Below the pieces are notes generated by a model that was not told where the DNA came from, searched no databases, and worked only from the letters and a program-made list of their open reading frames with translations. A program made the position numbers and the translations under genes. Positions 1-64,000 of a stretch of 64,000 bases of DNA are shown piece after piece. Within the stretch, counting starts at the first letter, position 1. Each line of letters opens with the position of its first letter. The DNA lies in assembly GCA_963377175.1 (NCBI GenBank), contig CAUJNA010001226.1, forward strand, positions 34,432-98,431, written 5' to 3'. The stretch comes from Effrenium voratum. Taxonomy: Eukaryota > Sar > Dinophyceae > Suessiales > Symbiodiniaceae.

Positions 1-1
1 C

Positions 2-799
2 GACGGAGCGCAGGCAGCAGCGGACCTGCAGGACGCTGCTGAGTACGTGCGCATGAATGTATTGCCCCGCCCAGGGCCGCAGCCGCAGCCGCCGCCGCAG
101 ATCATAGGCCGACCCGACGACGTAGAGCGCCTCCTGGACGAGGCGGGCCAGCGCGCGCAGGAGGTGGAGCGCGGCGCAGCGCAGGCCATAGAGGAGACGG
201 CAGCTGTGGCCGCAGAGGAGGGAGAGGTAGCCGTTGCCGCCGAGGGCGGGGCCTTTGGCTACTTGGGGGGCCTGGCAGAAGGAGCAGCAGCCCTCGCACC
301 CACGGCGGGAGAGGTTGCTGGAGCGATGGCTGCCACGGCGGGAGTCGGCGCAGCGGCCACTGCAGGGTTGGCCGTGGGGCTTGCAGCCTACGGCCTGGCC
401 CGCGGCACGGGCTGGGTGCTGGAGAACACGCTCTTCCGGCCTCAGCAGGGCAGCGAGGACGCGGCCGTGCAGGACGTCCGGTCCGCCAACGGTATAAACG
501 ACGCCACGCAGCCCCAGCACTTTACGCTGCACACCGGCAGCAGCACTTCGGGCAGCCGCAAGCAGCCGCGCCTCCTCGCAGTCTGGCTTCCAAGTCCAAG
601 CGCAGACCAATCACACGCCCCGCCCCTTCTCCTGGGGCCTGAACCCCGTGACTCTGCCTCAGTCCCAGCCGAACTCCAGGGCAAGCTCCCGCAGCTCGGG
701 GCAGTCGCGCCAGAGCCGCCTGCCTCCGCCGAGCTACGACCAGCTGGCCCGAGACATCGAGGCGGCCTAGACTCTCCTTCGCCGTACGAACAAAAATGA
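2..799 (+). CDS. Conserved PLV structural protein, 3' part (copy A)
   Basis: This is the C-terminal portion of the gene found complete at 47817-49038. The window opens inside it. The reading frame runs through an Ala/Glu-rich stretch (about residues 35-70), a Gly/Ala-rich hydrophobic segment (about 75-120) that could contact membrane or pack in the capsid, and a Ser/Pro-rich tail. Relative to copy B, 57 bases encoding a GAGAAG-type stretch are missing near position 30. A 2-base deletion near 555 shifts the frame, so the ORF ends at 799 instead of at the homologous stop at 768-770. Function is unknown; its place just before the MCP suggests a virion role. Confidence 0.6.
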   Translation, partial: DGAQAAADLQDAAEYVRMNVLPRPGPQPQPPPQIIGRPDDVERLLDEAGQRAQEVERGAAQAIEETAAVAAEEGEVAVAAEGGAFGYLGGLAEGAAALAPTAGEVAGAMAATAGVGAAATAGLAVGLAAYGLARGTGWVLENTLFRPQQGSEDAAVQDVRSANGINDATQPQHFTLHTGSSTSGSRKQPRLLAVWLPSPSADQSHAPPLLLGPEPRDSASVPAELQGKLPQLGAVAPEPPASAELRPAGPRHRGGLDSPSPYEQK

Positions 800-852
800 G
801 TGTTGCGCTACATGTAAAGAAGCATGGAGGTCACTCGCCAAGTAAAAAAAAA

Positions 853-931
853 TGATCCGCGCCCTGGTGGAATTGAGCTCGCGGTCTCCACGCTTCAGCC
901 GCTGCGCCTCTTCCGATTGAGCTATGGATCC
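853..931 (-). tRNA. tRNA-like gene (copy A)
   Basis: Read on the minus strand, the sequence has a tRNA-like A box (TAGCTCAATCGG), a B-box-like element (GAGCTCAATTCCA) and partly complementary ends (GGATCC and GGATCA). It is followed by a run of nine T, as expected of a Pol III terminator. The acceptor and anticodon stems are imperfect, so it may be a tRNA pseudogene or a tRNA-derived ncRNA. The related copies are at 50357-50437 and 63964-64000. Confidence 0.45.
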
Positions 932-934
932 TTG

Positions 935-2188
935 CTAGTCCAGCACGGAGACCCCAGTGCCAGAGAGCGTCACCAGCTGATAGGCTATCAGGTGGATGAA
1001 CACGTCCGTCATCGTGCCGTCGAGCGCCTTGAAGGTGAACCAAGCCAGGTCGCCCGAGCGGGTGCTGACGCCGCTGAGGGGCATCTTGGGCACTCGCTCC
1101 GTCGGGAAGCTGTGGCGCAGGTAGCCAGCGCGGTCGATGTCGATGTTGCGCACCGTGTCATCGTAGGTCTCCGCAAGGACCGAGAGGAAGTGGAAGTGCT
1201 CCGAGGCTCCCTTCATGGGGTTGTGCGGGTACTGTAGGCTGCCCAGCTGCATCTGCGACTCCAGGAGATTGTCTTCCTGCCTGGCCGCACCGATGGGGGC
1301 CACGTCCTGCCCCGGGTTGGCCAGCAATTGGATCTTGGAGCCCGCGTCGTTGTCCCAAAAAGTCACGAACGCTCCCATGAGTTTCGTGAAGGCGCGCGCC
1401 ACGGTGACGTTGTGCTCCGCCACGCCGTTCGGGACGCTGGACTTCTGCGTGTGCACCGTGGGGTAGCTGAACACCAGGGACCTTCCTGAGAGGAGCACGC
1501 GGTTGAAGGACTCCACCAGCGCAGAGTCCAGGACGACCTGGGAGGCCAAAACTCGGACGTTCTGGATCTCGAAGTCGGTGCTCAGCGTGGCCCCCGCCGG
1601 GTGCGCCCCGGCGTTCTCGGACCACAGCGCAGTCGTCGCGTCTGCGAACTCGATTTCTATCACCAGGTTCAGCTGCGGCGGCAGCATCTTGCCGCAGCGC
1701 AGGATGCCCACCATGGTGGGGCGCAGCAGCACGTCCGCGTAGCCGCTCTGGTGCACCGCGCGGGGCGTCCGAGAGTTGTTCACCTCGTAGAAGCCCTCCA
1801 CGGCCTTGTTCTGGTTGTACTCGCGGCCCTTCAGCAGGTCATGCACGGCCACGGTGCGGCCGTAGTAGTTTATGTCGTCGCAGCGCTGGCCGTTGGCGAA
1901 GACCGGGATCCTCTGGATGAAACAGGCGGGGTTCGGAGTGGCAGGCGCCAGCGGGTTGGTGGCGTCCGTGTTTCTGACTCTGAAGGCGATCTTGATCGAC
2001 TCGGGGTCGATGAACGAGGTGCCGCTTGTCAGCGGAATGCGGCAGACCCTCGAGGTGGCGGGGGAGAAGGAGCTCAGCGAGCTGGGAAATACTGCACGTC
2101 GTGGCGTGCGGTCACGTAGTTGGTGTTGCTGGTTTTCAGCTTGTAGTCCAAGCTCTGCATCAACTCATCCTGTGCTCCGGCTGTGACT
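935..2188 (-). pseudogene. Major capsid protein, double jelly-roll (copy A, inverted, no start)
   Basis: This would build the icosahedral shell. The N-terminal region has the PLV MCP hallmark TARHDVQYFP, matching the RRHVNYFP of the AT-rich MCP at 24256. It is followed by strand-rich segments and the motif VFANGQRCDDINYYGR. Residues from about 110 to the end are open in one frame (935-1852). The N-terminal part is in another frame because of a one-base change near 2090. The first three codons are separated from the gene by the inversion and no replacement start lies close upstream, so this copy is probably silent as it stands. Length is about 420 aa, short for the family but typical of compact PLVs. 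Confidence 0.8.
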
Positions 2189-2194
2189 GCCTTT

Positions 2195-3560
2195 GGGAAT
2201 TCTTTTTTCCCTCGACCCGAGACGGGTCTCCGAGACGGATCTTCCCACCTCCAACCCAGTGAGCGCCTCTCCTGGGAATAAGAAATTCCCGAGACGGATC
2301 TTCCCGCCTCCAACCCGGTGAGCGCCTCTCCTGGGAACAAGAAATCCCCGAGACGGATCTTCCCACCTCCAGCCCGGTGAGCGCCTCTCCTTAAGAGACT
2401 TTAATTCCCAGGTCCGAGACGGATCTTATTGCCTCCAGCCTGGTGAGCGCCACTACCCAGGACTTTAATTCCCAGGTCCGAGACGGATCTTCCCGTTTGC
2501 CGGGAGCAGGAAATCCCGAGACGGATCTTCCAGCCTCCAGCCCGGTGAGCGCCACTACCTAGGGGGCTTTTATCCCAAGGTCCGAGACGGATCTTCCAGC
2601 CTCCAGCCCGGTGAGCGCCACTCCTTAGAGTAGGAAATTACCCAGGTCCGAGACGGATCAATGTGGAGAGACGGACCTTTCCGCCTCCAGCCTGGTGAGC
2701 GCCTCACCTGAGAATAAAAAATATGTCCTGGTCCGAGACGGATCATTGTTGAGACGGACCTTTCCGCCTCCAGCCCGGTGAGCGCCACTCCTTAGGGTAG
2801 GAAATTACCCTGGTCCGAGACGGATCATTGTTGAGACGGTTCTTCCCGCCTCCAGCCCGGTGAGCGCCACTCCTTAGGGTAGGAAATTACCCTGGTCCGA
2901 GACGGATCTTTCCCCGAGACGGTTCTTCCCGCCTCCAGCCCGGTGAGCGCCTCTCCTTAGAGTAGGAAATTACCCTGGTCCGAGGATCTTTCCCCGAGAC
3001 GGATCTTCCCGACCCCAGCCCGGTGAGCGCCTCTCCTTAGAGCAAGAATATATCATGGTCCGAGACGGATCTTTCCCCGAGACGGAACTTCCAGCCTCCA
3101 GCCCGGTGAGCGCCTCTCCTTAGGGTAAGAATATATCATGGTCCGAGACGGATCTTCCAGCCTCCAACCCGGTGAGCGCCTCTCCTTAGGGTAAGAATAT
3201 ATCATGGTCCGAGACGGATCTTTCCCCGAGACGGACCTTCCAGCCTCCAGCCCGGCGAGCGCCTCTCCTTAGGGTAAGAATATATCATGGTCCGAGACGG
3301 ATCTTTCCCCGAGACGGATATTCCAGCCCCCAGCCCGGTGAGCGCCTCTCCTTAGAGCAAGAATATATCATGGTCCGAGACGGATCATTGTTGAGAGACG
3401 GATCATTGTTGAGAGACGGATCATTGTTGAGAGACGGATCATTGTTGAGAGACGGATCATTGTGGAGAGACGGATCATTGTGGAGAGACGGATCAAAAAA
3501 AAAATATCCTGGTCCGAGACGGATCATTGTGGAGAGACGGATCATCGTGGAGAGAGATCA
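2195..3560. repeat. Tandem repeat array (copy A)
   Basis: Degenerate units of roughly 60-80 bases each carry GAGACGGATCTTCC, then CCTCCAGCCCGGTGAGCGCC, then CTCTCCTTAGAG or a variant, and an A-rich spacer. About 17-20 units are present. There is no gene. Short ORFs here (RDGSLL-type repeats) are by-products of units whose length is a multiple of three. Equivalent arrays follow the tRNA-like gene at 50460-52030 and, reversed, at 63380-63960, so the array is a fixed part of the element and not random satellite. Confidence 0.85.
3372..3556. repeat. 18-bp short tandem repeats inside array
   Basis: At the 3' end of the array the unit collapses to GAGACGGATCATTGTTGA or its GTGGA variant, in about nine near-identical copies with one A-run interruption near 3493. 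The same short unit appears reversed at 63441-63525 and 63700-63750, but not in the copy B array. Confidence 0.85.
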
Positions 3561-3727
3561 TTGTGGAGAGACGGAGCCTTTCGGGTTTTTTGGCCTTGAA
3601 ATGGAGACAGGCTGTCTGTTTTTTTTTCCGAGTTGCCCCTCGTGAGTTCGCGTAAAAGGTCCCGAAGTGGTGTTAGAAATCCTCCACTGGCGGATCCTAA
3701 AAAATCTTATAAGAAATGCCCCTCGCT

Positions 3728-4380
3728 TCATTCCGGGATGCTCAGCCGATCCGCAAGCTCTGCCGTGGCCGCGCTCGCAATCTCCTCGCACAGCGCCGTA
3801 GGAATGCTGTAAAGCAGCTCGCGCGACTGCCCCCTGACTCTCTCACGCTGACCCCCCATGAGTCGAGGCCCCCCTTGAGCGCCCCTCAGCCCGTCCTCCC
3901 ACGCGTCGCACCGGCTGCCGCTCCTGCACAGCCCTCGGCTCGGTCTCCAGCGCATGTTGGTCCACAGTCGGGTCTGCTTCCTGTACGGAGTCCCGTACAT
4001 GCAGTAGGTGACGTCCACCCAGGGTAGGCGCTCCATGAACGGGCGGGTCTTCAGCAGCCCGGTGGCCGGATTCTCTATGACCCACATGAGCGGGTCGAAC
4101 TGCTCCATGATCTCGAGGGCTCTGAGCACCAGCGCGTCGCCCTCCTCGAGTCGTCGAGGGCGCATCGTCAGAGCTCGGCTGTACTCCGTGCAGACCGGGC
4201 TGGCCCAGACCATGTCAAAGTGCCCCGGCGGAAACAGCGCGTAGTCCCAGCTCCGGATGTCGCACGGATCGTGGGCTCAAATTTCGATACGATGTCCAGG
4301 GAAACGACCTCCCACCCTGCCGCCTCGAAGGCTCTGCCAATCGACTTTGTGCCGCAAAACAGCTCCAGCAGTCTCGGCAT
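3728..4380 (-). pseudogene. C5-cytosine methyltransferase-like protein (copy A, frameshifted)
   Basis: Counterpart of the intact gene at 52158-52817. The N-terminal motif I ([15 protein letters not shown]) and the rest (SPVCTEYS, then WVIENPATG) are in two frames because of a small indel near 4255. It would have been a small SAM-dependent DNA methylase. The C-terminal part keeps the YCMYGTPYRKQTRLWTN block typical of phage and viral cytosine methylases. The start is the ATG at 4380, since the upstream TTG in frame is not conserved. Confidence 0.7.
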
Positions 4381-4485
4381 GTTTAACAATTACCACCAGC
4401 ACAACAAAGCACGCACAGGCAAGGGCGCGGGTCAAGCAGTTTCGCATGCTCGGACCAATCTTTTTTTAATCGGGGACAGAAAAGG

Positions 4486-5016
4486 ATGACGAGCCAGGCT
4501 AGCATGTGGAAGTTGGGCGAGGTGCGCTCCAATGCTAAGGGTGGCAAATTCTTGTGCTTGGAGCCGCTGTTTTGGCAGAGCGAAGCTTCGCTGGAAATCC
4601 CATGGGAGCCCAGGGCCTTCTCCGAGGGGCAGCGCCCCAGCGTGAGCTTCGCAACCGATGAGCGCGCGAGGCTCTTCTGGGAGCGGGCCGAGACCGATCT
4701 GGTCGAGCAGCTGGCGGCCGCATCCGAGCGCGTCTTCGACGCAAAGCTCACGCCCGAGGCTGTGCGCCAGCGGCTGCTGCCCTCTGTGAGGCAATCGCGC
4801 GGCGGCGATTGGATGCTGAAAGCCAAGCTGCCGGCCCACGCGCGCTTCTGGAACGCCGGCGGCACGTTTGCGGACCGCCCCGCCGAGCTGGCTCACAGCG
4901 CCGCGCGCGTTAGGCTGAGAGCTCGCAGCTTGTGGTTGATGAGCGGCATGTGCGGGTTGAGCCTTGAGGTCACAGATCTGCGTGTGGAGCCACCTTCTCG
5001 AGAGTGCCCGCTGTGA
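4486..5016 (+). CDS. Putative ssDNA-binding-like replication protein (copy A, intact)
   Basis: An intact 176-aa ORF. The second half has KAKLPAHARFWNAGG followed by beta-strand-like VRLRARSLWLMSGMCGLSLEV, a layout seen in small OB-fold or SSB-like proteins of algal viruses. No diagnostic motif proves this. It sits between the divergent methyltransferase and the coiled-coil/PolB genes, consistent with a role in replication. The ATG at 4486 follows a purine-rich GGACAGAAAAGG and a T7 run. Copy B (52922) is broken by an inserted base. The functional call is inference; the gene's reality is supported by its conservation in two copies. Confidence 0.6.
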   Translation: MTSQASMWKLGEVRSNAKGGKFLCLEPLFWQSEASLEIPWEPRAFSEGQRPSVSFATDERARLFWERAETDLVEQLAAASERVFDAKLTPEAVRQRLLPSVRQSRGGDWMLKAKLPAHARFWNAGGTFADRPAELAHSAARVRLRARSLWLMSGMCGLSLEVTDLRVEPPSRECPL

Positions 5017-5063
5017 TTTCTTCCGATGCCGCAGCCTTTTTTCGCTCAGTAGAAAAATTCAGA

Positions 5064-5674
5064 ATGGCCACCTACGTCCTGGAGCGCCGCGAGCAGCTGA
5101 GGCCTGTGCTGAAGGCCGCCGTTGATGCCGAGGCGCTGAAGCGGGGAGCCTCTCGGGAGGAGGTGAGCCACCTGCGCGATGAGCTCGCTCGGGGAGCACC
5201 CGTGCTGGAGCGGCTGATTGCAGATGGGCTCGCTGGCAGGTTCCCGGCGGAGGAGCTCGACATCCAGAACTGGAAGGAGATGCTGAAGCGGGCGCAAGAC
5301 CTGCAGCTTAAGCTTCGCAAGCGCTTGAACCAGCGCGCGGCCCGCAGCGCAGCTCCCGCCATGGCCGAGGAGCGCCAGGAGGAGAGCTGGGCGCCGCTGG
5401 AAGCGCTCCGCGAGAAGCGCGAGGCCCTGAGGCAGCGCCGCATCCGCACGCGCGATGTCGCGACGCTGGCCCAGATCGAGAGGGAGCTCCTCGAGGTGGA
5501 GGAGCAGCTCGTCAGCAGGAAGATCGCTGAGCGGCGCCGGTCTCGCTGGCTGCAAAGAGCGCAACCCTCGCCGCCTTGGAGCGGCTTGAGAAGGCGCGCA
5601 AGGAGCTGGACGAGGCCTCCAGAGAGCTCCTCGCTGCGCTGAACCTGCAGGGCAGCGCCACCGACTCGCTGTGA
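5064..5674 (+). pseudogene. Coiled-coil protein upstream of PolB (copy A, frameshifted)
   Basis: A Lys/Arg/Glu-rich, almost wholly helical protein of about 200 aa with heptad-like leucines (for example REELLEVEEQL and LERLEKARKEL in copy B). The start ATG at 5064 (MATYVLERREQ) is preferred over the GTG at 5004. Copy A shifts frame near 5535, so its last 45 codons are read wrongly; the homologous stop is at 5672-5674. A two-A run and AT-rich sequence separate it from PolB. Its function is unknown; a terminal-protein or scaffold role is possible from position but unproven. Confidence 0.6.
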
Positions 5675-5732
5675 GTGATCCGGGATAGAACAGAAGCCAA
5701 GAGAAAAAAAAGAAGCGCCCGTCCGACCGACT

Positions 5733-5778
5733 GAATATTTTATTATTTTTCTATAGAAAGCAATTTATTCGGCTCAAA
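5733..5778 (+). promoter_or_regulatory. AT-rich promoter-like tract before PolB (copy A)
   Basis: A 40-base AT-only-like island (AATATTTTATTATTTTTC then TATAGAAAGCAATTTATT) stands in DNA that is otherwise very GC-rich, 13 bases before the PolB ATG. It is conserved in copy B at 54170-54212. A TATA-type core promoter is the simplest reading. Confidence 0.5.
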
Positions 5779-5790
5779 CCAATTCGCGCC

Positions 5791-8700
5791 ATGACCTCCG
5801 AGCTGTCTGATCTCATCTGGGGCCGCCTGGGCCTCGCCGCCGTCCGGGCGGTGCCTCTGGAGGAGCCGCGCGCTCCCAGCGCCGAGGCCGCTGTGACAGA
5901 GCTGCGCCCGCGCGGGGCCGCTTGGACCCGCGAGCTGCGGCTGCGCCCTCTTCCTGGGCAGCAGGTCTTCACCATCGACGCCATGCGGCTGCTGGTGGAC
6001 CGGCTCCAAGACCTGCTGGCGATTCGGCTGCCCTTCCTCGCGAAGGTCAGCTTCCAGATCCTGCTGACGCGCCCGGCTGCGAACGATGAGGACGAGGACA
6101 GGGTGGAGCTCACGCCCTACTTCCTCAGGCTGGCGCCGTGGATCGTGAGGCCCGCGTCTCCGTCGGCCCGCGCCGGAACCATGATGGCGGCCATCAGGAC
6201 GAAGTTCGAGGTGGCGCTCGAGCGCTCCCGCTTCCCCGAGTCCGACTGGACCGTCGTGGGCATCACGGCAGCGTATTTGCTGACCGCGCCCTCGCAGCAG
6301 CTGGCCGACATGCCCGCGCCCCCGCCGCCCAACGAGGCGGGAGGCTGCTGGAAGGAGCTGCCCGAGACCCCGGCCAAGAAGAAGGCCATCTGGAACCCTC
6401 AGAACGAGGACCACCGCTGCTTCATGTGGTGCGTCCTCGCCCACTGCCTCGGGGTCGAAGGGCTCAACTGCACCAGCGGTCAAAGGCCACAAGCTGCTCG
6501 GGCTCCTTCTTCTACCCCGAGCTGGCCGGCCGCCGAGGACCGCGCCCCCCGGGCTGGCAGCCCGCTCTGGCCGACGCGGGGGTGGACTTCTCTGGCCTGC
6601 CGACGGACCGCCCCGTGAACTTCGACGACATCGAGGCCTTCGAGCTCCGCAACGCCGGGCGGGTGGAGGTCTTCGTCTTCGTGTGGCAGCAGACCCTGTG
6701 GACGGACGGGCTGGAGTACTACCACGTCCTCCAGCAGCGCGCCCCGAGCGGCACGGGCGTCGTCCGGCACACCGTGCTGCTTCTCCTGCACAGCGGCCAC
6801 TACAGCCTGATCCACAACTTCCAGGCGCTGGCCGGCAGGCAGGGGCTGACCCTGGGAGCCACGCCCACCAACACCGGCGGCTGCGCGGAGTACAAGTGCC
6901 CGAGGTGCATGGCCCGCTTCGCCACGAAGGCCTCGTGGCAGCGCCACCGCGCCACCCAGTGCTATCGAGAGATAGCCGAGCGCACTCGGAAAGTGCCGCT
7001 GCCCGGGCCCGAGAAGAGCCTGCTGCGCTACAGGGGCAAGGCCTCCGCAGAGCTCGCGCCCCTGACGTGCTACGCGGACCTCGAGGTCTACAGCACGCCC
7101 GCCCCGACGGTCCACATAGCGCAGCAGCAGCCGGCGCGCCAGACCGTCGCGGCTTCTTCCTGCTACGTCGCCGTCGGGCGCTGCGGCTACGTGCCGCCCG
7201 AGGAGCTGAGGCTGAGGCTCACGCACCACGAGCGGGACAGCGACAAGTACCACGCAGTCCGCGCCATGCTGGACGACCTTCTCAAGCTGGCCGACCACTA
7301 CCTCACCTGGAGACGCCGAACTCGGCCCGTCAGCATGACCCGGCGGGAGGAGCTGGAGCACAGGGCCGCCACTCACTGCAGGGAGTGCCTCGCGTCCTTC
7401 GAGATTGCCGAGAAGAAGCTCCACCACTGCCACGGCACCGGGCAGTATCTCGGGGCGCTGTGCCACTCCTGCAACATCGCGGCCCAGACGCCCAAGACCA
7501 TCCCAGTGGTCTTTCACAACGGGGGCGGCTACGACTTCCACTTCCTGCTGCGCTACATTGCCACGATGGGCTCTCCCGTCAGCAGGGCGCCGCGCGAAGA
7601 GCTCGGCGAGGACAGCGACGACGAGGGCACCGAGAGCGAGGCAGAAGGCGATCAAGAAGGAAGCGGCAGCGAGCCCGAGAGGCCCATGCCCATGGCCAAG
7701 GCCGCGCCAAAGGCCGCACCAAAGCCCAAGGCCAAGGCCAAGGCCGCGCCAAGGCCCCTCAGCGGCTGGTGCGCCCAGCAGGCCGCGATCAAGGAGGGCG
7801 ACTACAGCCACCTCTGCCTCCGAGTCCTCTGCAAGTCGGGCGAGAAGTGCCTGCAGATGAGCTGGGGCCCGCTGAGGTTCGTGGACAGCATGAACGTCTT
7901 CCCCACGAGCCTGGCCAGCATGATCGACGACCTCAGGGCCTGCACCCACAAGCAGCTGCCGGAGCTCTTCCCGCTTATGGCCTCGCTTCACCCCGAGCTG
8001 CAGCTGCGCACTCCGACGGGCTCTCCGCCTCAAAGACGGCCTCTCAAACAGCGGCGGACGCACTGCGAGCTGGAGCGGGCGTGGGACTGCATCCTGCGCA
8101 AGCTGCCCATGCCCTTCGAGCACTTCTGCGGCGCCGAGGCGTGGGAGATGCCCGCGGTGTGGGAGCAGCACTGCTACGACAGCGTGCTGGCGGGGAAGGC
8201 GGTGAGCGCAGAGGACCACCGGCTGGCCGTGAACACCGCCAACGTCATGGGGTACGACTGCTACCTCCACACCGACGTCCTGGCCCTGGCGGACGTGATG
8301 GAGAGCTACCGGGACTCCTTCCGGGCGCAGTCGGGGCTCGACCCCATCCACTACGTCACGCTGCCCGGGCCGCCTGGGACGCCATGCTGCGGCACTCGGC
8401 CCGCGAGACGCCCATTCACCTCATCACCGACGAGCAGGCCTACAGGGACGTGCGGGCCTCCGTCATGGGCGGGCTGAGCTGCATCTTCCAGCCCTTCGCT
8501 CAAGCCAACAACCCCGAGCTGGGCGAGGAGGACTACAAGCCCGAGGAGCACGTCAGCTGGATCTCGTACTTGGACTTCAACGCCATGTACCCGGCCGCAA
8601 TGACGCTGCCCATGCCCAACGGCCCCTGCGTGGCGGTCGCCCTGCCCGAAGACACCGCGGCGAGGCTGAGCTGGCTGCACGAGACGTGCCTCTCGAGCCT

Positions 8701-10077
8701 GAACTGGGAGTCCGACGCCGAGGAGGTGAGCTACCTGCTCCTCGTGGACTACGACTTCCCCCCGGAGCTGCACGACCACTTGGACTGGGCCCCCCCCGCG
8801 CGCATGAAGGTCGGGAAGGGCCTGTACGGGCCGCACACCGCGGACATGGCGGAGCGCCTCGGCCTCTCCCCGTCGCCCTGCGAGAAGCTCGTGCCCTTCC
8901 TTGGCATGCACGTGGAGGAGGGCGTGGACGGCAAGCGGCTCAAGTTCCTGCGGGACGTGCTGGGCGCCAGGGTCTGGAGGCTGCACAGGGCCTACCGCTT
9001 CGCCTGCAGCCCCTTCATGGCGGGCTTCATGGAGCTCAAGCACAGCGAGCGGAGGCAGCTCAAGACGGCGGGGAGCGTGGTCGCCGAGAAGGTGGTGAAG
9101 CTCACCCAGAACGCCATCTTCGGCCGCTGCTGCATGAACCCCGACAAGTTCAGGAACACGAACGCCTACGTGGACCCGGCCAAGTTCGAGCGGGCCGTGG
9201 GCAAGAGCTCCGTGACGAACGTCGAGCTCCAGATCAACGACTCGGAGGGGTTCCTGGCCTTCGTGGAGACGCTCAAGACGGACCGCAGCAAGGCCTGCAT
9301 GAGCGTGCCCACCCAAGTCGGCGCCCGCACGCTGCAGCTCTCCAAGCTCATGATGGAGAAGGCCTACTACCTCCACATGAGGAGGCTCTTCCCGAAGATG
9401 AGGCTGCTCTTCACGGACACCGACTCCGTGATGGTGCAGATCTTCGAGCTGCAGGACCCGCTCCACGCCATGGCCGAGGCGAACCTGAACGGCGCCGCCC
9501 TCTTCGACGTGGCCGGCAAGTCCAAGGACCCCGAGAGGGACCTGAGCGCGCTCTCTGCAGCGGCGCGCGCCAAGGCCATCGAGTGATGGGCCAGCTGGGC
9601 AAGCTCGGCGACGAGACCTTCCCCGCCAGGATCCTGGAGTACGTGGGCCTGCGCTCCAAGATGTACAGCATCCTCACGGTCCAGCCCGACGGCGCGCGCA
9701 AGGAGAAGCGCAAGATCAAGGGCGTGCCGAAGAAGGCGGTGACCAACGTCCGGCATCTCGAGTACCGGGAGGTGCTGGAGGAAGGCAGCGAGCGCAGGGC
9801 GGCCTTCGCGCAGCTGCGCAGCCGCGCGCACGAGATCGCCGTGGAGACCCTCGAGAAGAAGTCGCTCTCGCCCTTCAACGACAAGGTCTACGGCCTCGAC
9901 GCTCACAACTCGCGGCCGCTGGGGCACTGGCGCAACCTGGAGCAGCTGCGGATGCTGGGCGCTTACGCTCCGCCAGGCTCTGCGCCCTTCGACCTCGTGA
10001 TGGAGTTCCTCGTGGGGCCCCCGCCTCTGGGGCCCGCTCCGACACTGCCGCTGCGGCTGAGCCGCTGCTGGGCGTAG
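5791..10077 (+). pseudogene. Protein-primed DNA polymerase B (copy A, frameshifted)
   Basis: Replicative polymerase of the Polinton/PLV type, about 1,430 codons. In order it has: an N-terminal module with NEDHRCFMWCVLAH; a C2H2-like finger (CPRCMARF...H); ExoI in CYADLEVY; an endonuclease-VII-like C-H-C cluster (CRECL ... HHCHGTGQYLGALCHSCN); ExoII HNGGGYDFHFLL; an AKAAPK-rich linker; ExoIII YLHTDVLALADV; motif A YLDFNAMYP; motif B KLTQNAIFGRCC; motif C FTDTDS at about 9412-9430. All catalytic residues are present, but the frame breaks near 6475, 8370, 9584 and 10030, three of them at G-runs. A 21-base in-frame deletion is also seen at about 8252. Either the copy is dead or the base calls are wrong. 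Confidence 0.88.
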
Positions 10078-10172
10078 ACTGTCGGAACCTGAAAAAAGAA
10101 AGATCCCGAGCTCTCGTTTTCTCGCCTTCTCGCTTTCTCGATGATTTCGAACCGCCGCAGCTGCTCAACGAG

Positions 10173-10559
10173 ATGACTTCCTCTGCGGCCTTCCGGTGCG
10201 TGCAGGCATGGCTCCTGGAGAAGCCCGCTGCGTGGGCGGACGAGGACGCTCCCTGCATTGCGGCTGCTCAGATGGCCCAGCGGCCTCCCTGCGACATGCT
10301 ACGCAAGCGGCCCCGCGAGGACGCGCTGCTCGAGGCAGAGCGCTCGCACCAGCGGGCTCGCATCGCGAGCCTCGATTGGGAGCTCCTCGTCGAAACTCTG
10401 CGCGGCATGGAGCTGGAGCGCGAGAACAGAAATCTCCGCAGGCGGGTGGGCGGCCTCAACGATATCATCGACAGAGATCGCGAGCGAGCCAGGCAGCGCT
10501 TTGAAGAGCTGGAGCGCAGCAACCGAATTCTCCGCCTGCGGGTGGCGCGCCTCGGTTGA
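10173..10559 (+). CDS. Leucine-zipper-like protein, module 1 (copy A)
   Basis: A 128-aa protein with an N-terminal domain MTSSAAFRCVQAWLLEKP, an Ala-rich helix, the basic cluster KRPREDALLEAERSHQR, and a long C-terminal helix with regular Leu/Ile heptads (ENRNLRRRVGGLNDII). The basic patch followed by a zipper resembles bZIP transcription factors, although the spacing was not verified. It is the first of three tandem relatives. The open frame extends upstream into FEPPQLLNE, so the true start may be earlier. Confidence 0.65.
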   Translation: MTSSAAFRCVQAWLLEKPAAWADEDAPCIAAAQMAQRPPCDMLRKRPREDALLEAERSHQRARIASLDWELLVETLRGMELERENRNLRRRVGGLNDIIDRDRERARQRFEELERSNRILRLRVARLG

Positions 10560-10647
10560 GATCCTCGCGCAAGCGCACAGATGAAAAAAAGATCCCGAGC
10601 TCTCGTTTCGCTTTAATGATTTCGAACCGCCGCAGCTGCTCAAAGAG

Positions 10648-11019
10648 ATGACTTCCTCTGAGGCCTTCCGGTGCGTGCAGGCATGGCACCTGGAGAAGCC
10701 CGCCGTGTGGGCGGAGGCGGACGTTGCCAGCCTTGCGGCCGCTCTGATGGCCCAGCGGCCTCCCGCGCGGGCTCGCGAGGATGCGCTGCTCCAGGCCGAG
10801 CGCCTGCACCACCGGCTCCGCATCGCTGGCCTGCGCGGGCAGCTGGAGCGCAGCTACAAGCTCGGCGAGCGAGATCTAGCGTTGCTGCAGACGGAGCGGC
10901 ATTATGCTTCTCTGCTTGAGGATGAAGTCAACCGTGAGACTTTGCGCCGTGCGGCGCTGGAGCGCCGCGTCGAGATCCTCGAGGAAGAGAACAGAAATCT
11001 TCGTAGGCGGACGCACTGA
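10648..11019 (+). CDS. Leucine-zipper-like protein, module 2 (copy A)
   Basis: A 123-aa paralogue of the preceding gene: the same MTSSEAFRCVQAW head and Ala-rich helix, then a different coiled-coil tail ending ERRVEILEEENRNLRRR. The leader between modules (CGAACCGCCGCAGCTGCTCA) is conserved at all three modules and can be read as FEPPQLLKE in frame with the ATG. A seven-A run upstream, nine A in copy B, decides whether an earlier ATG (near 10581) is in frame. Confidence 0.6.
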   Translation: MTSSEAFRCVQAWHLEKPAVWAEADVASLAAALMAQRPPARAREDALLQAERLHHRLRIAGLRGQLERSYKLGERDLALLQTERHYASLLEDEVNRETLRRAALERRVEILEEENRNLRRRTH

Positions 11020-11103
11020 CGAGCTAGAAAAAAGAAGCCCGCCAAATGCTCGAATGGTCCCAAATGCTTGATCAAAAAAAACCCGCCGCAGCTGCTCAAA
11101 GAG

Positions 11104-11601
11104 ATGACTTCCTCCAAGGCCTTCCGATGCGTGCAGGCATGGCTTCTGGAAAAGCCTGCCGCGTGGGCGGACGAGGACGCACCCTGCCTTGCGGCTGCTC
11201 TGATGGCCCAGCGGCCTTCCACCAAGCGGCCTCGCGAAGACGCGCTGCTCGAGGCCGAGCGCTCGCACCAGCGCCGCCGCATCGAGCTCCTCGAGGAGCA
11301 GCTGCTCGGCGAGGAAGCGGAAGTCCGACGCCTCGAGCAATGCCTCGCTGCGAGCACGGATCTGGAGGAAATCATGAGCGAGGTGAGCCACGTCTCTGCG
11401 GCTCTTCAAGCGCCGGCCACGCGCTCCCAGCGGGCAGAGCTTGCCCTGCGCTGGTTTGAGGCTCATGATACGTGGAGCGGAAGGTGGGACGCGTGGGACG
11501 CGGTCCTAGATCATGGGGGCCCGCCCGAGCCCCCGGCCCGACCTGACGCGAAGAAGCTTGTCAGTGAGTGGCGGGCGGAGCTGTCGCGAGATGTAGAGTA
11601 G
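11104..11601 (+). CDS. Leucine-zipper-like protein, module 3 (copy A)
   Basis: The third tandem paralogue, 165 aa from this ATG. After the shared head it has KRPREDALLEAERSHQRRRIELLEEQL, a different middle, and a unique C-terminal domain (LRWFEAHDTWSGRWDAWD ... KKLVSEWRAEL) absent from modules 1 and 2. The gene converges on the integrase, with only about 16 bases between the two stops. Function is unknown; DNA-binding or dimerising regulators are plausible. Confidence 0.6.
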   Translation: MTSSKAFRCVQAWLLEKPAAWADEDAPCLAAALMAQRPSTKRPREDALLEAERSHQRRRIELLEEQLLGEEAEVRRLEQCLAASTDLEEIMSEVSHVSAALQAPATRSQRAELALRWFEAHDTWSGRWDAWDAVLDHGGPPEPPARPDAKKLVSEWRAELSRDVE

Positions 11602-11617
11602 AGACGTAGAGGCACAG

Positions 11618-11901
11618 TCAAAAAGGAGGTGGGAGCCTGGGGCCTCTCTGTAGCCTCCGCTGGCGGGATTGCACCTCCAACCCCCGCGGTTCGGGAGCTG
11701 AGTTTTCGGGGACTTTTCGAAGATCCCTGTGCACCACCTTTTCCGGCCACCCCTCCAAGCCAAACCTCGCCCCCATCTCCCCGCTCTCGGCGGAGACAAC
11801 CCTGTATACCTTTTCGCTCCAGGCTATCTCGTTGACCCTGTAGGAGCCCCTGCTTTCGATCGGCTTGACCCTGATCCGAACCATATCCCCGACCTTGATT
11901 T
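11618..11901 (-). pseudogene. Integrase C-terminal half, split by the AT-rich element (copy A)
   Basis: C-terminal 93 codons or so of the rve integrase: the small barrel-like domain KVGDMVRIRVKPIESRGSYR, then a Pro/Arg-rich tail, nearly identical to the intact gene at 38257-39261. Homology stops at GACCTTGATTT, where the AT-rich element begins. The other half resumes at 32063. This copy cannot make a functional enzyme. Confidence 0.9.
11896..11901. repeat. Target-site duplication, left copy
   Basis: TGATTT immediately precedes the element; TGATT follows it at 32058-32062. The uninterrupted target in the other integrase copies reads CCTTGATTTCC (38540 region). A 5-6 base duplication is what rve-type Polinton integrases leave. 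The one-base difference means the exact edge is uncertain. Confidence 0.7.
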
Positions 11902-12455
11902 AGTTAGTGGTGGCCTCTCCCGTCCGCATTTTGCCATCCGGTCCTAGGGTCCCCCCCACACTTTTGGGCACATTCTGAATACGCCCACTAAAACAGCCTA
12001 TTTTCAACATTCAAATTCAATCACCCAACCAATCCAACTCCAAAAAACACATATTCACACACCCCTCTTCATTTCTTACCCCATCTCAACATCACCCTTA
12101 CACTCATTCAATAACAACAATCATAACTACATACCACCTCAACAAATCCCACCAAAAAAATCCAAGCTACATACCAACATTGTTTCATTCCCAAGATCGC
12201 AACCCCAAGATCTCAATAATTTCTCCCTTGATCCAAACTGAGACCCTTTCCCATTTCCAACAAATACGAACAGTCTAAAAAAGAACCCTATGTTCGCCCC
12301 GAAAAGTGGTTAACCAATGGAAAAGGGAGAATTAAAACCGTTAACCAAAATCTTGAAAATAATCCCAGTAAAATATGGATGGCAAAATGCGGATGGGAAA
12401 GGCCTATGTAGGAAAGCACCCCCACGGCTTATACGGGAAAATTAAACTAAAATTA
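11902..12455 (+). repeat. Left terminal inverted repeat
   Basis: Aligns end to end with the reverse complement of 31490-32058, with divergence concentrated in the central A/C-rich stretch. The outer 60 bases and the inner 180 bases are best conserved. The inner part contains a relic of the ORF intact in the right repeat (31458-31724), here frameshifted by one base near 12375. Two exact inverted copies of a 16-base motif lie at 11924-11939 and 12377-12392. Confidence 0.88.
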
Positions 12456-12482
12456 CAACATATAAGATCTTATATGTTGTAA
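12453..12482. terminator. Perfect 30-bp AT palindrome at inner TIR edge
   Basis: Positions 12453-12482 form a perfect inverted repeat centred on AAGATCTT. It ends the 62-aa minus-strand ORF (its stop lies inside the palindrome) and also the inward-reading TIR ORF relic. 29 of its 30 bases recur at 30653-30682. It is a likely hairpin 3'-end signal. Confidence 0.65.
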
Positions 12483-12641
12483 CCAAGTATAATCAAGAAC
12501 TGAAACATTCATCTCAATAATAGCTAGCCGTGCTTTCATTATCGCTAAATTCCTCATCCTCGTCATAGAAGTCTTCCGTGCTTTTTCATCTCTCAGCCGA
12601 TGCTTCCACGCACGACGTGTGTGTGGGTTTGACTTGTTCAT
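12453..12641 (-). CDS. Small basic protein, 62 aa
   Basis: A Lys/Arg-rich ORF (MNKSNPHTRRAWKHRLRDEK start) just inside the left TIR. No recognised domain. The palindrome covering its stop codon is the type of 3' signal found after other genes of this element, which favours a real transcript, but there is no homologue in the window to confirm it. Confidence 0.35.
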   Translation of the reverse strand: MNKSNPHTRRAWKHRLRDEKARKTSMTRMRNLAIMKARLAIIEMNVSVLDYTWLQHIRSYML

Positions 12642-12688
12642 GCAATGTCAGAACCACCTTGAGCGCTCAGCATGATAGGGAAACCATG

Positions 12689-12790
12689 AAAAAATCAGTG
12701 TTGATTTAGGGAACCCTCATCTCCACTGAATTGAGAGCTAGTTTCTGAGAATCAGGGTTGATTTTCCTGAAAAATCAAGGTTGATTTTTC
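12689..12790. repeat. Three near-palindromic AATCA-N-TTGATT repeats
   Basis: Three copies of AAAATCA-rG-GTTGATTTT-like sequence lie at about 12689-12707, 12747-12766 and 12769-12790. Each is an imperfect palindrome. They lie between the TIR-proximal ORF and the methyltransferase remnant. They could be protein-binding sites or small hairpins. Confidence 0.55.
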
Positions 12791-12832
12791 CAAGATACCC
12801 CTTGCGCTAGGGTGATGCTGGGTCAGGCATAT

Positions 12833-13153
12833 CTACATCTCAATGTCATTGCCCTTTCCAATAAACCAATAACGGGGCTTAAAATACTCAATGATCTCAA
12901 GGGTCTTCAAAACAATGGAATTTGCATAGTCTACTTTGCGGTTCCCTGTTGTCTTGGCTCTACTGTATTCAGTGCGCGGGGGCGAACTCCAAATAACATC
13001 AAAATGGTTCCTATCAAACTGTCTATAATCCCATTTCAAAATATCAGTATTTATATCAGCATTTTTTAAATCCAATGAAATGACATTGAACCCCAGATCA
13101 CGGGCGATGCGACCGACCGACCCTGTCCCACTAAACGGTTCTAATAGATTCAT
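12833..13153 (-). pseudogene. C5-methyltransferase-like, truncated
   Basis: N-terminal half of a DNA cytosine methylase related to 52158-52817: motif I LLEPFSGTGSVGRIA, SAM-pocket strand VISLDLKNADINTD, then WSSPPRTEYSRAKT and IIEYFKPRYWFI. The catalytic Cys of the PC motif is Arg here (SPPR), and the ENP motif is lost where the frame runs into GKGNDIEM. At 106 aa it is half the length of the GC-rich relative, so it is probably inactive. Confidence 0.7.
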
Positions 13154-13184
13154 CAGCTATTAGAACCGTCTAGATGTTATTTTT

Positions 13185-14104
13185 TCAAACCTTCAGAATT
13201 TCCGATCTCAAATAAGCACGAGTCACACCTTGGACATAATAATAGTCTTGTCCAAGTTTTCGCTCAACCCTTTCAATTGTGAACTTGTTTGCTGACCATG
13301 AACTCGTTCTTTCTTTCTCGGAAATCCCTTTTTTGCGGTATATTTTGACCTCATCACCAACCCTAACAGGGGGATATTTACGGGTTTTGATTCTGTTCAT
13401 CTCAAGCTTCATCTTGACCTCAAGATGGTTTCCCTTTTTGTGGGCATCGTTTGGAGTCATATCGTGGGCAGAATGAACCATTTTACTGTTGTATGTCAGC
13501 ATGATCTCGGGGATATAATCAACCATTGTATATTAACCTTTCCCTTTTTCTCGTCTGCATCAACCCTCTTGAAAAGCATGTCCTTGAACGTGCGGATGAA
13601 GCGCTCAACAAAATGAGGGTGCCCTCTTGTTTTGTAATTCTCTATTTGTTGATCCTTGAAAAAGTCAACAAGATCCTGATTGTTAAGACTCCCTTCGTCA
13701 TCAGAGTAAATGAGGTGGGGCTTCCCGAGTTTGTTCAAACCTTCCATTATCCCAGCAGTGATGTCGGCAGGTTGCTTTGACATGATAGGCATCACCGCGG
13801 CTTTACGGGAGAAAACATCAATAAGAACTAAACCTATACTAAATTTTTGAGTTTGTAAATCATTTTTTGAAATAAAGAACAAATCAAGCTGAAATTCATA
13901 CAGAACATGTGGAGCGATGAATGAGTTGTATCCGGATAGTTGTTTTTTCCTTTGCACATTCTCTTCAAACCACTCCTTAACATCTTGCATTGTGATGGAA
14001 GGATCCTTTTTCTTACTGTCTACTAGAGTTGTTTTTAAAGAACCAAACCCCGCACGATCGTAATACACATTGGAAATTATATCATCTTTGTTAGAACTAC
14101 TCAT
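13185..14104 (-). pseudogene. rve-family integrase (AT-rich element, one frameshift)
   Basis: Catalyses insertion of the viral DNA. The N-terminal ORF (13496-14104) has the DDE core: LDLFF (first Asp), IYSDDEGS (second Asp) and HFVERFIRTFKDML (Glu), plus the upstream GFGSLKTTL/DPSITMQDVKEW region shared with the GC-rich integrase. The second ORF (13185-13526) holds the C-terminal barrel VRVGDEVKIYRKKG. A single frameshift near 13515 separates them. It is either decayed or a base-calling error. It sits next to the TIR, as usual for Polintons. Confidence 0.85.
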
Positions 14105-14122
14105 TATAATAAAGAATATATT

Positions 14123-14806
14123 TTATTTTTCTTGTTCTACTTGTGGTTCTTGTTCTGGCTCTTGTTGTTTTAACCATTGCTGATGCTTCTGAGATTTGAA
14201 GTGTCTTGCCTTGACATTCCACACACAAGAAGCACCACAGTCACAATGGAAAGGTTGCTTTTGTTGCGCCAAATATTTTTCTCGGTTTTGTTGATACCTT
14301 GCCCTACTTTTTTCGTTGACCTCATCCTTGTTCTGTTGATACCACCGGCTGTGTCTTTCACGAATTTGTTCTTTATTGTGTTCAGTGTATCGTTTGTCCT
14401 TTTCTTTGTATCTATCAATGTTGTTTATTCTGTGCTCCTTTTTCTCTTGCAAAAGCCTTTCACGGTTGTCATGGTAGAATTCCTTGCGTGACCTTCCCAC
14501 AACATTTTTATTTACACACATATCAATTTTATTTAAGATTTCAGTTCCTTCCTCTCTTTCTAATTCTGCTCTACTCTTACAAGGGAAGTCTTTGATTAAT
14601 AATATCTTGCAATTATCCAGTCCGTATTCATCAAACAACATCATGGACCTTTCATACTTTCGCCCGCCTCCTTTGCAATAATCTTTGTAGCGCTCCCTGT
14701 GTCTTGCCATTCTGCGGCTTAACTCTTCGGTCGTTGATCCTATATAGCACTTGTTGAACCCTACGTCTACCACTTGATAAATCTTGCCGTTTTGATATTT
14801 GTTCAT
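14123..14806 (-). CDS. GIY-YIG endonuclease
   Basis: 227 aa. The nuclease domain occupies about residues 1-95: KIYQVVDVGFNKCYIGST (the GIY...YIG pair as IYQ...YIG), RRMARHRERYKDY (catalytic Arg) and a Glu in REEGTEILNK. The rest is a highly basic repeat-like region (RYQQNREKY) and a short C-H cluster (CDCGASC ... H) with a Gln/Glu-rich tail, probably DNA-binding. Free-standing GIY-YIG nucleases are common cargo of algal viruses. A TTTAAAGA motif lies 27 bases upstream. Confidence 0.85.
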   Translation of the reverse strand: MNKYQNGKIYQVVDVGFNKCYIGSTTEELSRRMARHRERYKDYCKGGGRKYERSMMLFDEYGLDNCKILLIKDFPCKSRAELEREEGTEILNKIDMCVNKNVVGRSRKEFYHDNRERLLQEKKEHRINNIDRYKEKDKRYTEHNKEQIRERHSRWYQQNKDEVNEKSRARYQQNREKYLAQQKQPFHCDCGASCVWNVKARHFKSQKHQQWLKQQEPEQEPQVEQEK

Positions 14807-14832
14807 ATCCTTATTTACATTAAGATATCCAT

Positions 14833-14840
14833 TCTTTAAA
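14833..14840 (-). promoter_or_regulatory. TTTAAAGA motif before GIY-YIG gene
   Basis: One of five occurrences of (T/C)TTAAAGA upstream of lineage-2 genes, read on the minus strand, 27 bases from the start codon. Confidence 0.4.
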
Positions 14841-14861
14841 TCTTTATAAACAACATATTTA

Positions 14862-17800
14862 TCAATATGTTATTTTATCACTGAAGCATCTATTACAAGA
14901 AGCACAGAAGGCAATGACATTATCCTTTGTATGGGGAAGATCATTACATAACCTTTGACAAGTCAGATTAGAATTTATATTGCCAGAATCCATTGACAAC
15001 ACGAAACCACAGCCACAGTTGGCACACTTACCATTGACGTTGTCCTTCAACCATTCGGCATCTACATAATTTTCTTTTGGAATACAAAAGCCATTTTTAC
15101 GATCCTGTTCCTTGTATGCTAACACCTTTCTATCAAAATAATTCATAATGCATTTTGCGTTAAACTCTTCATTTAAATCACTACTGTATTTGTAAAATTT
15201 TACTCTGTTTAAATCCCTTGCCCGAGTGATTCCCGTCCAAAGCCACTCGCGAGTTATCAGATGATGGTTCCAATCAAAAATGGTGACATCGTCATCAATG
15301 GAACACCCCTGAACAGAATGACAAGTATAACAGAAGGCAAAGATAAAATGACTTCTCAAGATACCAATATGTAATGTAATCTCTTCTCGTGTTTTGATAT
15401 TAGCAATGGTAATCCAAGGATCGGAAATATTAATTATCTCATACCTAAAATTCACATTTAACTTATAGGTTTTTGTCTTCCTATACTCTCTGCATATCAT
15501 GATCTCGCCGACTTCAAACTCATTTTGTTTGCCCTGTCGTTTCCTGATCTGCCTTGAAACCTCTCTACAAGTGTTATTTAAATATGCGACATTGCTTTCT
15601 GTTCCTGCGATGTCATCAGTATATTTAAAATACTTATTGATGACATCATGTAGAGACAACTCATGCTCAAAGATGTCGGCATAAATACTTTTAAGTTTAT
15701 CCTTGTCCTCCTGAGTCTTCAATCGCTTGCACTCTTCCAAAAACAAATGATGGGGAAAAATGCTATCAATACATTCATTCATATAAATCTCGTGTTTCTT
15801 AGTGTTAGTCAGTGCTTTTATGGGGCTCAATTGCTTGGCGTCGCCAGTAGCTAATATGATTTTATTAGCCCTATGTTGCTCTACAAAGCCCTTGATTTTT
15901 GCCAATACAAAGGTATTATTAAAACAAATCTCGTCAAACACAATGACATCAAACATCGAATGATCGTATTTATCTAGCTTCTCGTCATTGACTGCTATAC
16001 TGAAGAATTTATTTACAGTGATGCTTTCCACTTCGCACTCCAAACCCAGATTATTGGTAGGAACCACGAACAACACTTTATAACCCTTGAGTCTCTCCAT
16101 GTTCTTGCAGATGGTGGACTTCCCCGCTCCTGCGAATTTGGCCTTGATCATCAAGCACCTATATTTCTCAACAAGTTCAACCAATTCATTTTCATCATAC
16201 TCATTAATGATGTTAACTCTCTTACTTTTGACAATCGGGATATCAACATATTCACACTTCTTCTGTTCATACAACTGCTTTCCTGTATGATGGATCTCAT
16301 CGTGAGTCTTGGCTAATTTCCACCCACCGATCCCATCGTGAAAATCTAGCAACTGCTGAGTCTTTCTCAAACCAAACTTATTAAAACCCGAACAGTCCAC
16401 GACAAAAGCGTCGCATTTGACACTCAATACCTTAACATTGTTCTCTGTCAATTTTTGATATGCGCATTGCATTTTGAAATTATGATACTGCAATAGCATT
16501 TCTTTAATAAAACGAAACCCATTGGACAACTCGCACCTATCAACCACATTCAGAATATAATATAAATTGTCGTTTTGTTCAGATACTTCTCTATCACGGC
16601 ACCACATGCCATTATCATCATATTCCTCAACCCACTTGGCAGTATTCCTGCTCATCATGTTTAACTTCCCCCCTGCATCTGCTTGAAGGCTGATCGCCTC
16701 ATTGAGATCATTAAAAACGAATGATCTCTGACTACTGTTCTTACTTTTTTCCAACAAGCCAAAAATCGAGTTGGCTATTATTTTTTTAATTGCCTTGTCT
16801 TCTTCAATATTTTCGCTTATTCGCTTTCCCCAGAGTTCCTCAACCAACATTTTATTATCTACCTTGTGGATGAAATGTGGCTGTTTGTAGTGAGTAATGG
16901 ACAACTCGCCAGATGCAACAAGTGGCATAAAATGCTTAAGAAACATACCATAAACTATATTAGTATCATTATTAAAAAACAGATTGCGATGTGTCAGTTC
17001 TGCTTTTACCAAATATATATTTACATCCTTGATCTTACATTTACTATTATAAGCTTTCCAATTATCAAACTGATTAAAAACTCCAATTCTGGTAATCGTA
17101 TTAAATGCATCTGTAAACGCTTTGTTCATGTCGATCTCCTGTTTTGGAACATCCAATTTATCCAAGCCCTTGAATAACTCGCCTTGTGGGACGATGGTTC
17201 TATAATTATTTAAAACTTGTATATCGGTAGGACTATAATAAGACTTGTGATTTGGATTGAATAATTTCTTTTTGAATGTAAACATCGCTTCAGTCATATT
17301 GTTGTAAACCGTTTCTCTGTCTACCGTGATGTCACTATTGATCTGGTCGTCTATCAGACACTGTGACCTAATATTTAGATATACATTATTGAAGTCCGCC
17401 CTCAATTCTGAAATAGTCCCTGCTTTGTGAACAATCTTGCATTCATACCCGATATTTTTGAAATCGCAAAATAATTTATTTAGATCATTCTCTCTATGAA
17501 CTAAATCTAAAAAGTTCTTTTCCTGTTTGTCGGTTCTGTTCGCAATTGTTGCCTTAACCATTTCAAAAATGTCATCAATAGTAGAAAACATTTTGCAAAT
17601 CGATGGCTTCTCTCTATCACTTATATGATAGTCGGGCCGTGCCTTTACTACAAATGCATCATCAGTATTTTGTTTTTGTTCCAATCTTTTAATATTATTA
17701 TTCAGTGTGTAGATATGATTATTTTTGACCATTGCATAAAAGGCTCTGATGTTGCGGTCAAACATCTCTGGTGAATAAGAATAAATGATTTTGCCCAGTT

Positions 17801-18869
17801 GGTCTATTATTCTCACACGCATTCTGTATTTTATAAATACCGGGATCATGTCATCAATTGACGCCCCCGACTCTGTGAATTCCTGTTCTGTTTTATTTAT
17901 TAGTTTTAGTATCATCCCTCGCGACATTGGTTCTTTCTTCTTGTTGTTCATTAGGGTATCTTTATAATAATCAGTGAGTGTATTCAACCAACATTGATTG
18001 TCTACATAATTACCTTTCTGGATTGCTTCCATAAATGTTTCTTTCGATGTATCCAATTCGGTATACATGTAAGTATTATACATACTGATGTTTTCCGACC
18101 TTCTCAGGTTGGCTTGTCGTGGATTACTAGGCTGTCCACCTTCCACCTTTCTGGCCCTCAAGATCTTCAAGGCGCCAATATACCCCGTCTCTACGTTGTA
18201 AGCCACAGCGTTAGTCTTCTTGGTTAACCTCTTCTTCTTGTTGATCTCGATTGTTTTTTTCTGATCAACGCCAACATACCCACCCATAATATTTAGCATT
18301 GTTTCAAATTCTGGATCTTGGGCAAGTGTTACAATGAACTTTCTGAATAGATCATAATCCTTGGTTTTTACAATTCGTTTGCCTACATACTCGTCTATAT
18401 TTGTGCTGGCGTTAACGGTGTATGTTCTCTCCTTACCGTCCTTTGTTATGGGGTAATATTTGAGTTCTCCGTATTCTGTTTTGTATGTGAAAGCCGGCTT
18501 TTTGTTGTCACCTTCCCTAACACCTTCGCGGTAAAGCATGACGTCTAATGTCCATGACTCATCGTTCGCCTTAGACTGCTTTACAATGTTAGTTACAGTG
18601 CTTCGTTTCATCCTAACATTCAACGGTAGATTTATACGGTTGTTTTGGATCACATCGTCGTATTTTTTGTCCCATTTCTTTTTTTCCTTTGGGGTGGTTG
18701 CATTGATAAACCCGTCAATAATAGTTGATGCGGTGCTAAACTGTGCAATTTTTCGCTGTTCATATAGATCTCTCAATTCGGTGGCTTTTTCCCTGGTATC
18801 GCCTGCTAACCTATCAATTCTTGAATTTAATGACCTGATGTTATTTCTTATAGTTTTTGACAATGACAT
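14862..18869 (-). CDS. PolB-SF1 helicase fusion with HNH-like C terminus
   Basis: A 1,335-aa multidomain replication protein. About residues 285-400 form a Cys/His module (NYVDNQCWLNTLTDYY ... NNHIYTLNNN) comparable to the N-terminal module of the GC-rich PolB. The B-family polymerase core follows: motif A EIDMNKAFT (Asp580), motif B KKIIANSIFGLLEKS (about 695-709) and motif C SVKCDAFVVD, where the usual DTDS is CDAF. No exonuclease motifs were found. Residues 905-1250 are a superfamily 1 helicase: Walker A KFAGAGKST (911-919), VIVFDE (975-980), TGDAKQLSP, and TCHSVQGCSIDD with TGITRA. The last 60 residues have a CANCGCGF ... FCASCNRC zinc/HNH-like cluster. Full length and unbroken. Confidence 0.85.
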   Translation of the reverse strand: MSLSKTIRNNIRSLNSRIDRLAGDTREKATELRDLYEQRKIAQFSTASTIIDGFINATTPKEKKKWDKKYDDVIQNNRINLPLNVRMKRSTVTNIVKQSKANDESWTLDVMLYREGVREGDNKKPAFTYKTEYGELKYYPITKDGKERTYTVNASTNIDEYVGKRIVKTKDYDLFRKFIVTLAQDPEFETMLNIMGGYVGVDQKKTIEINKKKRLTKKTNAVAYNVETGYIGALKILRARKVEGGQPSNPRQANLRRSENISMYNTYMYTELDTSKETFMEAIQKGNYVDNQCWLNTLTDYYKDTLMNNKKKEPMSRGMILKLINKTEQEFTESGASIDDMIPVFIKYRMRVRIIDQLGKIIYSYSPEMFDRNIRAFYAMVKNNHIYTLNNNIKRLEQKQNTDDAFVVKARPDYHISDREKPSICKMFSTIDDIFEMVKATIANRTDKQEKNFLDLVHRENDLNKLFCDFKNIGYECKIVHKAGTISELRADFNNVYLNIRSQCLIDDQINSDITVDRETVYNNMTEAMFTFKKKLFNPNHKSYYSPTDIQVLNNYRTIVPQGELFKGLDKLDVPKQEIDMNKAFTDAFNTITRIGVFNQFDNWKAYNSKCKIKDVNIYLVKAELTHRNLFFNNDTNIVYGMFLKHFMPLVASGELSITHYKQPHFIHKVDNKMLVEELWGKRISENIEEDKAIKKIIANSIFGLLEKSKNSSQRSFVFNDLNEAISLQADAGGKLNMMSRNTAKWVEEYDDNGMWCRDREVSEQNDNLYYILNVVDRCELSNGFRFIKEMLLQYHNFKMQCAYQKLTENNVKVLSVKCDAFVVDCSGFNKFGLRKTQQLLDFHDGIGGWKLAKTHDEIHHTGKQLYEQKKCEYVDIPIVKSKRVNIINEYDENELVELVEKYRCLMIKAKFAGAGKSTICKNMERLKGYKVLFVVPTNNLGLECEVESITVNKFFSIAVNDEKLDKYDHSMFDVIVFDEICFNNTFVLAKIKGFVEQHRANKIILATGDAKQLSPIKALTNTKKHEIYMNECIDSIFPHHLFLEECKRLKTQEDKDKLKSIYADIFEHELSLHDVINKYFKYTDDIAGTESNVAYLNNTCREVSRQIRKRQGKQNEFEVGEIMICREYRKTKTYKLNVNFRYEIINISDPWITIANIKTREEITLHIGILRSHFIFAFCYTCHSVQGCSIDDDVTIFDWNHHLITREWLWTGITRARDLNRVKFYKYSSDLNEEFNAKCIMNYFDRKVLAYKEQDRKNGFCIPKENYVDAEWLKDNVNGKCANCGCGFVLSMDSGNINSNLTCQRLCNDLPHTKDNVIAFCASCNRCFSDKITY

Positions 18870-18946
18870 AATATATTTTAGATATTAATTATTAATATTA
18901 TTTTTTCTTTAGGTGTAATTTAGGGAAGAATTCATATTTAAATTAA

Positions 18947-18969
18947 TTTCCTATAAAATGTCTTAAAGA
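18947..18969 (+). promoter_or_regulatory. Conserved upstream motif, 95-aa gene
   Basis: TTTCCTATAAAATG followed by TCTTAAAGA, 24 bases before the ATG at 18994. It matches the longer motif at 30351-30380 and 30716-30745 over about 24 positions with few changes. Candidate early promoter. Confidence 0.5.
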
Positions 18970-18993
18970 AATGTTACATATAATATTATAGTA

Positions 18994-19281
18994 ATGATCA
19001 CAGACAAACACCCCGACGACTTGACACTGGAAGAAATAAAAACAATGCTGGCGTATTACAACCGACTCTATTATTATAAAGTCAGAGACGATGAAGCATA
19101 CAAGGCCAAAAAAAGGCAAAATGCTTTAAACACCGCGCATAGAAAAAGATTAGATAAAATGATTAAAGAGAGTGGCATTGAAATGGCACCCGAAGAACAA
19201 AAACCAAAACAAAAAACTGGCTTCCCGAGAAAATACAAATTTGAAGATTACGGGCTGAAAATGCCGAGTGGTGTAGAATAA
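18994..19281 (+). CDS. Small charged protein, 95 aa
   Basis: Not recognised. Rich in Lys/Glu/Tyr (LYYYKVRDDEAYKAKKRQNA), predicted helical in the first 60 residues, with a Pro/Lys tail. It stands alone on the plus strand between two minus-strand genes, with a good upstream motif and a 3' hairpin. Those signals make it a credible gene. Confidence 0.65.
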   Translation: MITDKHPDDLTLEEIKTMLAYYNRLYYYKVRDDEAYKAKKRQNALNTAHRKRLDKMIKESGIEMAPEEQKPKQKTGFPRKYKFEDYGLKMPSGVE

Positions 19282-19289
19282 TTGGTTTA

Positions 19290-19312
19290 TTTAATCATTG
19301 TTTATGATTAAA
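19290..19312. terminator. Hairpin between convergent genes
   Basis: A nine-base-pair stem TTTAATCAT/ATGATTAAA with a five-base loop lies nine bases after the stop of the 95-aa gene. It could serve both that gene and the fibre gene converging on it. Confidence 0.55.
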
Positions 19313-19374
19313 TTAATCATTTTTTTAATAATTTTAATTCTAAATCGTTTCTCCATGTCTTGGATCATATTATA

Positions 19375-21501
19375 TTATTTTGACTTGTCTTTTTTCTTTT
19401 TCTTTTTAAAAACTTCATTTTCCAAATACTCTACACGATCGATTAGTTTTGATAAAGCATCCCAACTAATACAAGCCATACGATCATAACACATCGTTAA
19501 GTATTCTCCCGAATCATTTACAATATTATATTTCGGATTTGTGTATTGTTGAACATCTTGAGCAATCCATCCTAATTCAGTTTTTCTGGTTTTTTGATTC
19601 TTAACAAATGTTTTAATCTTAATGTTTTTTACCATATTTACAGTATCATCTTCTACATCTTCTATATTATCTTTCAGTCTCTTATCGCTACTTAAATTAA
19701 ATCCGTTAAATGATGAAAATTGAGTATCATCCAATTGTAAATATTTAGTGCCATCAATATAACTATCAATAGTTGTTGATGCTTCTAATCTTAAAACAGC
19801 ATCACTATTTAAATGTCTCAAATTGATTTTATGAGCAATTCCAAAAGTCATATCGCCGTCAATAGTCCAATCGCCTCGCAATTCGCTATTGCTTCCACTA
19901 TTCAAAATAATTTTATTATCAGCATATGTTGCAGATAATCCAACAACCAAATTAATAGAGTTTGAAGTGTTGCTATTCCTAATTATTAAATCATTTGTAT
20001 CGACATACATTTCAGCATTATCAATTATTAGTTTTGATGTGTTGCCAAATTGAACATTGCCACTCGGTGAATTTTGTAATAATAAAGTATTTCCTGATAC
20101 AGACTGAACTTGATTGACTTCAATCTTTTTACCAGAAACCATTGTTAAATCGCCATTTGTATATACATCACCTAATACATCAACTGGTTTATTGAATATG
20201 GTTTTTGATACAGCACCGTCGCACATAAAATATTGATTAGAAGAATTAGTAATATCGCCAACACTAACAGCAACAAAATTATTATGCGCCATATATAAAC
20301 CTTCTGTAGCATCTGGTGTATATCTTCGTATTGAACCATTATTATTAAAATTTAAATATGAACCATTGTTAAGACTTATTGCACTGTCTGTTCCTATAAA
20401 CTGGACAGCGCTTGTAAATCGAGCTTGCCCAGCACAATTTAAAACATAATTAACAACGCCAACTGCCCCTAAACCGAATCGATCTTTTATCCATACACGA
20501 CCAACATTAGCATCTCCGATTTGCGTTTCCCAAACGCCTCCTGAGCTTGACATCCACATTCTACCATCTCTATTAATATTAAATTCACGATTAAACATTT
20601 GAAAAGTCATTTGTAGTCCTAAATTTGGTGAAGGGGTACAGCTAAACTTATTACATATTATAGAACCAGTAGTAAGCATGTTTAAATCACTGTGTAAAGT
20701 TGCATTATCGCTAAAATTAATAGCACCTGCTACTGATTGAGCGTTAGTATCTATTTTATCTAACTTTTGTAAATCTGCTGATATTAAACTATTTATTGTG
20801 TTTGAATTTTGAGTTATTAATACATCTTGTATATTATTATCTGATATAATTGAAGCAAATGTATTACTGTAAGCAGTGTTAGTATTGAATAAATTAGTAT
20901 CGTTTGTATATAATGTTGATACATCTGCTTGAATAGTTGTTTTTTCAGCTGTAGTCCAAGAAGCGCCCGCTCCTGCTTGTAAATCTGCTATATCTGTAAG
21001 AATGGTTGTTATTGTGTTTCCGTGTCCTGTTATGTTATTAATGTTTGTGTCAATTAATGATATATGCGATGTTATTGTAGCATTTAAATTACTGATTAAA
21101 TGTGTATTCGAACTAATGTTATTAAAATTAGAATCAAGTTTAATTGTATTTGCTGATATAGTCGGTAGTATTGAAGTTATGGTTAATCCGTGTGCTGTTA
21201 TATTATTAAAGTTGCTTGTAATTGTTGCGTTTTGATTTACTTGTTCATTAAACATAGTTGTTGATGTTGCGTTTAATTCAGTAATATCTAAAATATTGGC
21301 ATCTATCTTATTTTTCTGTGCTAAAATAAGAGCATCAACTTCTTCAATTGTATAACCTCCACCTAATGATCCTGCTGTGTCTGCTAATTCTTGTTTTGTA
21401 GCATAAACACTGCTTAATGTTGATGGTTCTGTTGAATTTATTAATACTAATTCACTTGCTACAATTCTACTTGAGCCGTCCAATGATAATGTTGAAAACA
21501 T
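19375..21501 (-). CDS. Fibre/receptor-binding protein with S74 chaperone
   Basis: 708 aa. Residues 60-260 are Asn/Thr/Ser-rich repeats (SNFNNIxxxTxxI-type) of a trimeric fibre shaft. The middle is a beta-rich region with Gly/Asn-rich motifs (AQFTSAVQFIGTDSA). The last about 110 residues are a peptidase S74 intramolecular chaperone: SSDKRLKDNI carries the Ser-x4-Lys dyad, followed by ELGWIAQDVQ and YDRMACISWDALSKLIDRVEYLENEV. Such domains trimerise a fibre and then cut themselves off. It shares the S74 architecture, but not the shaft, with the GC-rich fibre. Confidence 0.82.
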   Translation of the reverse strand: MFSTLSLDGSSRIVASELVLINSTEPSTLSSVYATKQELADTAGSLGGGYTIEEVDALILAQKNKIDANILDITELNATSTTMFNEQVNQNATITSNFNNITAHGLTITSILPTISANTIKLDSNFNNISSNTHLISNLNATITSHISLIDTNINNITGHGNTITTILTDIADLQAGAGASWTTAEKTTIQADVSTLYTNDTNLFNTNTAYSNTFASIISDNNIQDVLITQNSNTINSLISADLQKLDKIDTNAQSVAGAINFSDNATLHSDLNMLTTGSIICNKFSCTPSPNLGLQMTFQMFNREFNINRDGRMWMSSSGGVWETQIGDANVGRVWIKDRFGLGAVGVVNYVLNCAGQARFTSAVQFIGTDSAISLNNGSYLNFNNNGSIRRYTPDATEGLYMAHNNFVAVSVGDITNSSNQYFMCDGAVSKTIFNKPVDVLGDVYTNGDLTMVSGKKIEVNQVQSVSGNTLLLQNSPSGNVQFGNTSKLIIDNAEMYVDTNDLIIRNSNTSNSINLVVGLSATYADNKIILNSGSNSELRGDWTIDGDMTFGIAHKINLRHLNSDAVLRLEASTTIDSYIDGTKYLQLDDTQFSSFNGFNLSSDKRLKDNIEDVEDDTVNMVKNIKIKTFVKNQKTRKTELGWIAQDVQQYTNPKYNIVNDSGEYLTMCYDRMACISWDALSKLIDRVEYLENEVFKKKKKKDKSK

Positions 21502-21536
21502 AATTATTATATAGTAGGTTATATAATAATTATATT

Positions 21537-22091
21537 TTATCTTTTCTTTCCTCTTGAACCAAATATATTCTTATTTAATGCATTATATTTTTCTTGCTTC
21601 TGTCTTAAATATTCATTTTGCAATAATTGGTAATGTTGCGCTATATTTTGTAGCGGGTTTGGAGGCGGTTGTGGTTGCATTCTTCTTGGGGGTGGTGTGT
21701 TCGCTATTATATTATTTTGTTGCGGTTGTGGTTGTTGATTTTCTTCGTTGTACGCTACTTCATGATCTATCCTTTGAGGTTTTGCTATCGGAACTGCTTT
21801 TGGTTTAGGTTTTATAGGCTTAGTTTCTAATGGTCCTTGGCAATTGCGTTCATGACTGTATCTGTAAGATTTTAATGTTAAAGTTTTGGCACATTTTGGA
21901 CAGGTTATTTTCTTTTCATTACGCGCTTGAGTTTTTGAGTTGTTTTTAAGAGGTTCTACAGGTTTTATTTCTTGTGTTGGTTCTATTGTTGGTTCTGCCT
22001 TTGGTGCTTCTTCTTCTTCAATTGGTGGTAATTCATTTACTGGTGCGTCTGCTTCAATTGTATTAGTAATTTCAGGTTCGACTTCTGACAT
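21537..22091 (-). CDS. Pro-rich protein with a single zinc finger
   Basis: 184 aa. The N-terminal third is Glu/Pro-rich and acidic. Around residues 60-85 a C2HC-like finger reads CPKCAKTLTLKSYRYSHERNC. The rest is low-complexity Pro/Gln/Asn. The ATG is preceded by two tandem copies of an ATAGACAAAATATATAA-like sequence at about 22112-22150 (read on the minus strand). Lies between fibre and penton genes; function not known. Confidence 0.6.
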   Translation of the reverse strand: MSEVEPEITNTIEADAPVNELPPIEEEEAPKAEPTIEPTQEIKPVEPLKNNSKTQARNEKKITCPKCAKTLTLKSYRYSHERNCQGPLETKPIKPKPKAVPIAKPQRIDHEVAYNEENQQPQPQQNNIIANTPPPRRMQPQPPPNPLQNIAQHYQLLQNEYLRQKQEKYNALNKNIFGSRGKKR

Positions 22092-22247
22092 ATATAATAT
22101 ATTATATATTTTGTCTATATGTTTTATATATTTTGTCTATATGGACAAATTGAGAAATATTAATAATTTAATATTATTAATTTGATATGTTTAATATTAT
22201 TAATTTGATATTTTTAATATTATTAATATTAATTTTTAGGGGTTTAT
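22092..22247. repeat. AT-rich spacer with short direct repeats
   Basis: Two direct repeats of a roughly 21-base motif (GTCTATATG...TTTATATATTTT) and three copies of TTTGATAT-TTTAATATTATTAA-like sequence separate the finger protein from the penton gene. Probably promoter and 3'-end sequence. Confidence 0.5.
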
Positions 22248-23102
22248 TTAGTTATCTAATTGAAAGAGAATGCTAAAAGAAATGGGAACGCCGTGAAAAT
22301 CAATTAATTCGTTTCTTGAAGTTGTTATTCTAAAGTGTAGTCTCTTAATATTTTTACCGCCTACATCAATAAAATCTGCATATATGGGCGCTGTAAAATC
22401 TGTTATAACTCCGCCAAGTTGTTGATTAATTTGAACTTTTTTAATTACTGAACTGCTGAAATTATTAGGCGCTGAATATTTATAATCGCTTAATTGAGGA
22501 CAATTTATGTATATATTCTGAAAGGGAACTAAATTAAAGTATCCACTTAACCAAGATGACGCAGGATCATAGGCAATATAATTACTTAATAAATAATTAA
22601 TAGATTTTGGTCTTAAATTGTCATATTCAAACTGTCCTCTGTTCCATTCGCCATTTACATAAGTTTCTAATTCTTCATCTGTAGGTATTTTGATTTTGTA
22701 AGTTAGAGGGTCATTTAATTTAAGTTCCATTTTGCGTTCGCTTTGTCCATATACTGTTAAGAATAAGTCAGGCACAATATCATTAAATGCCGTGTTTAAT
22801 TCCGTTTGTATTTTGTATGATAATTGATTAGCATAATAAATTTCACCGGATACATCAACGGCAGTGCTTCTCAATAAGACATTGGAACTATTATACAACA
22901 TAATATAGAAGCGTTCGTAAAACCCTTTCTCTGTTGTATAAAACGGAGTGCTGAATGAACACTCTGTCACGAACATTTTTGTTCTTGGTGGAATTTCAAA
23001 GTTTTGGTCAAGTTCTATAATAAAATCGCTGGTAGAATTACTTTCTTGCAATCTGTAGGCACTATCAACATAGATTTTTTTATATGTTAATCTGTCACTC
23101 AT
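22248..23102 (-). CDS. Minor capsid protein (penton), lineage 2
   Basis: 284 aa from the ATG at 23102 (MSDRLTYKKIYVDSAYR), chosen over the upstream in-frame ATG at 23117. The IYVDSAYR...SDFIIEL opening matches IYVDSRKR...SDFEVDL of the GC-rich penton at 46046, and both have NCPQL/RCPQL followed by a C-terminal run RLHFRITTSRNELIDFHGVPISFSI. Penton proteins of PLVs fold as a single jelly roll and occupy the five-fold vertices. Divergent with the lipase gene. Confidence 0.85.
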   Translation of the reverse strand: MSDRLTYKKIYVDSAYRLQESNSTSDFIIELDQNFEIPPRTKMFVTECSFSTPFYTTEKGFYERFYIMLYNSSNVLLRSTAVDVSGEIYYANQLSYKIQTELNTAFNDIVPDLFLTVYGQSERKMELKLNDPLTYKIKIPTDEELETYVNGEWNRGQFEYDNLRPKSINYLLSNYIAYDPASSWLSGYFNLVPFQNIYINCPQLSDYKYSAPNNFSSSVIKKVQINQQLGGVITDFTAPIYADFIDVGGKNIKRLHFRITTSRNELIDFHGVPISFSILFQLDN

Positions 23103-23204
23103 AAATATAATATACAATAGAAATTATAATATAATTATTATTGATAATTACTTTGTAATTATAATTATTCATAGATATTTTAATAAAATATCTATGAATA
23201 ATAT

Positions 23205-23986
23205 ATGATAGGAAGACAATTATTATTAGGTGCTATAGAAGGCAGGACGCCTACGCAAATGATGGCAGGCGTAGCAAGTGATAAAGCATATACTGCAGGT
23301 AAGGATTTAATAGAAGATGTATTTTTTAACCATAAAAAGAAATTGGAAGACAAAGTAGGAGGTTTCAATAAACATTTTGATAAGCAGATAATGAAACATA
23401 AAACACGATATGCTGAAGAAATTAATGTTCAAAATAAAAATAAAATTGATGATGTTAAAGGGTTAGATGCCGCGTATTCAAATATAAATGGAATAACAAG
23501 AATAGGCAACACTTTATATATTGGTGGTACTGGTGCTAAAACGGGACTAAATCACAAAGTCAATGATGTAATTGCAGATTTGTTTTTTATTCCTACTCAT
23601 AATGTTCAATTAAGCGAAAGATATAAAGACGCAATGGAAGAATTAAGGAAAAATCCAGATGTTAATAGACTGGTCGGCCATTCCCTCGGCTCATCCGTTG
23701 TTCAAGAAATTAACAATAGACACGGAAACAAATATGCTACTACTGTTTATTCATCACCTTTTGTATCAGGAACTAACCAGCAGAAAAACCCGCGACACTA
23801 CGATTTAGAAATCGTGGAGATCCTATAGCAATGTTCGATGACGCGGCAATAACTGGAGAAATAGAAAGCAATAATTTATTAGACAAACACAGTTTCAATA
23901 ATTGGGAAGGAAATGGACTCACAAGTATAAATCCTACTACTGATATTTCTAATGGGTTTAATCCTAATTCAACACCAGAACAATAA
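23205..23986 (+). CDS. Lipase-like alpha/beta hydrolase (one frameshift)
   Basis: The main ORF (23205-23828, 207 aa) has the nucleophile elbow GHSLGSS and upstream NTLYIGGTGAKTG, typical of class 3 lipases found in PLVs and phages. The expected continuation, RFRNRGDPIAMFDD and a KHSFNNWEGNG tail, lies one frame back and runs to a stop at 23984-23986. The switch is near 23800, close to an A5C3 run. Single-base loss or sequencing error is the simplest cause. It may help the virion cross a membrane. Confidence 0.72.
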
Positions 23987-24008
23987 AATATCAATAATAT
24001 TAATAATA

Positions 24009-24230
24009 ATGTTTAGAAATAAAGACAAGCAAAACAAAATTCCATTAGAGAAGAAACTGACAAAAGAACCGTCAAAATACGATAAACAATATAAGAATTT
24101 AGATTATGATACTATAAAAGATATAGTTGATACAAAAAACAATTATTTAATAAATACTATAAAAAATACAACTTCAAATAATTCTACTACAATGCTTTCA
24201 CATAAGAAAAATATAAAAATAAAAAAATAA
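24009..24230 (+). CDS. Small Lys/Asn-rich protein, 73 aa
   Basis: The ATG at 24009 (MFRNKDKQNKIPLEKK) is the natural start; the longer frame upstream belongs to intergenic DNA. Highly basic, no domain recognised, directly ahead of the MCP on the same strand. Confidence 0.5.
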   Translation: MFRNKDKQNKIPLEKKLTKEPSKYDKQYKNLDYDTIKDIVDTKNNYLINTIKNTTSNNSTTMLSHKKNIKIKK

Positions 24231-24255
24231 AATCTAAGTTTATCATATATAAGTA

Positions 24256-25839
24256 ATGGATAATATAATCGCCGAATCAGAAACTACAATGATTAACTCG
24301 CTAAATTTTGGACTTCCAGAAACAGCACAATATATCACAGACCGACGACACGTTAATTATTTTCCATCGGGTAGTAATGTTTATAATCCAAATTCAGGAA
24401 ACAAAAATATTAGATTTCATATAACAGGTGAAGACAACACATATATTGATTTATCTTCTATTCGTTTATTTGCCAATCTTCAAAACACAGACGGAACACG
24501 AAGTCATTTTTTACGCCCGTTAGGTAATTTATCATCCTTCTTCAGTCGTTATAGATGCAATGTAGGCGGACAACAAGTTCAGGATATTATTGAATACAAT
24601 AGGCACTGTGAATTGTATAATTCCTTTAAAAGTCAAGATGCTAGAGATATGGACGATTTAGAAGGTGGTGCCAATCCTCGGTGGGATGATGACTGGCGAC
24701 ATACTTATGCTACTGGATTAGCAGAATTTGTTGATGTCAATACACGAACCAATCCCACTGCCTCCCCTGAGGCAGTTGGAGTTTCAACTACAAAAGACCA
24801 TAACAATTGGGGAGACTTAACATCGCGATATACTCGCCATTCAGTAGCAGGAATTCCCGGCGCTAATAGTTATATGAGATTAGGACATAAACCAGTATGC
24901 GGACTGTTAGAAAGCAATTATTATTTACCTCTTCGTTATGCTCCACTTGAACTGGAATTTACAATTGTATCAGATGAACATATACCAGTAGTTACGCCTT
25001 TTACCGTAACTGATGTCAACACTCAAAATGATGCCAAAGGTTATTATTTCACAACTGGAGACACCTCAACACAGTGGGAATTGAATAACGTAATCATTAG
25101 AGCCGAGGTAATACAATTGGACAACACGGTTAACAATAATATAGTGAAACATTTGTTAGAAGGTCAAAGTTTAAAATTAGTATTTCCAATGTATCACACT
25201 ATGACACAATCATTCAACGCGGGAGGAAATGAAATTAATATGAACATTGTTAAATCCGCTTCTAAATTAAATGGTTGCTTCATTACATTGTATCGTGCAC
25301 CAAGAGCAGGTGTAGATGCTGATAATAATAATTACTACAGACACGATAATTATATTTACAAGCGATGGAACTACTTTTACAATCCTATGATTAATTCTCG
25401 TATTTTTGATGGTCCTAATCCAGATGGCGCTGATCGTGAGCGATTCCAAGGTAAAGGCTTTCAAGATAAAGATTTAAATTTAACGTGGCAATTACAAATT
25501 AACAATAAGAAATATCCAGAGTTTGAATGCCAGAGCCTCGCCGAGAGTGCCTACTACCTCCGAAGAACATTACACTATTTGAACCCTGACCAAGACGCCT
25601 TTAGCATTTCATATAAACGCTACAGAGAAGACAAGTTCGTTATTGGGATTTCATTTGAAAAGATGGCGGACACTAATTTTACAGGCCAGAATACGAAACA
25701 AGGAGGCTTACTCGTTTTTAAACTAAAAGGAAGTAACAGAGCACTGACAGATAATGAAGATGTGCGAGAATTATTTGTGCATATGATTTCGGAGTCTGTT
25801 CTGGAATTACGCGAATCCGGAAGTCTGCTCTATGATTAA
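24256..25839 (+). CDS. Major capsid protein, double jelly-roll (lineage 2)
   Basis: 527 aa, unbroken. The N-terminal ITDRRHVNYFPSGSNVYNP is the PLV MCP signature, followed by FHITGEDNTYIDLSSIRLF and FFSRYRCNVGGQQVQDI, and a beta-rich second half with RYAPLELEFTIV. The C terminus ends in VLELRESGSLLYD. It forms hexons of the T-number capsid together with the penton. Two MCP lineages in one window (this one and 49092) are too diverged to be copies of each other. Confidence 0.92.
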   Translation: MDNIIAESETTMINSLNFGLPETAQYITDRRHVNYFPSGSNVYNPNSGNKNIRFHITGEDNTYIDLSSIRLFANLQNTDGTRSHFLRPLGNLSSFFSRYRCNVGGQQVQDIIEYNRHCELYNSFKSQDARDMDDLEGGANPRWDDDWRHTYATGLAEFVDVNTRTNPTASPEAVGVSTTKDHNNWGDLTSRYTRHSVAGIPGANSYMRLGHKPVCGLLESNYYLPLRYAPLELEFTIVSDEHIPVVTPFTVTDVNTQNDAKGYYFTTGDTSTQWELNNVIIRAEVIQLDNTVNNNIVKHLLEGQSLKLVFPMYHTMTQSFNAGGNEINMNIVKSASKLNGCFITLYRAPRAGVDADNNNYYRHDNYIYKRWNYFYNPMINSRIFDGPNPDGADRERFQGKGFQDKDLNLTWQLQINNKKYPEFECQSLAESAYYLRRTLHYLNPDQDAFSISYKRYREDKFVIGISFEKMADTNFTGQNTKQGGLLVFKLKGSNRALTDNEDVRELFVHMISESVLELRESGSLLYD

Positions 25840-25864
25840 AATTAAAATCTATGATAAATATATA

Positions 25865-26182
25865 ATGTATAAATTTCATAAACGAAATAATTTAAAAAAT
25901 AAAGGTAAAGTATTTTTACAATCCTCACAAATTAAATATAGTCCATTTGATCTAAAAGATACAGAATATCTAAAACACCTACATGAACAAATGAAACTAA
26001 GAAATTCACAAGAAGCATCAGTAGCATTAAGGAAAAAGATTGACGAAGGAAACAAGAGAGCAAACTATGTAAATGAGCTGGATAGAATGATGGGCGAATT
26101 ATATCGTCCTAACTTACCACACGCAACAAAAGAACATTTAAATAAATGGTATGAAGATACAAAAAAGTTAATATTTACTTAA
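25865..26182 (+). CDS. Helical protein, 105 aa
   Basis: Start taken at MYKFHKRNN (25865), because the in-frame ATG at 25832 overlaps the MCP end by eight bases. Mostly helical, Lys/Glu-rich (LKHLHEQMKLRNSQEASVAL). Not recognised. Same-strand cluster with the MCP suggests a virion or assembly role. Confidence 0.6.
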   Translation: MYKFHKRNNLKNKGKVFLQSSQIKYSPFDLKDTEYLKHLHEQMKLRNSQEASVALRKKIDEGNKRANYVNELDRMMGELYRPNLPHATKEHLNKWYEDTKKLIFT

Positions 26183-26209
26183 AATATATTGATATAGATT
26201 AATAATATT

Positions 26210-26281
26210 TTTCACAAAAATATTATTAACAATAACATCTTATTATTAATAATATGTTTCACAAAAATATTATTAACAATA
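26210..26281. repeat. 25-base direct repeat before the 326-aa gene
   Basis: TTTCACAAAAATATTATTAA plus five further bases occurs at 26210-26234 and again at 26257-26281, in an AT-only spacer that also forms weak hairpins. Likely 3' end of the preceding gene or promoter. Confidence 0.6.
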
Positions 26282-26305
26282 TTTTCTAATTAATATTATA
26301 TCAAT

Positions 26306-27286
26306 ATGGCAACTACAGCAAGTTTAGAATTAATAAATCCATATGCAAAATTTGGATTGAAACGACGACCTACCTATGAAGAAATCGCTAACCTAATAGG
26401 CGAGAACGAACAATTAACAGGAAAACTGCCTAACCGAGATGCTACATTCTTCAAAGCAAGTCCTCAAGGAAGTTTTTTTGATGGAAGCGACCACTTAGAA
26501 TTATTGAAAGACCAACAGATGAGAATATTAGACAGGCAGATGAGAGAGATAATGATGAAACAGGAAGCGCGCAGAAACGGGCACACTTATGCAGTGCATA
26601 GGATGAATGCTGACACACCATTAACCAGAAACGCAGAAGCAATAGAAGATGAATATGATTTTTCAACACCACAACAAACAGCAAGGCAACACGAAGGGAT
26701 GGTAGATACAAGACTGCAAGAACTAGCAACAGCAACAAAAGAAAGAGTAAATGAAGTGAGTCAAGCAATGGCATCAAATTTAAGAGATATGGGCGGAACA
26801 ATTTTTCAAAGAATGCTAGGCAATAGACAATCAGCACCATCAGCAACAACAAGAACAGTACCAGATAATCTCCCAGTATTAGAATACGAAGGTTCGCCAA
26901 TTTCAGGCGGAGATGATGCCCAAGTAGAATATCAAGCAACGGGAGCGTCAAGTTCAACGCCACAACAACCACAACCATTGCCAATGACGCCATTATTTAA
27001 AACAACAATAGATAATACTATTAGTCCCGCTTACTGGAAAGACAACCCTAATTTAAAAGTAAATGATATTAAATTTCAATTTTATTTAAGAGGAATTCAA
27101 GTGCCAGAAGAAAGCGAAATACAAGAAGAATTGAAACACAAAGGCAGAGGCAAGGCGAGAACATACAAAGAATATTTAGTAGATATGATTTTAGATACTA
27201 TTGATAATGGCGGGTGGATAGTAAATTTAGGCAAAGGTAGAATAGAAGAACTCAAGGCCAGTTTTAAAGGTAAAGGAAAGAAATAA
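26306..27286 (+). CDS. Conserved PLV structural protein (lineage 2)
   Basis: 326 aa. The N-terminal block FGLKRRPTYEEIANLIGENE ... PNRDATFF resembles FNQRPRFEQVVGYLERNE ... PNRKATTF of the GC-rich gene at 47817, in the same place after MCP-cluster genes. Middle: helical and Met/Gln-rich, then a Ser/Pro/Gln low-complexity segment. C-terminal domain about 245-326: PAYWKDNPNLKVNDIKFQFY and KGRGKARTYKEYLVDMILD. No known family recalled; conservation across two lineages argues for a core virion function. Confidence 0.65.
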   Translation: MATTASLELINPYAKFGLKRRPTYEEIANLIGENEQLTGKLPNRDATFFKASPQGSFFDGSDHLELLKDQQMRILDRQMREIMMKQEARRNGHTYAVHRMNADTPLTRNAEAIEDEYDFSTPQQTARQHEGMVDTRLQELATATKERVNEVSQAMASNLRDMGGTIFQRMLGNRQSAPSATTRTVPDNLPVLEYEGSPISGGDDAQVEYQATGASSSTPQQPQPLPMTPLFKTTIDNTISPAYWKDNPNLKVNDIKFQFYLRGIQVPEESEIQEELKHKGRGKARTYKEYLVDMILDTIDNGGWIVNLGKGRIEELKASFKGKGKK

Positions 27287-27302
27287 TATATAAATATTTA
27301 TA

Positions 27303-28115
27303 ATGATAATATTAACTAAAAATATACTGAAAAGAAAGAAGCAGAAGTTCAATGATAATTATGATCACGACGACAGTTTTTCAATACATAACCTAACAAA
27401 ACCAAACACACCAACAACAATACAACCACCGAAAATGATGAAAAAAGGCATACCGAGAGAATTTATTGACATTGCAACCAATACAGATACAATTGCAACA
27501 GAAACCAGAGAGACTGACGAAAAGTTATACAATGATGCAAATCAGCAATTAAATATGACATTTGAAGCGTTTAAGGTAAAGGAAAACCAAGACAATATGT
27601 TTAAAATAATGCTTAAAAACTTTTGGCACAACGCATACAAAAGACATGAACCAACAAGAACGCAAGCAACACAAACCCTGAAAAACCAACGCGACGCAAT
27701 GGTGTCAGCCTTTACTACAATGCTTGACAACAACAAACCACCAGAACCACCGCCAAAGAAACCACCAGACGAGGAGGACAGCGATGAAGAAGAAAAAAGA
27801 TTCAAACTGACAAAAATGATAGAAATAATGCTACACAACGGCGCTACAGTAGCAGATATAATATTAAACTTATCACATAGCGCAATTGTAACAACAATAA
27901 ATATCGCAGATTTAGTCAATCAAATAACAGCAGGAAATGCACAAGGTAGCAGTAGTTCTTCTAATGAAATTGTTAGTGTTCATAGTTCTCCACCTATTAC
28001 TGTTCATAGTTCTTCATCTGAAAGTCCAACAGAAATACCAGCACCAACTGAAGACGAAGAAGAAGACGAAGAAGAAAAACAAAAAGATAATTTTGAAAAA
28101 TTAAAATCTAAATAA
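27303..28115 (+). CDS. Acidic/low-complexity protein, 270 aa
   Basis: Not recognised. N-terminal basic part, a helical middle (LKNFWHNAYKRHEPTRTQAT), a Pro-Lys linker, a moderately hydrophobic stretch (GATVADIILNLSHSAIVTTI) and a strongly acidic tail. A 14-base AT palindrome overlaps its start region (27290-27303). Confidence 0.55.
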   Translation: MIILTKNILKRKKQKFNDNYDHDDSFSIHNLTKPNTPTTIQPPKMMKKGIPREFIDIATNTDTIATETRETDEKLYNDANQQLNMTFEAFKVKENQDNMFKIMLKNFWHNAYKRHEPTRTQATQTLKNQRDAMVSAFTTMLDNNKPPEPPPKKPPDEEDSDEEEKRFKLTKMIEIMLHNGATVADIILNLSHSAIVTTINIADLVNQITAGNAQGSSSSSNEIVSVHSSPPITVHSSSSESPTEIPAPTEDEEEDEEEKQKDNFEKLKSK

Positions 28116-28126
28116 TATTATATATA

Positions 28127-28336
28127 ATGGGTATTGGTCAAAGTAAAGACGATGAAAATAACAGTATGGAAGACATTAAGAATTTAAGAGTAGATGAAAA
28201 GACAAGAGCAGATACTTTAATAATAAAATCTATTCAAGAATGTGTGGCACGAATTGAGAAATTAGAAAAAGAAAAATCTGACAAATTAATATATAAACTT
28301 CCTGCTTTACAATTTTGCAATGCTTCGTTAATTTAA
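28127..28336 (+). CDS. Small protein with MGxGxS-type N terminus, 69 aa
   Basis: Starts MGIGQSKDDENN, which resembles an N-myristoylation signal (inference only). The remainder is one amphipathic helix (IQECVARIEKLEKEKSDKL). Follows the 270-aa gene by 11 bases; 3' hairpin at 28341. Confidence 0.5.
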   Translation: MGIGQSKDDENNSMEDIKNLRVDEKTRADTLIIKSIQECVARIEKLEKEKSDKLIYKLPALQFCNASLI

Positions 28337-28340
28337 ATTG

Positions 28341-28366
28341 ATAATATTAACATACATTAATATTAT
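28341..28366. terminator. Hairpin between convergent genes
   Basis: ATAATATTAA/TTAATATTAT, ten base pairs with a six-base loop, in the 29-base gap between the 69-aa gene (+) and the 77-aa gene (-). Confidence 0.55.
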
Positions 28367-28599
28367 TAATTACTATCATAATCTGTCATTTCACTTTCGG
28401 GTAATTTTGTTGAGGCGTTGCTACACATATCATCTATTAAATCTTCTTCATCAACAAAATTATTTTGAAATCTTAATAATTCCTCGTCTGTTGGTCGTCT
28501 TTTTAACACTTTATAAAGTTTATGTATCCAAGAATTAGTATGAAAATTGTAATTACCTCTACGATAAAATCCACCACATCTACATAGTTTCATTAGCAT
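28366..28599 (-). CDS. Small protein, 77 aa, CxCGG N terminus
   Basis: Begins MLMKLCRCGGFYRR, then HTNSWIHKLYKVLKRRPTDE and an acidic tail. No family recognised. It lies just after the ATPase gene on the same strand, so the two may share a transcript. Confidence 0.5.
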   Translation of the reverse strand: MLMKLCRCGGFYRRGNYNFHTNSWIHKLYKVLKRRPTDEELLRFQNNFVDEEDLIDDMCSNASTKLPESEMTDYDSN

Positions 28600-28629
28600 A
28601 TTATTATATTATATTAAATTAGAATATCT

Positions 28630-29394
28630 TTATTCATCATTTGTAATTTGAAATGCCTGTTCAAAATTGATATGAAACATGTTGTTAATGTCTTTTGAAT
28701 TCATATTCACGTAGAAAAAAGAATATGGAGCAAAATTAACGGCTTGATGATACATATCTAATAATTGATGTTTGTCAACAATGGCGCTATTTTCTTCAAT
28801 AAAACTCATTAATTCACTGGCATTTTTCAACCTAAAAATATATAATGAACTGGCATTTAAACGAATGATAGGCGCCAACACATTATATTTCTGTGTTGAA
28901 CAAATTACGCTTATTGCATCGTGCCTACCTCTTGTAAATAATCCATGTAATAATTTACTATATCTAACAAATTTAGGATCGTCGGCGTGATCGTCTATAA
29001 CGATTAATATTGAATGTAGATTCTTTATCTTTTTAGATTTCATATAATTAATTATTTTCTTCTGTCTTTCAATTACATTTTCTAAATCACTTGGATTATA
29101 ATTATCAAAATAAATTTGTTCTTTTTCATCATCCACGTGCAATTCATCCCTGATATATTTTTTAACTTCTGTAAAGGTTGGGTCATTATGAACGCTGGGG
29201 GAAAATATAAATATTCTTGCAAATGAATTTCTATAAACATTTAAGATAAGGTTCTGAACCAAGACTGTTTTGCCACCTGTCGAACTCGCAACTATAATAC
29301 TTCTAAACGGTAATTTTGGCACGTGCTCATATTTAGATTGTTTGAATTCATATTCAGTTATGTTTATTGGCTTTATTATTGGAACATCTGACAT
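28630..29394 (-). CDS. Genome-packaging ATPase (A32/FtsK-HerA type), lineage 2
   Basis: 254 aa. Walker A IVASSTGGKTVLVQN (about residues 33-47), Walker B ILIVIDDHADD (about 128-138), an Arg-finger region LFTRGRHDAIS and the sensor ICSTQKYN. It pumps DNA into the preformed capsid. Its homologue in the GC-rich element is at 45148, with the same IFIFSPS/IYIFSPS strand after Walker A. Confidence 0.9.
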   Translation of the reverse strand: MSDVPIIKPINITEYEFKQSKYEHVPKLPFRSIIVASSTGGKTVLVQNLILNVYRNSFARIFIFSPSVHNDPTFTEVKKYIRDELHVDDEKEQIYFDNYNPSDLENVIERQKKIINYMKSKKIKNLHSILIVIDDHADDPKFVRYSKLLHGLFTRGRHDAISVICSTQKYNVLAPIIRLNASSLYIFRLKNASELMSFIEENSAIVDKHQLLDMYHQAVNFAPYSFFYVNMNSKDINNMFHINFEQAFQITNDE

Positions 29395-29446
29395 AATAAA
29401 ATAATATTAAAGTTATTTAGAAAATATTTTATATTTATTATTTTAT

Positions 29447-29635
29447 ATGAATAGAAGCTATTCGGATTATATCAATATAATAGATGAAGTAGAGAATATA
29501 GAACAAGTTGTTATAACTGATAATAGATGTAAAAAAATATGTTATTTTATTTTAGAATTAATTAAGTTTGTGATACAATATATCAAAAATAAAAATGTAA
29601 ATCTTAATATAAATGGGAAGAAAGACAAAGAATAA
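29447..29635 (+). CDS. Small protein, 62 aa
   Basis: MNRSYSDYINIIDEVENIEQ start; acidic front, hydrophobic middle (ICYFILELIKFVIQYI) that could be a single membrane helix, basic tail. It overlaps the next gene by 23 bases, which suggests co-transcription. Confidence 0.45.
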   Translation: MNRSYSDYINIIDEVENIEQVVITDNRCKKICYFILELIKFVIQYIKNKNVNLNINGKKDKE

Positions 29636-29972
29636 GACTGAACCAGTTGTTTCTTCAACTGATGAAGAAAAAGAAGAAATTGTTAAAGAAACATCAGTTA
29701 TTGAGTTTGCTTGTCCAATGTGTAAAAGAATATTAGAAATGAAAAATGAATTAGAAATTCAAAAGAAAGGAAACTGTAAATGTTCGTGTATTCCGACAAG
29801 TTTCAAACTAAGTAAGAATGATAAAAAAATGAATATTGATAAAACTAAAGACAGTATCAACTTAGAAACAGATGTTCATAATATTGCTATACGCTTTGGG
29901 AGGGGAGTTACTCCATCCGATAATGGTGATAAGGAAACTCAGGAAACTATTAAACAAATGATGAAAAATTAG
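29613..29972 (+). CDS. Zn-ribbon-like protein, 119 aa
   Basis: Basic N terminus (MGRKTKNK), acidic linker, then CPMCKRILEM ... GNCKCSC with four to five Cys able to bind one zinc. Unknown role; one of several small Cys-rich proteins at this end of the element. Confidence 0.55.
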   Translation: MGRKTKNKTEPVVSSTDEEKEEIVKETSVIEFACPMCKRILEMKNELEIQKKGNCKCSCIPTSFKLSKNDKKMNIDKTKDSINLETDVHNIAIRFGRGVTPSDNGDKETQETIKQMMKN

Positions 29973-29974
29973 TA

Positions 29975-29982
29975 TTTAAAGA
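29975..29982 (+). promoter_or_regulatory. TTTAAAGA motif before 71-aa gene
   Basis: Same core as other upstream motifs but 73 bases from the ATG at 30055, so it is the weakest of the five. Confidence 0.25.
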
Positions 29983-30054
29983 GTAGATTTAACATAATTT
30001 AAACATTTAGTTTTAAAAGTTTTATTTTATAATATAATATATATATATATTTAC

Positions 30055-30270
30055 ATGGATGAAGGATTAGAAAAGATGGTTAAAAAACTGAACAAGGTTT
30101 TAGAACAGAATAAGAATATTTTAGAAATCTTACAAGAAATGGAAAAGAAGAAACCATTAACAAACAATTATCAAAGTAAGGAAATAGATCGAACCAATGG
30201 TGAATATAAAAATAAAAGAAACATTTATTTAAACAAACTTAATAACAAAGAAACATTTTATCAACTATAA
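30055..30270 (+). CDS. Coiled-coil peptide, 71 aa
   Basis: MVKKLNKVLEQNKNILEILQ has heptad hydrophobics over about 35 residues, then a Lys/Asn tail. Unknown function. A TA dinucleotide run (about 30037-30049) precedes the ATG. Confidence 0.45.
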   Translation: MDEGLEKMVKKLNKVLEQNKNILEILQEMEKKKPLTNNYQSKEIDRTNGEYKNKRNIYLNKLNNKETFYQL

Positions 30271-30350
30271 CAAACGAAGGCTTCAACTATAACATTTTAT
30301 CAAATCGACTATGATGAAGATACAGGGATTTATTCTTGATTGAAAACATT

Positions 30351-30380
30351 TTTCTCTGAAAATCCGTTTAAAGACATATT
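30351..30380 (+). promoter_or_regulatory. 30-base conserved upstream motif, 81-aa gene
   Basis: TTTCTCTGAAAAT then a variable four bases, then TTAAAGACATATT. It matches 30716-30745 at about 26 of 30 positions, 16 bases before the ATG at 30396. Confidence 0.55.
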
Positions 30381-30395
30381 GGCATAACTAATATT

Positions 30396-30641
30396 ATGAG
30401 TTCTACAGATGACGAAGAAGAAACAGGATACACAATGGTTTATCCTTGCAGTAAATGCGACGAAGCAAAGCCAAGAAAGGATTTTCACAAAATGTATGAT
30501 AGAATTAAAATGGAAGAGATATTTTACAAAACATGTAAGGAATGCAGAGACAAAGTAAAAGCAACAAACGAGTTAAGGAAGGAACAGAAGAAACGAATAC
30601 AACCCCTGGAAATACATAGATTAAAGCCTTTGATACCATAG
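30396..30641 (+). CDS. CxxC...CxxC zinc protein, 81 aa
   Basis: YPCSKCDEAKPRKDFHKMY followed by YKTCKECRDKVKATNELRKE: two CxxC pairs about 34 residues apart, like many small algal-virus and phage proteins that pair a zinc knuckle with a basic helix. Possible DNA- or RNA-binding regulator (inference). Confidence 0.55.
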   Translation: MSSTDDEEETGYTMVYPCSKCDEAKPRKDFHKMYDRIKMEEIFYKTCKECRDKVKATNELRKEQKKRIQPLEIHRLKPLIP

Positions 30642-30652
30642 TTTTGCTATAC

Positions 30653-30682
30653 TTACAACATGTAAGATCTTATATGTTGTAA
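30653..30682. terminator. AT palindrome after 81-aa gene
   Basis: A 30-base inverted repeat with one mismatched pair, 12 bases after the stop. It differs by one base from the palindrome at 12453-12482. Confidence 0.65.
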
Positions 30683-30715
30683 TTATAGTGGTACAAATAT
30701 TTCTATAAATTATAA

Positions 30716-30745
30716 TTTCTCTGAAAATGTACTTAAAGACATATT
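30716..30745 (+). promoter_or_regulatory. 30-base conserved upstream motif, 221-aa gene
   Basis: Same motif as 30351-30380, 24 bases before ATG 30769; it supports 30769, not 30727, as the start. Confidence 0.55.
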
Positions 30746-30768
30746 ACCTATATATGTATATTAGGACA

Positions 30769-31434
30769 ATGAGCGATACAGAAAGTGATACAGAAAGTGA
30801 AAATAGTCAATATAGTGATACAGATAGCGAATATAGCAAATATAGTGATACAGTCCGTGAAGATATTGATGCTAAACATATATTCAGAGAAAAGTTTATG
30901 AGTTATAAATGTAGAGACTGTGAGATGCTAAAATTACCAATTAAACAAGGTTTTTTGAATGGTGTTTGTGATAATATTTGTCAATGTATGATATGTGATA
31001 ATTGCAATAAAATTATAAACGAAATTGATGATATGAATAGCAAATATATTAATTCTAGAAATGTTAAAAATCTTGATGAAGATTTAGAAATATTTGTGTT
31101 TATTAAAATGAATAAGTTCTTGACTGAAGAAGAGTTTGGAAATTTATTATATAAGGGCGATGAGGAAGGAAATGATAATGATTTTATTTATAAGTATTAT
31201 AATCTGGTAAAAAGATTATATGGTATGTCTTTTAATATTAGGCGTTTAATGAAAGAAGCAATGAATGATAATGACTTTGATTTTATAAGTTGTGAGTATA
31301 AAGCTCACGAACTTAGATATACGGTAATAAGTGCAATTAGAACAATGGGCTGGTTTAAAAAGGAAATAGGAAATAATATATATAATGAAAAAACGACTGA
31401 TAAAATAATAAAAAGAATTATAACAGAATTTTAA
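30769..31434 (+). CDS. Cys-rich protein with acidic N terminus, 221 aa
   Basis: Starts MSDTESDTESENSQYSDTDS (a low-complexity acidic and Ser/Asp-rich opening). Residues about 40-85 have CRDCEMLKLP ... CDNICQCMICDNCNK, seven Cys in a probable zinc-binding cluster. The rest is helical and charged. Not recognised; possibly a late regulator. Confidence 0.6.
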   Translation: MSDTESDTESENSQYSDTDSEYSKYSDTVREDIDAKHIFREKFMSYKCRDCEMLKLPIKQGFLNGVCDNICQCMICDNCNKIINEIDDMNSKYINSRNVKNLDEDLEIFVFIKMNKFLTEEEFGNLLYKGDEEGNDNDFIYKYYNLVKRLYGMSFNIRRLMKEAMNDNDFDFISCEYKAHELRYTVISAIRTMGWFKKEIGNNIYNEKTTDKIIKRIITEF

Positions 31435-31457
31435 AATGAATTAGAATAAAGTTGAAC

Positions 31458-31724
31458 TCATAATATAATTATAACATGTAAACATTTATATGTTATAATT
31501 ATACTGTAATTTTCCAGTATAAGCCGTGGGGGTGCTTTCCTACATGGGCCTTTCCCATCCGCATTTTGCCATCCAATGTCACACAGATTATTTTCAAGAT
31601 TTGGGTTAACGGTTTTAGTTCTCCCTTTTCCATTGGTTAACCATTTTTCGGGGCGAACATAGCGTTCTTTTTTAGACTGTTTGTATTTGTTGGAAATGGT
31701 AAGAGTGTTCTCAGATTTGATCAA
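31458..31724 (-). CDS. TIR-encoded ORF, 88 aa
   Basis: Reads outward-to-inward from the right TIR: YVRPEKWLTNGKGRTKTVN ... NADGKGPCRKAPPRLI. The same peptide is legible in the left TIR with one frameshift, so the reading frame has been under some conservation or is recently lost. No domain known. Its 3' end lies in the palindrome 31464-31503. Confidence 0.45.
   Translation of the reverse strand: MIKSENTLTISNKYKQSKKERYVRPEKWLTNGKGRTKTVNPNLENNLCDIGWQNADGKGPCRKAPPRLILENYSIIITYKCLHVIIIL
31464..31503. terminator. Long AT palindrome between convergent genes
   Basis: A stem of about 14 perfect pairs (TATAATTATAACAT and complement) extending inward with a few more pairs to a short loop. It lies 30 bases after the 221-aa gene and covers the 3' end of the TIR ORF. 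Confidence 0.6.
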
Positions 31725-32058
31725 TGGATAAAATATTTATATCTTTGGGTTGCGAATCTTGGAATGAAAAATGTATGTATGTAAGCTGATTTTATATGGT
31801 GATATTGTGATTTTATGTTGTAGTACACAATGATGTTTTATTGAATGATAGTAAGGTTTATGTTTGTGATTGTTAAGTGAAATGAAGATGGGTATTGAAT
31901 TTGTGTGTTTTTTGGTGTTTGAATTGGTGGTGAACTCTAAAACCGCAGTTGATAAATAGGCTGATTAGAGTTTTTGAAAAGATAAAGATAAAAAAAGTGG
32001 GGGGGTACCCTAGTGACCTGATGGGCAAAGAAATGCGGACTGTAGAGCCACCACTACT
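31490..32058 (-). repeat. Right terminal inverted repeat
   Basis: Reverse-complement partner of 11902-12455. The end reads GCCACCACTACT, the mirror of AGT(T)AGTGGTGG. An exact copy of the internal 16-base motif lies at 31559-31574 and a degenerate one at 32020-32038. Between about 31725 and 32040 no gene is visible beyond TIR sequence. Confidence 0.88.
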
Positions 32059-32062
32059 GATT
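32058..32062. repeat. Target-site duplication, right copy
   Basis: TGATT, partner of TGATTT at 11896-11901; the integrase coding sequence resumes immediately with CCG(GGCGGG-like). Confidence 0.65.
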
Positions 32063-32801
32063 CCGTTCGTTTCCACCTTTTGTCTTGGCCCTGCGGTCGA
32101 TGGTTGCGCATAGCAATCTCTGCCATTTCGGTGACATATTAAGGCGAGGTTCGCGCCATCCCTCCCCCGTGCCCTTTCTGGGTAGCGTGCTTCCTCCCGT
32201 AGATTTGGCTCAAGATGTCGGCCAGCATGAGGTGCCACTGCCCCCGCCGGCCCGCTCCGGCTGCTATGCGGCGCAACATGGCCTCCTTGATGGTGCGGAT
32301 GGTGCGCTCCGCGAAGTAGGCGTGGCCCCCGGTCACCTGCTTCTCGATGTCCCAGAAATCCATCAGCTCCTTGAACTCCCTCTTGAACTCGGAGCCGTCG
32401 TCGGAGTACACGTTGGCCGGCACCCCCAGGGCTTGGAACACCTTCTTCATGCCCGCCGCGGTGGTGCTCGCAAGACGGTCCTTCAGCGGCTCCGCGGCCA
32501 CTTTTTTGGTCAGCGCATCGATGGCCACCAGCATGAAGGGGTAGGGCTTGCCCCCGAAGGCCTTCATGTCGGCCAGGTCCACCTGCAGCTGGTTCATGGG
32601 CTCCAGAGGCACGAAGCTGTTGTAGCCTCTCTGCGGCCGGCCCTGGTTCACCCGGAGGCCGTCCAGAAACGCCTTCACCTCCCCTCTAGAGATGCTGGGG
32701 TCGCGCACCTGGGCCTGCTGCAGCGTCTGCGCTATGCTGCCGAAGCCGGTGCGGGGATCCTCGTAGACGGCCTTGATGGTTCGCCTGCGGGCGTCGGCCA
32801 T
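32063..32801 (-). pseudogene. Integrase N-terminal part, split (copy A)
   Basis: Carries the N-terminal HHCC-less region (GFGSIAQTLQQAQVRDPSIS) and the whole DDE core: LQVDLADM, VYSDDGSEF, AERTIRTIKEAM. The first about 100 bases beside the AT-rich element are unusually corrupted (several indels in 32063-32175 compared with 38540-38650), more than elsewhere in the copy. The start is ATG 32801 (MADARRRTIKAVYEDP). Confidence 0.88.
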
Positions 32802-32806
32802 GTTTC

Positions 32807-35800
32807 TTATGGCTTCTTCGGTCCCCGCTGGGCCTGCCAGGCTTCCACCTCGTCCAGCCGGGCCTGGAAGCCCTTGCACACCCCCCAGAGCACGCTGGTG
32901 AGGTGCGAGTAGTCGAGGGTGACCATCTCCGTGCCGTCGCTCCACCTCGCGGTGCCCGTCAGGTTCTTCCAATTCGCTCCTGTGAAGTCGTTTGACGCGA
33001 AGCCCAGCCTCAGGTCCTCGTTCATGTCCGGGCGCTTGTACTGCATGGCCTCCACGGAGTCGAACAGCTGCAGCAGCTCTGCCACGTCGGCCTCGGCCAT
33101 CTCCGTCTTCACCCTGCTGTCCGACAAATTCGTGAAGCTCGTGTTGCAGACCACGTTGCCCGTGTTGCCTGCGATCACGAGGCAGCCGGGTTCCTCTGGT
33201 TCGTGGTCAAGGACAGCTGCGTCGAGAGGCTCTTCGTCTGCACCAGCGCCTCATCGTTGATCATGATGAGCTCGCACTGGTGCGTCCCGCCGTCCCGCTC
33301 CAGGAAGACCCTGGCGCTCTGGTTGCCAGCAGCCGCAGCTCCGGGCCGCTGTCGGAGGCCGCGCTGTTGTTGGAGATCTGCAGCTTGCTCCAGCCCGCCC
33401 AGTTCTTCGTCAGGAAGAGATCGTCCGAGAAGTCCTGAGTTGTAGGGTTCACGATGAAGCGTGTTGAGGCGAAGAGATGTTGGCGCGGATACCGGTTCCG
33501 CTAGCTCTTCACGTTTCCTCAGACCACGCTGCCTACGACACCCGCGCTCGTTGCTGTGAAAGGTGCAGTCCATCTCACGCAGCCTAGCGGCCGTGTAGGC
33601 CGCCCCGTGATGGTCAGCGTTGGCGCCCGTGAGCGCCCCCGGTTCTGCGTGAAGCTCGCCGCGGTTGCTGCGCCGATGCCGTAGCGTGCCCGGGACACGG
33701 CCCCGTGGCGAAGTTCCCGGTTTGCCCTGGCGTTTGCTCGTGTGTTGATGGTCCAACGTGGCTGCCGCGTTATTCCTGTGGCGGGAGCTCAGCTAAGTGT
33801 CGGGCCCACACTGGCCGCCCCTGTGATGCTCAGCGAGCTGCCCGACACGGCGCCTGTGGACGACAGCGCGGCCCCGGCGACGGTGCCTGTGGCTGTGAGC
33901 GCAGCGCAGGAGACTGTGCCCGAGGCGTCCACGCCCGTCGTGAAAACGTCGGTGCAGTTCACTTCGTTGCACAGCAGCTGGTCGCAGCCCACGTTGCCCT
34001 GCGCGGTGAGCCCGTCCAGCGTGGCCGAGCCCGTGAGGGCCAGCGAGTCCGCCAGCAGGTCCGTTACTGATACAGACTCTCCCTCGAAGGCGCTGGCCCT
34101 GATCTGCATGCTGTACAGGTCCAGCGTGCCCGCCGACTGCTGCACCAGCCCGGGGATAGAGCCGCCGAAGGCAGCTTCGCGACTCCGCCCGGCGGCACCG
34201 AGAAGTCCAGGCGCGCCGTGCTCCAGACGTTCTGCGCGGGCGTGCCGAGGAAGGTGCCGGTGACGCCCACGTAGTCGTTGTCGGCCGCGCTGACGTACAT
34301 CACCAAGTTGGAGGCCGTGCCCAGCCTGTACCGGCAGCCGAAGTAGTAGCGTCTCCCCGGCGTCAGCGTGTAGGTGCGCACGATGTTCCAGGCGAAGGCG
34401 CTCAGGGTCATGGCGTAGCCCTCCAGCTGGAAGCCTCCCACCGCGAAGCTGGCCGAGGCCACGGAGCTCTTGCTGTTGGAGCGCACCAGGAAATTTCCTA
34501 GCGTGGTGAGCGTGGGCTCCAGCAGCACCTCGCCCAGGGTGGCCAGCGTGACGTCGTCGGCCCCTCCGTCGAGGAACTCGTGCTTCAGCAGCAGCGCTGA
34601 GGCCGCTGTGTCCTCCTCCGCCTCCACCGCGTTGCCGGTCTCCAGGGTTGCGTCCAGGATCTGGAGGCCGTAGACGTCCACCGTTCCAGCCGACTGGTTG
34701 GGCAGGCCCGGCGCCTGGAAGTGCGCCCCGAAGTGCAGCTTCGCCACCCCGTTCGGAGGCACTGTGAAGTACATCTTGGCAGTGCTCCAGGCTCCCTGGT
34801 CGCCCACGAAGCTGCCGTACAAGGGGTCGTAGACGTTGTCTGCCTCGGACATGTACACCACGAAGGTGGAGGCCGTGCCGAGCCGGTAGCGGCAGGCGAA
34901 GAGGAGCTCTCGGCCCGGGGTCAAGGTGTAGGTGCGCACGATGTTCCACGGGTTCACCGCCAGGGTCAGGGTGTAGCCGTCCCCGCTCACTGCGCCCGCG
35001 GTGTGCGTGGCCAGGACCACGCTGCAGCCGCTGCTGGGGCGAACCGTCCAGTTTGACAGCGAGACGTCCGTGGGGGCCAGGATCTGCTCTCCTATGGCGG
35101 CCACCACCTCGTCGGCCCCTCCGTCGTCCGGAAAGCGCACTGCTATCTGCAGCGCCGAGGCCGCCTCCGTGACTCCGAGCTTGCCCGCGAGGAGGCCGTC
35201 TACTTGCGTGATGGTGTAGTAGCTGAGCAGCGCGGCGGCGATGCTTGAGGCCGTCGCCGTGTCCTGGTCTGCGGCTGAGCGGTACGCCACCAGCGCCGAG
35301 GCGATTTGGTTGGTTGTGATGACGTCCTGGTCCGGGCCCGTCCGGTAGGCCAGCAGCGCGCCCGCGATGGCGGCCTGCGTCTGCGTGTCCTGCGCGCTTG
35401 CCGTGCGGTAGTCTCCGAAAAAAAATAAAAAAAAAAAAAAAAAAAAAAAAATGGGGGGGGGGGGGGGTGGGGGGGGGGGGGGGGGAAAAACAACAGCGCG
35501 TCTACCTGCTCCGAGGTGTAGTAGGCCAGCAGCGCTGCTGTGATGGCGCTGGTCGTCTCAGCGTCCTGCGCTGCCCCTGTGCGGTCGTCTCCCAACAGCG
35601 CGTCTACCTGAGCCGAGGTGTAGTAGGCCAGCAGGGCTGCTGTTATGGCGGCGTCAGTGCCCGCCGTGGAGTAGCAGTCTGCCGTGATGCTCATCGTGTC
35701 GTCGCCGTTGGCAAGCGCAGCAGAGAGAGGAGCCACGAAATGCAGGTTGCGAACGACGTTGCTTCCGCGAAGGAGCTCCCAAGTTGTGAAGCCCGCCCAG

Positions 35801-36936
35801 GCCGGCGCGTTAACCACTCCGCCGCCGGAAAGCTGCAGGGCGGCGAGCTCCGCGAGGATTGCGTCGAGGGCGCTCTGGAGCGCGGTCTCGCTGGCGGAGA
35901 GCGCGGCGTTCGTGGCGTATGAGGCCAGCAGCGACGCGTCGGCCTTGGAGGCCTGGAGCGCCGTGATGCTGGCGTCCCGGCTAGCAAGCTGCGCTGCGAC
36001 GAAGGCCTCGGTGGCGAGACCCAGCAGGGCATTTGCTATCTTGGTGTCTACCTCCAGCGGCGTGTCCAAGCCGTCCACCGTGGAGAGCAGGGAGGCCAGC
36101 GCGCTTGCGTCCGCCTTGCCGAGGAGGGCGGCGTCCAGGGCTGCCGTGGTGACGGCGTCCAAGAGGGCCGTCGCTATCTTGGAGTCCACCTCCGAGGAAG
36201 TGTCCACGGCCGACTGCAGGGCGTAAGCAGTCAGGGCGCTGGCGTCCGCCTTGGAGGCCTGCAGCCCCGAGATGGAGGCGTCTCGGCTCGCGAGCTCGGA
36301 GGCCAGCGCCGCGGCGGTGACGGCCCCCAGGAGAGCGTTGGCCACCTTGGTGTCCTCCTCCAGCGGCGTGATCCTCGCCGCTATGTCCAGGGAGTGCTGG
36401 TCCACCACCGTCTTGAGGCCGTAGTTGGCGGCCACCGTGGCCAGCGTGGCGTTGTTGGCCGAGGCGATGGAACCGTTCATGGCCGCCGTGGTGCTGTAGT
36501 TGGACAGCTTCAGGTCCACGCTGTCCGGGGTGCTCTTCGTCGCCACCACGCCCTCCAGCACTTCGAAGGCCGACTGGTCTGCCTTGTTGGAGAGGCCCGT
36601 GGTCAGCGAGCTCTGCAGCGCGGCGATGCTGCTTCCGTGCGCGGCCACCTGACCGTCCGTGGTGGCCAGGGCCGCAGCCGTTGCTAGGGGCGCAATCGCC
36701 GGCGCCAGCGCGCTGCTGTCCAGCTTTGAGGCCAGCTCTGCGGTGACTCTGTCGTCCAGGGACTGGATGGCAGCGGCGTTGTTGCCGGAGGCTTCCGTGT
36801 TCACCGCCAGGTCAGTTACTTGAGCATAGGGCGTGAGAGCGAGGGCCAGCTGTCCTGCTGTGACGTGCGTGCCGTCAGTCACCTCTCCGTTGTCCAGGAC
36901 CTCCGGGATGTTGCCGGTGACAGGTCCTTCAAACAT
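32807..36936 (-). pseudogene. Giant fibre protein with S74 chaperone (copy A, several frameshifts)
   Basis: About 1,350 codons. From the N terminus: MFEGPVTGNIPEVLDNGEV; long Ala/Leu/Ser coiled-coil repeats (SRDASISGLQASKADASALT); repeats of LLAYYTSAQVDALLGDYRT; two related beta-sandwich modules, each with WNIVRTYTLTPGR and RYRLGTAS, resembling carbohydrate-binding domains; GSATLDGLTAQGNVG-type beta repeats; and the S74 domain LSDSRVKTEM with Ser-x4-Lys dyad. Host-attachment fibre by family logic. Frames break near 33180, 33440-33790, 34170 and 35415. 33430-33790 is especially scrambled. Confidence 0.78.
35418..35490. other. Poly-A/poly-G tract inside the fibre gene
   Basis: About 31 A (one T break) run into about 33 G (one T and one more break) and five A. 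Absent from the matching place in the second fibre copy (near 41867). It breaks a LLGDYRT repeat. Either an inserted homopolymer or an assembly or sequencing artefact at a repeat collapse. Confidence 0.85.
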
Positions 36937-37137
36937 GTTTACATATGTTCTCGCCGACGCCTTAGTCCAGTGGCTATGGGACATTCGGGGGTGGCACGAT
37001 CCCGTGCTACCAGTACGCGGTCCTTCAAACATGTTTTCTTAGGAGTAGTCGTTACGATTTCGTGTCGATGGGACATTGCACTTTCGCAACACCTCTATTC
37101 GCCGGGTGTTCTGATTGTATATCGACTCGCACGCGAA

Positions 37138-37390
37138 GTGGAAGTGGAGTATAAAATCACCCACTGGGCATGAGGCGATGAATTGGAAGTGGAGGATAAA
37201 ATCACCCACTGGGCATGAGGCGAACTCGCACGCTGAATTGGAAGTGTACGATAAAATCACACACTTGGCATGAGGCGATGAATTAGAAGTGAAAGTTAAA
37301 ACCGCCCACTTGGCATGAGGCGATGAATTGGCCGAAGTGGCGCAGTGTCCTATAAAATCGGCCACTGGGCATGAGGCGATAAATTGGCCG
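37138..37390. repeat. Five tandem TATAAAATC/GGGCATGAGGCGATG units
   Basis: Imperfect units near 37138, 37186, 37236, 37284 and 37338. Each carries (T/G)ATAAAATC, CACT(G/T)GGCATGAGGCGA and TGAATTGG. A single unit is kept at 43565-43617 in joint region 2. They might be promoter modules or binding sites for fibre transcription. Confidence 0.6.
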
Positions 37391-37480
37391 AAAATGTCGG
37401 TCAAAAGCGCTTGGGACACCTCGGCCACATGACGAGACCTGAGCCAACCTTGCCCAGACAAGCATACTGGCTGGAATGCG

Positions 37481-37503
37481 ATTGAGGGGAAATAACCCTC
37501 AAT
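37481..37503. other. Conserved hairpin in joint region 1
   Basis: ATTGAGGG/CCCTCAAT, eight pairs with a seven-base loop. The stem is identical at 43704-43726 in joint region 2, where the loop differs. Confidence 0.6.
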
Positions 37504-37649
37504 TCAACTTCCCGTGCTACCAGTACGCGAACTCGCCATCGCTTTTCCAAGCCTTTTGCGCACTTTTCGGCCCCAAAGAGAGCGGCAGATTCTCACTGTT
37601 TGAGAAACTGCTTCTAAAGTTTTTGAGCCAAAAAGCGCCGTTTTGGACT

Positions 37650-37735
37650 GGTAGCGAGAGCCCATGGTGAGATGGCTTAGGCGTTGCTTTGCTCTCCGTA
37701 GCGACGTTTCGGAGGCTCGATTCCTCCCGGGACCT
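37650..37735 (+). tRNA. tRNA-like segment in joint region 1
   Basis: A perfect T-arm (GGAGG CTCGATT CCTCC, 37711-37727) and a B-box GGCTCGATTCC, with a D-arm-like GTGAGATGGCTTAGGC. The acceptor stem pairs only partly. Probably a tRNA relic or tRNA-derived element; no anticodon is claimed. Confidence 0.3.
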
Positions 37736-38256
37736 CCTCGGCGGGCTGACGTGTTAGAGACCGGTGACAGCGGCGGTGACGAGCTCGGCGGGCTGACGCG
37801 TTACGTGGAAAAACCTCGGCGGGCTGACGTGTTACTCGGGAGCACCTCGGCGGGCTGCCGCGTCAGACGCTGGCTGGCTCTGGGCTGTGCCTCGGCGGGC
37901 TGACGTGTTAGAGACCGGTGACTTCGGGTGACGAGCTCGGCGGGCTGGAATTCGCAGGTTTTTCGGGGTAGAATACGGATTTCGGAGCACTGCAAACACC
38001 TGGAGCAGGTTTTCGCAGGAAAACGAGCGAAGTTGGAGGCCCGGGCTGCACTTTTGACGCAGGACACGAAAAAACGCACTTTTCGGAGTTCGCCGTTTCA
38101 GCGCTTTTTGCACCAAAAACGGAGTGGTGACATTGACCGGTGACATCGGAAAAACGTTCAGCGGGTTGAAGAATTTGGCTGTTTTGCAGGGTTTTTGGCC
38201 CAAAAATCAAACCGAATTAGGGTAGTATAAGCAGACATTCCTTACTACTGAGAGCA

Positions 38257-39261
38257 TCAAAAAGGAGGTGGGAGCCTGGGGCCTCTCTGTAGCCTCCGCT
38301 GGCGGGATTGCACCTCCAACCCCCGCGGTTCGGGAGCTGAGTTTTCGGGGACTTTTCGGAGATCCCTGTGCACCACCTTTTCCGGCCACCCCTCCAAGCC
38401 AAACCTTGCCCCCATCTCCCCGCTCTCGGCGGAGACAACCCTGTATACCTTTTCGCTCCAGGCTATCTCGTTGACCCTGTAGGAGCCCCAGCTTTCGATC
38501 GGCTTAACCCTGATCCGAACCATATCCCCGACCTTGATTTCCGGGCGGGTCACCTTGTGTTTGGCCCTGCGCTCGATGTTGCGCAGAGCAATCTCAGCCA
38601 TTTCGGGGTCAGAGTAGGCGAGGTTCGGCGCCACCTGCGTGGTAGCGTGCTTCCTTCCATTGATTTGGTTCAAGATGTCAGGCAGCATGAGGTGCCACTG
38701 GCCCCGCCGGCCCGCTCCGGCAGCTATGCGACGCAACATGGCCTCCTTGATGGTGCGGATGGTGCGCTCCGCGAAGTAGGCGTGGCCCCTGGTCACCTGC
38801 TTCTCGATGTCCCCGAAATCCATCAGCTCCTTGAACTCCCTCTTGAACTCGGAGCCGTCGTCGGAGTACACGTTGGCCGGCACGCCCAGGGCTTGGAAGA
38901 CCTTCTTCATGCCCGCCGCGGTGGTGCTCGCGAGACGATCCTTCAGCGGCTCCGAGGCCACTTTTTTGGTCAGCGCAACGATGGCCACCAACATGAAGGG
39001 GTAGGGCTTGCCCCCGAAAGCCTTCATGTCTGCCAGGTCCACCTGCAGCTGGTTCATGGGCTCCAGAGGCACGAAGCTGTTGTAGCCTCTCTGCGGTCGG
39101 TCATGGTTCACCCGGAGGCCGTCCAGAAACACCTTCACTTCCTCTCTGGAGATGCTGGGGTCGCGCACCTGAGCCTGCCGCAGCGTCTGCGCTATGCTGC
39201 CGAAGCCTGTGCGGGGATCCTCGTAGACGGCCTTGATGGTTTGTCTGCGAGCGTCAGCCAT
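38257..39261 (-). CDS. rve-family integrase, intact (partial duplicate)
   Basis: 334 aa, the only unbroken lineage-1 integrase. N-terminal GFGSIAQTLRQAQVRDPSIS; DDE triad: Asp in LQVDLADM (about residue 75), Asp in VYSDDGSEF (about 128), Glu in FAERTIRTIKEAM (about 165); C-terminal barrel VGDMVRIRVKPIESWGSYR and Pro/Arg tail. Catalyses strand transfer of the element's ends. The start is ATG 39261; it overlaps the fibre stop by eight bases, so the two genes are probably co-transcribed. An Asp in VAIDALTKK (other copies) is Val here; this position is probably not catalytic. Confidence 0.92.
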   Translation of the reverse strand: MADARRQTIKAVYEDPRTGFGSIAQTLRQAQVRDPSISREEVKVFLDGLRVNHDRPQRGYNSFVPLEPMNQLQVDLADMKAFGGKPYPFMLVAIVALTKKVASEPLKDRLASTTAAGMKKVFQALGVPANVYSDDGSEFKREFKELMDFGDIEKQVTRGHAYFAERTIRTIKEAMLRRIAAGAGRRGQWHLMLPDILNQINGRKHATTQVAPNLAYSDPEMAEIALRNIERRAKHKVTRPEIKVGDMVRIRVKPIESWGSYRVNEIAWSEKVYRVVSAESGEMGARFGLEGWPEKVVHRDLRKVPENSAPEPRGLEVQSRQRRLQRGPRLPPPF

Positions 39262-42200
39262 GTTTCTTATGGTTCTTCGGCCCCCGCTGGGCCTGCCAGG
39301 CTTCCACCTCGTCCAGCCGGCCCTGGAAGCCCTTGCACACCCCCCAGAGCACGCTGGTGAGGTGCGAGTAGTCGAGGGTGACCATCTCCGTGCCGTCGCT
39401 CCACCTTGCGGTGCCCGTCAGGTTCTTCCACTTCGTTCCTGCGAAGTCGTTTGAGGCGAAGCCCAGCCTCAGGTCCTCGTTCATGTCAGGGCGTTTGTAC
39501 TGCTTGGCCTCCACGGGGTCAAACAGCTGCTGGAGCTCTGCCACGTCGGCCTCAGTCATCTCCGTCTTCACCCTGCTGTCCGACAAATTCGTGAAGCTCG
39601 TGTTGCAGACCACGTTGCCCGTGTTGCCTGCGATCACGAGGCAGCCGGGGTTCCTCTGGGTCGTGGTCAAGGACAGCTGCGTCGAGAGGCTCTTCGTCTG
39701 CACCAGCGCCTCGTCGTTGATCATGATGAGCTCGCACTGGTGCGCCCCGCCGTCTCGCTCCAGGAAGACCCGCGCGCTCTGGTTGCCCAGAAGCCGCAGC
39801 TCCGGACCGCTGTCGGAGGCCGCGCTGTTGTTGGACACTTGCAGCTTGCTCCAGCCCGCCCAGTTCTTCGTCAGGAAGAGATCGTCCGAGAAGTCGGAGG
39901 TGGTGGTCACGGTGAGCGTGTTGGACGCGAAGAGCTGCGGAGCGGAGACCGTGCCCGAGCTCGTCACGTCGCCGCAGACCACGCTGCCCGTCGACACTCC
40001 GCCGCTCGTGGCCGAGAAGGTGCAGTCCAGGCTCTCGCAGTCCAGCGGGCCCGCGGACGCCGCCCCGGTGATCGTCAGCGTGGCGCCCGTGACCGCCCCG
40101 GTGGCTGCGAAGCTCGCCGCGGTTGCTGCGCCCGAGGCCGACAATGTCCCCGTGGACACGTCGCCCACCGTGGTGAAGTTCCCGGCGTTGGCGGTGTTGT
40201 TGATGGTGAGAGTGCTGCCCGTGATTCCGGTGGCCGAGCTCAGCAGCCCCACACTGGCCGCCCCTGTGATGCTCAGCGAGCTGCCCGACACGGCGCCTGT
40301 GGACGACAGCGTGGCTCCTGCGACGGTGCCGGTTGCTGTGAGCGCTGCGCAGGAAATGGCGCCTGAGGCGTCCACGCCCGTCGTGAACACGTCCGTGCAG
40401 TTCACGTCGTTGCACAGCAGCTGGACGCAGCCTACGTTGCCCTGCGCGGTGAGCCCGTCCAGCGTGGCCGAGCCCGTGAGGGCCAGCGAGTCCGCCAGCA
40501 GGTCCGTCACGGAGACCGACTCTCCCTCGAAGGCTGAGGCCCTGATCTGCATGCTGTACAGGTCCAGCGTGCCCGCCGACTGCTGCACCAGCCCGGGATC
40601 GAGCCTCCGAAGGCTCCGAAGTGCAGCTTCGCGATTCCGCCCTGCGGCACCGAGAAGTCCAGGCGCGCCGTGCTCCAGACGCCCTGCGAGGCCGTGCCGA
40701 GGAAGGTGCCGGTGACGCCCACGTAGTCGTTGTCGGCCGCGCTGACTTACATCACCAAGTTGGAGGCCGTGCCCAGCCGGTACCGGCAGCCGAAGGAGTA
40801 GCGTCTCCCCGGCGTCAGCGTGTAGGTGCGCACGATGTTCCAGGCGAAGGCGCTCAGGGTCATGGCGTAGCCCTCCAGCTTGAAGCCTCCCACCGCGAAG
40901 CTGGCCGAGGCCACGGAGCTCTGGCTGTTGGAGCGCACCAGGAAATTTCCTAGCGTGGTGAGCGTGGGTTCCAGCAGCACCTCGCCCAGGGTGGCCAGCG
41001 TGACGTCGTCGGCCCCTCCGTCGAGGAACTCGTGCTTCAGCAGGAGCGCCGAGGCCGCCGTGTCCTCCTCCGCCTCCACCGCGTTGCCGGTCTCCAGGGT
41101 TGCGTCCAAGATCTGGAGGCCGTAGACGTCCACCGGTCCAGCCGTCTGGTTGGGCAGGCCCGGCGCCTGGAAGTGCGCCCCGAAGTGCAGCTTCGCCACC
41201 CCGTTCGGAGGCACTGTGAAGTACATCTTGGCAGTGCTCCAGGCGCCCTGGTCGCCCACGAAAGCTGCCGTACAAGGGGTCGTAGACGTTGTCTGCCTCG
41301 GACATGTACACCACGAAGTTGGAGGCCGTGCCGAGCCGGTAGCGGCAGGCGAAGAGGAGCTCTCTGCCCGGGGTCAAGTTGTAGGTGCGCACGATGTTCC
41401 ACGGGTTCGCCGCCAGGGTCAGGGTGTAGCCGTCCACGCTTACTCCCGCGGCGTGCGTGGCCGACCACGCTGCAGCCGCTGCTGGGGCGAACCGTCCAGT
41501 TTGACAGCGAGACGTCCGTGGGGGCCAGGATCTGCTCTCCTATGGCGGCCACCACCTCGTCGGCCCCTCCGTCGTCCGGAAAGCGCACTGCTATTTGCAG
41601 CGCCGAGGCTGCCTCCGTGACTCCGAGCTTGCCGGCAAGGAGGCCGTCTACTTGTGCGATGGTGTAGTAGCTGAGCAGGGCGGCGGCGATGCTTGAGGCC
41701 GTTGCCGTGTCCTGGTCGGCGGCTGAGCGGTACGCCACCAGCGCCGAGGTGATTTGGTTGGTTGTGAACACCTCCTGGTCCGGGCCCGTCCGGTAGGCCA
41801 GCAGCGCGCCCGCGATGGCCGCCTGCGTCTGCGTGTCCTGCGCGCTCGCCGTGCGGTAGTCTCCCAACAGCGCGTCTACCTGCGCCGAGGTGTAGTAGGC
41901 CAGCAGCGCGGTCGTGATGGCGCTGGTCGTCTCCGCGTCCTGCGCTGCCCCCGTGCGGTAGTCTCCCAACAGCGCGTCTACCTGCGCCGAGGTGTAGTAG
42001 GCCAGCAGGGCTGCTGTTATAGCGGCGTCAGTGCCCGCCGTGGAGTAGCAGTCTGCCGTGATGCTCAGCGTGTCGTCGCCGTTGGCAAGCGCAGCAGAGA
42101 GAGGAGCCACGAAATGCAGGTTGCGAACGACGTTACTTCCGCGAACGAGTTCCCAAGTCGTGAAGCCCGCCCAGGCCGGCGCGTTAACAACTCCGCCGCT

Positions 42201-43458
42201 GCCGGAAAGCTGCAGGGCTGCGAGCTCCGCGAGGATTGCGTCGAGTGCGCTCTGGAGCGTGGTCTCGCTGGCCGAGAGCGCGGCGTTCGTGGCGTATGAG
42301 GCCAGCAGCGTCGCGTCGGCCTTGGCCCCCTGGAGCGCCGTGATGCCGGCGTCCCGGCTAGCAAGCTGCGCTGCGACGAAGGCCTCGGTGGCGAGACCCA
42401 GCAGGGCATTTGCTATCTTGGTGTCTACCTCCAGCGGCGTGTCCAATCCGTCCACCGTGGAGAGCAGGGAGGCCAGCGCGCTTGCGTCCGCCTTGCCGAG
42501 GAGGGCGGCGTCCAGGGCTGCCGTGGTGACAGCGTCCAAGAGGGCTGCCGCTATCTTAGAGTCCACCACCGAGGACGTGTCCACGGCCGACTGCAGGGCG
42601 TAAGCAGTCAGGGCGCTGGCGTCTGCCTTGGAGGCCTGCAGCCCCGAGATGGAGGCGTCTCGGCTCGCGAGCTCGGAGGCCAGCGCCGCGGCGGTGACGG
42701 CCCCCAGGGAGCGTTGGCCACCTTAGAGCGTTGGCCACCTGGTGTCCCCACCGCGGCGGATCCTCGCCGCAAATGTCACGGGAGTGGCTGGTCCCACCAC
42801 CGTCTTGCCCGGCGAGTGTGGAGGGTGGTGGGGTGGGGGGGGTGACCTTGTGCTTGGGTAGGGGGAGTCTCCAGCTGGACTTTGGGGGTGATCTTGGTCC
42901 TGGGAGGGGCTTGCGTGGGGTGGGGACTCTTGATTTTGTTGGGTGTGGATGGGTGTCTTGATGAGGCCGTAGTGGGCGGCCACCGTGGCCAGCGTGGCGT
43001 TGTTGGCCGAGGCGATGGAGCCGTTCATGGCCGCCGTGGTGCTGTAGTTGGACAGCTTCAGGTCCACGCCGTCCGGGGTGCTCTTGGTGGCAACCACGCC
43101 CTCCAGCACGTCGAAGGCCGACTGGTCTGCCTGGTTGGAGAGACCCGTGGTCAGCGAGCTCTGCAGCGCTGCGATGCTGCTTCCGTGCGCGGCCACCTGA
43201 CCGTCCGTGGTGGCCAGGGCCGCAGCCGTTGCTTGGGGCGCAATCGCCGGCGCCAGCGCGCTGCTGTCCAGCTTTGAGGCCAGCTCTGCGGTGACTCTGT
43301 CGTCCAGGGACTGGATGGCAGCGGCGTTGTTGCCGGAGGCTGCCGTGTTCACCGCCAGGTCAGTTACTTGAGCATAGGGCGTGAGAGCGAGGGCCAGCTG
43401 TCCTGCTGTGACGTGCGTGCCGTCAGTCACCGTTGCCCGTGACAGGTCCTTCAAACAT
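39254..43458 (-). pseudogene. Giant fibre protein with S74 chaperone (second copy)
   Basis: Same domain order as 32807-36936. The C-terminal frame is open for more than 300 codons (39254 to about 40600), covering the TATGTVAGATLSSTGAVSG-type beta repeats, the NWAGWSKLQVSNNSAASD module and the S74 domain with SDSRVK. The two carbohydrate-binding-like modules lie around 40620-41600 and the coiled-coil repeats around 41640-43400. Frames break near 40610, 41265, 41455 and 42710. At the 5' end, codons for IPEVLDNGE are missing and the original ATG (43458) runs into a TGA. Confidence 0.78.
42805..42957. other. G-rich insertion in fibre copy 2
   Basis: About 150 bases of plus-strand G-rich DNA (GGGTGGTGGGGTGGGGGGGG and further G4 runs) are present here but not in the matching place in copy A (about 36412). 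Could fold as a quadruplex; interrupts the coiled-coil domain. Confidence 0.65.
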
Positions 43459-44130
43459 GTTTTCTTAGGAGTAGGTCTATAACGCAGGGGTGTTGTACTT
43501 TCGCAGCGCTCCCTCACTTGAGTTATATCAACTCGCAACAGCCCCTGGCAGTACGCGAAGTGGCGCAGTGACCTATAAAATCGGCCACTGGGCATGATGC
43601 GATGAATTGACCGAACATCTCGGTCAAAAGCGCTTGGGTCACCTCGGCCACATGACGAGAGCTGAGCCAACCTTGCCCAGACAAGCATACCGGCAGGAAT
43701 GCGATTGAGGGAAAATACCCCTCAATTCAACTTCCCGTGCTGCCAGTACACGAACTCGCGCACTTTTCGGCCCCAAAGAGAGCGGTGACGAAGCGGTGAC
43801 AAGCGGTGACGAAGCGGTGACAAGCGGTGACATGCTCGGCGGGCTGGAATTCGCCGCTTTTTCCGGGCCGAAAGCGGAAAACTGACGTCTGGAGCCGGTT
43901 TTCGGCGGAAAACGAGCGAACTTGGAGGCTCGGGCATCCCACTTGCAGTCCGACACGAAAAACGGACTCTTCGGACTCGACCGGTTTGAGCGCTTTTTGC
44001 ACCAAAAACCGGAGCCGGATGGAGCGGTGACATCAGTGGTGACATCAGTGGTGACAAGCTCGGCGGGCTGACGGACCACCTCGGCGGGCTGTCGGACTCC
44101 GAGCCTGGACCTCGGCGGGCTGTCGGGCCG
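43459..44130. repeat. Joint region 2: no gene, repeats and hairpin
   Basis: Shorter homologue of joint region 1. It has one TATAAAATC unit, the ATTGAGGG hairpin (43704-43726), a short AAGCGGTGAC tandem (43788-43830), four CTCGGCGGGCTG copies, and GC-rich sequence sharing the AAAACGAGCGAA and GCGCTTTTTGCACCAAAAA blocks with 38010-38120. It runs into the truncated Dam-like gene. Confidence 0.7.
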
Positions 44131-44159
44131 CGAAAAACCCTCTGAGTGCCTGGCAGGAG

Positions 44160-44439
44160 GCGACTGAAGTAGAAGCGCCTGTCTATCTATCTTGCGCCCC
44201 GCCAGGCGCAGCAAGGAGCGCAGGAAGACCGGGTCTTGCTTTAAGTAACAGCGGTGCAGGTTTGCGACGGGCTCGAAGGCGTCGACGCCGCGCACCTTCA
44301 GGGCCGGACGCCGGGCGGCGAGGTAGTACTCCAGCTTTCCAGAGCCGAAGAAGGGAGAGTGAAGCACGGCGACGTCCCCCAGCAGCCGGTCCACGTGTGG
44401 AGCTAGCCAGGATTTGCTTCCCATGTACTTCAGCCGCAT
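44160..44439 (-). pseudogene. DNA adenine methyltransferase (Dam/D12-like), N-terminal fragment
   Basis: About 93 codons: MRLKYMGSKSWLAPHVDRLL, LHSPFFGSGKLEYYLA, and VRGVDAFEPVANLHRCYL match the SAM-binding front half of D12-class adenine methylases (PFxGSG motif). The catalytic DPPY part is missing: homology ends at the joint-region repeats. Either truncated by the tandem junction or a remnant. Confidence 0.65.
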
Positions 44440-44582
44440 CTGCCTTTTAGTCTCTGGGGACTATCATGCGCAGCGGGACACGGCGCGCACGGGCTCGGAC
44501 CAGTGCTCCGCCACGCAGGGCAGCGTGTTCTCCGCGGCCCGATCAGTTCGCGTCGCGGAGCGCTTGGTGCACCTCAAGCTCC

Positions 44583-44936
44583 TTACTCTTGGTTACAGTG
44601 CACGGGTTGTCGCCATGCATCGTTCGCATGTGTCCCAGTAAGCTCTGCGCTCCGGAAAACGGGAGGCCTTGCCGAGGACAGCCCTGGATTTGACACAAAA
44701 TTGTTGCAGTCGCGGCAGTGCGCCCGCTGTCGTCTGTGCTGACAGATTGCAGCGCCGCCGCAGTCGCAACACTGCTGCCGCCGCCGTTCATGCACGCAGA
44801 GCGACGCACAGCCGCAGTCGCGGCACGTGTGCTGCTGTCTCCCATGCATGCAGAAGGACGCGCCGCCGCAGTCACGGCACTGATACCGCCGCCGCCCGTG
44901 CGGGCACTTCTTCTCAGGCCGGCGCACAGGTGGCAT
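44583..44936 (-). CDS. Tandem Cys/His zinc-repeat protein, 117 aa
   Basis: Four or five repeats of about 18-19 residues, C-x-H-G/E-R-x4-5-C-R-D-C-G-G-A-x-x-C (for example CMHGRQQHTCRDCGCASLC), a pattern common in algal, oomycete and large DNA virus proteins (recalled, not searched). Zinc-binding is likely; nucleic-acid or ubiquitin-type function cannot be told. The last 30 residues depart from the repeat. Divergent from the ATPase gene with about 210 bases between. Confidence 0.6.
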   Translation of the reverse strand: MPPVRRPEKKCPHGRRRYQCRDCGGASFCMHGRQQHTCRDCGCASLCVHERRRQQCCDCGGAAICQHRRQRAHCRDCNNFVSNPGLSSARPPVFRSAELTGTHANDAWRQPVHCNQE

Positions 44937-45147
44937 TGCTGAACACTCTTAGTGTTTTCTTACACGTCCCAGCGAGCGGCGACGCAAATGAACGCGGCAG
45001 AATAGAGGCAGCTGTGTAGCTGTGAGCTGTTTAAAACCCACAGGCGCCAGCCCGCCCGCCGCGGCAGAGACCACCGCAGGCCTGCAGGATGAACGCACCG
45101 CCCGCCGCGCTGCGGCTTCGATTCGGGAAGTAAAGGCAAAAGAGTGA

Positions 45148-45939
45148 ATGGGGAAGATCAAGCTGTTTCCTACGGCTGAGTACAGCAGCAAACAGCCCTC
45201 GGACCCCGTGGTGCCCCTGGTACCATGTACAGGTATCTTCCTCGGCCCCAGCAAGTCCGGCAAGACCGTGGCGCTGATCAGCATGATTCTGGAGCAATAC
45301 CGCGGTGTCTTCGAGAAAATCTACATATTTAGCCCTTCCATCAATATCGACGACAGCTGGGTCCCTGTAAAGAAGTACATAGAGGAGGACCTGGGGGTGA
45401 ATACCGAACGGGAGAGGGCCTACTACGACGAGTGGGACGAGGCAGCGCTGCGGGACATCATCCAGAGGCAGCGCAAGATCACCGAGACATCCAAGAAGTG
45501 GGAGATGAAGAAGCTGTATCAGGTGCTGATAATCTGCGACGACTTCGCAGATAGCCCACAGCTGCACAAGGCCCACGGCGCCCTGGACACGCTCTTTATC
45601 AGGGGTCGGCGCCTCCAAATCAGCACTTGGGTGAGCTCCCAGAAGCTGAGACTAATCAGCGCAGCCGTGCGGGTCAATCAGCAATTCCTCTGCTGCTGGA
45701 GGCTGCGCAACCAGCACGAGCTGGAGGCCGTCATCGAAGAGCTCAGCGCCCTGCAGCCGAAGGACAAGCTGCACAGGATCTACGAGCAGGCGACCCGAGA
45801 GCCCTACAGCTTCCTCTTCGTCTACTACCTCAAGCCAAAGAATGAGATGTTCTACTTGCGCTTCGAAGAGCGTTTCGCATTGGAAAGAGAAGCCGATGGG
45901 AGCGGCGCTCAGCTTCCTGGGCCAGAAGCTGTTCGCTAG
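45148..45939 (+). CDS. Genome-packaging ATPase (A32/FtsK-HerA type), lineage 1
   Basis: 263 aa, intact. Walker A FLGPSKSGKTVALIS (about residues 31-45), IYIFSPSINID, Walker B VLIICDDFADSP (about 129-140), LFIRGRRLQIS (Arg finger) and TWVSSQKL. Homologous along its length to 28630-29394. Motor for DNA packaging. It overlaps the frame leading to the penton start but not the penton itself; the penton ATG is 107 bases downstream. Confidence 0.92.
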   Translation: MGKIKLFPTAEYSSKQPSDPVVPLVPCTGIFLGPSKSGKTVALISMILEQYRGVFEKIYIFSPSINIDDSWVPVKKYIEEDLGVNTERERAYYDEWDEAALRDIIQRQRKITETSKKWEMKKLYQVLIICDDFADSPQLHKAHGALDTLFIRGRRLQISTWVSSQKLRLISAAVRVNQQFLCCWRLRNQHELEAVIEELSALQPKDKLHRIYEQATREPYSFLFVYYLKPKNEMFYLRFEERFALEREADGSGAQLPGPEAVR

Positions 45940-46045
45940 CTCCACACTGATCAGCGCACGGTGCGAGAATATCTCCTGCTGCACCTCCGTCGCAGCAGTC
46001 CAGTCGCCCATCATCCGTCGAACAGGTGGCCTCCTATGGAAAAGG

Positions 46046-46801
46046 ATGACCACTATCTACGTGGACAGCCGCAAGAGGGTAGCCGGCTCGGACAGCGACT
46101 TCGAGGTAGACCTGGGAGAGTCCCTGCACCTGCAGAGCGACGCCAGGCTGGCTGTCTACAAGATCAGAATCGCGGACAGCTTTTTGTCGACTGATCGCGG
46201 TCGCTACCTCTACTGGGTGGACGCCGCGCTCGGCACGCTGAATTGGGCGCTCCTTCCCGAAGGCGCCTACACGGGCTCCCGGCTGGCAGCCTGGATCAGC
46301 TCCAACTTCGCTACTGCTACCTATAGCGAAACCACGAACAGCCTCAGCGTAGCCTACGACGGCAACCGCCTCATTCTGAACGATCTGGAGCTGCAGCAGC
46401 AGTTCCCTAACGTTGTGGACTTCCCCACCTCGCCGGGCGCCTCTCCGAGCAAGCCCTTCAGCATCGATCACATGCTGGGCCCCAGCTTCGTCTCCGGCGG
46501 GCAGCAGGTCTTTGAATTCGTGAGGATGATGGCATACAACGAGGTCTACCTGCGCTGCCCCCAGCTGGCCAACGCCAGCCGCGTGCTGGGCAATCTGGGG
46601 GACGACATCCTGTCCAAGATAACGCTGAAGAGCGGCGTGGGCACCATAGTGGAGACCGGCTCCGATGACGGGCACTTCATGGCTGTTAGGGGCCCCATCA
46701 CCCTGAGACACCTGCGCTTCCGGCTGACAGACCTGGAAGGCCAAGTCGTCCGACTGCGGGGCTCGTCCTTGTCCTTCGTGCTGTTTTTGGATCACGTCTA
46801 A
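46046..46801 (+). CDS. Minor capsid protein (penton), lineage 1
   Basis: 251 aa from ATG 46046 (MTTIYVDSRKRVAGSDSDFE), aligned to the lineage-2 penton start. In-frame ATGs upstream at 45842 and 45895 overlap the ATPase and encode unrelated sequence. NEVYLRCPQLANAS and a C-terminal LRHLRFRLTDLEGQVVRLRG are shared with 22248-23102. Forms capsid vertices. ATPase and penton order is conserved in many PLVs. Confidence 0.85.
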   Translation: MTTIYVDSRKRVAGSDSDFEVDLGESLHLQSDARLAVYKIRIADSFLSTDRGRYLYWVDAALGTLNWALLPEGAYTGSRLAAWISSNFATATYSETTNSLSVAYDGNRLILNDLELQQQFPNVVDFPTSPGASPSKPFSIDHMLGPSFVSGGQQVFEFVRMMAYNEVYLRCPQLANASRVLGNLGDDILSKITLKSGVGTIVETGSDDGHFMAVRGPITLRHLRFRLTDLEGQVVRLRGSSLSFVLFLDHV

Positions 46802-46807
46802 TTCCCC

Positions 46808-46846
46808 GAAGGTCTTTAAAAAAAATATATTCTATTAAAAAAACCG
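46808..46846 (+). promoter_or_regulatory. AT-rich promoter-like tract before H1-like gene
   Basis: AAAAAAAATATATTCTATTA in GC-rich surroundings, eight to thirty bases before the ATG. Comparable to the PolB tract. Confidence 0.4.
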
Positions 46847-47509
46847 ATGAAGGAAGCGCAACCGGCGCCAAGGCCTAGAGGCAGACCTCCGGGTAGTAAA
46901 AACAAGCCGAAGCCGCCCGAGCTGCCCCAGCCGAAGAGCAAAAAAATGATCGACGACCTGGCGAGGAGAGAAAAAATGATCGACGACCTCCCCACGGAGC
47001 CGGCGCATGAGGCGGACTCCCCTTTCCGTCCCAAGAGGGTGAGATTTCCCACAAAGCCCAAGACGGCTCCCAAGGCTGCACCCAAGGCAGCACCCGTGGC
47101 CAAGGCAGCACCCGTGGCCAAGGCAGCACCCGTGGCCAAGGCAGCGCCCAAGGCAGCACCCAAGGCACCGCCCAAGGCAGCGCCCAAGGCAGCGCCCGCG
47201 CCCAAGGCAGCACCCAAGGCAGCGCCCAAGGCAGCGCCCAAGGCTGCGCCCAAGGCAGTTGCCGCGCCAGCTCCCAAGCCCAAGGCAGCACCCAAGCCCA
47301 AGGCTGCGCCCAAGGCAGCGCCCGTGCCCGAGCCGCAGTTAGAGCCCGAGGTACAGCCCGAGCCCGAGGTACAGCCCGAGCCCGAGGTACACAGAGAGGT
47401 ACGGCCCGAGCCCGTAGAAGCGCCTCGGCCGAGCGAGCGCGCCATGCGCAAGCTGGAGAGGCAGTCGGCGTACGACCGGCTGACGGCGGGAGCTAGCGTC
47501 CTAGTGTAA
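46847..47509 (+). CDS. AT-hook/histone H1-like DNA-binding protein
   Basis: 220 aa. The N terminus has PRGRPPGSKNKPKP, an AT-hook-like core (GRP). Residues about 65-160 are (A/P)KAAPKAAP repeats like the tail of histone H1 or bacterial H1-like proteins. Then a PEVQPEPEVQ acidic repeat and an Arg-rich tail. By analogy with adenovirus core proteins it may condense the genome in the virion (inference). A related AKAAPK stretch is embedded in PolB. Confidence 0.65.
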   Translation: MKEAQPAPRPRGRPPGSKNKPKPPELPQPKSKKMIDDLARREKMIDDLPTEPAHEADSPFRPKRVRFPTKPKTAPKAAPKAAPVAKAAPVAKAAPVAKAAPKAAPKAPPKAAPKAAPAPKAAPKAAPKAAPKAAPKAVAAPAPKPKAAPKPKAAPKAAPVPEPQLEPEVQPEPEVQPEPEVHREVRPEPVEAPRPSERAMRKLERQSAYDRLTAGASVLV

Positions 47510-47514
47510 AAACC

Positions 47515-47805
47515 ATGATGACCATAGAGCCTCGCAACGAGCCGCAGATGCTCCGGTGGTTTCGAAAGACGTACCCCAGCTACGACCTGCAGCCGCTGCT
47601 GCTGAAGCGCCAGCGAGAGCTGGAGGAGGCGCGGGCCTTCAACGCCTGGCTTGGCGAGCGCCGGCTAGCCCAGGAGGGGCAGCGGCACCTGGACGACGTG
47701 AGCCGGCTGACGGAGGCCGTGCACCGCCAGGTACCCCAGCTGCGCTACGCGCGCGCAGAGCGCAGGGGCGTGGAACGCGCAGCGGGCGAAGTTGCCGCGC
47801 AGTAA
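47515..47805 (+). CDS. Small helical protein, 96 aa
   Basis: Starts MMTIEPRNEPQMLRWFRKTY, then Glu/Arg-rich helix (LLKRQRELEEARAFNAWLGE). Not recognised. Two adjacent ATGs (47515, 47518). Packed between the H1-like gene and the next with gaps of about 5 and 11 bases, so probably one transcript or tightly spaced late genes. Confidence 0.55.
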   Translation: MMTIEPRNEPQMLRWFRKTYPSYDLQPLLLKRQRELEEARAFNAWLGERRLAQEGQRHLDDVSRLTEAVHRQVPQLRYARAERRGVERAAGEVAAQ

Positions 47806-47816
47806 CCCATAAAGAG

Positions 47817-49038
47817 ATGAAGACGCTTCGGTCCCACGGCTTCAATCAGCGCCCGCGCTTCGAGCAGGTTGTGGGCTACCTGGAGCGGAACGAGCCGCTG
47901 CCCCTGGACCAGCCGAACCGCAAGGCCACCACGTTCGTCACGAGCCACTTCTACTTGGACGATTTCGTGCAGTCCAGCGAGGACCCCAACCCGCAGCCTC
48001 TGCAGCACACGCCGCTGAGGGCGATTCCAGAGGAAGGCTTCCGCACTCCCGCTGAGGCCACGGACGAGGACTTGGCCCGGATGCGCCAAGGCGGAGGAAA
48101 CCGCTTCGGCGAGGACGATCTGGCTGGAGACCCAGAGGCCGACGCGCTGACGAACAACGGACAGGGCCCGCACGGGCCGTCTGCGCAGCGCGGCCGACGG
48201 AGCGCAGGCAGCAGCGGACCTGGTGGGCGCAGGAGCAGCAGGGCTCGCGGCGGTGCAGGCCTTCCGCTCCCAGCTCCCCCAGGACGCTGCTGAGTACGTG
48301 CGCATGAATGTATTGCCCCGCCCAGGACCGCAGCCGCAGCCGCCGCCACAGATCATAGGCCGACCCGACGACGTAGAGCGCCTCCTGGACGAGGCGGGGC
48401 CGCGCGCGCAGGAGGTGGAGCGCGGCGCAGCGCAGGCCATAGAGGAGACGGCAGCGGTGGCTGCGGAGGAGGGAGAGGTAGCCGTTGCCGCAGAGGGCGT
48501 GGGCGGGGCCTTTGGCTACTTGGGGGGCCTGGCAGAAGGGGCCGCTGCTTTGGCGCCCACGGCGGGAGAGGTTGCTGGAGCGATGGCTGCCACGGCGGGA
48601 GTTGGCGCAGCGGCTACGGCAGGGTTGGCCGTGGGACTCGCAGGCGGCGCAGCCTACGGCCTGGCCCGCGGCACGGGCTGGGTGCTGGAGAACACGCTCT
48701 TCCGGCCTCAGCAGGGCAGCGAGGACGCGGCCGTGCAGGACGTCCGGTCCGCCAACAACATGAACGACGCCACGCAGCCCCAGCACTTCACGCTGCGCTC
48801 CGGCAGCAGCACCTCAGGCAGCCCCGCAAGTAGCCGCGCCTCCTCGCAGTCTGGCTTCCGAGTCCAGGCGCAGACCAATCACACGCCCCGCCCCTTCTCC
48901 TGGGGCCTGAACCCCGTGACTCTGCCTCAGTCCCAGCCGAACTCCCGGGCAAGCTCCCGCAGCTCGGGGCAGTCGAGCCAGAGCCGCCTGCCTCCGCCGA
49001 GCTACGACCAGCTGGCCCGAGACATCGAGGCGGCCTAG
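47817..49038 (+). pseudogene. Conserved PLV structural protein (copy B, one frameshift)
   Basis: About 405 codons in two frames: 47817-48293 (MKTLRSHGFNQRPRFEQVVG) and 48223 to 49038. The frame changes near 48170-48195. The N-terminal RPRFEQ/PNRKATTF block matches the lineage-2 protein at 26306. The C-terminal part has Glu/Ala helices, a Gly/Ala hydrophobic stretch (LAVGLAGGAAYGLARGTGW) and a Ser-rich tail ending PPPSYDQLARDIEAA. The PPPSYDQL is a PPxY-like late-domain motif, possibly a coincidence. Copy A holds only the second half. Confidence 0.65.
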
Positions 49039-49091
49039 ACTCTCCTTCGCCGTACGAACAAAAATGAGTGTTGCGCTACATGTAAAGAAGC

Positions 49092-50353
49092 ATGGAGGTA
49101 GTCACAGCCGGAGCACAGGATGAGTTGATGCAGAGCTTGGACTACAAGCTGAAAACCAGCAACACCAACTACGTGACCGCACGCCACGACGTGCAGTCTT
49201 TCCCCAGCTCGCTGAGCTCCTTCTCCCCCGCCACCTCGAGGGTCTGCCGCATTCCGCTGACAAGCGGCACCTCGTTCATCGACCCCGAGTCGATCAAGAT
49301 CGCCTTCAGAGTCAGAAACACGGACGCCACCAACCCGCTGGCGCCTGCCACTCCGAACCCCGCCTGTTTCATCCAGAGATCCAGGTCTTCGCCAACGGGC
49401 AGCGCTGCGATGACATTAACTACTACGGTCGCACCGTGGCCGTGCATGACCTGCTGAAGGGCCGCGAGTACAACCAGAACAAGGCCGTGGAGGGCTTCGA
49501 CGAGGTGAACAACTCTCGGACGCCCCGCGCGGTGCACCAGAGCGGCTACGCGGACGTGCTGCTGCGCCCCACCATGGTGGGCATCCTGCGCTGCGGGAAG
49601 ATGCTGCCGCCGCAGCTGAACTGGTGATAGAGATCGAGTTCGCGGACGCGACGACAGCGCTGTGGTCCGAGAACGCGGGCGCACCCGGCGGGAGCCACGC
49701 TGAGCACCGATTTCGAGATCCAGAACGTCCGAGTTCTGGCCTCCCAGGTCGTCCTGGACTCTGCGCTGGTAGAGTCCTTCAACCGGGTGCTCCTCTCAGG
49801 AAGGTCGCTCGTGTTCAGCTACCCCACGGTGCACACGCAGCACTCCACGGCGCCTCCGGGCGTGGCGGAGCACAACGTCACCGTGGCGCGCGCCTTCACG
49901 AAACTCATGGGAGCGTTCGTGACTTTTTGGGACAACGACGCGGGCTCTAAGATCCACCTGCTGGCCAACCCGGGGCAGGACGTGGCCCCCATCGGAGCGG
50001 CCAGACAGTCTCCTGGAGTCGCAGATGCAGCTGGGCAGCCTGCAGTACCCGCACAACCCTATGAAGGAGCCTCGGAGCACTTCCACTTCCTCTCGGTCCT
50101 TGCGGGGACCTACGACGACACGGTGCGCAACATCGACATCGACCGCGCTGGCTACCTGCGCCACAGCTTCATCGCGGGCTTCCCGACAGAGCGAGTGCCC
50201 AAGATGCCCCTCAGTGGCGTCAGCACTCGTTCGGGCGACCTGGCTCGGTTCACCTTCAAGGCGCTCGACGGCACGATGACGGATGTGTTCATCCACCTGA
50301 TAGCCTATCAGCTGGTGACGCTCTCTGGCACAGGTGTCTCCGTGCTTGACTAG
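49092..50353 (+). pseudogene. Major capsid protein, double jelly-roll (copy B, several indels)
   Basis: Correct orientation with start ATG 49092 (MEVVTAGAQDELMQSLDYKL) and TARHDVQSFP hallmark. Compared with copy A, it loses one base near 49388, one near 49621, two near 49672 and eight near 50008, so it is spread over four frames, ending TLSGTGVSVLD. Copy A supplies undamaged sequence for most of these places, indicating decay or low base accuracy and not a spliced gene. Confidence 0.8.
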
Positions 50354-50356
50354 TAA

Positions 50357-50437
50357 GGATCCATAGCTCAATTGGAAGAGGCTCTTCAGCTCCGAAGCTT
50401 GGAGACCGCAGGCTCGATTCCGCCCGGGCGCGGATCA
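50357..50437 (+). tRNA. tRNA-like gene (copy B)
   Basis: GGATCC start, A box TAGCTCAATTGG, anticodon-arm region CTTCAGCTCCGAAG, B box GGCTCGATTCCG, and GGATCA near the 3' end, then TTTT. Begins four bases after the MCP stop. Scored as tRNA-like because stems are imperfect and no covariance search was possible. Confidence 0.5.
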
Positions 50438-50459
50438 TTTTCGCAGGCGAGCGGTTCTT

Positions 50460-52030
50460 GGGAATTCTTTTTTCTTCCTTGAGCCGAGACTGATCATCGC
50501 TGAGAGACGGATCTTCCAGCCTCCAACCCGGTGAGCGCCTCTCCTGGGAACGAGAAACCCCCGAGACGCATCTTATCGCCTCCAGCCCGGTGAGCGCCTC
50601 TCCTTAAAAGACTTTAATTCCCAGGTCCGAGACGGATCTTATCGCCTCCAGCCCGGTGAGCGCCTCTCCTGGGAGCAAGAAATCCCCGAGACGGATCTTA
50701 TCGCCTCCAGCCCGGTGAGCGCCTCTCCTGGGAGCAAGAAATCCCCGAGACGGATCTTCCAGCCTCCAGCCCGGTGAGCGCCTCTCCTTAAGAGACTTTA
50801 ATTCCAGAGGTCCGAGACGGATATTCCAGCCTCCAGCCCGGTGAGCGCCTCTCCTGGGAGCAAGAAATCCCCGAGACGGATCTTCCCGACCCCAGCCCGG
50901 TGAGCGCCTCTCCTGGGAGCAAGAAATCCCCGAGACGGATCTTCCCGACCCCAGCCCGGTGAGCGCCTCTCCTTAGAGTAAGAACTAAAACCCCTGCTCC
51001 GAGACGGATCTTCCCGACCCCAGCCCGGTGAGCGCCTCTCCTTAGAGTAAGAATTAAGCCATCAGCTCCGAGACGGATCTGAGCAAGAAATCCCCGAGAC
51101 GGATCTTATCGCCTCCAGCCCGGTGAGCGCCTCTCCTTAAAAGACTTTAATTCCCAGGTCCGAGACGGATCTTATCGCCTCCAACCCGGTGAGCGCCTCT
51201 CCTGGGAGCAAGAAATCCCCGAGACGGATCTTATCGCCTCCAACCTGGTGAGCGCCTCTCCTGGGAGCAAGAAATCCCCGAGACGGATCTTATCGCCTCC
51301 AGCCCGGTGAGCGCCTCTCCTGTTAAAAAATCCAAAGAGTAGCAAGGAATACCATCCCTACACACAACTCAATTGGAAGAGGCGGTTGCAGCTCCAAAGC
51401 TAGGAAGGCCGCGGCTCGATTCCGCCCGAACGGATCTTCCCCCCGAACCCCAGCCCGGTGAGCGCCTCTCCTGGGAGCAAGAAATCCCCGAGACGGATCT
51501 TATCGCCTCCAACCCGGTGAGCGCCTCTCCTGGGAGCAAGAAATCCCCGAGACGGATCTTATCGCCTCCAGCCCGGTGAGCGCCTCTCCTTAAAAGACTT
51601 TAATTCCCAGGTCCGAGACGGATCTTATCGCCTCCAGCCCGGTGAGCGCCTCTCCTTAGAGCAAGAATTAAAACCCCTGCTCCGAGACGGATCTTATCAC
51701 CTCCAGCCCGGTGAGCGCCTCTCCTTAGAGCAAGAAAGAAGAGAAAGAATTAAGCCATCAGCTCCGAACGGATCTTATCGCCTCCACCCGGTGGTGAGGG
51801 CACCCGGTGAGCGCCTCTCCTTAGAGCAAGAATTAAAACCCCTGCTCCGAGACGGATCTTATCACCTCCAGCCCGGTGAGCGCCTCTCCTTAGAGCAAGA
51901 ATTAAAACCCCTGCTCCGAGACGGATCTTATCGCCTCCAGCCCGGTGAGCGCCTCTCCTTAGAGTAAGAATTAAGCCATCAGCTCCGAGACGGATCTTAT
52001 CGCCTCCAGCCCGGCGAGCAGCTCCTGCTG
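50460..52030. repeat. Tandem repeat array (copy B)
   Basis: About 22 units with GAGACGGATCTTATCGCC, CCAGCCCGGTGAGCGCCTC and one of two alternating spacers (TTAAAAGACTTTAATTCCCA or GGGAGCAAGAAATCCC). More regular than copy A and with few 18-bp units. A second tRNA relic interrupts it at 51366-51433. Confidence 0.88.
51366..51433 (+). tRNA. tRNA relic inside array
   Basis: ACTCAATTGGAAGAGGCGG, CTCCAAAGC loop and GGCTCGATTCCGCCCG B-box region, related to 50357-50437 but lacking the 5' acceptor strand. Indicates duplication of the tRNA-like unit within the array. Confidence 0.4.
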
Positions 52031-52157
52031 AGAGTGACGCGGGAGGTAGATGGGTGCAGCGTCAGCTGCAAGTCCTGCCCAAAGTGCGGCTTATTGGCCG
52101 CCGTCGGAGCGCATGCCTGCTAGGGAAAAAAATGACATATAAGAAATGCCCCTCGCT

Positions 52158-52817
52158 TCAGTCCGGGATGCTCTGCCGATCCGCAAGCTCTGCCGTGGCC
52201 GCGCGCGCAATCTCCTCGCACAGCGCCGTAGGAATGCTGTAAAGAAGCTCGCGCGACTGCCCCCTGACCCTCTCACGCTGACCCCCCATGAGTCGAGGCC
52301 CCCCTTGAGCGCCCCTCAGATGCCTCCCGTCCTCCCACGCGTCGCACCGTCTGCCGCTCCTGCACAGCCCTCGGCTCGGTCTCCAGCGCATGTTGGTCCA
52401 CAGTCGGGTCTGCTTCCTGTACGGAGTCCCGTACATGCAGTAGGTGACGTCCACCCAGGGTAGGCGCTCCATGAACGGGCGGGTCTTCAGCAGCCCGGTG
52501 GCCGGATTCTCTAGGACCCACATGAGCGGGTCGAAATGCTCCATGATCTCGAGGGCTCTGAGCACCAGCGCGTCGCCCTCCTCGAGTCGTCGAGGGCGCA
52601 TCGTCAGAGCTCGGCTGTACTCCGTGCAGACCGGGCTGGCCCAGACCATGTCAAAGTGCCCCGGCGGAAACAGCGCGTAGTCCCAGCCCCGGATGTCGCA
52701 CAGGATCGTGGGCTCAAATTTCGATACGATGTCCAGGGAAACGACCTCCCACCCTGCCGCCTCGAAGGCTCTGCCAATCGACTTTGTGCCGCAAAACAGC
52801 TCCAACAGTCTCGGCAT
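52158..52817 (-). CDS. C5-cytosine methyltransferase-like protein, intact
   Basis: 219 aa from ATG 52817. Motif [19 protein letters not shown]-binding [18 protein letters not shown], motif IV region [12 protein letters not shown] (Cys in place for nucleophilic attack), motif VI-like WVLENPATGLL, and YCMYGTPYRKQTRLWTN. Much shorter than full Dcm-type enzymes and without an obvious target-recognition domain, so specificity and activity are uncertain. Methylation could protect viral DNA or the integrated copy. Lies alone on the minus strand after the array. Confidence 0.75.
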   Translation of the reverse strand: MPRLLELFCGTKSIGRAFEAAGWEVVSLDIVSKFEPTILCDIRGWDYALFPPGHFDMVWASPVCTEYSRALTMRPRRLEEGDALVLRALEIMEHFDPLMWVLENPATGLLKTRPFMERLPWVDVTYCMYGTPYRKQTRLWTNMRWRPSRGLCRSGRRCDAWEDGRHLRGAQGGPRLMGGQRERVRGQSRELLYSIPTALCEEIARAATAELADRQSIPD

Positions 52818-52921
52818 TTTTAACAATTACCACCAGCACAACAAAGCACGCACAGGCAAGGGCGCGGGTCAAGCAGTTTCGCATGCTCGGACCAATCTTT
52901 TTTTATCGGAGACAGAAAAGG

Positions 52922-53453
52922 ATGACGAGCCAGGCTAGCATGTGGAAGTTGGGCGAGGTGCGCTCCAATGCTAAGGGTGGCAAATTCTTGTGCTTGGAGC
53001 CGCTGTTGTGGCAGAGCGAAGCTTCGCTGGAAATCCCATGGGAGCCCAGGGCCTTCTCCGAGGGGCAGCGCCCCAGCGTGAGCTTTGCAACCGATGAGCG
53101 CGCGAGGCTCTTCTGGGAGCGGGCCGAGACCGATCTGGTCGAGCAGCTGGCGGCCGCATCCGAGCGCGTCATCGACGCAAAGCTCACGCCCGAGGCTGTG
53201 CGCCAGCGGCTGCTGCCCTCTGTGAGGCAATCGCGCGGCGGCGATTGGATGCTGAAAGCCAAGCTGCCGGCCCCACGCGCGCTTCTGGAACGCCGGCGGC
53301 ACGTTTGCGGACCGCCCCGCCGAGCTGGCTCACTGCGCCGCGCGCGTTAGGCTGAGAGCTCGCAGCTTGTGGTTGATGAGCGGCATGTGCGGGTTGAGCC
53401 TTGAGGTCACAGATCTGCGTGTGGAGCCACCTTCCCGAGAGTGCCCGCTGTGA
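52922..53453 (+). pseudogene. Putative ssDNA-binding-like protein (copy B, frameshifted)
   Basis: Matches 4486-5016 to residue 118, then one extra base in a C-run near 53272 moves the frame; the ORF would stop at 53350 without the conserved LWLMSGMCGLSLEV region, which is still present in another frame up to 53453. Confidence 0.6.
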
Positions 53454-53500
53454 TTTCTTCCGATGCCGCAGCCTTTTTTCGCTCAGTAGAAAAATTCAGA

Positions 53501-54112
53501 ATGGCCACCTACGTCCTGGAGCGCCGCGAGCAGCTGAGGCCTGTGCTGAAGGCCGCCGTTGATGCCGAGGCGCTGAAGCGGGGAGCCTCTCGGGAGGAGG
53601 TGAGCCGCCTGCACTATGAGCTCGCTCGGGGAGCGCCCGTGCTGGAGCGGCTGATTGCAGATGGGCTCGCTGGCAGGTTCCCGGCGGAGGAGGTCGACAT
53701 CCAGAACTGGAAGTAGATGCTGAAGCGGGCGCAAGACCTGCAGCTTAAGCTTCGCAAGCGCTTGAACCAGCGCGCGGCCCGCAGCGCAGCTCCCGCCATG
53801 GCCGAGGAGCGCCAGGTGGAGAGCTGGGCGCCGATGGAAGCGCTCCGCGAGAAGCGCGAGGCCCTGAGGCAGCGCCGCATCCGCACACGCGATGTCGCGA
53901 CGCTGGCCCAGATCGAGAGGGAGCTCCTCGAGGTGGAGGAGCAGCTCGTCAGCAAGAAGATCGCTGAGCGGCTGCCGGTCTCGCTGGCTGCCCAGAGCGC
54001 AACCCTCGCCGCCTTGGAGCGGCTTGAGAAGGCGCGCAAGGAGCTGGACGAGGCCTCCAGAGAGCTCCTCGCTGCGCTGAACCTGCAGGGCAGCGCCACC
54101 GACTCGCTGTGA
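53501..54112 (+). pseudogene. Coiled-coil protein upstream of PolB (copy B, nonsense)
   Basis: As 5064-5674 but with the C-terminal frame intact (LERLEKARKELDEASRELLA ... GSATDSL). A single G-to-T change makes a TAG at 53714-53716 in place of GAG. Copies A and B therefore fail at different places. Confidence 0.62.
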
Positions 54113-54169
54113 GTGATCCGGGATAGAACAGAAGCCAAGAGAAAAAAAGAAGCGCCCGTCCGACCGACT

Positions 54170-54212
54170 GAATATTTTATTATTTTTCTATAGAAAGCAA
54201 TTTATTCAGCTC
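54170..54212 (+). promoter_or_regulatory. AT-rich promoter-like tract before PolB (copy B)
   Basis: Same island as at 5733-5778 and same distance from the ATG. Confidence 0.5.
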
Positions 54213-54227
54213 AAACCAATTCGCGCC

Positions 54228-57200
54228 ATGACCTCCGAGCTGTCTGATCTCATCTGGGGCCGCCTGGGCCTCGCCGCCGTCCGGGCGGTGCCTCTGGAGG
54301 AGCCGCGCGCTCCCAGCGCCGAGGCCGCTGTGACAGAGCTCGGGGGCGCTTGGACCCGCGAGCTGCGGCTGCGCCCTCTTCCTGGGCAGCAGGTCTTCAC
54401 CATCGACGCCATGCGGCTGCTGGTGGACCGGCTCCAAGACCTGCTGGCGATTCGGCTGCCCTTCCTCGCGAAGGTCAGCTTCCAGATCCTGCTGACGCGC
54501 CCGGCCGTAAACGACGAGGACGAGGACGAGGACAGGGTGGAGCTCACGCACTACTTCCACAGGCTGGCGCCGTGGATCGTGAGGCCCGCGTCTCCGTCGG
54601 CCCGCGCCGGAACCATGATGGCGGCCATCAGGACGAAGTTCGAGGTGGCGCTCAAGCGCTCCCGCTTCCCCGAGTCCGACTGGACCGTCGTGGGCATCAC
54701 GGCTGCGTATCTGCTGACCGCGCCCTCGCAGCAGCTGGCCGACATGCCCGCGCCCCCGCCGCCCAACGAGGCGGGAGGCTGCTGGAAGGAGCTGCCCGAG
54801 ACCCTGGCCAAGAAGAAGGCCATCTGGAACCCTCAGAACGAGGACCACCGCTGCTTCATGTGGTGCGTCCTCGCCCACTGCCTCGGGGTCGAGGGGCTCA
54901 CCTGGCAGGAGCGGAAAAGGACCGTGAGCTGCTCGGGCTCCTTCTTCTACCCCGAGCTGGCCGGCCGCCAAGGACCGCGCCCCCCGGGCTGGCAGCCCGC
55001 TCTGGCCGACGTGGGGGTGGACTTCTCTGGCCTGACGGACCGCCCCGTGAACTTCGACGACATCGAGGCCTTCGAGCTCCGCAACGCCGGGCGGGTGGAG
55101 GTCTTCGTCTTCGTGTGGCAGCAGACCCTGTGGACGGACGGGCTGGAGTACTACCACGTCCTCCAGCAGCGCGCCCCGAGCGGCACGGGCGTCGTCCAGC
55201 ACACCGTGCTGCTTCTCCTGCACAGCGGCCACTACAGCCTGATCCACACCTTCCAGGCGCTGGCCGGCAGGCAGGGGCTGACCCTGGGAGCCACGCCCAC
55301 CAACACCGGCGGCTGCGCGGAGTACAAGTGCCCGAGGTGCATGGCCCGCTTCACCGCGGCCTCCTGGCAGCGCCACCGCGCCACCCAGTGCTATCGAGAG
55401 ATAGCCGAGCGCACTCGGAAAGTGCCGCTGCCCGGGCCCGAGAAGAGCCTGCTGCGCTACCGGGGCAAGGCCTCCGCAGAGCTCGCGCCCCTGACGTGCT
55501 ACGCGGACCTCGAGGTCTACAGCACGCCCGCCCCGACGGTCCACGTAGCGCAGCAGCAGCCAGCGCGCCAGACCGTCGCGGCATCTTCCTGCTACGTCGC
55601 CGTCGGGCGCTGCGGCTACGTGCCGCCCGAGGAGCTGAGGCTGAGGCTCACGCACCACGAGCGGGACAGCGACAAGTACCACGCCGTCCGCGCCATGCTG
55701 GACGACCTTCTCAAGCTGGCCGACCACTACCTCACCTGGAGACGCCGAACTCGGCCCGTCAGCATGACCCGGCGGGAGGAGCTGGAGCACAGGGCCGCCA
55801 CTCGCTGCAGGGAGTGCCTCGCGTCCTTCGAGACCGCCGAGAAGAAGCTCCACCACTGCCACGGCACCGGGCAGTATCTCGGGGCGCTGTGCCACTCCTG
55901 CAACATCGCGGCCCAGACGCCCAAGACCATCCCAGTGGTCTTTCACAACGGGGGCGGCTACGACTTCCACTTCCTGCTGTGCTACATCGCCACGATGGGC
56001 TCTCCCGTCAGCAGGGCGCCGCGCGAAGAGCTCGGCGAGGACAGCGACAACGAGGGCACCGAGAGCGAGGCGGAAGGAAGCGGCAGCGAGCCCGAGAGGC
56101 CCATGCCCATGGCCAAGGCCGCGCCAAAGCCCAAGGCCAAGGCCGCGCCAAAGCCCCTCACCGGCTGGTGCGCCCTGCAGGCGGCGATCAAGCAGGGCGA
56201 CTACAGCCACCTCTGCCTCCGAGTCCTCTGCAAGTCGGGCGAGAAGTGCCTGCAGATGAGCTGGGGCCCGCTGAGGTTCGTGGACAGCATGAACGTCTTC
56301 CCCACGAGCCTGGCCAGCATGATCGACGACCTCTGGGCCTGCACCCACAAGCAGCTGCCGGAGCTCTTCCCGCTGATGGCCTCGCTTCACCCCGAGCTGC
56401 AGCTGCGCACTCCGACGGGCTCTCCGCCTCAAAGACGGCCTCTCAAACAGCGGCGGACGCACTGCGAGCTGGAGCAGGCGTGGGACTGCATCCTGCGCAA
56501 GCTGCCCATGCCCCTCGAGCACTTCTGCGGCGCCGAGGCGTGGGAGATGCCCGCGGTGTGGGAGCAGCACTGCTACGACAGCGTGCTGGCGGGGAAGGCG
56601 GTGAGCGCAGAGGACCACCGGCTGGCCGTGAACACCGCCAACGTCATGGGGTGGGAGACCTTCCGAGAGTTCCACAACTGCTACCTCCACACCGACGTCC
56701 TGGCCCTGGCGGACGTGATGGAGAGCTACCGGGACTTCTTCCGGGCGCAGTCGGGGCTCGACCCCATCCACTACGTCACGCTGCCCGGGGCCGCCTGGGA
56801 CGCCATGCTGCGGCACTCGGCCCGCGAGACTCCCATTCACCTCATCACCGACGAGCAGGCCTACAGGGACGTGCGGGCCTCCGTCATGGGCGGGCTGAGC
56901 TGCATCTTCCAGCCCTTCGCTCAAGCCAACAACCCCGAGCGGGGCGAGGAGGACTACAACCCCGAGGAGCCCGTCAGCTGGATCTCGTACTTGGACTTCA
57001 ACGCCATGTACCCGGCCGCAATGACGCTGCCCATGCCCAACGGCCCCTGCGTGACGGTCGCCCTGCCAGAAGAAAACGCCGCAAGGCTGAGCTGGCTGCA
57101 CGAGGCGTGCCTCTGAGGAGGTGAGCTACCTGCTCCTCGTGGACTACGACTTTCCCCCGGAGGTGCACGACTGGGCTCCCCCCGCGCGCATGAAGGTCGG

Positions 57201-58442
57201 GAAGGGCCTGTACGGGCCGCACACCGCGGACATGGCGGAGCGCCTCGGCCTCTCCCCGTCGCCCTGCGAGAAGCTCGTGCCCTTCCTCAGCATGCACGTG
57301 GAGGAGGGCGTGGACGGCAAGCGGCTCAAGTTCCTGCGGGACGTGCTGGGCGCCAGGGTCTGGAGGCTGCACAGGGCCTACCGCTTCACCTGCAGCCCCT
57401 TCATGGCGGGCTTCATGGAGCTCAAGCACAGCGAGCGGAGGCAGCTCAAGACGGCGGGGAGCGTGGTCGCCGAGAAGGTGGTGAAGCTCCCCCAGAACGC
57501 CATCTTCGGCCGCTGCTGCATGAACCCCGACAAGTTCAGGAACACGAACGCCTACGTGGACCCGGCCAAGTTCGAGCGGGCCGTGGGCAAGAGCTCCGTG
57601 ACGAACTTCGAGCTCCAGATCAACGACTCGGAGGGGTTCCTGGCCTTCGTGGAGACGCTCAAGACGGACCGCAGCAAGGCCTGCGTGAGCGAGCGTGCCC
57701 ACCCAAGTCGGCGCCCGCACGCTGCAAGCTCATGATGGAGAAGGCCTACTACCTCCACATGAGGAGGCTCTTCCCGAAGATGAGGCTGCTCTTCACGGAC
57801 ACCGACTCCGTGATGGTGCAGATCTTCGAGCTGCAGGACCCGCTCCACGCCATGGCCGAGGCGAACCTGAACGGCGCCGCCCTCTTCGACGTGGCCGGCA
57901 AGTCCAAGGACCCCGAGAGGGACCAGAGCGCGCTCTCTGCAGCGGCGCGCGCCAAGGCCATCGAGGTGATGGGCCAGCTGGGCAAGCTCGGCGACGAGAC
58001 CTTCCCCGCCAGGATCCTGGAGTACGTGGGCCTGCGCTCCAAGATGTACAGCATCCTCACGGTCCAGCCCGACGGCGCGCGCAATGAGAAGCGCAAGATC
58101 AAGGGCGTGCCGAAGAAGGCGGTGACCAACGTCCGGCATCTCGAGTACCGGGAGGTGCTGGAGGAAGGCAGCGAGCGCAGGGCGGCCTTCGCGCAGCTGC
58201 GCAGCCGCGCGCACGAGATCGCCGTGGAGACCGTCGAGAAGAAGTCCCTCTCGCCCTTCAACGACAAGGTCGACGGCCTCGACGCTCACAACTCGCGGCC
58301 GCTGGGGCACTGGCGCAACCTGGAGCAGCTGCGGATGCTGGGCGCTTACGCTCCGCCAGGCTCTGCGCCCTTCGACCTCGTGATGGAGTTCCTCGTGGGG
58401 CCCCCGCCTCTGGGCCCGCTCCGACACTGCCGCTGCGGCTGA
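54228..58442 (+). pseudogene. Protein-primed DNA polymerase B (copy B, two breaks)
   Basis: The frame is open from 54228 to 57116 (962 codons), covering the N-terminal Cys module, fingers, ExoI-III and motif A (YLDFNAMYP at about 56988-57014). A 26-base deletion at 57113 truncates it. The remainder is in two frames (57121-57735 with motif B LPQNAIFGRCC, and 57732-58442 with FTDTDS), separated by a 4-base insertion and an 8-base deletion around 57690-57730. The AKAAPK linker is shorter than in copy A. Catalytic residues are all kept. Confidence 0.88.
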
Positions 58443-58549
58443 GCCGCTGCTGGGCGTAGACTGTCGGAACCTGAAAAAAAGAAAGATCCCGAGCTCTCGT
58501 TTTCTCGCCTTCTCGCTTTTATGATTTCGAACCGCCGCAGCTGCTCAAT

Positions 58550-58936
58550 ATGACTTCCTCAGCGGCCTTCCGGTGCGTGCAGGCATGGCTCCTGGAGAAG
58601 CCCGCCGCGTGGGCGGACGAGGACGCTCCCTGCCTTGCGGCTGCTCTGATGGCCCAGCGGCCTCCCTGCGACATGCAACGCAAGCGGCCCCGCGAGGACG
58701 CGCTGCTCGAGGCCGAGCGCTCGCACCAGCGGCATCTCATCGCGCAGCTCGAGTGGGAGCTCCTCGGCAAAACTCAGTGCCGTATGGAGCTGGAGCGCGA
58801 GAACAGAAATCTCCGCCGGCGGGTGGGCGGCCTCAACGATATCATCGACAGAGATCGCGAGCGAGCCAGGGAGCGCATTGAAGAGCTGGAGCACAGCAAC
58901 CGAATTCTCCGCCTGCGGTTGGCGCACCTCGGTTGA
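58550..58936 (+). CDS. Leucine-zipper-like protein, module 1 (copy B)
   Basis: 128 aa, close to 10173-10559: MTSSAAFRCVQAW head, KRPREDALLEAERSHQR basic patch, ENRNLRRRVGGLNDII zipper-like helix. Intact in both copies, unlike most neighbours, which suggests that short ORFs escaped indels by chance or are maintained. Confidence 0.65.
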   Translation: MTSSAAFRCVQAWLLEKPAAWADEDAPCLAAALMAQRPPCDMQRKRPREDALLEAERSHQRHLIAQLEWELLGKTQCRMELERENRNLRRRVGGLNDIIDRDRERARERIEELEHSNRILRLRLAHLG

Positions 58937-59026
58937 GATCCTCGCTCAAGCGCACAGATGAAAAAAAAAGATCCCGAGGTCTCGTTTCGCTTTAATGATT
59001 TCGAACCGCCGCAGCTGCTCAAAGAG

Positions 59027-59749
59027 ATGACTTCCTCTGAGGCCTTCCGGTGCGTGCAGGCATGGCTCCTGGAGAAGCCCGCCGTGTGGGCGGAGGCGGA
59101 CGCTGCCAGCCTTGCGGCCGCTCTGATGGTCCAGCGACCTCCCGCGCGGGCTCGCGAGGATGCGCTGCTCCAGGCCGAGCGCCTGCACCACCGGCTCCGC
59201 ATCGCTGGCCTGTGTGGGGAGCTCCGGGATCTCCGCAGGCAGCAAATCCTCGAATGGTCCCACATGCTCGATCACCCGCCGCAGCTGCTCAAAGAGATGA
59301 CTTCCTCCAAGGCCTTCCGGTGCGTGCAGGCATGGCTCCTGGAGAAGCCCGCCGCGCGGGCGGACGCTCCCTGCCTTGCGGCTGCTCTGACGACCCAGCG
59401 GCCTCCCAACAAGCGGCCTCGCGAGGATGCGCTGCTTAAGGCCGAGCGCTCGCACCAGCGCCGCCGCATCGAGCTCCTCAAGGAGCAGCTGCGCGCCGCG
59501 GACTTGGATGCCCGACGCCTCGCGAGAAAGCTCGAAGACGCCGAGCCCGCAGCGGTAATCGCGGAAGAGGCGGGTCAAATCTTCACGGCTCTTCGCACCC
59601 CGGCCACGCGCTCGCAGCGGGCAGAGCTTGCCCTGCGCTGGTTTGAGGCTGGCATCACATGGCGCGCGCGGTGGGGCGATGACGACGACGAGGGCCCCCA
59701 ACCCGACGCTGAGGAGCTCATCAGTGAGTGGCAGGTGGAGACGCTGTAG
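59027..59749 (+). CDS. Leucine-zipper-like protein, modules 2 and 3 fused (copy B)
   Basis: 240 aa from ATG 59027; the frame is open from an ATG at 58958 (MKKKDPEVSFRFNDFEPPQL), which may be the true start. Module 2 has lost most of its coil and runs in frame through LEWSHMLDHPPQLLKEMTSS into module 3, whose C-terminal domain (LRWFEAGITWRARWGDD ... EELISEWQ) is complete. In copy A these are separate genes. The fusion shows the head region works as a repeated domain. Confidence 0.65.
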   Translation: MTSSEAFRCVQAWLLEKPAVWAEADAASLAAALMVQRPPARAREDALLQAERLHHRLRIAGLCGELRDLRRQQILEWSHMLDHPPQLLKEMTSSKAFRCVQAWLLEKPAARADAPCLAAALTTQRPPNKRPREDALLKAERSHQRRRIELLKEQLRAADLDARRLARKLEDAEPAAVIAEEAGQIFTALRTPATRSQRAELALRWFEAGITWRARWGDDDDEGPQPDAEELISEWQVETL

Positions 59750-59777
59750 AGACGTAGAGGCACACGTAGAGGCACAG

Positions 59778-60761
59778 TCAAAAAGGAGGTGGGAGCCTGG
59801 GGCCTCTCTGTAGCCTCCGCTGGCGGGATTGCACCTCCAACCCCCGCGGTTCGGGAGCTGAGTTTTCGGGGACTTTTCGAAGATCCCTGTGCACCACCTT
59901 TTCCGGCCACCCCTCCACGCCAAACCTCGCCCCCATCTCCCCGCTCTCGGCGGAGACAACCCTGTACACCTTTTCGCTCCAGGCTATCTCGTTGACCCTG
60001 TAGGAGCCCCTGCTTTCGATCGGCTTAACCCTGATCCGAACCATATCCCCGACCTTGATTCCCGGGCGGGTCACCTTGTGCTTGGCCCTGCGTTCGATGT
60101 TGCGCAGAGCAATCTCTGCCATTTCGGGGTCAGAGTAGGCGAGGTTCGGCGCCACCTGCGTGGTAGCGTGCTTCCTCCCGTTGATTTTGCTCAAGATGTC
60201 GGCCAGCATGAGGTGCCACTGCCCCCGCCGGCCCGCTCCGGCTGCTATGCGGCGCAACATGGCCTCCTTGATGGTGCGGATGGTGCGCTCCGCGAAGTAG
60301 GCGTGGCCCCTGGTCACCTGCTTCTCGATGAGCTCCTTGAACTCCCTCTTGAACTCGGCGCCGTCGTCGGAGCACACGTTGGCCGGCACCCCCAGGGCTT
60401 GGAAGACCTTCTTCATGTCCGCCGCGGTGGTGCTTGCGAGACGGTCCTTCAGCGGCTCCGCGGCCACTTTCTTGGTCAGCGATGGCCACCAGCATGAAGG
60501 GGTAGGGCTTGCCGCCGAAGGCCCTCATGTCGGCCAGGTCCACCTGCAGCTGGTTCATGGGCTCCAGAGGCACGAAGCTGTTGTAGCCTCTCTGCGGCCG
60601 GTCCTGGTTCACCCGGAGCCGTCCAGAAACGCCTTCACCTCCCCTCTAGAGATGCTGGGGTCGCGCACCTGGGCCTGCTGCAGCGTCTGCGCTATGCTGC
60701 CGAAGCCGGTGCGGGGATCCTCGTAGACGGCCTTGATGGTTCGCCTGCGGGCGTCGGCCAT
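59778..60761 (-). pseudogene. Integrase (copy B, two small breaks)
   Basis: The C-terminal two thirds are open (59778-60467). The frame breaks near 60480, where bases encoding part of VAIDALTKK are lost, and near 60617. A 15-base in-frame deletion removes the MDFWD stretch after FKREFKEL. Second Asp (CSDDGAEF) and Glu (AERTIRTIKEAM) are kept. Confidence 0.85.
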
Positions 60762-60769
60762 GTTTCTTA

Positions 60770-61977
60770 TGGGTTCTTCGGCCCCCGCTGGGCCTGCCAG
60801 GCTTCCACCTCGTCCAGCCGGGCCTGGAGCCCTTGCACACCCCCCAGAGCACGCTGGTGAGGTGCGAGTAGTCGAGGGTGACCATCTCCGTGCCGTCGCT
60901 CCACCTCGCGGTGCCCGTCAGGTTCTTCCACTTCGTTCCTGCGAAGTCGTTTGACGCGAAGCCCAGCCTCAGGTCCTCGGTCATGTCCGGGCGCTTGTAC
61001 TGCTTGGCCTCCACGGAGTCGAAGAGCTGCTGGAGCTCTGCCACGTCGGCCTCGGCCATCTCCGTCTTCACCCTGCTGTCCGACAAATTCGTGAAGCTCG
61101 TGTTGCAGACCACGTTGCCCGTGTTGCCCGCGATCACGAGGCAGCCGGGGTTCCTCTGGTTCGTGGTCAAGGACAGCTGCGTCGAGAGGCTCTTCGTCTG
61201 CACCAGCGCCTCATCGTTGATCATTATGAGCTCGCACTGGTGCGTCCCGCCGTCCCGCTCCAGGAAGACCCTGGCGCTCTGGTTGCCCAGGAGCCGCAGC
61301 TCCGGGCCGCTGTCGGAGGCCGCGCTGTTGTTGGAAATCTGCAGCTTGCTCCAGCCCGCCCAGTTCTTCGTCAGGAAGAGATCGTCCGAGAAGTCTGAGG
61401 TGTTGGTCACGGTGAGCGTGTTGGACGCGAAGAGCTGCGGCGCGGAGACCGTCCCCGAGCTCGTCACGTCGCCGCACACCACGCTGCCCGTCGACACTCC
61501 GCCGCTCGTGGCCGTGAAGGTGCAGTCCAGGCTCTCGCAGTCCAGCGGGCCCGTGGAGGCCGCCCCGGTGATCGTCAGCGTGGCGCCCGTGAGCGCCCCG
61601 GTGGCTGCGAAGCTCGCCGCCGTCGCTGCGCCCGAGGCCGTCAGCGTGCCCGTGGACACGTCGCCCACCGTGGTGAAGTTCCCGGCGTTGGCCGTGTTGT
61701 TGATGGTGAGTGTGCCCGTGATTCCGGTGGCGGAGCTCAGCAGGCCCCGCTGGCCGCGCCGGTGATGCTCAGCGAGCTGCCTGACACAGCCCCTGTGGAC
61801 GACAGCGTGGCTCCGGCGACGGTGCCGGTGGCTGTGAGCGCTGCGCAGGAGACTGCGCCCGAGGCGTCCACGCCCGTCGTGAACACGTCGGTGCAGTTCA
61901 CGTCGTTGCACAGCAGCTGGTCGCAGCCCACGTTGCCCTGCGCGGTGAGCCCGTCCAGCGTGGCCGAGCCCGTGAGA
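60770..61977 (-). pseudogene. Fibre C-terminal fragment with S74 domain (copy B)
   Basis: About 400 codons of the fibre: beta repeats (TATGTVAGATLSSTGAVSG), NWAGWSKLQISNN module and the S74 domain with SDSRVKTEM. Homology to the other two copies stops abruptly at about 61977; the frame continues upstream only into a short foreign coiled-coil-like sequence (MQLRAQVANLEV). Coiled-coil shaft and carbohydrate-binding modules are gone. A frame change lies near 61740. Confidence 0.75.
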
Positions 61978-63379
61978 ACCTCGAGATTCGCGACCTGGGC
62001 CCTGAGCTGCATGTTGTCCCGATGCAACGGCCCGTGATCAGCCTGCCCAGGTCACGCATGAAAAAAACAAATCAGCACCTGCGCGCTCCTGGTATGAAGC
62101 CGTCCACCTCCGCTCCGCGGCCAGCTCCGTGCAAAACCTGGTGTTCTCCTGAACCTGGCAAAAAAGGAAGTGCATACAAAAAAAAGAAGCCCCCCCTGAC
62201 CTTCTCGTAGAATTGCTTCTCAAGGGCATCCTGCCGTGGCAGAGCAAGAACAAGAGAGTTGACAAGCCGGCCACAGCTCCTTCTCCGCCTTCACCGCCTT
62301 CAGCTCCTCCTCCAGCTTCTTGATCAAAACGTCCTGCGGTCAAGTGTAAGCAAACCTCATCAACCCGCTCCGCAAAAGTCTTGCCTTCACCGCCAGCTCC
62401 CCGCGCACGTCGTCCTGCAGCCAGGAGCGTGCACGCTAACGACAAAACCGAGTCTCTCCTTCCAGGAGTTGAAGTTCTTCTCCCTCCTGATCTTCGAAGG
62501 TGGCCTTCAAGTGGCGAGATGATGCAAACGCTTGAAAAAAAGCAGGCCTATGAGGCACCCTCCAGGAGCCTCTCCATGCGTCCTCGCAACAAAATGCATG
62601 TGATGCCCCCACGAACTCAACGAGCAGTCTCCTGAGGGACCGCCCACCCGGCAGAGCTGCCGGCGCCGTCCCACTCCTCCTGACGTGGAAAAAAAAGGAA
62701 AAAAAACGAGGGCAAATCGGGCCTGGTGCGGCCCCCAGCACTCCTCCTGACGTGGAAAAAAAGGGGAAAAACAACGAGGGCAAATCGAGCCTGGTGCGGC
62801 TCCCATTGCCCCCAGCACTCCTCCTGACAGCAACACACCAAAAACCGGCACGAAAAACTTCGAATGTCCTCCGTCACTCCACCACTCATGGCCGGGCGCT
62901 GATGTTGCTGCTGATGTTGCTGCTGCTGTTGCTGCTGTTTCCGAGCTGAGTCGAGGGTTGCTGTTTCCGAGCTGAGCCGAAGGTTGCTGTTGCTGGTGTC
63001 CCCTAAGCCGGCGCGCTGTGCGGAACAGTGACTCAACCGTTCACATGGAACCCTCCTCCACTTCAACCTTCAAAGTTCTCATCTTGCCACACGAATCCGA
63101 GGTCTCCTGTCAAAATCAAGCAAAACAAACCAACGTGACATCCGTGCGAAACCGCAGCATCCCCCAGCATCCCCAGCAGAGGCGTCCCGAGCAGGACACC
63201 GTGAAAAAACACGCTAAAACCATGCAAAAAAATCATGTCATGCCAAAACCAAGCAAATGTCACACCATGCAAAATCGTGCCATGCAAAGCCATGCAAAAT
63301 AGTGCGAAACAAGCTAGGTCGCCTGAGCGCGTATGCAAAAGGCTACGCTGAGGCGTAAAACACCGGTCGGAGGCGAAAA
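61978..63379. other. Unassigned GC-mixed region, possibly host
   Basis: No convincing gene. Contents: A-runs; two tandem units of about 65 bases with CTCCTCCTGACGTGGAAAAA and GAGGGCAAATCG (62670-62830); a GTTGCTGCT microsatellite (62900-62940) and two TTGCTGTTTCCGAGCTGAG copies after it; CCATGCAAAA-type repeats (63220-63300). ORFs are short and low-complexity. Composition differs from both viral lineages. Confidence 0.5.
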
Positions 63380-63960
63380 GAACCGTCTCGGTCATGGGGA
63401 AATACTTTCCCAAGGAGAGGCGCTGACTGGGCTGGAGGTGGAAAGATCCGTCTCTCCACAATGATCCGTCTCTCCACAATGATCCGTCTCTCCACAATGA
63501 TCCGTCTCTCCACAATGATCCGTCTCGGGGATTTCTCGCTCCCAGGAGAGGCGCTCACCGGGCTGGAGGCAATAAGATCCGTCTCGGACCTGGGAATTAA
63601 AGTCTTTTAAGGAGAGGCGCTCACCGGGCTGGAGGCGGGAAGATCAGTCTCGGACCTTGGAATAAAAGCCCTCTAGGTAGAGGCGGTCACCGGGCTGGAG
63701 GCGGAAAGATCCGTCTCTCCACAATGATCCGTCTCTCCACAATGATCCGTCTCGGGGATTTCTCGCTCCCCGGAGAGGCGCTCACCGGGCTGGAGGCAAT
63801 AAGATCCGTCTCGGACCTGGGAATTAAAGTCTTTTAAGGAGAGGCGCTCACCGGGCTGGGGAATTTCTTATTCCCAGGAGAGGCGCTCACTGGGTTGGAG
63901 GTGGGAAGATCCGTCTCGGAGACCCGTCTCGGGTCGAGGGAAAAAAGAATTCCCAAAGGC
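63380..63960. repeat. Tandem repeat array, reverse orientation (copy C)
   Basis: Reverse complement of the array: about seven full units plus two clusters of the 18-bp unit. The last about 110 bases match the array leader of copy A (2190-2290) almost exactly when reversed. It marks a third GC-rich copy oriented opposite to A and B. Confidence 0.88.
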
Positions 63961-63963
63961 ACT

Positions 63964-64000
63964 CGCCAAGTAAAAAAAAATGATCCGCGCCCTGGTGGAA
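63964..64000 (-). tRNA. tRNA-like gene, 3' end (copy C)
   Basis: Identical to 833-872 of copy A: T9 run and the 3' portion of the tRNA-like gene, cut by the window end. Because it is joined to the array as in the ancestral order, the MCP of this copy should follow on the minus strand beyond the window. Confidence 0.5.

Follow-up and report, generated by a model that had tools for sequence, protein, structure and literature searches.

A nested insertion of one PLV into another

In the window, the whole 64,000-nucleotide stretch of Effrenium voratum DNA analysed here, an AT-rich element that is, by its predicted genes, a polinton-like virus (PLV; lineage 2) interrupts one of the integrase genes of a GC-rich element, which by its own genes represents a second PLV lineage (lineage 1). 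The inserted element occupies positions 11902..32058 (~20.16 kb; ends ±1 bp owing to T runs), as delimited by the GC profile, the terminal inverted repeats (TIRs) and the junctions. The nested insertion is real: its boundaries, target-site duplication, TIRs and nesting direction can be read directly from the sequence. We consider it highly probable (about 92%) that a lineage-2 PLV was integrated via an rve integrase into an integrase gene of a lineage-1 PLV that was itself already integrated.

The GC content in 1-kb intervals is 26–41% at ~12.0–32.0 kb, versus 55–72% outside. The left junction (11896–11913) consists of TGATTT followed by AGTTAGTGGTGG, and the right junction (32048–32065) of CCACCACTACT followed by GATTCCG. 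The duplicated sequence TGATT is found on the forward strand at 11896..11900, where the T at 11901 is a possible sixth base, and at 32058..32062, where its first T overlaps the end of ACTACT; five bases of the duplication are clear, and T runs make both of its ends ambiguous. The TIRs are ~580 bp long, with outer ends AGT(T)AGT and ACTACT. The left TIR (11902..12482, plus strand) begins with AGTTAGTGGTGG, and the right TIR (31469..32058, minus strand) ends with CCACCACTACT. Their arms were matched at 12248–12364/31586–31702 and 12376–12482/31469–31575, and the whole TIRs show 77.8% identity over aligned bases. The AGT(T) starts of the TIRs and the TGATT(T) duplication given in the preliminary description were both confirmed at the junctions.

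Two paralogous empty sites are present in the window, at 38535–38540 (integrase copy B) and 60056–60060 (copy C). The left flank aligns with the paralogues up to 38540 or 60060, and in its integrase part 97–99 of every 100 bases are identical to copies B and C. Local alignment of the right flank with the paralogues begins only at 32074, and global alignment from TGATT continues with single-base gaps and mismatches. The flanks therefore overlap by 5–6 bp of the empty site. Because the insert is missing from copies B and C, it must have arrived after those copies had diverged. The junctions, together with the 5–6 bp duplication and the empty sites in copies B and C, bear out the earlier proposal that lineage 2 entered an already integrated lineage 1.

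In the proposed mechanism, the target would have been TTGATTT in a lineage-1 integrase gene, a site presumably hit by chance. Integration would have been carried out by an rve integrase, most likely lineage 2's own before its frameshift, and staggered cutting would have generated the TGATT(T) duplication. Duplications of 5–6 bp have been reported for rve elements (PMC12220804; PMC8547959; here and below, published papers are cited from excerpts).

Gene content of the inserted element

The assignment of lineage 2 to the PLVs is based on its predicted capsid, ATPase, integrase, helicase and fibre genes. The element combines a double-jelly-roll capsid protein, an A32-type ATPase, an rve integrase with a 5–6 bp duplication, TIRs and a size of 20.16 kb, the reported PLV range being 14–40 kb (PMC12220804). 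Its long ORFs are still open. The major capsid protein, with the double-jelly-roll capsid fold, is encoded at 24256..25839 (plus strand), the Pox_A32 packaging ATPase at 28630..29394 (minus; E 4.4e-11, above cut-off) and a fibre-like protein with a C-terminal Peptidase_S74 chaperone at 19375..21501 (minus; E 7.9e-10). A candidate minor capsid gene (22248..23102, minus), whose function is suggested by homology, matches 45656–46801 of lineage 1 (E 1.5e-9). The C-terminal part of a 1335-aa replication protein (14862..18869, minus) yielded SF1-helicase matches below the curated cut-offs. Its N-terminal part may be PolB-like, with what we take to be polymerase motifs; no PolB model matched the protein in the Pfam scan, and no match was found among PDB sequences.

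The remaining assignments are weaker. An ORF at 14123..14806 (minus) resembles homing endonucleases (phrog_19446, E 1.6e-4) and contains what we assume to be a GIY-YIG pattern, with no GIY-YIG match in the Pfam scan. The ORF at 23205..23828 (plus; E 0.011, weak) is presumably lipase/hydrolase-like from its GHSLG motif. A methyltransferase-like ORF (12833..13153, minus; E 0.031, below cut-off) has 106 aa, versus 222 aa in its lineage-1 homologue. The Pfam scan, which covered 10 lineage-2 ORFs, revealed no maturation protease. The capsid protein had no match among PDB sequences and phage records, PHROGs searches with seven proteins returned weak or general matches only, and single-protein and alignment queries of IMG/VR returned pattern matches and no confirmed relative.

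The integrase is split into an N-terminal rve piece (13496..14104, minus; Pfam rve E 0.0067, below cut-off) and a C-terminal piece in another frame (13185..13526, minus). A relative with an unbroken reading frame, P0241 (306 aa), matches the two pieces at 98.0% and 99.1% identity, and the integrase of this copy appears to be now broken by a frameshift. The earlier term 'complete virus' therefore holds for the layout and fails for the integrase.

The outer element and its integrase copies

The integrase, ATPase, capsid and methyltransferase genes of lineage 1 have homologues in lineage 2; the integrases of the two are related at E 4e-22 (E 3.1e-24 in a second search). Lineage 1 has PolB, an rve integrase (Pfam E 4.3e-5, below cut-off), an A32 ATPase, capsid proteins and TIRs, with these hallmark genes spread across units Z, A/B and C and no single intact element. 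On the plus strand are the Pox_A32 packaging ATPase (45148..45939; E 4e-9), the minor-capsid candidate (45656..46801; E 1.5e-9 against its lineage-2 homologue), frameshifted pieces of the major capsid gene (49086..50353; profile matches at E 1.9e-21 and 9.6e-16) and, in element C, PolB (DNA_pol_B_2, 54117..57116; E 5e-11). Element A/B adjoins other lineage-1 sequence and has a repeat-rich left TIR (2193..3580, plus); element C has repeat-rich inverted ends, the right one beyond the window.

The interrupted integrase, copy A, appears to be part of a tandem duplication, whose first unit comprises 11618–11901 plus 32058 to ~38.1–38.26 kb and whose second unit spans 38257..44440. Copies A and B probably belong to the same lineage-1 element, which, if so, would measure ~28 kb without the insert.

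The C-terminal part of copy A lies left of the insert (11618..11901, minus; residues 242–334 at 11899–11621) and the N-terminal part right of it (32058..32801, minus; residues 1 to ~207 at 32801 to ~32181). The reading frame had been described as halting at 11901 and resuming at 32063. This is right in outline, but the stretch 32058–32181 is damaged by several indels, with an in-frame stop at 32139–32141. Of the two integrases described as uninterrupted, copy B (38257..39261, minus) is indeed open over 334 codons, whereas copy C (59778..60761, minus), likewise free of the insert, is frameshifted, with loss of frame and stops at ~residues 48–96. The integrase fold was obtained from the predicted structure of copy B (model pLDDT 63.9); its residue 95 is V, where all 16 other aligned relatives have D. 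Since copy B remains open and probably belongs to the same element, it is not established that the outer element has lost its integrase, nor that the insertion inactivated it, as had been proposed; copy A carries further frame damage that may predate or postdate the insertion.

Age of the insertion

The two flanks have decayed unevenly: the right one is unusually decayed beside the insert, while the left is intact. In the first 200 bp on the right, 72 of 98 and 74 of 85 aligned bases are identical to copy B (17 gap columns), and the corresponding B–C values are 97/100 and 91/100. Beyond this stretch, copy A differs from B and C by 0–7% per 100 bp. Given these flank differences, the TIR divergence exceeds what would be expected had the TIRs been identical at insertion. 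Both observations, like the T-run ambiguity of the duplication and the broken lineage-2 integrase, weigh against the insertion as proposed.

The insertion could instead be old and have been carried along by the lineage-1 element, with the 22% divergence of the TIRs (77.8% identity) recording its age. This is very unlikely, because copies B and C lack the insert, copy A differs from both by just those 0–7%, and the long lineage-2 ORFs remain open. Use of the TIR divergence as a clock was rejected because the flanks are younger; more likely, the two TIRs were already different beforehand or are fast-evolving. Gene conversion between lineage-1 copies may mask the age.

Targeting, interference and assembly

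A more far-reaching idea is that lineage 2 prefers the integrase genes of other PLVs and thereby disables competitors. The one insertion is in an integrase gene, and both lineages, which are multi-copy on long contigs according to the protein relatives searched, probably share one genome, as suggested by longest contigs of equal length for relatives P0003 and P0123 (95,432) and for P0158 and P0252 (716,471). However, the two integrase copies make up ~7% of the lineage-1 element, so a single hit needs no preference, and no integrase among 360 proteins matched the TIR sequence; the one weak match of the translated TIR (P0023, E 0.001) lies inside a capsid relative. Among the 120 listed of 164 integrase matches, 56 relatives align over some stretch at 75% identity or more. 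In two of these 56, the stretch ends within residues 236–246 (P0135 at 243, P0225 at 246), and neither protein continues from there into lineage-2 TIR sequence, both having different tails. No second insertion at the same residue was thus found among the 56 listed relatives (protein tails; 360 proteins, 13 read individually), in a protein-level sample that insertions ending the protein at once escape and in which a preference could go unnoticed. We regard targeting as highly improbable. The broader view that endogenous PLVs are recurrently hit by other PLVs of the same genome, integrase insertions immobilising rivals in a virus-on-virus interference within the protist nucleus, is scarcely more probable; the interference suggested in the preliminary description is unsupported by one event of this kind. 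The event looks like a single chance insertion among many decaying copies.

An assembly chimera, with two unrelated stretches misjoined inside a repeated gene, has in its favour the multi-copy nature of both lineages, repeats favouring misjoins, and the oddly decayed right flank, but would need both element ends to fall at the TIR termini, TGATT at both junctions and flanks continuing one paralogous sequence. In view of the duplication and of the empty sites in the paralogues, we judge a chimera most unlikely.

The nested insertion is a cleanly marked example of a capsid-encoding PLV that landed in another PLV. From such nesting, the order in which PLV insertions occurred can be read, and it means that a single endogenous-virus call can hide two viruses. 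It also places related lineages with GC contents of about one third and about two thirds side by side within one DNA stretch. If repeated genome-wide, PLV nesting would bear on PLV competition.

Comparison with known systems

No published case of PLV-in-PLV nesting was found in a literature search of papers available without subscription, nor in the excerpts of PMC3671162, PMC13037468, PMC12480563 and PMC11244446. The closest parallels are retrotransposons nested in PLVs of Tyrannomonas regina (PLV-27; PMC12747079) and cryptophytes (PMC12220804), one of them in an rve-INT gene; disruption of this kind is expected to abolish activity (PMC12747079, PMC12220804). As here, a mobile element has landed in an endogenous PLV and broken its integrase gene, but the guest in those cases is a retrotransposon of ~4–10 kb with direct repeats, whereas here it is a capsid-encoding PLV with TIRs. 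Selfish elements are likewise nested in several layers in the protist Cafeteria, whose endogenous mavirus-like elements carry Ngaro retrotransposons (PMC8547959). These guests are of the tyrosine-recombinase type and are GC-rich, whereas the element around them is AT-rich, the opposite of the contrast seen here. With vertebrate Mavericks, for which (AGT)2-type TIR ends with 6-bp duplications have been reported (PMC8097293), lineage 2 has such ends in common.

OmPLV of Oxyrrhis marina, grouped here with Symbiodinium-type elements as dinoflagellate endogenous PLVs/polintons, is AT-rich and ~25 kb long, with fragments of 5–27 kb in a GC-rich genome (PMC12721341). Like lineage 2, it is an AT-rich PLV that encodes a capsid protein and an A32 ATPase; it also has methyltransferase and GIY-YIG genes, for which lineage 2 has candidate ORFs. 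According to the same excerpts, however, OmPLV has a tyrosine recombinase and no duplications, whereas lineage 2 has an rve integrase and a duplication, and its order is helicase-then-PolB, whereas the lineage-2 helicase is C-terminal, as reported for Tlr1-type fusions.

Organization of the GC-rich portion

Base composition per kb is mostly 55–72% GC across the window, with a single AT-rich block of 26–41% GC at ~12.0–32.0 kb, and no host genes were recognised in the window. Self-comparison revealed that the GC-rich portion is a series of related units, among them element A/B (~2.2–50.4 kb) and element C (~50.4–64 kb); the left repeat region, one PolB half and the integrase occur in both. The sequence at 11618–11901 plus 32058 to ~38.1 kb matches that from 38257 to ~44.4 kb. 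Units A and B, which we infer to be parts of one element, apparently represent a tandemly duplicated 6.2-kb block of lineage 1 (the GC-rich family); the second unit (38257–44440) extends from the integrase through a methyltransferase-like gene, and the first unit bears the insert of lineage 2, the AT-rich virus (11902–32058). The terminal regions of lineage 1 (2193–3580, 50477–52037 and 63361–64000) are arrays of ~59–83 bp tandem units (CCGAGACGGATCTTCC...). Between PolB and the integrase, small-gene units are repeated in tandem (10090–11300 and 58478–59366) at a spacing of ~456–477 bp (one of 270). The left fragment (849–2192) carries, in the opposite orientation to element B (49096–50441), a 1.35-kb segment with the lineage 1 capsid gene; one breakpoint falls within the third codon of this gene, with ATGGAGGT left behind, and the inverted copy therefore lacks its start.

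Two lineages of polinton-like viruses

Both lineages are polinton-like viruses (PLVs). Lineage 2 encodes a double jelly-roll major capsid protein (24256–25839) whose predicted structure, a modest model (mean pLDDT 54.4), gave fold matches to the PBCV-1 capsid; 32 of the 120 relatives listed (of 366 matches) are at least 91% identical to it over 68–100% of the length. The only source name among the matches listed, 'Skav', which we take to be Symbiodinium kawagutii, is carried by five capsid relatives (63–71% identity). A polinton of this species is mentioned in PMC12721341. A dinoflagellate is the likely host. Lineage 2 also encodes a Pox_A32 ATPase (Pfam), an S74-tipped fibre and an rve-type integrase split into two pieces. 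Its 1335-aa protein matches SF1 helicases, with scores that miss the curated cut-offs. The lineage 1 gene set includes PolB, an A32 ATPase and an rve integrase with a Pfam score below the cut-off and a fold match to retroviral intasomes. Lineage 2 queries detected lineage 1 homologues of five genes (integrase, ATPase, minor-capsid candidate, major capsid and methyltransferase). The two lineages are therefore distantly related, and differ in their replication proteins and, strongly, in base composition.

Insertion into the integrase gene

The insert meets the interrupted gene at ...CCTTGATTT|AGTTAGTGGTGG on the left and at ...CCACCACTACT|GATTCCG on the right, and integrase copies B and C run through the insertion point without interruption (TTGATTTCCGGG and TTGATTCCCGGG, respectively). 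The left flank aligns to copies B and C as far as 38540 and 60060. Local alignment of the right flank starts only at 32074; a global alignment begun at TGATT is continuous, with single-base gaps and several mismatches. Because both flanks can be aligned to these copies through the TGATT found at both junctions (11896–11900 and 32058–32062), this motif is a 5-bp duplication, or one of 6 bp on the assumption that T residues were lost at the right junction.

The absence of the insert from B and C indicates that it arrived after A, B and C had split, although gene conversion among the lineage 1 copies may obscure its age. In the integrase part of the left flank, 97–99 of 100 bases are identical to B and C; farther left, beyond the gene, A and C are much less alike (44/74 to 91/100). 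Past its first 200 bp, the right flank of A differs by 0–7% per 100 bp from B or C, with some gaps. These first 200 bp are far more decayed than the left flank (72/98 and 74/85 identical to B, 17 gap columns), whereas B versus C gives 97/100 and 91/100 over the same stretch. The strong local decay of lineage 1 sequence at 32058–32230, with several G-to-T differences and indels, is confined to the right side. The terminal inverted repeats (TIRs) of lineage 2 (11902–12482 and 31469–32058) differ from each other by 22%, a value that, set against the low flank divergence, probably was mostly there at insertion or builds up unusually fast. In the left TIR, an outer 28-nt segment (11912–11939) pairs with an inverted inner partner (12377–12404; 93%, 437 nt apart); the same search listed no comparable pair inside the right TIR.

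Copy A of the integrase (11618–11901 and 32058–32801) is divided near residues 241/242 (of 334), C-terminal to the putative catalytic residues D75, D134 and E165. Further damage to this copy, which may be older or younger than the insertion, lies within 32058–32181 and comprises indels, frame loss and one stop. Copy B (38257–39261) has an open frame, but carries V where 16/16 other aligned relatives have D. The preliminary description had called copy C (59778–60761) uninterrupted and lineage 2 complete. Both terms need correction, since copy C is frameshifted, though free of the insert, and a frameshift splits the lineage 2 integrase gene, to whose two pieces an intact relative is 98.0% and 99.1% identical. 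Given this additional damage to copy A and the open frame of copy B, inactivation of the lineage 1 integrase by the insertion, as had been proposed, is not established.

Chance insertion or interference

The nesting had also been raised as a possible form of interference between PLVs. The two integrase copies make up ~7% of A/B (insert excluded). Among 120 listed integrase relatives (of 164 matches), 56 contain a stretch with 75% or higher identity to copy B. Five of these 56 span from residue 5 or earlier to residue 330 or later, the majority therefore being fragments or fusions. Two stretches (P0135 and P0225) end near the insertion residue, and lineage 2 TIR sequence was not found in their tails. 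The single TIR match among 360 proteins is weak (P0023, E 0.001) and lies inside a capsid relative. The truncated or fused state of the integrase relatives looks like ordinary decay, and this protein-level sample yielded no evidence of interference.

Comparison with known elements

Transposons are often found nested in one another. Our literature searches found no published case of a PLV inserted in a PLV, and the terms 'nested', 'inside' and 'within other' are absent from the main text of PMC10120064. PLVs with nested retrotransposons, one of them in an integrase gene, are described in PMC12220804 and PMC12747079, and Ngaro elements in virophages in PMC8547959. Vertebrate Mavericks are reported to have (AGT)2//(ACT)2 ends (PMC8097293), which the lineage 2 termini, AGT(T)AGT and ACTACT, resemble.
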